Assembly (NCBI GenBank): GCA_946699065.1 | Contig: CAMPDV010001235.1 | Coordinates: 1 to 64,000 of the forward strand | Source: Loxodes magnus | Lineage: Eukaryota > Ciliophora > Karyorelictea > Loxodida > Loxodidae | Direction of reading: 5' to 3' | DNA: 64,000 nt | Shown here: piece after piece, positions 1 to 64,000 of the stretch | Position numbering within the stretch: position 1 is the stretch's first letter | Layout of the letters: each line of letters begins with the position of its first letter | Translations under genes and position numbers: made by a program | The notes under the pieces: model-generated | What the model saw: only the letters and a program-made list of their open reading frames with translations | What the model was told of the DNA's origin: nothing | Database searches by the model: none

Positions 1-1586
1 GCTGTGGCTATATCCAGTGATTCAGAGTTCATCGTATCGGGAAGTGCAGATAAGACGGTGAGACTATGGGACGTCAAGACAGGTACCTGTAAGACCATGA
101 GTGGTCACACTAGTTATGTATATGCTGTGGCTATATCCAGTGATTCAGAGTTCATCGTATCGGGAAGTGCAGATAAGACGGTGAGACTATGGGACGTCAA
201 GACAGGTACCTGTAAGACCATGAGTGGTCACACAGGTTAAGTATGATCTGTGGCTATATCCAGTGATTCAGAGTTCATCGTATCGGGAAGTGGAGATAAT
301 ACGGTGAGACTATGGGACGTCAAGACAGGTACCTGTAAGACCATGAGTGGTCACACTAATGTTTTATATGCTGTGGCTATATCCAGTGATTCAGAGTTCA
401 TCGTATCGGGAAGTTATGATAATACGGTGAGACTATGGGACGTCAAGACAGGTACCTGTAAGACCATGAGTGGTCACACTAATGTTTTATATGCTGTGGC
501 TATATCCAGTGATTCAGAGTTCATCGTATCGGGAAGTGGAGATAATACGGTGAGACTATGGGACGTCAAGACAGGTACCTGTAAGACCATGAGTGGTCAC
601 ACTAATGTTTTATATGCTGTGGCTATATCCAGTGATTCAGAGTTCATCGTATCGGGAAGTGCAGATAATACGGTGAGACTATGGGACGTCAAGACAGGTA
701 CCTGTAAGACCATGAGTGGTCACACTAATGTTTTATATGCTGTGGCTATATCCAGTGATTCAGAGTTCATCGTATCGGGAAGTGCAGATAAGACGGTGAG
801 ACTATGGGACGTCAAGACAGGTACCTGTAAGACCATGAGTGGTCACACTAGTTATGTATATGCTGTGGCTATATCCAGTGATTCAGAGTTCATCGTATCG
901 GGAAGTGCAGATAAGACGGTGAGACTATGGGACGTCAAGACAGGTACCTGTAAGACCATGAGTGGTCACACAGGTTAAGTATGATCTGTGGCTATATCCA
1001 GTGATTCAGAGTTCATCGTATCGGGAAGTGGAGATAATACGGTGAGACTATGGGACGTCAAGACAGGTACCTGTAAGACCATGAGTGGTCACACTAATGT
1101 TTTATATGCTGTGGCTATATCCAGTGATTCAGAGTTCATCGTATCGGGAAGTTATGATAATACGGTGAGACTATGGGACGTCAAGACAGGTACCTGTAAG
1201 ACCATGAGTGGTCACACTAATGTTTTATATGCTGTGGCTATATCCAGTGATTCAGAGTTCATCGTATCGGGAAGTGGAGATAATACGGTGAGACTATGGG
1301 ACGTCAAGACAGGTACCTGTAAGACCATGAGTGGTCACACTAATGTTTTATATGCTGTGGCTATATCCAGTGATTCAGAGTTCATCGTATCGGGAAGTGC
1401 AGATAATACGGTGAGACTATGGGACGTCAAGACAGGTACCTGTAAGACCATGAGTGGTCACACTAATGTTTTATATGCTGTGGCTATATCCAGTGATTCA
1501 GAGTTCATCGTATCGGGAAGTGCAGATAAGACGGTGAGACTATGGGACGTCAAGACAGGTACCTGTAAGACCATGAGTGGTCACAC
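1..1586 (+). repeat. Six-monomer higher-order repeat (738 bp)
   Basis: Bases 1-848 recur at 739-1586, an offset of 738 bp (6 x 123), with no difference noticed. The module order by residues 15-17 is GDN, YDN, GDN, ADN, ADK, ADK. The first four blades carry the T-N-V-L-Y-A loop, the fifth T-S-Y-V-Y-A, and the sixth ends in the TAA-GTA-TGA double stop (238 and 976). The third copy diverges in the loop of its fifth blade at about 1587. A recent tandem duplication by unequal exchange is inferred. Confidence 0.9.
247..978 (+). pseudogene. Six-blade open WD40 fragment
   Basis: Six consecutive in-frame blades lie between the TGA at 244-246 and the TAA at 976-978, all with an intact tetrad. There is no unique start region; the only ATGs are the internal Met32 codons present in most blades. 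The fragment is one complete copy of the 738-bp module. Six blades are one short of the usual seven-bladed propeller, so alone it would probably not close a ring. It is a piece of the array, not an independent gene. Confidence 0.6.
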
Positions 1587-3585
1587 TAATGTTTTATATG
1601 CTGTGGCTATATCCAGTGATTCAGAGTTCATCGTATCGGGAAGTGCAGATAATACGGTGAGACTATGGGACGTCAAGACAGGTACCTGTAAGACCATGAG
1701 TGGTCACACTAATGTTTTATATGCTGTGGCTATATCCAGTGATTCAGTGTTCATCGTATCGGGAAGTCATGATTATACGGTGAGACTATGGGACGTCAAG
1801 ACAGGTACCTGTAAGACCATGAGTGGTCACACTAATGTTTTATATGCTGTGGCTATATCCAGTGATTCAGAGTTCATCGTATCGGGAAGTGCAGATAAGA
1901 CGGTGAGACTATGGGACGTCAAGACAGGTACCTGTAAGACCATGAGTGGTCACACTAATGTTTTATATGCTGTGGCTATATCCAGTGATTCAGAGTTCAT
2001 CGTATCGGGAAGTGCAGATAATACGGTGAGACTATGGGACGTCAAGACAGGTACCTGTAAGACCATGAGTGGTCACACTAGTTATGTATATGCTGTGGCT
2101 ATATCCAGTGATTCAGAGTTCATCGTATCGGGAAGTGGAGATAATACGGTGAGACTATGGGACGTCAAGACAGGTACCTGTAAGACCATGAGTGGTCACA
2201 CTAATGTTTTATATGCTGTGGCTATATCCAGTGATTCAGAGTTCATCGTATCGGGAAGTGCAGATAATACGGTGAGACTATGGGACGTCAAGACAGGTAC
2301 CTGTAAGACCATGAGTGGTCACACTAATGTTTTATATGCTGTGGATATATCCAGTGATTCAGAGTTCATCGTATCGGGAAGTCATGATTATACGGTGAGA
2401 CTATGGGACGTCAAGACAGGTACCTGTAAGACCATGAGTGGTCACACTAATGTTTTATATGCTGTGGCTATATCCAGTGATTCAGAGTTCATCGTATCGG
2501 GAAGTGGAGATAATACGGTGAGACTATGGGACGTCAAGACAGGTACCTGTAAGACCATGAGTGGTCACACAGGTTATTTATATGCTGTGGCTATATCCAG
2601 TGATTCAGAGTTCATCGTATCGGGAAGTTATGATAAGACGGTGAGACTATGGGACGTCAAGACAGGTACCTGTAAGACCATGAGTGGTCACAGAGGTTAT
2701 TTATATGCTGTGGCTATATCCAGTGATTCAGAGTTCATCGTATCGGGAAGTTATGATAATACGGTGAGACTATGGGACGTCAAGACAGGTACCTGTAAGA
2801 CCATGAGTGGTCACACTAGTTATGTATATGCTGTGGCTATATCCAGTGATTCAGAGTTCATCGTATCGGGAAGTGCAGATAAGACGGTGAGACTATGGGA
2901 CGTCAAGACAGGTACCTGTAAGACCATGAGTGGTCACACTAGTTATGTATATGCTGTGGCTATATCCAGTGATTCAGAGTTCATCGTATCGGGAAGTTAT
3001 GATAAGACGGTGAGACTATGGGACGTCAAGACAGGTACCTGTAAGACCATGAGTGGTCACACTAGTTATGTATATGCTGTGGCTATATCCAGTGATTCAG
3101 AGTTCATCGTATCGGGAAGTGCAGATAAGACGGTGAGACTATGGGACGTCAAGACAGGTACCTGTAAGACCATGAGTGGTCACACACATTATGTATGTAC
3201 TGTGGCTATATCCAGTGATTCAGATTTCATCGTATCGGGAAGTTATGATAAGACGGTGAGACTATGGGACGTCAAGACAGGTACCTGTAAGACCATGAGT
3301 GGTCACAGAGGTTATTTATATGCTGTGGCTATATCCAGTGATTCAGAGTTCATCGTATCGGGAAGTTATGATAATACGGTGAGACTATGGGACGTCAAGA
3401 CAGGTACCTGTAAGACCTTGAGTGGTCACACACATTATGTATGTACTGTGGCTATATCCAGTGATTCAGAGTTCATCGTATCGGGAAGTGCAGATAATAC
3501 GGTGAGACTATGGGACGTCAAGACAGGTACCTGTAAGACCATGAGTGGACACACTAGTTATGTATATGCTGGCTATATCCAGTGA
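985..3585 (+). CDS. Longest open WD40 stretch, 21 blades (partial, no defined start)
   Basis: This is the longest uninterrupted reading frame in the window: exactly 21 blades between the TGA at 982-984 and the 2-bp deletion at 3570/3571, after which five codons lead to a TGA at 3583-3585. Twenty-one equals three seven-bladed propellers, although seven-blade grouping is not marked in the sequence. Blades 1-8 and 10-12 carry the T-N-V-L-Y-A loop; the last nine mix T-G-Y-L-Y-A, R-G-Y-L-Y-A, T-S-Y-V-Y-A and T-H-Y-V-C-T. Single variants include E8V at 1747-1749 and A2D in blade 12. No promoter, start-defining region or non-WD40 domain is present. It could be an internal exon of a larger WD40 gene, or a decayed fragment. 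Coding status is uncertain. Confidence 0.45.
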   Translation, partial: SVAISSDSEFIVSGSGDNTVRLWDVKTGTCKTMSGHTNVLYAVAISSDSEFIVSGSYDNTVRLWDVKTGTCKTMSGHTNVLYAVAISSDSEFIVSGSGDNTVRLWDVKTGTCKTMSGHTNVLYAVAISSDSEFIVSGSADNTVRLWDVKTGTCKTMSGHTNVLYAVAISSDSEFIVSGSADKTVRLWDVKTGTCKTMSGHTNVLYAVAISSDSEFIVSGSADNTVRLWDVKTGTCKTMSGHTNVLYAVAISSDSVFIVSGSHDYTVRLWDVKTGTCKTMSGHTNVLYAVAISSDSEFIVSGSADKTVRLWDVKTGTCKTMSGHTNVLYAVAISSDSEFIVSGSADNTVRLWDVKTGTCKTMSGHTSYVYAVAISSDSEFIVSGSGDNTVRLWDVKTGTCKTMSGHTNVLYAVAISSDSEFIVSGSADNTVRLWDVKTGTCKTMSGHTNVLYAVDISSDSEFIVSGSHDYTVRLWDVKTGTCKTMSGHTNVLYAVAISSDSEFIVSGSGDNTVRLWDVKTGTCKTMSGHTGYLYAVAISSDSEFIVSGSYDKTVRLWDVKTGTCKTMSGHRGYLYAVAISSDSEFIVSGSYDNTVRLWDVKTGTCKTMSGHTSYVYAVAISSDSEFIVSGSADKTVRLWDVKTGTCKTMSGHTSYVYAVAISSDSEFIVSGSYDKTVRLWDVKTGTCKTMSGHTSYVYAVAISSDSEFIVSGSADKTVRLWDVKTGTCKTMSGHTHYVCTVAISSDSDFIVSGSYDKTVRLWDVKTGTCKTMSGHRGYLYAVAISSDSEFIVSGSYDNTVRLWDVKTGTCKTLSGHTHYVCTVAISSDSEFIVSGSADNTVRLWDVKTGTCKTMSGHTSYVYAGYIQ

Positions 3586-4453
3586 TTCAGAGTTCATCGT
3601 ATCGGGAAGTGCAGATAAGACGGTGAGACTATGGGACGTCAAGACAGGTACCTGTAAGACCATGAGTGGTCACACAGGTTATTTATATGCTGTGGCTATA
3701 TCCAGTGATTCAGAGTTCATCGTATCGGGAAGTGCAGATAAGACGGTGAGACTATGGGACGTCAAGACAGGTACCTGTAAGACCATGAGTGGTCACACTA
3801 GTTATGTATATGCTGTGGCTATATCCAGTGATTCAGAGTTCATCGTATCGGGAAGTCATGATTATACGGTGAGACTATGGGACGTCAAGACAGGTACCTG
3901 TAAGACCATGAGTGGTCACACTAATGTTTTATATGCTGTGGCTATATCCAGTGATTCAGAGTTCATCGTATCGGGAAGTGCAGATAATACGGTGAGACTA
4001 TGGGACGTCAAGACAGGTACCTGTAAGACCATGAGTGGTCACACTAATGTTTTATATGCCGTGGCTATATCCAGTAATTCAGAGTTCATCGTATCGGGAA
4101 GTTATGATAAGACGGTGAGACTATGGGACGTCAAGACAGGTACCTGTAAGACCATGAGTGGTCACACTAATGTTTTATATGCTGTGGCTATATCCAGTGA
4201 TTCAGAGTTCATCGTATCGGGAAGTCATGATTATACGGTGAGACTATGGGACGTCAAGACAGGTACCTGTAAGACCATGAGTGGTCACACTAGTTATGTA
4301 TATGCTGTGGCTATATCCAGTGATTCAGAGTTCATCGTATCGGGAAGTGCAGATAATACGGTGAGACTATGGGACGTCAAGACAGGTACCTGTAAGACCA
4401 TGAGTGGTCACACAGGTTATTTATATGCTGTGGCTATATCCAGTGATTCATAG
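3572..4453 (+). pseudogene. Seven-blade open WD40 fragment after frameshift
   Basis: The WD40 frame resumes at 3572 after the 2-bp loss. It stays open for seven W-D cores (15-17 triplets ADK, ADK, HDY, ADN, YDK, HDY, ADN) and stops at a TAG that replaces Glu8 (4451-4453). Seven blades would suit one propeller, but there is no start region. The stop arises from gag to tag, a transversion. Part of this segment is duplicated at 7627-8222. Confidence 0.55.
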
Positions 4454-7258
4454 TTCATCGTATCGGGAAGTTATGATTATACGGTGAGACTATGGGACGT
4501 CAAGACAGGTACCTGTAAGACCATGAGTGGTCACACTAATGTTTTATATGCCGTGGCTATATCCAGTAATTCAGAGTTCATCGTATCGGGAAGTGCAGAT
4601 AATACGGTGAGACTATGGGACGTCAAGACAGGTACCTGTAAGACCATGAGTGGTCACACTAATGTTTTATATGCTGTGGCTATATCCAGTGATTCAGAGT
4701 TCATCGTATCGGGAAGTGCAGATAATACGGTGAGACTATGGGACGTCAAGACAGGTACCTGTAAGACCATGAGTGGTCACACTAGTTATGTATTATCTGT
4801 GGATATATCCAGTGATTCAGAGTTCATCGTATCGGGAAGTTATGATTAGACGGTGAGACTATGGGACGTCAAGACAGGTACCTGTAAGACCATGAGTGGT
4901 CACACAGGTTATTTATATGCTGTGGCTATATCCAGTGATTCAGAGTTCATCGTATCGGGAAGTTATGATAATACGGTGAGACTATGGGACGTCAAGACAG
5001 GTACCTGTAAGACCATGAGTGGTCACACAGGTTAAGTATGATCTGTGGCTATATCCAGTGATTCAGAGTTCATCGTATCGGGAAGTGCAGATAAGACGGT
5101 GAGACTATGGGACGTCAAGACAGGTACCTGTAAGACCATGAGTGGTCATACTAATGTTGTATATGCTGTGGCTATATCCAGTGATTCAGATTTCATCGTA
5201 TCGGGAAGTTATGATAAGACGGTGAGACTATGGGACGTCAAGACAGGTACCTGTAAGACCATGAGTGGTCACACAGGTTAAGTATGATCTGTGGCTATAT
5301 CCAGTGATTCAGAGTTCATCGTATCGGGAAGTGCAGATAAGACGGTGAGACTATGGGACGTCAAGACAGGTACCTGTAAGACCTTGAGTGGTCACACACA
5401 TTATGTATGTACTGTGGCTATATCCAGTAATTCAGAGTTCATCGTATCGGGAAGTGCAGATAAGACGGTGAGACTATGGGACGTCAAGACAGGTACCTGT
5501 AAGACCATGAGTGGTCACAGAGGTTATTTATATGCTGTGGCTATATCCAGTGATTCAGAGTTCATCGTATCGGGAAGTGCAGATAAGACGGTGAGACTAT
5601 GGGACGTCAAGACAGGTACCTGTAAGACCATGAGTGGTCATACTAATGTTGTATATGCTGTGGCTATATCCAGTGATTCAGAGTTCATCGTATCGGGAAG
5701 TTATGATTTGACGGTGAGACTATGGGACGTCAAGACAGGTACCTGTAAGACCATGAGTGGTCACACTAGTTATGTATATGCTGTGGCTATATCCAGTGAT
5801 TCAGAGTTCATCGTATCGGGAAGTTATGATTAGACGGTGAGACTATGGGACGTCAAGACAGGTACCTGTAAGACCATGAGTGGTCACACTAATGTTTTAT
5901 ATGCCGTGGCTATATCCAGTAATTCAGAGTTCATCGTATCGGGAAGTTATGATAAGACGGTGAGACTATGGGACGTCAAGACAGGTACCTGTAAGACCAT
6001 GAGTGGTCACACAGGTTAAGTATGATCTGTGGCTATATCCAGTGATTCAGAGTTCATCGTATCGGGAAGTGCAGATAATACGGTGAGACTATGGGACGTC
6101 AAGACAGGTACCTGTAAGACCATGAGTGGTCACACTAGTTATGTATTATCTGTGGATATATCCAGTGATTCAGAGTTCATCGTATCGGGAAGTTATGATT
6201 AGACGGTGAGACTATGGGACGTCAAGACAGGTACCTGTAAGACCATGAGTGGTCACACAGGTTATTTATATGCTGTGGCTATATCCAGTGATTCAGAGTT
6301 CATCGTATCGGGAAGTTATGATAATACGGTGAGACTATGGGACGTCAAGACAGGTACCTGTAAGACCATGAGTGGTCACACAGGTTAAGTATGATCTGTG
6401 GCTATATCCAGTGATTCAGAGTTCATCGTATCGGGAAGTGCAGATAAGACGGTGAGACTATGGGACGTCAAGACAGGTACCTGTAAGACCATGAGTGGTC
6501 ATACTAATGTTGTATATGCTGTGGCTATATCCAGTGATTCAGATTTCATCGTATCGGGAAGTTATGATAAGACGGTGAGACTATGGGACGTCAAGACAGG
6601 TACCTGTAAGACCATGAGTGGTCACACAGGTTAAGTATGATCTGTGGCTATATCCAGTGATTCAGAGTTCATCGTATCGGGAAGTGCAGATAAGACGGTG
6701 AGACTATGGGACGTCAAGACAGGTACCTGTAAGACCTTGAGTGGTCACACACATTATGTATGTACTGTGGCTATATCCAGTAATTCAGAGTTCATCGTAT
6801 CGGGAAGTGCAGATAATACGGTGAGACTATGGGACGTCAAGACAGGTACCTGTAAGACCATGAGTGGTCACAGAGGTTATTTATATGCTGTGGCTATATC
6901 CAGTGATTCAGAGTTCATCGTATCGGGAAGTGCAGATAAGACGGTGAGACTATGGGACGTCAAGACAGGTACCTGTAAGACCATGAGTGGTCATACTAAT
7001 GTTGTATATGCTGTGGCTATATCCAGTGATTCAGAGTTCATCGTATCGGGAAGTTATGATTTGACGGTGAGACTATGGGACGTCAAGACAGGTACCTGTA
7101 AGACCATGAGTGGTCACACTAGTTATGTATATGCTGTGGCTATATCCAGTGATTCAGAGTTCATCGTATCGGGAAGTGCAGATAAGACGGTGAGACTATG
7201 GGACGTCAAGACAGGTACCTGTAAGACCATGAGTGGTCACACAAGTTATGTATATGCT
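4454..7258 (+). pseudogene. Stop-interrupted WD40 array segment
   Basis: The frame is kept across about 23 blades but broken by TAGs at residue 17 (for example 4847-4849, 5831-5833, 6200-6202) and by TAA-GTA-TGA double stops starting at 5033, 5279, 6017, 6386 and 6632. The longest open part is 6641-7273, with five blades (ADK, ADN, ADK, YDL, ADK). The segment ends at the 2-bp deletion 7258/7259. Most of it is the 11-monomer duplication 4674-7177. Confidence 0.7.
4674..7177 (+). repeat. Eleven-monomer higher-order repeat (1353 bp)
   Basis: Bases 4674-5824 recur at 6027-7177 (offset 1353 = 11 x 123). Both copies contain the same series of interruptions and the T-N-V-V-Y-A and Y-D-L blades. One difference was seen: aag at 5461-5463 against aat in copy 2 at residue 17. 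Stops and intact blades were copied together. Confidence 0.88.
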
Positions 7259-10200
7259 GGCTATATCCAGTGATTCAGAGTTCATCGTATCGGGAAGTGC
7301 AGATAAGACGGTGAGACTATGGGACGTCAAGACAGGTACCTGTAAGACCATGAGTGGTCACAGAGGTTATTTATATGCTGTGGCTATATCCAGTGATTCA
7401 GAGTTCATCGTATCGGGAAGTTATGATAATACGGTGAGACTATGGGACGTCAAGACAGGTACCTGTAAGACCTTGAGTGGTCACACACATTATGTATGTA
7501 CTGTGGCTATATCCAGTGATTCAGAGTTCATCGTATCGGGAAGTGCAGATAATACGGTGAGACTATGGGACGTCAAGACAGGTACCTGTAAGACCATGAG
7601 TGGACACACTAGTTATGTATATGCTGGCTATATCCAGTGATTCAGAGTTCATCGTATCGGGAAGTGCAGATAAGACGGTGAGACTATGGGACGTCAAGAC
7701 AGGTACCTGTAAGACCATGAGTGGTCACACAGGTTATTTATATGCTGTGGCTATATCCAGTGATTCAGAGTTCATCGTATCGGGAAGTGCAGATAAGACG
7801 GTGAGACTATGGGACGTCAAGACAGGTACCTGTAAGACCATGAGTGGTCACACTAGTTATGTATATGCTGTGGCTATATCCAGTGATTCAGAGTTCATCG
7901 TATCGGGAAGTCATGATTATACGGTGAGACTATGGGACGTCAAGACAGGTACCTGTAAGACCATGAGTGGTCACACTAATGTTTTATATGCTGTGGCTAT
8001 ATCCAGTGATTCAGAGTTCATCGTATCGGGAAGTGCAGATAATACGGTGAGACTATGGGACGTCAAGACAGGTACCTGTAAGACCATGAGTGGTCACACT
8101 AATGTTTTATATGCTGTGGCTATATCCAGTAATTCAGAGTTCATCGTATCGGGAAGTTATGATAAGACGGTGAGACTATGGGACGTCAAGACAGGTACCT
8201 GTAAGACCATGAGTGGTCACACAGGTTAAGTATGATCTGTGGCTATATCCAGTGATTCAGAGTTCATCGTATCGGGAAGTGCAGATAATACGGTGAGACT
8301 ATGGGACGTCAAGACAGGTACCTGTAAGACCATGAGTGGTCACACAAGTTATGTATATGCTGGCTATATCCAGTGATTCAGAGTTCATCGTATCGGGAAG
8401 TGCAGATAAGACGGTGAGACTATGGGACGTCAAGACAGGTACCTGTAAGACCATGAGTGGTCACACAGGTTATTTATATGCTGTGGCTATATCCAGTGAT
8501 TCATAGTTCATCGTATCGGGAAGTTATGATTATACGGTGAGACTATGGGACGTCAAGACAGGTACCTGTAAGACCATGAGTGGTCACAGAGGTTATTTAT
8601 ATGCTGTGGCTATATCCAGTGATTCAGAGTTCATCGTATCGGGAAGTTATGATTAGACGGTGAGACTATGGGACGTCAAGACAGGTACCTGTAAGACCAT
8701 GAGTGGTCATACTAATGTTGTATATGCTGTGGCTATATCCAGTGATTCAGATTTCATCGTATCGGGAAGTTATGATTTGACGGTGAGACTATGGGACGTC
8801 AAGACAGGTACCTGTAAGACCATGAGTGGTCACACTAGTTATGTATTATCTGTGGATATATCCAGTGATTCAGAGTTCATCGTATCGGGAAGTTATGATT
8901 AGACGGTGAGACTATGGGACGTCAAGACAGGTACCTGTAAGACCATGAGTGGTCACACTAATGTTTTATATGCTGTGGCTATATCCAGTGATTCAGAGTT
9001 CATCGTATCGGGAAGTTATGATAATACGGTGAGACTATGGGACGTCAAGACAGGTACCTGTAAGACCATGAGTGGTCACACTAATGTTTTATATGCTGTG
9101 GCTATATCCAGTGATTCAGAGTTCATCGTATCGGGAAGTGCAGATAAGACGGTGAGACTATGGGACGTCAAGACAGGTACCTGTAAAACAATGAGTGGTC
9201 ACAGAGGTTATTTATATGCTGTGGCTATATCCAGTAATTCAGAGTTCATCGTATCGGGAAGTTATGATAAGACGGTGAGACTATGGGACGTCAAGACAGG
9301 TACCTGTAAGACCATGAGTGGTCACACAGGTTAAGTATGATCTGTGGCTATATCCAGTGATTCAGAGTTCATCGTATCGGGAAGTGCAGATAAGACGGTG
9401 AGACTATGGGACGTCAAGACAGGTACCTGTAAGACCTTGAGTGGTCACACACATTATGTATGTACTGTGGCTATATCCAGTAATTCAGAGTTCATCGTAT
9501 CGGGAAGTGCAGATAAGACGGTGAGACTATGGGACGTCAAGACAGGTACCTGTAAGACCATGAGTGGTCACACAAGTTATGTATATGCTGGCTATATCCA
9601 GTGATTCAGAGTTCATCGTATCGGGAAGTGCAGATAAGACGGTGAGACTATGGGACGTCAAGACAGGTACCTGTAAGACCATGAGTGGTCACACAGGTTA
9701 TTTATATGCTGTGGCTATATCCAGTGATTCATAGTTCATCGTATCGGGAAGTTATGATTATACGGTGAGACTATGGGACGTCAAGACAGGTACCTGTAAG
9801 ACCATGAGTGGTCACAGAGGTTATGTATATGCTGTGGCTATATCCAGTGATTCATAGTTCATCGTATCGGGAAGTTATGATTATACGGTGAGACTATGGG
9901 ACGTCAAGACAGGTACCTGTAAGACCATGAGTGGTCATACTAATGTTGTATATGCTGTGGCTATATCCAGTGATTCAGAGTTCATCGTATCGGGAAGTTA
10001 TGATTAGACGGTGAGACTATGGGACGTCAAGACAGGTACCTGTAAGACCATGAGTGGTCACACTAGTTATGTATTATCTGTGGATATATCCAGTGATTCA
10101 GAGTTCATCGTATCGGGAAGTTATGATTAGACGGTGAGACTATGGGACGTCAAGACAGGTACCTGTAAGACCATGAGTGGTCACACTAATGTTTTATATG

Positions 10201-12168
10201 CTGTGGCTATATCCAGTGATTCAGAGTTCATCGTATCGGGAAGTTATGATAATACGGTGAGACTATGGGACGTCAAGACAGGTACCTGTAAGACCATGAG
10301 TGGTCACACTAATGTTTTATATGCTGTGGCTATATCCAGTGATTCAGAGTTCATCGTATCGGGAAGTGCAGATAAGACGGTGAGACTATGGGACGTCAAG
10401 ACAGGTACCTGTAAAACAATGAGTGGTCACAGAGGTTATTTATATGCTGTGGCTATATCCAGTAATTCAGAGTTCATCGTATCGGGAAGTTATGATAAGA
10501 CGGTGAGACTATGGGACGTCAAGACAGGTACCTGTAAGACCATGAGTGGTCACACAGGTTAAGTATGATCTGTGGCTATATCCAGTGATTCAGAGTTCAT
10601 CGTATCGGGAAGTGCAGATAAGACGGTGAGACTATGGGACGTCAAGACAGGTACCTGTAAGACCTTGAGTGGTCACACACATTATGTATGTACTGTGGCT
10701 ATATCCAGTAATTCAGAGTTCATCGTATCGGGAAGTGCAGATAAGACGGTGAGACTATGGGACGTCAAGACAGGTACCTGTAAGACCATGAGTGGTCACA
10801 CAAGTTATGTATATGCTGGCTATATCCAGTGATTCAGAGTTCATCGTATCGGGAAGTGCAGATAAGACGGTGAGACTATGGGACGTCAAGACAGGTACCT
10901 GTAAGACCATGAGTGGTCACACAGGTTATTTATATGCTGTGGCTATATCCAGTGATTCATAGTTCATCGTATCGGGAAGTTATGATTATACGGTGAGACT
11001 ATGGGACGTCAAGACAGGTACCTGTAAGACCATGAGTGGTCACAGAGGTTATGTATATGCTGTGGCTATATCCAGTGATTCAGAGTTCATCGTATCGGGA
11101 AGTTATGATAATACGGTGAGACTATGGGACGTCAAGACAGGTACCTGTAAGACCATGAGTGGTCACACTAGTTATGTATATGCTGTGGCTATATCCAGTG
11201 ATTCAGAGTTCATCGTATCGGGAAGTTATGATAATACGGTGAGACTATGGGACGTCAAGACAGGTACCTGTAAGACCATGAGTGGTCACACTAGTTATGT
11301 ATTATCTGTGGATATATCCAGTGATTCAGAGTTCATCGTATCGGGAAGTTATGATTAGACGGTGAGACTATGGGACGTCAAGACAGGTACCTGTAAGACC
11401 ATGAGTGGTCACACTAGTTATGTATATGCTGTGGCTATATCCAGTGATTCAGAGTTCATCGTATCGGGAAGTTATGATAATACGGTGAGACTATGGGACG
11501 TCAAGACAGGTACCTGTAAGACCATGAGTGGTCACACTAATGTTTTATATGCTGTGGCTATATCCAGTGATTCAGAGTTCATCGTATCGGGAAGTGCAGA
11601 TAAGACGGTGAGACTATGGGACGTCAAGACAGGTACCTGTAAGACCATGAGTGGTCACACTAGTTATGTATATGCTGTGGCTATATCCAGTGATTCAGAG
11701 TTCATCGTATCGGGAAGTCATGATTATACGGTGAGACTATGGGACGTCAAGACAGGTACCTGTAAGACCATGAGTGGTCACACAGGTTAAGTATGATCTG
11801 TGGCTATATCCAGTGATTCAGAGTTCATCGTATCGGGAAGTGCAGATAAGACGGTGAGACTATGGGACGTCAAGACAGGTACCTGTAAGACCATGAGTGG
11901 TCACAGAGGTTATTTATATGCTGTGGCTATATCCAGTGATTCAGAGTTCATCGTATCGGGAAGTTATGATAATACGGTGAGACTATGGGACGTCAAGACA
12001 GGTACCTGTAAGACCTTGAGTGGTCACACACATTATGTATGTACTGTGGCTATATCCAGTAATTCAGAGTTCATCGTATCGGGAAGTGCAGATAAGACGT
12101 TGAGACTATGGGACGTCAAGACAGGTACCTGTAAGACCATGAGTGGTCACACAGGTTATTTATATGCT
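7259..12168 (+). pseudogene. Frameshift-rich WD40 array segment
   Basis: About 40 blades are broken by 2-bp deletions at 7625/7626, 8361/8362, 9589/9590, 10817/10818 and 12168/12169. There are four Glu8-to-TAG changes (8504-8506, 9732-9734, 9855-9857, 10960-10962) and double stops starting at 8227, 9332, 10560 and 11788. Open parts include 7627-8229 (five blades) and 11359-11790. The R-G-Y-V-Y-A loop occurs in this segment. No part can be translated for more than a few blades under the standard code. Confidence 0.7.
8779..11082 (+). repeat. Ten-monomer higher-order repeat (1228 bp)
   Basis: Bases 8779-9854 recur at 10007-11082. The offset is 10 x 123 minus 2, because each copy holds one 2-bp deletion (9589/9590 and 10817/10818). 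No internal difference was noticed over 1,076 bp. Each copy also carries one Glu8 TAG (9732 and 10960). The copies part at 9855, which is TAG in copy 1 and GAG at 11083 in copy 2. Confidence 0.88.
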
Positions 12169-13447
12169 GGCTATATCCAGTGATTCAGATTTCATCGTAT
12201 CGGGAAGTTATGATTAGACGGTTAGACTATGGGACGTCAAGACAGGTACCTGTAAAACAATGAGTGGTCACAGAGGTTATTTATATGCTGTGGCTATATC
12301 CAGTGATTCAGAGTTCATCGTATCGGGAAGTTATGATAAGACGGTGAGACTATGGGACGTCAAGACAGGTACCTGTAAAACAATGAGTGGTCACAGAGGT
12401 TATTTATATGCTGTGGCTATATCCAGTGATTCAGAGTTCATCGTATCGGGAAGTGCAGATAAGACGGTGAGACTATGGGACGTCAAGACAGGTACCTGTA
12501 AGACCTTGAGTGGTCACACACATTATGTATGTACTGTGGCTATATCCAGTAATTCAGAGTTCATCGTATCGGGAAGTTATGATTAGACGGTGAGACTATG
12601 GGACGTCAAGACAGGTACCTGTAAGACCTTGAGTGGTCACACACATTATGTATGTACTGTGGCTATATCCAGTAATTCAGAGTTCATCGTATCGGGAAGT
12701 GTAGATTAGACGGTGAGACTATGGGACGTCAAGACAGGTACCTGTAAGACCATGAGTGGTCACAGAGGTTATTTATATGCTGTGGCTATATCCAGTGATT
12801 CAGAGTTCATCGTATCGGGAAGTGCAGATAAGACGGTGAGACTATGGGACGTCAAGACAGGTACCTGTAAGACCATGAGTGGTCACACTAGTTATGTATA
12901 TGCCGTGGCTATATCCAGTGATTCAGAGTTCATCGTATCGGGAAGTGCAGATAAGACGGTGAGACTATGGGACGTCAAGACAGGTACCTGTAAGACCTTG
13001 AGTGGTCACACTAGTTATGTATATGCTGTGGCTATATCCAGTAATTCAGAGTTCATCGTATCGGGAAGTTATGATTAGACGGTGAGACTATGGGACGTCA
13101 AGACAGGTACCTGTAAGACCTTGAGTGGTCACACACATTATGTATGTACTGTGGCTATATCCAGTGATTCAGAGTTCATCGTATCGGGAAGTGTAGAATA
13201 GACGGTGAGACTATGGGACGTCAAGACAGGTACCTGTAAGACCTTGAGTGGTCACACACATTATGTATGTACTGTGGCTATATCCAGTAATTCAGAGTTC
13301 ATCGTATCGGGAAGTGCAGATAAGACGGTGAGACTATGGGACGTCAAGACAGGTACCTGTAAAACCATGAGTGGTCACACAGGTTATTTATATGCTGTGG
13401 CTATATCCAGTGATTCAGAGTTCATCGTATCGGGAAGTTATGATTAG
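12169..13447 (+). pseudogene. TAG-interrupted WD40 segment
   Basis: About ten blades carry TAGs at residue 17 in three contexts: Y-D-stop (12584-12586, 13076-13078, 13445-13447), V-D-stop (12707-12709) and V-E-stop (13199-13201). This marks the change to T-H-Y-V-C-T and R-G-Y-L-Y-A loops. T-H-Y-V-C-T is usually linked to Leu32 and Asn6, and R-G-Y-L-Y-A often to the silent aaa-aca codon pair at residues 30-31, so monomers behave as linked haplotypes. Confidence 0.65.
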
Positions 13448-14626
13448 ACGGTGAGACTATGGGACGTCAAGACAGGTACCTGTAGGACCATGAGTGGTCA
13501 CACAGGTTATTTATGTACTGTGGCTATATCCAGTAATTCAGAGTTCATCGTATCGGGAAGTGCAGATAATACGGTGAGACTATGGGACGTCAAGACAGGT
13601 ACCTGTAAGACCATGAGTGGTCACACAGGTTATTTATATGCTGTGGCTATATCCAGTGATTCAGAGTTCATCGTATCGGGAAGTGCAGATAATACGGTGA
13701 GACTATGGGACGTCAAGACAGGTACCTGTAAAACAATGAGTGGTCACAGAGGTTATTTATATGCTGTGGCTATATCCAGTGATTCAGAGTTCATCGTATC
13801 GGGAAGTGCAGATAAGACGGTGAGACTATGGGACGTCAAGACAGGTACCTGTAAGACCATGAGTGGTCACAGAGGTTATTTATATGCTGTGGCTATATCC
13901 AGTGATTCAGAGTTCATCGTATCGGGAAGTTATGATAAGACGGTGAGACTATGGGACGTCAAGACAGGTACCTGTAAGACCATGAGTGGTCATACTAATG
14001 TTGTATATGCTGTGGCTATATCCAGTGATTCAGAGTTCATCGTATCGGGAAGTGCAGATAATACGGTGAGACTATGGGACGTCAAGACAGGTACCTGTAA
14101 GACCATGAGTGGTCACACTAATGTTTTATATGCTGTGGCTATATCCAGTGATTCAGAGTTCATCGTATCGGGAAGTGCAGATAAGACGGTGAGACTATGG
14201 GATGTCAAGACAGGTACCTGTAAGACCTTGAGTGGTCACACAATTTATGTATATGCTGTGGCTATATCCAGTAATTCAGAGTTCATCGTATCGGGAAGTG
14301 CAGATAAGACGTTGAGACTATGGGACGTCAAGACAGGTACCTGTAAAACCATGAGTGGTCACACTAATGTTTTATATGCTGTGGCTATATCCAGTGATTC
14401 AGAGTTCATCGTATCGGGAAGTTATGATAATACGGTGAGACTATGGGACGTCAAGACAGGTACCTGTAAGACCTTGAGTGGTCACACACATTATGTATGT
14501 ACTGTGGCTATATCCAGTAATTCAGAGTTCATCGTATCGGGAAGTGCAGATAATACGGTGAGACTATGGGACGTCAAGACAGGTACCTGTAAGACCATGA
14601 GTGGTCACACAGGTTATTTATATGCT

Positions 14627-14641
<15 letters not shown>
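13448..14641 (+). pseudogene. Ten-blade open WD40 fragment
   Basis: Ten W-D cores are in frame between the TAG at 13445-13447 and the 2-bp deletion at 14626/14627, with a TGA at 14639-14641. It contains rare variants: K30R in the first blade, a T-G-Y-L-C-T loop, a T-I-Y-V-Y-A loop and a V19L blade. One CpG in the conserved GACGTC palindrome has become TpG near 14201. All tetrad residues are intact. There is no start region. Confidence 0.55.
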
Positions 14642-24339
<9,698 letters not shown>

Positions 24340-24340
24340 G

Positions 24341-25003
24341 GCTATATCCAGTGATTCAGAGTTCATCGTATCGGGAAGTTATGTCTATACTGTGAGAATA
24401 TGGGACGTCAAGACAGGTACCTGTAAGACCTTGAGTGGTCACACTAGTTATGTATTATCTGTGGATATATCCAGTGATTCAGAGTTCATCGTATCGGGAA
24501 GTTATGATAATACGGTGAGACTATGGGACGTCAAGACAGGTACCTGTAAGACCATGAGTGGTCACACTAGTTATGTATTATCTGTGGATATATCCAGTGA
24601 TTCAGAGTTCATCGTATCGGGAAGTGCAGATAATACGGTGAGACTATGGGACGTCAAGACAGGTACCTGTAAGACCATGAGTGGTCACACTAGTTATGTA
24701 TATGCTGTGGCTATATCCAGTGATTCAGAGTTCATCGTATCGGGAAGTTATGATAATACGGTGAGACTATGGGACGTCAAGACAGGTACCTGTAAGACCT
24801 TGAGTGGTCACACTAGTTATTTAAGATCTGTGGCTATATCCAGTGATTCAGAGTTCATTGTATCGGGAAGTTGTGATAATACGGTGAGACTATGGGACGT
24901 CAAGACAGGTACCTGTAAGACCATGAGTGGTCACACTAGTTATGTAAGATCTGTGGCTATATCCAGTGATTCAGAGTTCATCGTATCGGGAAGTTATGAT
25001 TAG
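24341..25003 (+). pseudogene. Five-blade open fragment with S-Y-L-R-S and S-Y-V-R-S loops
   Basis: The frame resumes after the deletion at 24339/24340. Five blades are open (YVY, YDN, ADN, YDN, CDN) up to the TAG at 25001-25003. The aga-tct loops create BglII-type palindromes. Loops ending Arg-Ser occur in this block and in 25004-25495 and were noticed nowhere else. The CDN blade has a CpG-to-TpG change near 24859. The first blade lacks the tetrad Asp16. Confidence 0.55.
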
Positions 25004-25495
25004 ACGGTGAGACTATGGGACGTCAAGACAGGTACCTGTAAGACCATGAGTGGTCACACTAGTTATGTATATGCTGTGGCTATATCCAGTGATTCAGAGT
25101 TCATCGTATCGGGAAGTGCAGATAATACGGTGAGACTATGGGACGTCAAGACAGGTACCTGTAAGACCATGAGTGGTCACACTAGTTATGTATATGCTGT
25201 GGCTATATCCAGTGATTCAGAGTTCATCGTATCGGGAAGTTATGATAATACGGTGAGACTATGGGACGTCAAGACAGGTACCTGTAAGACCTTGAGTGGT
25301 CACACTAGTTATTTAAGATCTGTGGCTATATCCAGTGATTCAGAGTTCATTGTATCGGGAAGTTGTGATAATACGGTGAGACTATGGGACGTCAAGACAG
25401 GTACCTGTAAAACAATGAGTGGTCACAGAGGTTATTTATATGCTGTGGCTATATCCAGTGATTCAGAGTTCATCGTATCGGGAAGTTATGATTAG
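25004..25495 (+). pseudogene. Four-blade open WD40 fragment
   Basis: Four W-D cores (first after the TAG at 25001, then ADN, YDN, CDN) are open to the Y-D-stop at 25493-25495. The YDN-CDN pair, with its S-Y-L-R-S loop and the TpG at 25351, repeats the pair 492 bp upstream (4 x 123), so this is a local four-monomer duplication. Confidence 0.55.
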
Positions 25496-26110
25496 ACGGT
25501 GAGACTATGGGACGTCAAGACAGGTACCTGTAAGACCATGAGTGGTCACACTAGTTATGTATATGCTGTGGCTATATCCAGTGATTCAGAGTTCATCGTA
25601 TCGGGAAGTGGAGATAATACGGTGAGACTATGGGACGTCAAGACAGGTACCTGTAAGACCATGAGTGGTCACACTAGTTATGTATATGCTGTGGCTATAT
25701 CCAGTGATTCAGAGTTCATCGTATCGGGAAGTGGAGATAATACGGTGAGACTATGGGACGTCAAGACAGGTACCTGTAAGACCATGAGTGGTCACACTAG
25801 TTATGTATTATCTGTGGATATATCCAGTGATTCAGAGTTCATCGTATCGGGAAGTTATGATAATACGGTGAGACTATGGGACGTCAAGACAGGTACCTGT
25901 AAGACCATGAGTGGTCACACAGGTTATTTATATGCTGTGGCTATATCCAGTGATTCAGAGTTCATCGTATCGGGAAGTGCAGATAAGACGGTGAGACTAT
26001 GGGACGTCAAGACAGGTACCTGTAAGACCATGAGTGGTCACAGAGGTTATTTATATGCTGTGGCTATATCCAGTGATTCAGAGTTCATCGTATCGGGAAG
26101 TTATGATTAG
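25496..26110 (+). pseudogene. Five-blade open WD40 fragment
   Basis: Five W-D cores (first after a TAG, then GDN, GDN, YDN, ADK) are open to the Y-D-stop at 26108-26110. The GDN blades with T-S-Y-V-Y-A loops are shared with 27216-27640 and 36270-36500. Tetrad residues are intact. Confidence 0.55.
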
Positions 26111-26306
26111 ACGGTGAGACTATGGGACGTCAAGACAGGTACCTGTAAGACCTTGAGTGGTCACACACATTATGTATGTACTGTGGCTATATCCAGTGAT
26201 TCAGATTTCATCGTATCGGGAAGTTATGATTTGACGGTGAGACTATGGGACGTCAAGACAGGTACCTGTAAGACCATGAGTGGTCACACTAGTTATGTAT
26301 ATGCTG

Positions 26307-27188
26307 GCTATATCCAGTGATTCAGAGTTCATCGTATCGGGAAGTTATGTCTATACTGTGAGAATATGGGACGTCAAGACAGGTACCTGTAAGACCTTGA
26401 GTGGTCACACTAGTTATGTATTATCTGTGGATATATCCAGTGATTCAGAGTTCATCGTATCGGGAAGTTATGATAATACGGTGAGACTATGGGACGTCAA
26501 GACAGGTACCTGTAAGACCATGAGTGGTCACACTAGTTATGTATTATCTGTGGATATATCCAGTGATTCAGAGTTCATCGTATCGGGAAGTGCAGATAAT
26601 ACGGTGAGACTATGGGACGTCAAGACAGGTACCTGTAAGACCATGAGTGGTCACACTAGTTATGTATATGCTGTGGCTATATCCAGTGATTCAGAGTTCA
26701 TCGTATCGGGAAGTTATGATAATACGGTGAGACTATGGGACGTCAAGACAGGTACCTGTAAGACCTTGAGTGGTCACACTAGTTATGTATTATCTGTGGA
26801 TATATCCAGTGATTCAGAGTTCATCGTATCGGGAAGTTATGATAATACGGTGAGACTATGGGACGTCAAGACAGGTACCTGTAAAACAATGAGTGGTCAC
26901 AGAGGTTATTTATATGCTGTGGATATATCCAGTGATTCAGAGTTCATCGTATCGGGAAGTGCAGATAATACGGTGAGACTATGGGACGTCAAGACAGGTA
27001 CCTGTAAGACCATGAGTGGTCACACTAGTTATGTATATGCTGTGGCTATATCCAGTGATTCAGAGTTCATCGTATCGGGAAGTGCAGATAAGACGGTGAG
27101 ACTATGGGACGTCAAGACAGGTACCTGTAAAACAATGAGTGGTCACAGAGGTTATTTATATTCTGTGGCTATATCCAGTGATTCATAG
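26307..27188 (+). pseudogene. Seven-blade open WD40 fragment
   Basis: The frame resumes after the deletion at 26305/26306 and is open for seven blades (YVY, YDN, ADN, YDN, YDN, ADN, ADK). It ends at a Glu8 TAG (27186-27188). Like 3572-4453, it spans exactly seven blades from a 2-bp deletion to a Glu8 TAG. A single R-G-Y-L-Y-S loop appears near its end, and the first blade lacks Asp16. Confidence 0.55.
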
Positions 27189-27215
27189 TTCATCGTATCG
27201 GGAAGTTATGATTAG

Positions 27216-27917
27216 ACGGTGAGACTATGGGACGTCAAGACAGGTACCTGTAAGACCATGAGTGGTCACACTAGTTATGTATATGCTGTGGCTATATCCA
27301 GTGATTCAGAGTTCATCGTATCGGGAAGTGGAGATAATACGGTGAGACTATGGGACGTCAAGACAGGTACCTGTAAGACCATGAGTGGTCACACTAGTTA
27401 TGTATATGCTGTGGCTATATCCAGTGATTCAGAGTTCATCGTATCGGGAAGTGGAGATAATACGGTGAGACTATGGGACGTCAAGACAGGTACCTGTAAG
27501 ACCATGAGTGGTCACACTAGTTATGTATTATCTGTGGATATATCCAGTGATTCAGAGTTCATCGTATCGGGAAGTTATGATAATACGGTGAGACTATGGG
27601 ACGTCAAGACAGGTACCTGTAAGACCATGAGTGGTCACACTAATGTTTTATATGCTGTGGCTATATCCAGTGATTCAGAGTTCATCGTATCGGGAAGTGC
27701 AGATAAGACGGTGAGACTATGGGACGTCAAGACAGGTACCTGTAAAACAATGAGTGGTCACAGAGGTTATTTATATGCTGTGGCTATATCCAGTGATTCA
27801 GAGTTCATCGTATCGGGAAGTTATGATAAGACGGTGAGACTATGGGACGTCAAGACAGGTACCTGTAAGACCATGAGTGGTCACACTAGTTATGTATATG
27901 CTGGCTATATCCAGTGA
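27216..27917 (+). pseudogene. Six-blade open WD40 fragment
   Basis: Six W-D cores (first after a TAG, then GDN, GDN, YDN, ADK, YDK) are open to the 2-bp deletion at 27902/27903 and a TGA at 27915-27917. From 27333 on, the segment is duplicated at 36270-36975. Confidence 0.55.
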
Positions 27918-28038
27918 TTCAGAGTTCATCGTATCGGGAAGTTATGATAAGACGGTGAGACTATGGGACGTCAAGACAGGTACCTGTAAGACCTTGAGTG
28001 GTCACACACATTATGTATGTACTGTGGCTATATCCAGT
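27333..28038 (+). repeat. Block duplicated 8937 bp downstream (at 36270-36975)
   Basis: Bases 27333-28038 match 36270-36975. The offset equals 73 x 123 minus 42, explained by six 2-bp deletions and the 30-bp loss between them. The block includes the deletion at 27902/27903 (36839/36840 in the other copy). No difference was noticed over about 706 bp, so exchange is not limited to neighbouring modules. Confidence 0.83.
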
Positions 28039-28147
28039 GATTCAGAGTTCATCGTATCGGGAAGTGCAGATAAGACGTTGAGACTATGGGACGTCAAGAC
28101 AGGTACCTGTAAGACCATGAGTGGTCACACAGGTTATTTATATGCTG

Positions 28148-28810
28148 GCTATATCCAGTGATTCAGAGTTCATCGTATCGGGAAGTTATGATAATACGGT
28201 GAGACTATGGGACGTCAAGACAGGTACCTGTAAGACCATGAGTGGTCACACTAGTTATGTATTATCTGTGGCTATATCCAGTAATTCAGAGTTCATCGTA
28301 TCGGGAAGTGCAGATAAGACGGTGAGACTATGGGACGTCAAGACAGGTACCTGTAAAACAATGAGTGGTCACAGAGGTTATTTATATGCTGTGGCTATAT
28401 CCAGTAATTCAGAGTTCATCGTATCGGGAAGTGCAGATAAGACGTTGAGACTATGGGACGTCAAGACAGGTACCTGTAAAACCATGAGTGGTCACAGAGG
28501 TTATTTATATGCTGTGGCTATATCCAGTGATTCAGAGTTCATCGTATCGGGAAGTGCAGATAAGACGGTGAGACTATGGGACGTCAAGACAGGTACCTGT
28601 AAGACCTTGAGTGGTTTCACACATTATGTATGTACTGTGGCTATATCCAGTAATTCAGAGTTCATCGTATCGGGAAGTGCAGATAAGACGGTGAGACTAT
28701 GGGACGTCAAGACAGGTACCTGTAAGACCTTGAGTGGTCACACACATTATGTATGTACTGTGGCTATATCCAGTAATTCAGAGTTCATCGTATCGGGAAG
28801 TTATGATTAG
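28148..28810 (+). pseudogene. Five-blade open WD40 fragment with H35F
   Basis: The frame resumes after the deletion at 28146/28147 and is open for five blades (YDN, ADK, ADK with V19L, ADK, ADK) to the Y-D-stop at 28808-28810. The G-H signature of one blade reads Gly-Phe (ttc at 28616-28618), losing the tetrad His through a two-base change. Confidence 0.55.
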
Positions 28811-31359
28811 ACGGTGAGACTATGGGACGTCAAGACAGGTACCTGTAAGACCATGAGTGGTCACACAGGTTATTTATATGCTGTGGCTATATCCAGTGAT
28901 TCAGAGTTCATCGTATCGGGAAGTTATGTCTATACTGTGAGAATATGGGACGTCAAGACAGGTACCTGTAAGACCATGAGTGGTCACACTAATTAGGTAT
29001 ATGCCGTGGCTATATCCAGTGATTCAGAGTTCATCGTATCGGGAAGTTATGATTAGACGGTGAGACTATGGGACGTCAAGACAGGTACCTGTAAGACCTT
29101 GAGTGGTCACACACATTATGTATGTACTGTGGCTATATCCAGTGATTCAGAGTTCATCGTATCGGGAAGTTATGATAAGACGGTGAGACTATGGGACGTC
29201 AAGACAGGTACCTGTAAGACCATGAGTGGTCACAGAGGTTATTTATATGCTGTGGCTATATCCAGTGATTCAGATTTCATCGTATCGGGAAGTTATGATT
29301 AGACGGTGAGACTATGGGACGTCAAGACAGGTACCTGTAAGACCATGAGTGGTCACACTAATGTTTTATATGCTGTGGCTATATCCAGTAATTCAGAGTT
29401 CATCGTATCGGGAAGTGGAGATAATACGGTGAGACTATGGGACGTCAAGACAGGTACCTGTAAGACCTTGAGTGGTCACACACATTATGTATGTACTGTG
29501 GCTATATCCAGTAATTCAGAGTTCATCGTATCGGGAAGTGTAGATTAGACGGTGAGACTATGGGACGTCAAGACAGGTACCTGTAAGACCATGAGTGGTC
29601 ACACTAATTCTGTATTATCTGTGGCTATATCCAGTGATTCAGAGTTCATCGTATCGGGAAGTTATGTCTATACTGTGAGAATATGGGACGTCAAGACAGG
29701 TACCTGTAAGACCATGAGTGGTCACACTAGTTATGTATATGCTGTGGCTATATCCAGTGATTCAGAGTTCATCGTATCGGGAAGTGGAGATTAGACGGTG
29801 AGACTATGGGACGTCAAGACAGGTACCTGTAAGACCATGAGTGGTCACACTAATTCTGTATTATCTGTGGCTATATCCAGTGATTCAGAGTTCATCGTAT
29901 CGGGAAGTTATGTCTATACTGTGAGAATATGGGACGTCAAGACAGGTACCTGTAAGACCATGAGTGGTCACACTAATGTTTTATACTGTCAAGATTCAGG
30001 TACCTGTAAGACGGTGAGACTATGGGACGTCAAGACAGGTACCTGTAAGACCATGAGTGGTCACACATTATGTATGTACTGTGGCTATATCCAGTAATTC
30101 AGAGTTCATCGTATCGGGAAGTTATGATAATACGGTGAGACTATGGGACGTCAAGACAGGTACCTGTAAGACCTTGAGTGGTCACACACATTATGTATGT
30201 ACTGTGGCTATATCCAGTAATTCAGAGTTCATCGTATCGGGAAGTGTAGATTAGACGGTGAGACTATGGGACGTCAAGACAGGTACCTGTAAAACAATGA
30301 GTGGTCACAGAGGTTATTTATATGCTGTGGCTATATCCAGTGATTCAGAGTTCATCGTATCGGGAAGTTATGATAAGACGGTGAGACTATGGGACGTCAA
30401 GACAGGTACCTGTAAGACCATGAGTGGTCACACTAATGTTTTATATGCTGTGGCTATATCCAGTGATTCAGAGTTCATCGTATCGGGAAGTTATGATTAG
30501 ACGGTGAGACTATGGGACGTCAAGACAGGTACCTGTAAGACCTTGAGTGGTCACACACATTATGTATGTACTGTGGCTATATCCAGTGATTCAGAGTTCA
30601 TCGTATCGGGAAGTTATGATAAGACGGTGAGACTATGGGACGTCAAGACAGGTACCTGTAAGACCATGAGTGGTCACAGAGGTTATTTATATGCTGTGGC
30701 TATATCCAGTGATTCAGATTTCATCGTATCGGGAAGTTATGATTAGACGGTGAGACTATGGGACGTCAAGACAGGTACCTGTAAGACCATGAGTGGTCAC
30801 ACAGGTTATTTATATGCTGGCTATATCCAGTGATTCAGATTTCATCGTATCGGGAAGTTATGATTAGACGGTGAGACTATGGGACGTCAAGACAGGTACC
30901 TGTAAGACCATGAGTGGTCACACTAATGTTTTATATGCTGTGGCTATATCCAGTAATTCAGAGTTCATCGTATCGGGAAGTGGAGATAATACGGTGAGAC
31001 TATGGGACGTCAAGACAGGTACCTGTAAGACCTTGAGTGGTCACACACATTATGTATGTACTGTGGCTATATCCAGTAATTCAGAGTTCATCGTATCGGG
31101 AAGTGTAGATTAGACGGTGAGACTATGGGACGTCAAGACAGGTACCTGTAAGACCATGAGTGGTCACACTAATTCTGTATTATCTGTGGCTATATCCAGT
31201 GATTCAGAGTTCATCGTATCGGGAAGTTATGTCTATACTGTGAGAATATGGGACGTCAAGACAGGTACCTGTAAGACCATGAGTGGTCACACTAGTTATG
31301 TATATGCTGTGGCTATATCCAGTGATTCAGAGTTCATCGTATCGGGAAGTGGAGATTAG
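28811..31359 (+). pseudogene. Stop-interrupted segment with Y-V-Y blades and a chimeric monomer
   Basis: About 21 blades carry TAGs in Y-D, V-D, G-D and T-N contexts (T-N-stop at 28994-28996). Y-V-Y/R-I-W-D blades with T-N-S-V-L-S loops are frequent. The segment contains the 93-bp chimeric monomer near 29986-30010, a two-base loss in the next loop near 30065, and the 2-bp deletion at 30818/30819. Confidence 0.68.
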
Positions 31360-31550
31360 ACGGTGAGACTATGGGACGTCAAGACAGGTACCTGTAAGAC
31401 CATGAGTGGTCACACTAATTCTGTATTATCTGTGGCTATATCCAGTGATTCAGAGTTCATCGTATCGGGAAGTTATGTCTATACTGTGAGAATATGGGAC
31501 GTCAAGACAGGTACCTGTAAGACCATGAGTGGTCACACTAATGTTTTATA
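29254..31550 (+). repeat. Thirteen-monomer duplication, one copy damaged
   Basis: Bases 29254-29985 match 30819-31550 (offset 1565 = 13 x 123 minus 34). The 34 bp are the 30-bp loss in the chimeric monomer, the two-base loss near 30065 and the deletion at 30818. The shared order is a GDN blade, V-D-stop, N-S-V-L-S, YVY, G-D-stop, N-S-V-L-S, YVY. The match ends exactly where the chimeric patch of copy 1 begins. Confidence 0.83.
29986..30010 (+). other. Chimeric patch making a 93-bp monomer
   Basis: Twenty-five bases replace the 55 found at 31551-31605 in the sister copy. Most of the patch copies the array's own coding segment for residues K25-K30 (the part with GGTACC), with two extra bases giving gattcag, as found around residues 6-8. 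The result stays in frame but removes strand A to residue 17 of one blade. It looks like a local template switch or a consensus error. Confidence 0.75.
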
Positions 31551-32343
31551 TGCTGTGGCTATATCCAGTGATTCAGAGTTCATCGTATCGGGAAGTGCAG
31601 ATAAGACGGTGAGACTATGGGACGTCAAGACAGGTACCTGTAAGACCTTGAGTGGTCACACACATTATGTATGTACTGTGGCTATATCCAGTAATTCAGA
31701 GTTCATCGTATCGGGAAGTTATGATAATACGGTGAGACTATGGGACGTCAAGACAGGTACCTGTAAGACCTTGAGTGGTCACACACATTATGTATGTACT
31801 GTGGCTATATCCAGTAATTCAGAGTTCATCGTATCGGGAAGTTATGATAATACGGTGAGACTATGGGACGTCAAGACAGGTACCTGTAAAACAATGAGTG
31901 GTCACAGAGGTTATTTATATGCTGTGGCTATATCCAGTGATTCAGAGTTCATCGTATCGGGAAGTTATGATAAGACGGTGAGACTATGGGACGTCAAGAC
32001 AGGTACCTGTAAGACCATGAGTGGTCACACTAATGTTTTATATGCTGTGGCTATATCCAGTGATTCAGAGTTCATCGTATCGGGAAGTGCAGATAAGACG
32101 GTGAGACTATGGGACGTCAAGACAGGTACCTGTAAAACAATGAGTGGTCACACACATTATGTATGTACTGTGGCTATATCCAGTAATTCAGAGTTCATCG
32201 TATCGGGAAGTTATGATAAGACGGTGAGACTATGGGACGTCAAGACAGGTACCTGTAAGACCTTGAGTGGTCACACACATTATGTATGTACTGTGGCTAT
32301 ATCCAGTAATTCAGAGTTCATCGTATCGGGAAGTGTAGATTAG
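31360..32343 (+). pseudogene. Eight-blade open WD40 fragment
   Basis: Eight W-D cores (first after a G-D-stop, then YVY, ADK, YDN, YDN, YDK, ADK, YDK) are open to the V-D-stop at 32341-32343. It keeps the normal sequence of the region that is damaged in the sister copy at 29986. The YVY blade lacks Asp16; the others are intact. Confidence 0.55.
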
Positions 32344-35168
32344 ACGGTGAGAATATGGGACGTCAAGACAGGTACCTGTAAAACAATGAGTGGTCACACT
32401 AGTTATGTATATGCTGTGGCTATATCCAGTGATTCAGATTTCATCGTATCGGGAAGTTATGATTAGACGGTGAGACTATGGGACGTCAAGACAGGTACCT
32501 GTAAGACCATGAGTGGTCACACTAGTTATGTATATGCTGGCTATATCCAGTGATTCAGAGTTCATCGTATCGGGAAGTGCAGATAATACGGTGAGACTAT
32601 GGGACGTCAAGACAGTTACCTGTAAAACCATGAGTGGTCACACAAGTTATGTATGTACTGTGGCTATATCCAGTGATTCAGAGTTCATCGTATCGGGAAG
32701 TGCAGATAAGACGGTGAGACTATGGGACGTCAAGACAGGTACCTGTAAAACCATGAGTGGTCACACAGGTTATTTATATGCTGTGGCTATATCCAGTGAT
32801 TCAGAGTTCATCGTATCGGGAAGTTATGATTAGACGGTGAGACTATGGGACGTCAAGACAGGTACCTGTAAAACAATGAGTGGTCACAGAGGTTATTTAT
32901 ATGCTGTGGCTATATCCAGTGATTCAGAGTTCATCGTATCGGGAAGTTATGATAAGACGGTGAGACTATGGGACGTCAAGACAGGTACCTGTAAGACCAT
33001 GAGTGGTCACACTAATGTTTTATATGCTGTGGCTATATCCAGTGATTCAGAGTTCATCGTATCGGGAAGTGCAGATAAGACGGTGAGACTATGGGACGTC
33101 AAGACAGGTACCTGTAAAACAATGAGTGGTCACACACATTATGTATGTACTGTGGCTATATCCAGTAATTCAGAGTTCATCGTATCGGGAAGTGTAGATT
33201 AGACGGTGAGACTATGGGACGTCAAGACAGGTACCTGTAAGACCATGAGTGGTCACACTAATTCTGTATTATCTGTGGCTATATCCAGTGATTCAGAGTT
33301 CATCGTATCGGGAAGTTATGTCTATACTGTGAGAATATGGGACGTCAAGACAGGTACCTGTAAGACCATGAGTGGTCACACAGGTTATTTATATGCTGTG
33401 GCTATATCCAGTGATTCAGAGTTCATCGTATCGGGAAGTGGAGATAATACGGTGAGACTATGGGACGTCAAGACAGGTACCTGTAAAACAATGAGTGGTC
33501 ACACACATTATGTATGTACTGTGGCTATATCCAGTGATTCAGAGTTCATCGTATCGGGAAGTTATGATAAGACGGTGAGACTATGGGACGTCAAGACAGG
33601 TACCTGTAAGACCATGAGTGGTCACACAGGTTAAGTATGATCTGTGGCTATATCCAGTGATTCAGAGTTCATCGTATCGGGAAGTGCAGATAAGACGGTG
33701 AGACTATGGGACGTCAAGACAGGTACCTGTAAGACCATGAGTGGTCACACAGGTTAAGTATGATCTGTGGCTATATCCAGTGATTCAGAGTTCATCGTAT
33801 CGGGAAGTTATGATAAGACGGTGAGACTATGGGACGTCAAGACAGGTACCTGTAAGACCTTGAGTGGTCACACACATTATGTATGTACTGTGGCTATATC
33901 CAGTAATTCAGAGTTCATCGTATCGGGAAGTTATGATTAGACGGTGAGACTATGGGACGTCAAGACAGGTACCTGTAAGACCTTGAGTGGTCACACACAT
34001 TATGTATGTACTGTGGCTATATCCAGTAATTCAGAGTTCATCGTATCGGGAAGTTATGATAAGACGGTGAGACTATGGGACGTCAAGACAGGTACCTGTA
34101 AGACCATGAGTGGTCACACAGGTTAAGTATGATCTGTGGCTATATCCAGTGATTCAGAGTTCATCGTATCGGGAAGTTATGTCTATACTGTGAGAATATG
34201 GGACGTCAAGACAGGTACCTGTAAGACCATGAGTGGTCACACTAATTAGGTATATGCCGTGGCTATATCCAGTGATTCAGAGTTCATCGTATCGGGAAGT
34301 GCAGATAAGACGGTGAGACTATGGGACGTCAAGACAGGTACCTGTAAGACCTTGAGTGGTCACACACATTATGTATGTACTGTGGCTATATCCAGTAATT
34401 CAGAGTTCATCGTATCGGGAAGTGCAGATAATACGGTGAGACTATGGGACGTCAAGACAGGTACCTGTAAGACCTTGAGTGGTCACACACATTATGTATG
34501 TACTGTGGCTATATCCAGTAATTCAGAGTTCATCGTATCGGGAAGTGTAGAATAGACGGTGAGACTATGGGACGTCAAGACAGGTACCTGTAAAACAATG
34601 AGTGGTCACAGAGGTTATTTATATGCTGTGGCTATATCCAGTGATTCAGAGTTCATCGTATCGGGAAGTTATGATAAGACGGTGAGACTATGGGACGTCA
34701 AGACAGGTACCTGTAATACCATGAGTGGTCACACTAATGTTTTATATGCTGTGGCTATATCCAGTGATTCAGAGTTCATCGTATCGGGAAGTGCAGATAA
34801 TACGGTGAGACTATGGGACGTCAAGAAAGGTACCTGTAAGACCATGAGTGGTCACACTAGTTATGTATATGCTGGCTATATCCAGTGATTCAGAGTTCAT
34901 CGTATCGGGAAGTGCAGATAAGACGGTGAGACTATGGGACGTCAAGACAGGTACCTGTAAGACCTTGAGTGGTCACACACATTATGTATGTACTGTGGCT
35001 ATATCCAGTAATTCAGAGTTCATCGTATCGGGAAGTGCAGATAAGACGGTGAGACTATGGGACGTCAAGACAGGTACCTGTAAGACCATGAGTGGTCACA
35101 CAGGTTATTTATATGCTGTGGCTATATCCAGTGATTCATAGTTCATCGTATCGGGAAGTTATGATTAG
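32344..35168 (+). pseudogene. Stop-interrupted WD40 segment
   Basis: About 23 blades carry 2-bp deletions at 32538/32539 and 34873/34874, double stops starting at 33632, 33755 and 34124, a T-N-stop at 34247-34249, a V-E-stop near 34553 and a Glu8 TAG at 35139-35141. Rare missense variants are G27V (near 32613), K30N (near 34713) and T26K (near 34826). The longest open parts are three to four blades. Confidence 0.68.
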
Positions 35169-35660
35169 ACGGTGAGACTATGGGACGTCAAGACAGGTAC
35201 CTGTAAAACAATGAGTGGTCACAGAGGTTATTTATATGCTGTGGCTATATCCAGTGATTCAGAGTTCATCGTATCGGGAAGTTATGATTATACGGTGAGA
35301 CTATGGGACGTCAAGACAGGTACCTGTAAGACCATGAGTGGTCACACACATTATGTATGTACTGTGGCTATATCCAGTGATTCAGAGTTCATCGTATCGG
35401 GAAGTTATGATTTGACGGTGAGACTATGGGACGTCAAGACAGGTACCTGTAAGACCATGAGTGGTCACACTAGTTATGTATATGCTGTGGCTATATCCAG
35501 TGATTCAGAGTTCATCGTATCGGGAAGTTATGATAATACGGTGAGACTATGGGACGTCAAGACAGGTACCTGTAAGACCTTGAGTGGTCACACTAGTTAT
35601 GTATTATCTGTGGATATATCCAGTGATTCAGAGTTCATCGTATCGGGAAGTTATGATTAG
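35169..35660 (+). pseudogene. Four-blade open WD40 fragment
   Basis: Four W-D cores (first after a TAG, then YDY, YDL, YDN) are open to the Y-D-stop at 35658-35660, ending in an A2D T-S-Y-V-L-S blade. It introduces the block related to 24-28 kb. Confidence 0.5.
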
Positions 35661-36854
35661 ACGGTGAGACTATGGGACGTCAAGACAGGTACCTGTAAGA
35701 CCTTGAGTGGTCACACACATTATGTATGTACTGTGGCTATATCCAGTGATTCAGATTTCATCGTATCGGGAAGTTATGATTTGACGGTGAGACTATGGGA
35801 CGTCAAGACAGGTAGCTGTAAGACCATGAGTGGTCACACTAGTTATGTATATGCTGTGGCTATATCCAGTGATTCAGAGTTCATCGTATCGGGAAGTGGA
35901 GATAATACGGTGAGACTATGGGACGTCAAGACAGGTACCTGTAAGACCTTGAGTGGTCACACTAGTTATGTATTATCTGTGGATATATCCAGTGATTCAG
36001 AGTTCATCGTATCGGGAAGTGCAGATAAGACGGTGAGACTATGGGACGTCAAGACAGGTACCTGTAAGACCATGAGTGGTCACACTAGTTATGTATTATC
36101 TGTGGATATATCCAGTGATTCAGAGTTCATCGTATCGGGAAGTGGAGATAATACGGTGAGACTATGGGACGTCAAGACAGGTACCTGTAAAACCATGAGT
36201 GGTCACACTAGTTATGTATATGCTGTGGCTATATCCAGTGATTCAGAGTTCATCGTATCGGGAAGTTATGATAATACGGTGAGACTATGGGACGTCAAGA
36301 CAGGTACCTGTAAGACCATGAGTGGTCACACTAGTTATGTATATGCTGTGGCTATATCCAGTGATTCAGAGTTCATCGTATCGGGAAGTGGAGATAATAC
36401 GGTGAGACTATGGGACGTCAAGACAGGTACCTGTAAGACCATGAGTGGTCACACTAGTTATGTATTATCTGTGGATATATCCAGTGATTCAGAGTTCATC
36501 GTATCGGGAAGTTATGATAATACGGTGAGACTATGGGACGTCAAGACAGGTACCTGTAAGACCATGAGTGGTCACACTAATGTTTTATATGCTGTGGCTA
36601 TATCCAGTGATTCAGAGTTCATCGTATCGGGAAGTGCAGATAAGACGGTGAGACTATGGGACGTCAAGACAGGTACCTGTAAAACAATGAGTGGTCACAG
36701 AGGTTATTTATATGCTGTGGCTATATCCAGTGATTCAGAGTTCATCGTATCGGGAAGTTATGATAAGACGGTGAGACTATGGGACGTCAAGACAGGTACC
36801 TGTAAGACCATGAGTGGTCACACTAGTTATGTATATGCTGGCTATATCCAGTGA
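35661..36854 (+). pseudogene. Ten-blade open WD40 fragment
   Basis: Ten W-D cores (first after a TAG, then YDL, GDN, ADK, GDN, YDN, GDN, YDN, ADK, YDK) are open to the 2-bp deletion at 36839/36840 and the TGA at 36852-36854. It is rich in GDN blades and A2D T-S-Y-V-L-S blades, as at 24-28 kb. T28S (tac-ctg to tag-ctg) removes one GGTACC site near 35813. All tetrads are intact. Confidence 0.55.
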
Positions 36855-39235
36855 TTCAGAGTTCATCGTATCGGGAAGTTATGATAAGACGGTGAGACTA
36901 TGGGACGTCAAGACAGGTACCTGTAAGACCTTGAGTGGTCACACACATTATGTATGTACTGTGGCTATATCCAGTAATTCAGAGTTCATCGTATCGGGAA
37001 GTTATGATTAGACGGTGAGACTATGGGACGTCAAGACAGGTACCTGTAAGACCTTGAGTGGTCACACAAGTTATGTATATGCTGTGGCTATATCCAGTAA
37101 TTCAGAGTTCATCGTATCGGGAAGTTATGATTAGACGGTGAGACTATGGGACGTCAAGACAGGTACCTGTAAGACCTTGAGTGGTCACACAAGTTATGTA
37201 TATGTTGTGGCTATATCCAGTGATTCAGAGTTCATCGTATCGGGAAGTGGAGATTAGACAGTGAGACTATGGGACGTCAAGACAGGTACCTGTAAGACCA
37301 TGAGTGGTCACACTAATGTTTTATATGCTGTGGCTATATCCAGTGATTCAGAGTTCATCGTATCGGGAAGTTGTGATAATACGGTGAGACTATGGGACGT
37401 CAAGACAGGTACCTGTAAGACCATGAGTGGTCACACTAATGTTTTATATGCTGTGGCTATATCCAGTGATTCAGAGTTCATCGTATCGGGAAGTTGTGAT
37501 AATACGGTGAGACTATGGGACGTCAAGACAGGTACCTGTAAGACCATGAGTGGTCACACACATTATGTATGTACTGTGGCTATATCCAGTAATTCAGAGT
37601 TCATCGTATCGGGAAGTTATGATTAGACGGTGAGACTATGGGACGTCAAGACAGGTACCTGTAAGACCTTGAGTGGTCACACACATTACGTATGTACTGT
37701 GGCTATATCCAGTGATTCAGAGTTCATCGTATCGGGAAGTTATGATAAGACGGTGAGACTATGGGACGTCAAGACAGGTACCTGTAAGACCATGAGTGGT
37801 CACACAGGTTAAGTATGATCTGTGGCTATATCCAGTGATTCAGAGTTCATCGTATCGGGAAGTGCAGATAAGACGGTGAGACTATGGGACGTCAAGACAG
37901 GTACCTGTAAGACCATGAGTGGTCACACAGGTTAAGTATGATCTAGTTATGTATATGTGGCTATATCCAGTGATTCAGAGTTCATCGTATCGGGAAGTTA
38001 TGATAAGACGGTGAGACTATGGGACGTCAAGACAGGTACCTGTAAGACCTTGAGTGGTCACACACATTATGTATGTACTGTGGCTATATCCAGTAATTCA
38101 GAGTTCATCGTATCGGGAAGTTATGATTAGACGGTGAGACTATGGGACGTCAAGACAGGTACCTGTAAGACCATGAGTGGTCACACAGGTTATTTATATG
38201 CTGTGGCTATATCCAGTGATTCAGAGTTCATCGTATCGGGAAGTTATGTCTATACTGTGAGAATATGGGACGTCAAGACAGGTACCTGTAAGACCATGAG
38301 TGGTCACACTAATTAGGTATATGCCGTGGCTATATCCAGTGATTCAGAGTTCATCGTATCGGGAAGTGCAGATAAGACGGTGAGACTATGGGACGTCAAG
38401 ACAGGTACCTGTAAGACCTTGAGTGGTCACACTAGTTATGTATATGCTGTGGCTATATCCAGTAATTCAGAGTTCATCGTATCGGGAAGTGCAGATAATA
38501 CGGTGAGACTATGGGACGTCAAGACAGGTACCTGTAAGACCTTGAGTGGTCACACACATTATGTATGTACTGTGGCTATATCCAGTAATTCAGAGTTCAT
38601 CGTATCGGGAAGTGTAGAATAGACGGTGAGACTATGGGACGTCAAGACAGGTACCTGTAAGACCATGAGTGGTCACACTAATGTTTTATATGCTGTGGCT
38701 ATATCCAGTAATTCAGAGTTCATCGTATCGGGAAGTTATGATAATACGGTGAGACTATGGGACGTCAAGACAGGTACCTGTAATACCATGAGTGGTCACA
38801 CTAATGTTTTATATGCTGTGGCTATATCCAGTGATTCAGAGTTCATCGTATCGGGAAGTGCAGATAATACGGTGAGACTATGGGACGTCAAGACAGGTAC
38901 CTGTAAGACCATGAGTGGTCACACTAGTTATGTATATGCTGGCTATATCCAGTGATTCAGAGTTCATCGTATCGGGAAGTGCAGATAAGACGGTGAGACT
39001 ATGGGACGTCAAGACAGGTACCTGTAAGACCTTGAGTGGTCACACACATTATGTATGTACTGTGGCTATATCCAGTAATTCAGAGTTCATCGTATCGGGA
39101 AGTTATGATTAGACGGTGAGACTATGGGACGTCAAGACAGGTACCTGTAAGACCTTGAGTGGTCACACACATTATGTATGTACTGTGGCTATATCCAGTA
39201 ATTCAGAGTTCATCGTATCGGGAAGTTATGATTAG
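36840..39235 (+). pseudogene. Stop-interrupted segment with the 135-bp monomer
   Basis: About 19 blades carry TAGs, double stops starting at 37810 and 37933, a T-N-stop at 38314-38316, a V-E-stop near 38620 and the 2-bp deletion at 38940/38941. One CpG is lost as CpA at 37260. Two CDN blades with T-N-V-L-Y-A loops occur at 37370-37510. Confidence 0.66.
37945..37956 (+). other. 12-bp insertion making a 135-bp monomer
   Basis: After the double stop starting at 37933, the loop continues with an extra agttatgtatat before the usual gtg-gct. The Trp spacing is 135 bp (37885 to 38020). The inserted bases are the core of the S-Y-V-Y loop, so the monomer joins two loop types. The insertion keeps frame. 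The equivalent monomer near 33755 lacks it. Confidence 0.8.
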
Positions 39236-40219
39236 ACGGTGAGACTATGGGACGTCAAGACAGGTAGCTGTAAGACCATGAGTGGTCACAGAGGTTATTT
39301 ATATGCTGTGGCTATATCCAGTGATTCAGAGTTCATCGTATCGGGAAGTTATGATAATAAGGTGAGACTATGGGACGTCAAGACAGGTACCTGTAAGACC
39401 TTGAGTGGTCACACTAATTCTGTATTATCTGTGGATATATCCAGTAATTCAGAGTTCATCGTATCGGGAAGTTATGATTATACGGTGAGACTATGGGACG
39501 TCAAGACAGGTACCTGTAAGACCATGAGTGGTCACACTAGTTATGTATATGCTGTGGCTATATCCCGTGATTCAGATTTCATCGTATCGGGAAGTGCAGA
39601 TAAGACGGTGAGACTATGGGACGTCAAGACAGGTACCTGTAAGACCATGAGTGGTCACACTAATGTTTTATATGCTGTGGCTATATCCAGTGATTCAGAG
39701 TTCATCGTATCGGGAAGTGGAGATAATACGGTGAGACTATGGGACGTCAAGACAGGTACCTGTAAGACCATGAGTGGTCACACTAATGTTTTATATGCTG
39801 TGGCTATATCCAGTGATTCAGAGTTCATCGTATCGGGAAGTCATGATTATACGGTGAGACTATGGGACGTCAAGACAGGTACCTGTAAGACCATGAGTGG
39901 TCACACTAATGTTTTATATGCTGTGGCTATATCCAGTGATTCAGAGTTCATCGTATCGGGAAGTTATGATAAGACGGTGAGACTATGGGACGTCAAGACA
40001 GGTACCTGTAAGACCATGAGTGGTCACAGAGGTTATTTATATGCTGTGGCTATATCCAGTGATTCAGAGTTCATCGTATCGGGAAGTTATGATAAGACGG
40101 TGAGACTATGGGACGTCAAGACAGGTACCTGTAAGACCATGAGTGGTCACAGAGGTTATTTATATGCTGTGGCTATATCCAGTGATTCAGAGTTCATCGT
40201 ATCGGGAAGTTATGATTAG
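39236..40219 (+). pseudogene. Eight-blade open WD40 fragment
   Basis: Eight W-D cores (first with T28S, then YDN, YDY, ADK, GDN, HDY, YDK, YDK) are open to the Y-D-stop at 40217-40219. Rare changes are T18K (acg to aag, near 39360), which alters a tetrad position, and S5R in the A-B turn near 39566. The latter recurs in several downstream modules. Confidence 0.55.
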
Positions 40220-40342
40220 ACGGTGAGACTATGGGACGTCAAGACAGGTACCTGTAAGACCATGAGTGGTCACAGAGGTTATTTATATGCTGTGGCTATA
40301 TCCAGTGATTCAGAGTTCATCGTATCGGGAAGTTATGATTAG

Positions 40343-41203
40343 ACGGTGAGACTATGGGACGTCAAGACAGGTACCTGTAAGACCTTGAGTGGTCACACAC
40401 ATTATGTATGTACTGTGGCTATATCCAGTAATTCAGAGTTCATCGTATCGGGAAGTGTAGATAAGACGGTGAGACTATGGGACGTCAAGACAGGTACCTG
40501 TAAGACCTTGAGTGGTCACACACATTATGTATGTACTGTGGCTATATCCAGTAATTCAGAGTTCATCGTATCGGGAAGTGTAGATAAGACGGTGAGACTA
40601 TGGGACGTCAAGACAGGTACCTGTAAGACCATGAGTGGTCACAGAGGTTATTTATATGCTGTGGCTATATCCAGTGATTCAGAGTTCATCGTATCGGGAA
40701 GTTATGATAATACGGTGAGACTATGGGACGTCAAGACAGGTACCTGTAAGACCATGAGTGGTCACACTAGTTATGTATATGCTGTGGCTATATCCAGTGA
40801 TTCAGAGTTCATCGTATCGGGAAGTTATGATAATACGGTGAGACTATGGGACGTCAAGACAGGTACCTGTAAGACCATGAGTGGTCACACTAGTTATGTA
40901 TATGCTGTGGCTATATCCAGTGATTCAGAGTTCATCGTATCGGGAAGTTATGATAATACGGTGAGACTATGGGACGTCAAGACAGGTACCTGTAAAACAA
41001 TGAGTGGTACCACTAGTTATGTATATGCTGTGGCTATATCCAGTGATTCAGAGTTCATCGTATCGGGAAGTGCAGATAAGACGGTGAGACTATGGGACGT
41101 CAAGACAGGTACCTGTAAAACCATGAGTGGTCACACTAGTTATGTATATGCTGTGGCTATATCCAGTGATTCAGATTTCATCGTATCGGGAAGTTATGAT
41201 TAG
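40343..41203 (+). pseudogene. Seven-blade open WD40 fragment with H35T
   Basis: Seven W-D cores (first after a TAG, then VDK, VDK, YDN, YDN, YDN, ADK) are open to the Y-D-stop at 41201-41203. One G-H signature reads Gly-Thr (acc at 41009-41011), through a local swap that also creates an extra GGTACC. Three consecutive YDN blades point to recent single-monomer duplication. Confidence 0.55.
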
Positions 41204-41572
41204 ACGGTGAGACTATGGGACGTCAAGACAGGTACCTGTAAGACCATGAGTGGTCACACTAATGTTTTATATGCTGTGGCTATATCCAGTGATTCAGAGT
41301 TCATCGTATCGGGAAGTGTAGATAAGACGGTGAGACTATGGGACGTCAAGACAGGTACCTGTAAGACCATGAGTGGTCAAAGAGGTTATTTATATGCTGT
41401 GGCTATATCCAGTAATTCAGAGTTCATCGTATCGGGAAGTTATGATTAGACGGTGAGACTATGGGACGTCAAGACAGGTACCTGTAAGACCTTGAGTGGT
41501 CACACACATTATGTATGTACTGTGGCTATATCCAGTAATTCAGAGTTCATCGTATCGGGAAGTGTAGATTAG

Positions 41573-42250
41573 ACGGTGAGACTATGGGACGTCAAGACAG
41601 GTACCTGTAAGACCATGAGTGGTCACACTAGTTATGTATATGCTGTGGCTATATCCAGTGATTCAGATTTCATCGTATCGGGAAGTGCAGATAAGACGGT
41701 GAGACTATGGGACGTCAAGACAGGTACCTGTAAGACCTTGAGTGGTCACACACATTATGTATGTACTGTGGCTATATCCAGTAATTCAGAGTTCATCGTA
41801 TCGGGAAGTGCAGATAATACGGTGAGACTATGGGACGTCAAGACAGGTAGCTGTAAGACCATGAGTGGTCACACTAATGTTTTATATGCTGTGGCTATAT
41901 CCAGTGATTCAGAGTTCATCGTATCGGGAAGTGGAGATAATAAGGTGAGACTATGGGACGTCAAGACAGGTACCTGTAAGACCTTGAGTGGTCACACTAA
42001 TTCTGTATTATCTGTGGATATATCCAGTAATTCAGAGTTCATCGTATCGGGAAGTTATGATTATACGGTGAGACTATGGGACGTCAAGACAGGTACCTGT
42101 AAGACCATGAGTGGTCACACTAATTCTGTATTATCTGTGGCTATATCCAGTGATTCAGAGTTCATCGTATCGGGAAGTGCAGATAATACGGTGAGACTAT
42201 GGGACGTCAAGACAGGTACCTGTAAGACCATGAGTGGTCACACTAATTAG
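41573..42250 (+). pseudogene. Six-blade open WD40 fragment
   Basis: Six W-D cores (first after a V-D-stop, then ADK, ADN, GDN with T18K, YDY, ADN) are open to the T-N-stop at 42248-42250. The blade just upstream, outside this fragment, has H35Q (caa at 41378-41380). The end of the fragment enters the 4.2-kb duplication. Confidence 0.55.
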
Positions 42251-45200
42251 GTATATGCTGTGGCTATATCCAGTGATTCAGAGTTCATCGTATCGGGAAG
42301 TGTAGATAAGACGGTGAGACTATGGGACGTCAAGACAGGTACCTGTAAGACCATGAGTGGTCACAGAGGTTATTTATATGCTGTGGCTATATCCAGTAAT
42401 TCAGAGTTCATCGTATCGGGAAGTTATGATAAGACGGTGAGACTATGGGACGTCAAGACAGGTACCTGTAAGACCATGAGTGGTCACACTAATGTTTTAT
42501 ATGCTGTGGCTATATCCAGTGATTCAGATTTCATCGTATCGGGAAGTTATGATTAGACGGTGAGACTATGGGACGTCAAGACAGGTACCTGTAAGACCTT
42601 GAGTGGTCACACAGGTTATTTATATGCTGGCTATATCCAGTGATTCAGATTTCATCGTATCGGGAAGTTATGATTAGACGGTGAGACTATGGGACGTCAA
42701 GACAGGTACCTGTAAGACCATGAGTGGTCACACTAATGTTTTATATGCTGTGGCTATATCCAGTAATTCAGAGTTCATCGTATCGGGAAGTTATGATTAG
42801 ACGGTGAGACTATGGGACGTCAAGACAGGTACCTGTAAGACCTTGAGTGGTCACACACATTATGTATGTACTGTGGCTATATCCAGTAATTCAGAGTTCA
42901 TCGTATCGGGAAGTGTAGATTAGACGGTGAGACTATGGGACGTCAAGACAGGTACCTGTAAGACCTTGAGTGGTCACACACATTATGTATGTACTGTGGC
43001 TATATCCAGTAATTCAGAGTTCATCGTATCGGGAAGTTATGATTAGACGGTGAGACTATGGGACGTCAAGACAGGTACCTGTAAGACCATGAGTGGTCAC
43101 ACAGGTTATTTATATGCTGTGGCTATATCCAGTGATTCAGAGTTCATCGTATCGGGAAGTTATGATTAGACGGTGAGACTATGGGACGTCAAGACAGGTA
43201 CCTGTAAAACCATGAGTGGTCACAGAGGTTATTTATATGCTGTGGCTATATCCAGTGATTCAGAGTTCATCGTATCGGGAAGTGTAGATTAGACGGTGAG
43301 ACTATGGGACGTCAAGACAGGTACCTGTAAAACCATGAGTGGTCACACTAGTTATGTATATGCTGTGACTATATCCCGTGATTTAGATTTCATCGTATCG
43401 GGAAGTGCAGATAAGACGGTGAGACTATGGGACGTCAAGACAGGTACCTGTAAGACCATGAGTGGTCACACAGGTTAAGTATGATCTGTGGCTATATCCA
43501 GTGATTCAGAGTTCATCGTATCGGGAAGTTATGATAAGACGGTGAGACTATGGGACGTCAAGACAGGTACCTGTAAGACCTTGAGTGGTCACACACATTA
43601 TGTATTATCTGTGGCTATATCCAGTAATTCAGAGTTCATCGTATCGGGAAGTTATGATTAGACGGTGAGACTATGGGACGTCAAGACAGGTACCTGTAAG
43701 ACCTTGAGTGGTCACACACATTATGTATGTACTGTGGCTATATCCAGTAATTCAGAGTTCATCGTATCGGGAAGTTATGATTAGACGGTGAGACTATGGG
43801 ACGTCAAGACAGGTACCTGTAAGACCATGAGTGGTCACACAGGTTATTTATATGCTGTGGCTATATCCAGTGATTCAGAGTTCATCGTATCGGGAAGTTA
43901 TGTCTATACTGTGAGAATATGGGACGTCAAGACAGGTACCTGTAAGACCATGAGTGGTCACACTAATTAGGTATATGCCGTGGCTATATCCAGTGATTCA
44001 GAGTTCATCGTATCGGGAAGTGCAGATAAGACGGTGAGACTATGGGACGTCAAGACAGGTACCTGTAAGACCTTGAGTGGTCACACTAGTTATGTATATG
44101 CTGTGGCTATATCCAGTAATTCAGAGTTCATCGTATCGGGAAGTGCAGATAATACGGTGAGACTATGGGACGTCAAGACAGGTACCTGTAAGACCTTGAG
44201 TGGTCACACACATTATGTATGTACTGTGGCTATATCCAGTAATTCAGAGTTCATCGTATCGGGAAGTGTAGATAAGACGGTGAGACTATGGGACGTCAAG
44301 ACAGGTACCTGTAAGACCATGAGTGGTCACAGAGGTTATTTATATGCTGTGGCTATATCCAGTAATTCAGAGTTCATCGTATCGGGAAGTGTAGATAAGA
44401 CGGTGAGACTATGGGACGTCAAGACAGGTACCTGTAATACCATGAGTGGTCACACTAATGTTTTATATGCTGTGGCTATATCCAGTGATTCAGAGTTCAT
44501 CGTATCGGGAAGTGCAGATAATACGGTGAGACTATGGGACGTCAAGACAGGTACCTGTAAGACCATGAGTGGTCACACTTGTTATGTATATGCTGGCTAT
44601 ATCCAGTGATTCAGAGTTCATCGTATCGGGAAGTGCAGATAAGACGGTGAGACTATGGGACGTCAAGACAGGTACCTGTAAGACCTTGAGTGGTCACACA
44701 CATTATGTATGTACTGTGGCTATATCCAGTAATTCAGAGTTCATCGTATCGGGAAGTTATGATTAGACGGTGAGACTATGGGACGTCAAGACAGGTACCT
44801 GTAAGACCTTGAGTAGTCACACACATTATGTATGTACTGTGGCTATATCCAGTAATTCAGAGTTCATCGTATCGGGAAGTTATGATTAGACGGTGAGACT
44901 ATGGGACGTCAAGACAGGTACCTGTAAGACCATGAGTGGTCACACAGGTTATTTATATGCTGTGGCTATATCCAGTGATTCAGAGTTCATCGTATCGGGA
45001 AGTTATGATTAGACGGTGAGACTATGGGACGTCAAGACAGGTACCTGTAAAACCATGAGTGGTCACAGAGGTTATTTATATGCTGTGGCTATATCCAGTG
45101 ATTCAGAGTTCATCGTATCGGGAAGTTATGATTAGACGGTGAGACTATGGGACGTCAAGACAGGTACCTGTAAAACCATGAGTGGTCACACTAGTTATGT

Positions 45201-48200
45201 ATATGCTGTGGCTATATCCCGTGATTCAGATTTCATCGTATCGGGAAGTGCAGATAAGACGGTGAGACTATGGGACGTCAAGACAGGTACCTGTAAGACC
45301 TTGAGTGGTCACACACATTATGTATTATCTGTGGATATATCCAGTAATTCAGAGTTCATCGTATCGGGAAGTTATGATAAGACGGTGAGACTATGGGACG
45401 TCAAGACAGGTACCTGTAAGACCATGAGTGGTCACACTAGTTATGTATGTACTGTGGCTATATCCAGTGATTCAGAGTTCATCGTATCGGGAAGTTATGA
45501 TTAGACGGTGAGACTATGGGACGTCAAGACAGGTACCTGTAAGACCATGAGTGGTCACACTAATTAGGTATATGCTGTGGCTATATCCAGTGATTCAGAG
45601 TTCATCGTATCGGGAAGTCATGATTATACGGTGAGACTATGGGACGTCATGACAGGTACCTGTAAGACCATGAGTGGTCACACTAGTTATGTATATGCTG
45701 TGGCTATATCCAGTAATTCAGAGTTCATCGTATCGGGAAGTGCAGATAAGACGGTGAGACTATGGGACGTCAAGACAGGTACCTGTAAGACCATGAGTGG
45801 TCACAGAGGTTATTTATATGCTGTGGCTATATCCAGTGATTCAGAGTTCATCGTATCGGGAAGTTATGATTAGACGGTGAGACTATGGGACGTCAAGACA
45901 GGTACCTGTAAGACCTTGAGTGGTCACACACATTATGTATGTACTGTGGCTATATCCAGTAATTCAGAGTTCATCGTATCGGGAAGTGTAGATTAGACGG
46001 TGAGACTATGGGACGTCAAGACAGGTACCTGTAAGACCTTGAGTGGTCACACACATTATGTATGTACTGTGGCTATATCCAGTGATTCAGAGTTCATCGT
46101 ATCGGGAAGTTATGATAAGACGGTGAGACTATGGGACGTCAAGACAGGTAGCTGTAAGACCATGAGTGGTCACACTAATGTTTTATATGCTGTGGCTATA
46201 TCCAGTGATTCAGAGTTCATCGTATCGGGAAGTTATGATAAGACGGTGAGACTATGGGACGTCAAGACAGGTACCTGTAAGACCATGAGTGGTCACACTA
46301 GTTATGTATATGCTGTGGCTATATCCAGTAATTCAGAGTTCATCGTATCGGGAAGTGCAGATAAGACGGTGAGACTATGGGACGTCAAGACAGGTACCTG
46401 TAAGACCATGAGTGGTCACAGAGGTTATTTATATGCTGTGGCTATATCCAGTGATTCAGAGTTCATCGTATCGGGAAGTTATGATTAGACGGTGAGACTT
46501 TGTGACGTCAAGACAGGTACCTGTAAGACCTTGAGTGGTCACACACATTATGTATGTACTGTGGCTATATCCAGTAATTCAGAGTTCATCGTATCGGGAA
46601 GTGTAGATAAGACGGTGAGACTATGGGACGTCAAGACAGGTACCTGTAAGACCATGAGTGGTCACAGAGGTTATTTATATGCTGTGGCTATATCCAGTAA
46701 TTCAGAGTTCATCGTATCGGGAAGTGTAGATAAGACGGTGAGACTATGGGACGTCAAAACAGGTACCTGTAAGACCATGAGTGGTCACAGAGGTTATTTA
46801 TATGCTGTGGCTATATCCAGTGATTCAGAGTTCATCGTATCGGGAAGTAGAGATAAGACGGTGAGACTATGGAACGTCAAGACAGGTACCTGTAAGACCT
46901 TGAGTGGTCACACACATTATGTATGTACTGTGGCTATATCCAGTAATTCAGAGTTCATCGTATCGGGAAGTGTAGATTAGACGGTGAGACTATGGGACGT
47001 CAAGACAGGTACCTGTAAGACCATGAGTGGTCACACTAATTCTGTATTATCTGTGGCTATATCCAGTGATTCAGAGTTCATCGTATCGGGAAGTGCAGAT
47101 AATACGGTGAGACTATGGGACGTCAAGACAGGTACCTGTAAGACCATGAGTGGTCACACTAATTAGGTATATGCTGTGGCTATATCCAGTGATTCAGAGT
47201 TCATCGTATCGGGAAGTGTAGATAAGACGGTGAGACTATGGGACGTCAAGACAGGTACCTGTAAGACCATGAGTGGTCACAGAGGTTATTTATATGCTGT
47301 GGCTATATCCAGTAATTCAGAGTTCATCGTATCGGGAAGTTATGATAAGACGGTGAGACTATGGGACGTCAAGACAGGTACCTGTAAGACCATGAGTGGT
47401 CACACTAATGTTTTATATGCTGTGGCTATATCCAGTGATTCAGATTTCATCGTATCGGGAAGTTATGATTAGACGGTGAGACTATGGGACGTCAAGACAG
47501 GTACCTGTAAGACCATGAGTGGTCACACAGGTTATTTATATGCTGGCTATATCCAGTGATTCAGATTTCATCGTATCGGGAAGTTATGATTAGACGGTGA
47601 GACTATGGGACGTCAAGACAGGTACCTGTAAGACCATGAGTGGTCACACTAATGTTTTATATGCTGTGGCTATATCCAGTAATTCAGAGTTCATCGTATC
47701 GGGAAGTTATGATTAGACGGTGAGACTATGGGACGTCAAGACAGGTACCTGTAAGACCTTGAGTGGTCACACACATTATGTATGTACTGTGGCTATATCC
47801 AGTAATTCAGAGTTCATCGTATCGGGAAGTGTAGATTAGACGGTGAGACTATGGGACGTCAAGACAGGTACCTGTAAGACCTTGAGTGGTCACACACATT
47901 ATGTATGTACTGTGGCTATATCCAGTAATTCAGAGTTCATCGTATCGGGAAGTTATGATTAGACGGTGAGACTATGGGACGTCAAGACAGGTACCTGTAA
48001 GACCATGAGTGGTCACACAGGTTATTTATATGCTGTGGCTATATCCAGTGATTCAGAGTTCATCGTATCGGGAAGTTATGATTAGACGGTGAGACTATGG
48101 GACGTCAAGACAGGTACCTGTAAAACCATGAGTGGTCACAGAGGTTATTTATATGCTGTGGCTATATCCAGTGATTCAGAGTTCATCGTATCGGGAAGTG

Positions 48201-51200
48201 TAGATTAGACGGTGAGACTATGGGACGTCAAGACAGGTACCTGTAAAACCATGAGTGGTCACACTAGTTATGTATATGCTGTGGCTATATCCCGTGATTT
48301 AGATTTCATCGTATCGGGAAGTGCAGATAAGACGGTGAGACTATGGGACGTCAAGACAGGTACCTGTAAGACCATGAGTGGTCACACAGGTTAAGTATGA
48401 TCTGTGGCTATATCCAGTAATTCAGAGTTCATCGTATCGGGAAGTTATGATTAGACGGTGAGACTATGGGACGTCAAGACAGGTACCTGTAAGACCTTGA
48501 GTGGTCACACACATTATGTATTATCTGTGGCTATATCCAGTAATTCAGAGTTCATCGTATCGGGAAGTTATGATTAGACGGTGAGACTATGGGACGTCAA
48601 GACAGGTACCTGTAAGACCTTGAGTGGTCACACACATTATGTATGTACTGTGGCTATATCCAGTAATTCAGAGTTCATCGTATCGGGAAGTTATGATTAG
48701 ACGGTGAGACTATGGGACGTCAAGACAGGTACCTGTAAGACCATGAGTGGTCACACAGGTTATTTATATGCTGTGGCTATATCCAGTGATTCAGAGTTCA
48801 TCGTATCGGGAAGTTATGTCTATACTGTGAGAATATGGGACGTCAAGACAGGTACCTGTAAGACCATGAGTGGTCACACTAATTAGGTATATGCCGTGGC
48901 TATATCCAGTGATTCAGAGTTCATCGTATCGGGAAGTGCAGATAAGACGGTGAGACTATGGGACGTCAAGACAGGTACCTGTAAGACCTTGAGTGGTCAC
49001 ACTAGTTATGTATATGCTGTGGCTATATCCAGTAATTCAGAGTTCATCGTATCGGGAAGTGCAGATAATACGGTGAGACTATGGGACGTCAAGACAGGTA
49101 CCTGTAAGACCTTGAGTGGTCACACACATTATGTATGTACTGTGGCTATATCCAGTAATTCAGAGTTCATCGTATCGGGAAGTGTAGATAAGACGGTGAG
49201 ACTATGGGACGTCAAGACAGGTACCTGTAAGACCATGAGTGGTCACAGAGGTTATTTATATGCTGTGGCTATATCCAGTAATTCAGAGTTCATCGTATCG
49301 GGAAGTGTAGATAAGACGGTGAGACTATGGGACGTCAAGACAGGTACCTGTAATACCATGAGTGGTCACACTAATGTTTTATATGCTGTGGCTATATCCA
49401 GTGATTCAGAGTTCATCGTATCGGGAAGTGCAGATAATACGGTGAGACTATGGGACGTCAAGACAGGTACCTGTAAGACCATGAGTGGTCACACTTGTTA
49501 TGTATATGCTGGCTATATCCAGTGATTCAGAGTTCATCGTATCGGGAAGTGCAGATAAGACGGTGAGACTATGGGACGTCAAGACAGGTACCTGTAAGAC
49601 CTTGAGTGGTCACACACATTATGTATGTACTGTGGCTATATCCAGTAATTCAGAGTTCATCGTATCGGGAAGTTATGATTAGACGGTGAGACTATGGGAC
49701 GTCAAGACAGGTACCTGTAAGACCTTGAGTAGTCACACACATTATGTATGTACTGTGGCTATATCCAGTAATTCAGAGTTCATCGTATCGGGAAGTTATG
49801 ATTAGACGGTGAGACTATGGGACGTCAAGACAGGTACCTGTAAGACCATGAGTGGTCACACAGGTTATTTATATGCTGTGGCTATATCCAGTGATTCAGA
49901 GTTCATCGTATCGGGAAGTTATGATTAGACGGTGAGACTATGGGACGTCAAGACAGGTACCTGTAAAACCATGAGTGGTCACAGAGGTTATTTATATGCT
50001 GTGGCTATATCCAGTGATTCAGAGTTCATCGTATCGGGAAGTTATGATTAGACGGTGAGACTATGGGACGTCAAGACAGGTACCTGTAAAACCATGAGTG
50101 GTCACACTAGTTATGTATATGCTGTGGCTATATCCCGTGATTCAGATTTCATCGTATCGGGAAGTGCAGATAAGACGGTGAGACTATGGGACGTCAAGAC
50201 AGGTACCTGTAAGACCTTGAGTGGTCACACACATTATGTATTATCTGTGGATATATCCAGTAATTCAGAGTTCATCGTATCGGGAAGTTATGATAAGACG
50301 GTGAGACTATGGGACGTCAAGACAGGTACCTGTAAGACCATGAGTGGTCACACTAGTTATGTATGTACTGTGGCTATATCCAGTGATTCAGAGTTCATCG
50401 TATCGGGAAGTTATGATTAGACGGTGAGACTATGGGACGTCAAGACAGGTACCTGTAAGACCATGAGTGGTCACACTAATTAGGTATATGCTGTGGCTAT
50501 ATCCAGTGATTCAGAGTTCATCGTATCGGGAAGTCATGATTATACGGTGAGACTATGGGACGTCATGACAGGTACCTGTAAGACCATGAGTGGTCACACT
50601 AGTTATGTATATGCTGTGGCTATATCCAGTAATTCAGAGTTCATCGTATCGGGAAGTGCAGATAAGACGGTGAGACTATGGGACGTCAAGACAGGTACCT
50701 GTAAGACCATGAGTGGTCACAGAGGTTATTTATATGCTGTGGCTATATCCAGTGATTCAGAGTTCATCGTATCGGGAAGTTATGATTAGACGGTGAGACT
50801 ATGGGACGTCAAGACAGGTACCTGTAAGACCTTGAGTGGTCACACACATTATGTATGTACTGTGGCTATATCCAGTAATTCAGAGTTCATCGTATCGGGA
50901 AGTGTAGATTAGACGGTGAGACTATGGGACGTCAAGACAGGTACCTGTAAGACCTTGAGTGGTCACACACATTATGTATGTACTGTGGCTATATCCAGTG
51001 ATTCAGAGTTCATCGTATCGGGAAGTTATGATAAGACGGTGAGACTATGGGACGTCAAGACAGGTAGCTGTAAGACCATGAGTGGTCACACTAATGTTTT
51101 ATATGCTGTGGCTATATCCAGTGATTCAGAGTTCATCGTATCGGGAAGTTATGATAAGACGGTGAGACTATGGGACGTCAAGACAGGTACCTGTAAGACC

Positions 51201-51217
51201 ATGAGTGGTCACACTAG
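42065..51217 (+). repeat. 4.2-kb duplication, 40-monomer period (4916 bp)
   Basis: Bases 42065-46301 recur at 46981-51217. The offset is 40 x 123 minus 4, as each copy holds two 2-bp deletions (42628, 44594; 47544, 49510). Only four differences were found over 4,237 bp: 42599 t/a, 43368 a/g, 43503 g/a and 43536 a/t. Every stop but the last of these, and every frameshift, is copied. About 680 bp (46302-46980) separate the copies. The right end of copy 2 coincides with the single one-base insertion in the array. Confidence 0.93.
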
Positions 51218-51248
51218 GTTATGTATGATCTGTGGCTATATCCAGTGA
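42251..51248 (+). pseudogene. Duplicated, stop-interrupted WD40 segment
   Basis: About 73 blades. Interruptions are mostly TAG (Y-D, V-D and T-N contexts), plus double stops starting at 43476 and 48392 and 2-bp deletions at 42628, 44594, 47544 and 49510. The longest open parts are 43971-44609 and its copy 48887-49525, five blades each (ADK, ADN, VDK, VDK, ADN), both ending in a T-C-Y-V-Y-A loop with the deletion. K25M blades occur near 45648 and 50564. D23N (W-N) and W22C blades first appear near 46501-46875. Confidence 0.72.
51217..51219 (+). other. One-base insertion at duplication edge (124-bp monomer)
   Basis: The loop reads cacacta then ggttatgtatgatct, one G more than the lone-TGA loop at 23464-23478. 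It looks like a join of a T-S-Y loop to the G-stop-V-stop loop type. It shifts the frame by one, and translation ends at a TGA at 51246-51248. It lies exactly where the 4.2-kb duplication ends. Confidence 0.8.
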
Positions 51249-52389
51249 TTCAGAGTTCATCGTATCGGGAAGTTATGATAAGACGGTGAGACTATGGGAC
51301 GTCAAGACAGGTACCTGTAAGACCATGAGTGGTCACACAGGTTATTTATATGCTGTGGCTATATCCAGTGATTCAGAGTTCATCGTATCGGGAAGTTATG
51401 ATTAGACGGTGAGACTATGGGACGTCAAGACAGGTACCTGTAAGACCTTGAGTGGTCACACACATTATGTATGTACTGTGGCTATATCCAGTAATTCAGA
51501 GTTCATCGTATCGGGAAGTTATGATAAGACGGTGAGACTATGGGACGTCAAGACAGGTACCTGTAAGACCATGAGTGGTCACACAGGTTATTTATATGCT
51601 GTGGCTATATCCAGTGATTCAGAGTTCATCGTATCGGGAAGTGTAGATAAGACGGTGAGACTATGGGACGTCAAAACAGGTACCTGTAAGACCATGAGTG
51701 GTCACAGAGGTTATTTATATGCTGTGGCTATATCCAGTGATTCAGAGTTCATCGTATCGGGAAGTAGAGATAAGACGGTGAGACTATGGAACGTCAAGAC
51801 AGGTACCTGTAAGACCTTGAGTGGTCACACACATTATGTATGTACTGTGGCTATATCCAGTAATTCAGAGTTCATCGTATCGGGAAGTGTAGATTAGACG
51901 GTGAGACTATGGGACGTCAAGACAGGTACCTGTAAGACCTTGAGTGGTCACACACATTATGTATGTACTGTGGCTATATCCAGTGATTCAGAGTTCATCG
52001 TATCGGGAAGTTATGATAAGACGGTGAGACTATGGGACGTCAAGACAGGTAGCTGTAAGACCATGAGTGGTCACACTAATGTTTTATATGCTGTGGCTAT
52101 ATCCAGTGATTCAGAGTTCATCGTATCGGGAAGTTATGATAAGACGGTGAGACTATGGGACGTCAAGACAGGTACCTGTAAGACCATGAGTGGTCACACT
52201 AGTTATGTATATGCTGTGGCTATATCCAGTGATTCAGAGTTCATCGTATCGGGAAGTGCAGATAAGACGGTGAGACTATGGGACGTCAAGACAGGTACCT
52301 GTAAGACCATGAGTGGTCACAGAGGTTATTTATATGCTGTGGCTATATCCAGTGATTCAGAGTTCATCGTATCGGGAAGTTATGATTAG

Positions 52390-53127
52390 ACGGTGAGACT
52401 TTGTGACGTCAAGACAGGTACCTGTAAGACCTTGAGTGGTCACACACATTATGTATGTACTGTGGCTATATCCAGTAATTCAGAGTTCATCGTATCGGGA
52501 AGTGTAGATAAGACGGTGAGACTATGGGACGTCAAGACAGGTACCTGTAAGACCATGAGTGGTCACAGAGGTTATTTATATGCTGTGGCTATATCCAGTA
52601 ATTCAGAGTTCATCGTATCGGGAAGTGTAGATAAGACGGTGAGACTATGGGACGTCAAAACAGGTACCTGTAAGACCATGAGTGGTCACAGAGGTTATTT
52701 ATATGCTGTGGCTATATCCAGTGATTCAGAGTTCATCGTATCGGGAAGTAGAGATAAGACGGTGAGACTATGGAACGTCAAGACAGGTACCTGTAAGACC
52801 ATGAGTGGTCACACTAGTTATGTATATGCTGTGGCTATATCCAGTGATTCAGAGTTCATCGTATCGGGAAGTTATGATAATACGGTGAGACTATGGGACG
52901 TCAAGACAGGTACCTGTAAAACCATGAGTGGTCACACTAGTTATGTATATGCTGTGGCTATATCCAGTGATTCAGAGTTCATCGTATCGGGAAGTGCAGA
53001 TAAGACGGTGAGACTATGGGACGTCAAGACAGGTACCTGTAAAACCATTAGTGGTCACACTAGTTATGTATATGCTGTGGCTATATCCAGTGATTCAGAT
53101 TTCATCGTATCGGGAAGTTATGATTAG
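52390..53127 (+). pseudogene. Six-blade open fragment with W22C and D23N
   Basis: Six cores: RLCD (W22C, tgt at 52402-52404), VDK, VDK, RDK with W-N in place of W-D, YDN, ADK. It is open to the Y-D-stop at 53125-53127. M32I occurs near 53047. A near-identical copy is at 58048-58785, and the W22C blade also occurs at 46501. Two blades here have altered W-D signatures. Confidence 0.55.
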
Positions 53128-56100
53128 ACGGTGAGACTATGGGACGTCAAGACAGGTACCTGTAAGACCATGAGTGGTCACACTAATGTTTTATATGCTG
53201 TGGCTATATCCAGTGATTCAGAGTTCATCGTATCGGGAAGTGTAGATAAGACGGTGAGACTATGGGACGTCAAGACAGGTACCTGTAAGACCATGAGTGG
53301 TCACAGAGGTTATTTATATGCTGTGGCTATATCCAGTAATTCAGAGTTCATCGTATCGGGAAGTTATGATTAGACGGTGAGACTATGGGACGTCAAGACA
53401 GGTACCTGTAAGACCTTGAGTGGTCACACACATTATGTATGTACTGTGGCTATATCCAGTAATTCAGAGTTCATCGTATCGGGAAGTGTAGATTAGACGG
53501 TGAGACTATGGGACGTCAAGACAGGTACCTGTAAGACCATGAGTGGTCACACTAGTTATGTATATGCTGTGGCTATATCCAGTGATTCAGATTTCATCGT
53601 ATCGGGAAGTGCAGATAAGACGGTGAGACTATGGGACGTCAAGACAGGTACCTGTAAGACCTTGAGTGGTCACACACATTATGTATGTACTGTGGCTATA
53701 TCCAGTAATTCAGAGTTCATCGTATCGGGAAGTTATGATTAGACGGTGAGACTATGGGACGTCAAGACAGGTACCTGTAAGACCATGAGTGTTCATACTA
53801 ATGTTGTATATGCTGTGGCTATATCCAGTGATTCAGATTTCATCGTATCGGGAAGTTATGATTTGACGGTGAGACTATGGGACGTCAAGACAGGTACCTG
53901 TAAGACCTTGAGTGGTCACACTAATTCTGTATTATCTGTGGATATATCCAGTAATTCAGAGTTCATCGTATCGGGAAGTTATGATTAGACGGTGAGACTA
54001 TGGGACGTCAAGACAGGTACCTGTAAGACCATGAGTGGTCACACTAATTCTGTATTATCTGTGGCTATATCCAGTGATTCAGAGTTCATCGTATCGGGAA
54101 GTGCAGATAATACGGTGAGACTATGGGACGTCAAGACAGGTACCTGTAAGACCATGAGTGGTCACACTAATTAGGTATATGCTGTGGCTATATCCAGTGA
54201 TTCAGAGTTCATCGTATCGGGAAGTCATGATTATACGGTGAGACTATGGGACGTCAAGACAGGTACCTGTAAGACCATGAGTGGTCACACTAGTTATGTA
54301 TATGCTGTGGCTATATCCAGTAATTCAGAGTTCATCGTATCGGGAAGTTATGATAAGACGGTGAGACTATGGGACGTCAAGACAGGTACCTGTAAGACCA
54401 TGAGTGGTCACACAGGTTATTTATATGCTGTGGCTATATCCAGTGATTCAGAGTTCATCGTATCGGGAAGTTATGATTAGACGGTGAGACTATGGGACGT
54501 CAAGACAGGTACCTGTAAAACCATGAGTGGTCACAGAGGTTATTTATATGCTGTGGCTATATCCAGTGATTCAGAGTTCATCGTATCGGGAAGTTATGAT
54601 AATACGGTGAGACTATGGGACGTCAAGACAGGTACCTGTAAAACCATGAGTGGTCACACTAGTTATGTATATGCTGTGGCTATATCCAGTGATTCAGAGT
54701 TCATCGTATCGGGAAGTGCAGATAAGACGGTGAGACTATGGGACGTCAAGACAGGTACCTGTAAAACCATGAGTGGTCACAGAGGTTATTTATATGCTGT
54801 GGCTATATCCAGTAATTCAGAGTTCATCGTATCGGGAAGTGTAGATAAGACGGTGAGACTATGGGACGTCAAAACAGGTACCTGTAAGACCATGAGTGGT
54901 CACAGAGGTTATTTATATGCTGTGGCTATATCCAGTGATTCAGAGTTCATCGTATCGGGAAGTAGAGATAAGACGGTGAGACTATGGAACGTCAAGACAG
55001 GTACCTGTAAGACCATGAGTGGTCACACTAGTTATGTATATGCTGTGGCTATATCCAGTGATTCAGAGTTCATCGTATCGGGAAGTTATGATAATACGGT
55101 GAGACTATGGGACGTCAAGACAGGTACCTGTAAAACCATGAGTGGTCACACTAGTTATGTATATGCTGTGGCTATATCCAGTGATTCAGAGTTCATCGTA
55201 TCGGGAAGTGCAGATAAGACGGTGAGACTATGGGACGTCAAGACAGGTACCTGTAAAACCATGAGTGGTCACACTAGTTATGTATATGCTGTGGCTATAT
55301 CCAGTGATTCAGATTTCATCGTATCGGGAAGTTATGATTAGACGGTGAGACTATGGGACGTCAAGACAGGTACCTGTAAGACCATGAGTGGTCACACTAA
55401 TGTTTTATATGCTGTGGCTATATCCAGTGATTCAGAGTTCATCGTATCGGGAAGTGTAGATAAGACGGTGAGACTATGGGACGTCAAGACAGGTACCTGT
55501 AAGACCATGAGTGGTCACAGAGGTTATTTATATGCTGTGGCTATATCCAGTAATTCAGAGTTCATCGTATCGGGAAGTTATGATAAGACGGTGAGACTAT
55601 GGGACGTCAAGACAGGTACCTGTAAGACCTTGAGTGGTCACACACATTATGTATTATCTGTGGATATATCCAGTAATTCAGAGTTCATCGTATCGGGAAG
55701 TGTAGATTAGACGGTGAGACTATGGGACGTCAAGACAGGTACCTGTAAGACCATGAGTGGTCACACTAGTTATGTATATGCTGTGGCTATATCCAGTGAT
55801 TCAGATTTCATCGTATCGGGAAGTGCAGATAAGACGGTGAGACTATGGGACGTCAAGACAGGTACCTGTAAGACCTTGAGTGGTCACACACATTATGTAT
55901 GTACTGTGGCTATATCCAGTAATTCAGAGTTCATCGTATCGGGAAGTTATGATTAGACGGTGAGACTATGGGACGTCAAGACAGGTACCTGTAAGACCAT
56001 GAGTGTTCATACTAATGTTGTATATGCTGTGGCTATATCCAGTGATTCAGATTTCATCGTATCGGGAAGTTATGATTTGACGGTGAGACTATGGGACGTC

Positions 56101-56979
56101 AAGACAGGTACCTGTAAGACCTTGAGTGGTCACACTAATTCTGTATTATCTGTGGATATATCCAGTAATTCAGAGTTCATCGTATCGGGAAGTTATGATT
56201 AGACGGTGAGACTATGGGACGTCAAGACAGGTACCTGTAAGACCATGAGTGGTCACACTAATTCTGTATTATCTGTGGCTATATCCAGTGATTCAGAGTT
56301 CATCGTATCGGGAAGTGCAGATAATACGGTGAGACTATGGGACGTCAAGACAGGTACCTGTAAGACCATGAGTGGTCACACTAATTAGGTATATGCTGTG
56401 GCTATATCCAGTGATTCAGAGTTCATCGTATCGGGAAGTCATGATTATACGGTGAGACTATGGGACGTCAAGACAGGTACCTGTAAGACCATGAGTGGTC
56501 ACACTAGTTATGTATATGCTGTGGCTATATCCAGTAATTCAGAGTTCATCGTATCGGGAAGTTATGATAAGACGGTGAGACTATGGGACGTCAAGACAGG
56601 TACCTGTAAGACCATGAGTGGTCACACAGGTTATTTATATGCTGTGGCTATATCCAGTGATTCAGAGTTCATCGTATCGGGAAGTTATGATTAGACGGTG
56701 AGACTATGGGACGTCAAGACAGGTACCTGTAAAACCATGAGTGGTCACAGAGGTTATTTATATGCTGTGGCTATATCCAGTGATTCAGAGTTCATCGTAT
56801 CGGGAAGTTATGATAATACGGTGAGACTATGGGACGTCAAGACAGGTACCTGTAAAACCATGAGTGGTCACACTAGTTATGTATATGCTGTGGCTATATC
56901 CAGTGATTCAGAGTTCATCGTATCGGGAAGTGCAGATAAGACGGTGAGACTATGGGACGTCAAGACAGGTACCTGTAAG
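52552..56979 (+). repeat. Direct tandem duplication of 18 monomers (2214 bp)
   Basis: Bases 52552-54765 are followed directly by a second copy at 54766-56979. Both contain the VDK-RDK(W-N)-YDN-ADK series, the S-V-H-T-N-V-V blade, T-N-stop and HDY blades. Differences include I/M at residue 32, Y-D-stop at 53371-53373 against YDK, and T-H-Y-V-C-T against T-H-Y-V-L-S with A2D. Related modules start at 58789 and 61126. Confidence 0.85.
54481..55341 (+). pseudogene. Seven-blade open WD40 fragment
   Basis: Seven cores (first after a TAG, then YDN, ADK, VDK, RDK with W-N, YDN, ADK) are open to the Y-D-stop at 55339-55341. It spans the junction of the two 2214-bp copies at 54765/54766, so it arose by the duplication itself, which joined an ADK blade to a VDK blade in frame. 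Confidence 0.55.
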
Positions 56980-57889
56980 ACCATGAGTGGTCACACAGGT
57001 TATTTATATGCTGTGGCTATATCCAGTGATTCAGAGTTCATCGTATCGGGAAGTTATGATTAGACGGTGAGACTATGGGACGTCAAGACAGGTACCTGTA
57101 AAACCATGAGTGGTCACACTAGTTATGTATATGCTGTGGCTATATCCAGTAATTCAGATTTCATCGTATCGGGAAGTTATGATTAGACGGTGAGACTATG
57201 GGACGTCAAGACAGGTACCTGTAAGACCTTGAGTGGTCACACACATTATGTATTATCTGTGGATATATCCAGTAATTCAGAGTTCATCGTATCGGGAAGT
57301 TATGATAAGACGGTGAGACTATGGGACGTCAAGACAGGTACCTGTAAGACCATGAGTGGTCACACTAGTTATGTATGTACTGTGGCTATATCCAGTGATT
57401 CAGAGTTCATCGTATCGGGAAGTTATGATAAGACGGTGAGACTATGGGACGTCAAGACAGGTACCTGTAAGACCATGAGTGGTCACACTAATTAGGTATA
57501 TGCTGTGGCTATATCCAGTGATTCAGAGTTCATCGTATCGGGAAGTCATGATTATACGGTGAGACTATGGGACGTCAAGACAGGTACCTGTAAGACCATG
57601 AGTGGTCACACTAGTTATGTATATGCTGTGGCTATATCCAGTGATTCAGAGTTCATCGTATCGGGAAGTGTAGATAAGACGGTGAGACTATGGGACGTCA
57701 AGACAGGTACCTGTAAGACCATGAGTGGTCACAGAGGTTATTTATATGCTGTGGCTATATCCAGTGATTCAGAGTTCATCGTATCGGGAAGTTATGATAA
57801 GACGGTGAGACTATGGGACGTCAAGACAGGTACCTGTAAGACCATGAGTGGTCACACTAGTTATGTATATGCTGTGGCTATATCCAGTA

Positions 57890-59760
57890 ATTCAGAGTTC
57901 ATCGTATCGGGAAGTGCAGATAAGACGGTGAGACTATGGGACGTCAAGACAGGTACCTGTAAGACCATGAGTGGTCACAGAGGTTATTTATATGCTGTGG
58001 CTATATCCAGTGATTCAGAGTTCATCGTATCGGGAAGTTATGATTAGACGGTGAGACTTTGTGACGTCAAGACAGGTACCTGTAAGACCTTGAGTGGTCA
58101 CACACATTATGTATGTACTGTGGCTATATCCAGTAATTCAGAGTTCATCGTATCGGGAAGTGTAGATAAGACGGTGAGACTATGGGACGTCAAGACAGGT
58201 ACCTGTAAGACCATGAGTGGTCACAGAGGTTATTTATATGCTGTGGCTATATCCAGTAATTCAGAGTTCATCGTATCGGGAAGTGTAGATAAGACGGTGA
58301 GACTATGGGACGTCAAAACAGGTACCTGTAAGACCATGAGTGGTCACAGAGGTTATTTATATGCTGTGGCTATATCCAGTGATTCAGAGTTCATCGTATC
58401 GGGAAGTAGAGATAAGACGGTGAGACTATGGAACGTCAAGACAGGTACCTGTAAGACCATGAGTGGTCACACTAGTTATGTATATGCTGTGGCTATATCC
58501 AGTGATTCAGAGTTCATCGTATCGGGAAGTTATGATAATACGGTGAGACTATGGGACGTCAAGACAGGTACCTGTAAAACCATGAGTGGTCACACTAGTT
58601 ATGTATATGCTGTGGCTATATCCAGTGATTCAGAGTTCATCGTATCGGGAAGTGCAGATAAGACGGTGAGACTATGGGACGTCAAGACAGGTACCTGTAA
58701 AACCATTAGTGGTCACACTAGTTATGTATATGCTGTGGCTATATCCAGTGATTCAGATTTCATCGTATCGGGAAGTTATGATTAGACGGTGAGACTATGG
58801 GACGTCAAGACAGGTACCTGTAAGACCATGAGTGGTCACACTAATGTTTTATATGCTGTGGCTATATCCAGTGATTCAGAGTTCATCGTATCGGGAAGTG
58901 TAGATAAGACGGTGAGACTATGGGACGTCAAGACAGGTACCTGTAAGACCATGAGTGGTCACAGAGGTTATTTATATGCTGTGGCTATATCCAGTAATTC
59001 AGAGTTCATCGTATCGGGAAGTTATGATTAGACGGTGAGACTATGGGACGTCAAGACAGGTACCTGTAAGACCTTGAGTGGTCACACACATTATGTATGT
59101 ACTGTGGCTATATCCAGTAATTCAGAGTTCATCGTATCGGGAAGTGTAGATTAGACGGTGAGACTATGGGACGTCAAGACAGGTACCTGTAAGACCATGA
59201 GTGGTCACACTAGTTATGTATATGCTGTGGCTATATCCAGTGATTCAGATTTCATCGTATCGGGAAGTGCAGATAAGACGGTGAGACTATGGGACGTCAA
59301 GACAGGTACCTGTAAGACCTTGAGTGGTCACACACATTATGTATGTACTGTGGCTATATCCAGTAATTCAGAGTTCATCGTATCGGGAAGTTATGATTAG
59401 ACGGTGAGACTATGGGACGTCAAGACAGGTACCTGTAAGACCATGAGTGTTCATACTAATGTTGTATATGCTGTGGCTATATCCAGTGATTCAGATTTCA
59501 TCGTATCGGGAAGTTATGATTTGACGGTGAGACTATGGGACGTCAAGACAGGTACCTGTAAGACCTTGAGTGGTCACACTAATTCTGTATTATCTGTGGA
59601 TATATCCAGTAATTCAGAGTTCATCGTATCGGGAAGTTATGATTAGACGGTGAGACTATGGGACGTCAAGACAGGTACCTGTAAGACCATGAGTGGTCAC
59701 ACTAATTCTGTATTATCTGTGGCTATATCCAGTGATTCAGAGTTCATCGTATCGGGAAGT
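57890..59760 (+). repeat. Copy of 52232-54102 (46-monomer offset, 5658 bp)
   Basis: Bases 52232-54102 match 57890-59760 (46 x 123). The block includes the W22C blade (58060-58062), the W-N blade and the S-V-H-T-N-V-V blade. At 59760/59761 the copy jumps over exactly one monomer (54103-54225 in the other copy) and continues with the HDY blade. Confidence 0.85.
58048..58785 (+). pseudogene. Six-blade open fragment, copy of 52390-53127
   Basis: This has the same six cores as 52390-53127 (RLCD, VDK, VDK, RDK with W-N, YDN, ADK) and the same M32I change, and is open to the Y-D-stop at 58783-58785. No difference was noticed, which points to very recent copying. Confidence 0.55.
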
Positions 59761-61125
59761 CATGATTATACGGTGAGACTATGGGACGTCAAGACAGGTA
59801 CCTGTAAGACCATGAGTGGTCACACTAGTTATGTATATGCTGTGGCTATATCCAGTAATTCAGAGTTCATCGTATCGGGAAGTTATGATAAGACGGTGAG
59901 ACTATGGGACGTCAAGACAGGTACCTGTAAGACCATGAGTGGTCACACAGGTTATTTATATGCTGTGGCTATATCCAGTGATTCAGAGTTCATCGTATCG
60001 GGAAGTTATGATAAGACGGTGAGACTATGGGACGTCAAGACAGGTACCTGTAAGACCATGAGTGGTCACACAGGTTATTTATATGCTGTGGCTATATCCA
60101 GTGATTCAGAGTTCATCGTATCGGGAAGTTATGATTAGACGGTGAGACTATGGGACGTCAAGACAGGTACCTGTAAAACCATGAGTGGTCACAGAGGTTA
60201 TTTATATGCTGTGGCTATATCCAGTGATTCAGAGTTCATCGTATCGGGAAGTTATGATTAGACGGTGAGACTATGGGACGTCAAGACAGGTACCTGTAAA
60301 ACCATGAGTGGTCACACTAGTTATGTATATGCTGTGGCTATATCCCGTGATTCAGATTTCATCGTATCGGGAAGTGCAGATAAGACGGTGAGACTATGGG
60401 ACGTCAAGACAGGTACCTGTAAAACCATGAGTGGTCACACTAGTTATGTATATGCTGTGGCTATATCCAGTGATTCAGAGTTCATCGTATCGGGAAGTGC
60501 AGATAAGACGGTGAGACTATGGGACGTCAAGACAGGTACCTGTAAAACCATGAGTGGTCACACAGGTTATTTATATGCTGTGGCTATATCCAGTGATTCA
60601 GAGTTCATCGTATCGGGAAGTTATGATTAGACGGTGAGACTATGGGACGTCAAGACAGGTACCTGTAAAACCATGAGTGGTCACAGAGGTTATTTATATG
60701 CTGTGGCTATATCCAGTGATTCAGAGTTCATCGTATCGGGAAGTTATGATAAGACGGTGAGACTATGGGACGTCAAGACAGGTACCTGTAAAACCATGAG
60801 TGGTCACAGAGGTTATTTATATGCTGTGGCTATATCCAGTGATTCAGAGTTCATCGTATCGGGAAGTTATGATAAGACGGTGAGACTATGGGACGTCAAG
60901 ACAGGTACCTGTAAAACCATGAGTGGTCACACTAGTTATGTATATGCTGTGGCTATATCCAGTGATTCAGAGTTCATCGTATCGGGAAGTGCAGATAAGA
61001 CGGTGAGACTATGGGACGTCAAGACAGGTACCTGTAAAACCATGAGTGGTCACACTAGTTATGTATATGCTGTGGCTATATCCAGTGATTCAGATTTCAT
61101 CGTATCGGGAAGTTATGATTAGACG

Positions 61126-62601
61126 GTGAGACTATGGGACGTCAAGACAGGTACCTGTAAGACCATGAGTGGTCACACTAATTTGGTATATGCTGTGGCT
61201 ATATCCAGTGATTCAGAGTTCATCGTATCGGGAAGTCATGATTATACGGTGAGACTATGGGACGTCAAGACAGGTACCTGTAAGACCATGAGTGGTCACA
61301 GAGGTTATTTATATGCTGTGGCTATATCCAGTAATTCAGAGTTCATCGTATCGGGAAGTTATGATTAGACGGTGAGACTATGGGACGTCAAGACAGGTAC
61401 CTGTAAGACCTTGAGTGGTCACACACATTATGTATGTACTGTGGCTATATCCAGTAATTCAGAGTTCATCGTATCGGGAAGTGTAGATTAGACGGTGAGA
61501 CTATGGGACGTCAAGACAGGTACCTGTAAGACCATGAGTGGTCACACTAGTTATGTATATGCTGTGGCTATATCCAGTGATTCAGATTTCATCGTATCGG
61601 GAAGTGCAGATAAGACGGTGAGACTATGGGACGTCAAGACAGGTACCTGTAAGACCTTGAGTGGTCACACACATTATGTATGTACTGTGGCTATATCCAG
61701 TAATTCAGAGTTCATCGTATCGGGAAGTTATGATTAGACGGTGAGACTATGGGACGTCAAGACAGGTACCTGTAAGACCATGAGTGTTCATACTAATGTT
61801 GTATATGCTGTGGCTATATCCAGTGATTCAGATTTCATCGTATCGGGAAGTTATGATTTGACGGTGAGACTATGGGACGTCAAGACAGGTACCTGTAAGA
61901 CCTTGAGTGGTCACACTAATTCTGTATTATCTGTGGATATATCCAGTAATTCAGAGTTCATCGTATCGGGAAGTTATGATTAGACGGTGAGACTATGGGA
62001 CGTCAAGACAGGTACCTGTAAGACCATGAGTGGTCACACTAATTCTGTATTATCTGTGGCTATATCCAGTGATTCAGAGTTCATCGTATCGGGAAGTGCA
62101 GATAATACGGTGAGACTATGGGACGTCAAGACAGGTACCTGTAAGACCATGAGTGGTCACACTAATTAGGTATATGCTGTGGCTATATCCAGTGATTCAG
62201 AGTTCATCGTATCGGGAAGTCATGATTATACGGTGAGACTATGGGACGTCAAGACAGGTACCTGTAAGACCATGAGTGGTCACACTAGTTATGTATATGC
62301 TGTGGCTATATCCAGTAATTCAGAGTTCATCGTATCGGGAAGTTATGATAAGACGGTGAGACTATGGGACGTCAAGACAGGTACCTGTAAGACCATGAGT
62401 GGTCACACAGGTTATTTATATGCTGTGGCTATATCCAGTGATTCAGAGTTCATCGTATCGGGAAGTTATGATTAGACGGTGAGACTATGGGACGTCAAGA
62501 CAGGTACCTGTAAAACCATGAGTGGTCACAGAGGTTATTTATATGCTGTGGCTATATCCAGTGATTCAGAGTTCATCGTATCGGGAAGTTATGATTAGAC
62601 G
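61126..62601 (+). repeat. Fourth copy of the right-end module
   Basis: The order Y-D-stop, T-H-Y-V-C-T, V-D-stop, T-S-Y, ADK, S-V-H-T-N-V-V, YDL, N-S-V-L-S, ADN, T-N-stop, HDY, YDK, T-G-Y matches 53131-54480 at an offset of 7995 bp (65 x 123). It differs at its start: the loop reads T-N-L-V-Y-A (ttg at 61183-61185), the only intact form seen of the common T-N-stop-V-Y-A loop. Confidence 0.8.
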
Positions 62602-62839
62602 GTGAGACTATGGGACGTCAAGACAGGTACCTGTAAAACCATGAGTGGTCACACTAGTTATGTATATGCTGTGGCTATATCCCGTGATTCAGATTTCATC
62701 GTATCGGGAAGTGCAGATAAGACGGTGAGACTATGGGACGTCAAGACAGGTACCTGTAAGACCTTGAGTGGTCACACACATTATGTATTATCTGTGGATA
62801 TATCCAGTAATTCAGAGTTCATCGTATCGGGAAGTTATG

Positions 62840-64000
62840 ATAAGACGGTGAGACTATGGGACGTCAAGACAGGTACCTGTAAGACCATGAGTGGTCACAC
62901 TAGTTATGTATGTACTGTGGCTATATCCAGTGATTCAGAGTTCATCGTATCGGGAAGTTATGATAAGACGGTGAGACTATGGGACGTCAAGACAGGTACC
63001 TGTAAGACCATGAGTGGTCACACTAATTAGGTATATGCTGTGGCTATATCCAGTGATTCAGAGTTCATCGTATCGGGAAGTCATGATTATACGGTGAGAC
63101 TATGGGACGTCATGACAGGTACCTGTAAGACCATGAGTGGTCACACTAGTTATGTATATGCTGTGGCTATATCCAGTGATTCAGAGTTCATCGTATCGGG
63201 AAGTTATGATAAGACGGTGAGACTATGGGACGTCAAGACAGGTACCTGTAAGACCATGAGTGGTCACACTAGTTATGTATATGCTGTGGCTATATCCAGT
63301 GATTCAGAGTTAATCGTATCGGGAAGTGCAGATAAGACGGTGAGACTATGGGACGTCAAGACAGGTACCTGTAAGACCATGAGTGGTCACACTAGTTATG
63401 TATATGCTGTGGCTATATCCAGTAATTCAGAGTTCATCGTATCGGGAAGTTATGATAAGACGGTGAGACTATGGGACGTCAAGACAGGTACCTGTAAGAC
63501 CATGAGTGGTCACACTAGTTATGTATGTACTGTGGCTATATCCAGTGATTCAGAGTTCATCGTATCGGGAAGTTATGATAAGACGGTGAGACTATGGGAC
63601 GTCAAGACAGGTACCTGTAAGACCATGAGTGGTCACACTAATTAGGTATATGCTGTGGCTATATCCAGTGATTCAGAGTTCATCGTATCGGGAAGTCATG
63701 ATTATACGGTGAGACTATGGGACGTCATGACAGGTACCTGTAAGACCATGAGTGGTCACACTAGTTATGTATATGCTGTGGCTATATCCAGTGATTCAGA
63801 GTTCATCGTATCGGGAAGTGTAGATAAGACGGTGAGACTATGGGACGTCAAGACAGGTACCTGTAAGACCATGAGTGGTCACAGAGGTTATTTATATGCT
63901 GTGGCTATATCCAGTGATTCAGAGTTCATCGTATCGGGAAGTAGAGATAAGACGGTGAGACTATGGAACGTCAAGACAGGTACCTGTAAGACCATGAGTG
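62840..64000 (+). repeat. Five-monomer repeat at the right edge (615 bp)
   Basis: The T-N-stops at 63028-63030 and 63643-63645 are 615 bp apart (5 x 123). Each is preceded by YDK and T-S-Y-V-C-T blades and followed by an HDY blade with K25M. The same series also occurs near 45139-45660 and 50055-50576. From 63646 the frame is open to the window edge through HDY, VDK and RDK (W-N) blades. Confidence 0.75.
63031..63645 (+). pseudogene. Five-blade open WD40 fragment
   Basis: Five cores (HDY with K25M, YDK, ADK, YDK, YDK) are open between T-N-stops. F9L occurs once (tta at about 63309-63311). No start region is present. Confidence 0.5.

Follow-up and report, generated by a model that had tools for sequence, protein, structure and literature searches.

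The window, by which we mean the whole 64,000-bp stretch of Loxodes magnus DNA that was analysed, comprises bases 1–64,000 of contig C1235 (122,313 bp) in an assembly of 705,730,643 bases and 7,843 contigs, and it consists from end to end of one repeated unit. Re-derivation of the monomer boundaries gave 521 anchors and 520 intervals (494 of 123 bp, 23 of 121 bp and one each of 93, 135 and 124 bp), as the first-pass annotation had counted them, and the copies lie head-to-tail with no unique base between them. Tandem Repeats Finder, which that annotation had proposed as a check, covered bases 1–64000, with periods of 246 and 369 over the whole window and with period 123 in two rows interrupted at ~30 kb; the sites GACGTC and GGTACC occur 514 and 516 times, respectively. 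The unit is indeed a WD40 blade: the monomer DNA translates as one (123 bp, equal to 41 codons), and the Pfam model PF00400 (WD40) matched 29 stretches in window bases 1–3501 under translation table 27 (E = 1.5e-300). The array had been said to continue past both edges; on the right it runs on to ~96,190 of the contig, while the left edge is contig base 1, beyond which an extension of the array is likely. From base 1 to ~96,190 (96.2 kb) there are 783 anchors and 782 intervals (731 of 123 bp, 48 of 121 bp and one each of 93, 135 and 124 bp), and an anchor search along the contig returned 788 anchors in total, the remaining five being those of a downstream gene, which we call gene 1 (Table 1). 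At its 3′ end the array stops short partway through a blade, AT-rich DNA takes over, and the divergent closing blades of the family genes are absent. The G+C content is ∼43–44% in the array and 24–28% at flank loci without a WD40 array (L013, L014 and L022). By eye, a reverse-transcriptase-like remnant lies at L012:3080–3560, ∼0.9 kb past the array end, and an AT-rich 80-bp tandem repeat is found at C1235:114,001–122,313 (L014), which is 3′ of gene 1.

Table 1. Location of the blade arrays, their length variants and the intact gene (window positions unless a contig, abbreviated C, is named)
Feature	Position	Strand	Remarks
WD40-blade tandem array, 521 monomers	1..64000	+	part of the 96.2-kb array
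Range of the 23 121-bp monomers	3502..49562	+	first start 3502, last start 49442
93-bp monomer, 30 bp shorter, in frame	29921..30013	+	interval re-derivation
135-bp monomer, 12 bp longer, in frame	37876..38010	+	interval re-derivation
124-bp monomer, 1 bp longer, frame-breaking	51162..51285	+	interval re-derivation
Longest in-frame run, window part	51286..64000	+	147 blades, contig 51,286–69,367
340 bp identical to gene 1 central blades	62684..63023	+	gene copy at contig 107,991–108,330 (L013:3991–4330)
Gene 1 (RING-like/pentapeptide/seven-blade WD40), intact	C1235:106,289 to ~108,710 (L013:2289–4710)	same strand as array	
Second-family arrays	C9:16–82 kb; C1503:12–105 kb; C119:698–737.5 kb; C6957; C1832:39–80 kb		beside kinase-WD40 gene

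The monomers are similar without being uniform, and 274 of the 782 in the whole array are distinct. The mean pairwise difference among 123-bp monomers is 7.4%, and it is nearly the same for neighbours (7.2%) and for monomers that stand 300 units apart (7.5%). Their order is partly blockwise, in that as many as 25 successive monomers recur unchanged at a lag of 25, and another duplicated block comprises 22 monomers at a lag of 40. The array is thus long, head-to-tail and homogeneous, as a satellite is.

The genetic code fits NCBI table 27, in which TAA and TAG encode Gln and TGA encodes Trp. Tubulin matches contain TAA and TAG in frame, and some contain TGA; one gene, which we take to be that of alpha-tubulin, is readable throughout with TAA as Gln. 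Moreover, gene 1 yields a complete WD40 propeller when TAA is read as Gln and TGA as Trp. Because all three triplets are sense codons here, the apparent stop codons of the array, for example the TAG at codon 39 in 156 of the 494 window monomers of 123 bp, are no argument against coding, and a case for decay of the array from such codons was ruled out. The tubulin-like matches form clusters at C64:619–934 kb and C441:147–175 kb, and nine of those on C441 follow one another at an exact spacing of 3,342 bp.

The WD40 frame is broken by 24 monomers in the window and by 49 of 782 in the whole array, and as a result of the 24 it occurs in all three phases across the window. Of the 23 monomers of 121 bp in the window, 22 carry an identical 2-bp loss (GCTGTGGCT -> GCTGGCT) and the one at 30014 carries a different 2-bp loss, each of them shifting the frame; in the whole array, 47 of the 48 share the common loss. 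A 20-mer that includes this loss has 49 copies in the assembly, of which 47 are on C1235 and one each on C333 and C6526; hence the frame-broken unit was multiplied inside the C1235 array, and so private a variant shows that this array evolved on its own. We also counted rare alleles, defined by a frequency of ≤2% among the 731 monomers of 123 bp, with the other 51 intervals excluded. In the whole array there are 13 silent and 35 replacement alleles, where the same mutation spectrum predicts 11.6 and 36.4; neutrality also fits the counts in the window (7 silent and 28 replacement, 8.2 and 26.8 expected) and in the longest in-frame run (4 and 10, 2.9 and 11.1 expected). For the array as a whole, the counts reject a constraint as strong as that of the family genes (0.24; P = 2.5e-5 for at least 35 replacements) and also one of 0.33 (P = 1.6e-3); a value of 1.0 fits, and constraint at half strength (0.5) is not rejected (P = 0.06). 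The commonest rare change is G>T, with 10 of the 48 distinct alleles.

A 29-bp core of the monomer has 163,553 + 193,290 = 356,843 exact copies in the assembly, its reversed control has 0, and the core pattern has no match in viral_contigs. At 123 bp each, these cores amount to 43.9 Mb, which is 6.2% of all assembled bases. An exact core is present in 411 of 521 window monomers and at 576 of the 783 array anchors; from this, the assembly total is likely to be 450,000–485,000 copies, or 56–60 Mb, provided that the other arrays are alike. These are counts in the assembly and not counts per cell or read depth, and by this measure the repeat has the very high genomic copy number of a satellite. 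The first 100 core matches listed are on C2, C3 and C4, in addition to those counted on C1235. According to the portions of the genome report used here (PMC11441545), the macronuclear assembly of L. magnus has 706 Mbp, is read with table 27 and contains 231 Mbp of tandem ‘low-complexity’ repeats, a class to which the C1235 array should belong. The main text of that report never mentions WD40 (0 occurrences), and its passages on these repeats that we draw upon do not name their identity. The same portions give a k-mer genome estimate of ∼261 Mbp that does not count high-copy repeats, and attribute the difference in size between MIC and MAC to misassembled low-complexity repeats.

Gene 1, ∼10 kb downstream of the array end, opens with a RING-like segment (a RING finger below the Pfam cut-off), followed by a long, Gln-rich middle part that is coiled-coil-like by eye, by pentapeptide repeats above the cut-off and by seven WD40 blades. 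A Pfam scan of its N-terminal part found no NACHT (or NB-ARC) domain. Three of its four central blades are identical to array monomers over 123 bp and the fourth has 1 mismatch in 123, while the unit that follows them differs from its nearest array monomer at 72 of 123 positions. When the four blades are taken together, their best match in the array has 14 mismatches in 492 bp, and array stretches differ among themselves by a mean of 9 (sd 7.8). The first 270 residues of gene 1 gave 142 scored matches in the genome, itself included (from 2,122 first-look candidates), and 140 of them span at least positions 2–265 in one match; the RING-like/pentapeptide/seven-blade WD40 genes are a large family in this ciliate. 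A paralogue, gene 2 (C2:231–234 kb), has the same seven-blade plan, and in a third family gene, on C142, for which the part covered starts with the last central blades and includes the gene end, the closing blades are the same; divergent closing blades terminate all three genes. About three blades stand by themselves as an orphan at C2:248 kb, at a distance of 16 kb from gene 2, and the 2.9-kb stretch around them contains no gene by eye and none of the N-terminal matches of gene 1. Of the 142 matches, 85 are on the minus strand and 57 on the plus strand, with median distances from the contig start of 20.8 versus 114.5 kb (P = 1e-8); members of the family thus tend to be directed towards contig ends. 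Long WD40 arrays (giant genes) were considered as a cause of this orientation and rejected for the two contig ends covered, those of C142 and C43, neither of which has a blade array: C142:1–1300 contains the closing blades and end of the gene and then AT-rich DNA that is 70% similar to that behind gene 1, and C43:1–300 (L041) contains an AT-rich repeat of 92 and 184 bp that is related to the 80-bp repeat at the C1235 end.

The comparison of gene 1 with gene 2 separates the central blades from the rest of the protein. In the N-terminal part dS is 0.865 and in the closing blades 0.786, with a dN/dS of 0.24 in both, whereas in the central blades dS is 0.106 and dN/dS is 1.27; for this one gene pair, and on rounded counts, the silent-site contrast between central blades and rest gives P = 7e-16 (Fisher). 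Low dS combined with high dN/dS indicates that exchange keeps the central blades uniform while replacement differences persist. In the array, minor residues exceed 10% (a threshold of our own choice) at 10 of 41 codons, and among these are six of the seven codons (P = 3e-4) equivalent to the variable positions 10, 11, 12, 14, 30, 32 and 39 of the fungal HNWD repeats, in a register that we set by hand on what we take to be the WD40 landmarks. It thus looks as if the array had inherited its variants from propellers that were hypervariable. When gene 1 is compared with gene 2 over their first three blade pairs, 11 replacement differences are on the seven codons and 12 on the other 34, so that such differences are enriched at the hypervariable codons, yet not confined to them. 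The seven positions are those reported as hypervariable in near-identical HNWD repeats, in the part of PMC12222747 that we rely on.

Arrays of blades are present elsewhere in the assembly. On C4, 93 core places of the same blade family are among the matches listed (2,225,729 to 2,243,846); four frame offsets of +2 each are all within the first 3 kb of this array, the next 15 kb are in register, and it begins ≤∼1 kb past a decayed kinase-WD40 copy. A second blade family, of 126 bp, derives from kinase-WD40 genes, and its core has 4,454 exact copies in the assembly. In the parts covered, the arrays of this second family are mostly in frame: frame-breaking intervals number 0 of 126 on C6957, 0 of 105 at C1503:90–104.6 kb, 0 of 46 at C1832:74–80 kb, 4 of 308 at C119:698–737.5 kb and 19 of 150 in parts of C9. 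Loss of frame is thus established for the C1235 array but not for all arrays. The rare variants of the C9 array lean towards silent changes (8 silent and 9 replacement, 4.3 and 12.7 expected; P = 0.049). The flanks of the C9 and C1503 arrays are 96% identical over 6 kb. There are two loci at which a gene was seen to stand beside an array, gene 1 on C1235 and the kinase-WD40 gene on C9 with its 96%-identical copy on C1503; at both, the array ends ∼10 kb upstream of the intact gene and on the same strand. A third blade sequence, AIALSNDTKWIVSGSGDRTIRVWDFNTGSCTRTLIGHENWVV (126 bp), is also arrayed, at C272:354–360 kb (L029), and WD40 matches on C272 begin at 276 kb.

Taken together, we consider that the window is probably a piece of a very abundant and largely non-coding satellite of this karyorelict ciliate, and that the satellite was born from a hypervariable WD40 gene family, with which it is perhaps still exchanging sequence. 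The monomer would have come from one of the homogenised central blades of the RING-like/pentapeptide/WD40 genes, since whole blades are identical in gene and array, and unequal exchange within each array may then have multiplied it into long arrays and duplicated whole blocks. Most copies would no longer be read as protein, and the variable codons of the array would be the fossil trace of variation that was diversifying the propellers from which it came. Short pieces may have moved elsewhere too, the orphan near gene 2 and the C4 array just past a decayed kinase-WD40 copy being candidates. The same course of events may apply to the other arrays.

The first-pass annotation had implied one WD40 protein of about 74 propellers, and in the corresponding alternative a single enormous protein gene begins outside the contig and the array is its enlarged WD40 region. 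The purity of the blade sequence, the in-frame run of 147 blades and the mostly in-frame arrays of the second family are what such a gene would need, and with its apparent stops being sense codons nothing in table 27 would halt translation. Against this, one ORF with gene ends was not found within the contig: the frame is broken 24 times in the window and 49 times over the array in full, the rare variants are near-neutral, closing blades are absent at the 3′ end, the copy number of 356,843 cores is satellite-like, and both family genes that were read whole, gene 1 and gene 2, have seven blades each. We therefore regard the giant gene as very improbable. A shorter giant product from the 147-blade run is, strictly, still conceivable, and some of the array may be translated. 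The same observations, that table 27 forces no stop and that the run stays in frame, also weigh against a largely non-coding satellite, and so do the half-strength constraint that was not rejected, the register of the C4 array over 15 kb, the mostly in-frame arrays of the second family, the lean to silent changes on C9 and a copy number counted in an assembly with suspected misassembly. Misassembly bears on a different point, because real blade arrays may have had their length and copy number inflated. The genome authors themselves suspect misassembled low-complexity repeats, their k-mer estimate of ∼261 Mbp leaves out high-copy repeats, C1235 starts within an array, C119 and C1503 end within theirs, and array lengths taken from the assembly may be wrong. 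Yet the many distinct monomers and the array-private variants argue for real DNA, the listed core places are spread over C2, C3 and C4 besides C1235, and we hold inflation to be an unlikely explanation.

A more active role for the satellite was weighed as well, in which propeller genes in use have their central blades converted by a silent library, so that the framework is kept uniform while surface residues are swapped. The low dS of the central blades relative to both ends of the protein, the 340 bp shared by gene 1 and the window, and the position of an array ∼10 kb upstream of an intact gene on the same strand at two loci would all be in keeping with it. However, exchange among the genes alone would homogenise silent sites equally well with no satellite donor, only one gene pair contributes to the contrast, and no donor tract with breakpoints was found. 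Moreover, the best array match of gene 1 is no closer to it than array stretches are to each other, replacement differences also fall outside the hypervariable codons, and on C4 the array, in the part covered, follows a decayed kinase-WD40 copy and does not precede a gene. Such a reservoir hence seems rather doubtful to us, and the wider proposal, that a satellite of 44–60 Mb is kept or is working as a genome-wide library that feeds RING-like/pentapeptide/WD40 recognition genes by gene conversion, is less probable still. If true, a single-celled organism would owe the diversity of its protein-based recognition to a non-coding satellite.

Near-identical WD40 blades, amplification of propellers from single blades and expansions of protein repeats in ciliates are all known already. 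In the fungal HNWD genes (het-d, het-e) the WD40 repeats have high internal conservation, according to the parts of PMC12222747 and PMC4986451 used here; the Loxodes blades resemble them in being near-identical, in varying at six of seven equivalent positions and in combining concerted evolution with replacement change. They differ from them in that a functional HNWD allele typically carries 11 repeats within a HET/NACHT gene, as those portions describe, whereas no NACHT or HET domain was found in gene 1 and its blade has turned into a satellite with copies in the hundreds of thousands. The sections consulted of PMC9218822 describe highly repetitive propellers that arose by amplification of one blade, mention propellers disrupted by frameshifts or stops, and include a method for non-coding propeller fragments. 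Single-blade amplification is common to these and to the Loxodes array, but as far as those sections go the propellers are within single genes, and in Loxodes the amplification went far beyond a propeller and is apparently extragenic. Expansions of protein repeats are known in Tetrahymena (PMC6564038, in the passages drawn on), and as in Loxodes they involve units in tens of thousands of copies, ectopic recombination and a LINE-like element that is often nearby; there, in contrast, the units are in genes with introns and most are under purifying selection, while Loxodes has gapless arrays with broken frames.

We found no earlier report of a WD40-blade satellite in the open-access literature. 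The origins of satellite DNA are rarely visible, and in this case a unit of protein can still be recognised in the monomer, with the likely parental gene intact on the same contig. This makes testable both the passage of a coding repeat into a satellite and the feedback of a satellite into genes. The finding would also identify, if the assembly counts hold, ∼19% of the tandem-repeat fraction (231 Mbp) of this genome, which is known for having no extensive DNA elimination. Among solved structures, seven array blades match 2ymu best (E = 6.4e-120), and that structure is of a ‘WD-40 repeat protein’.
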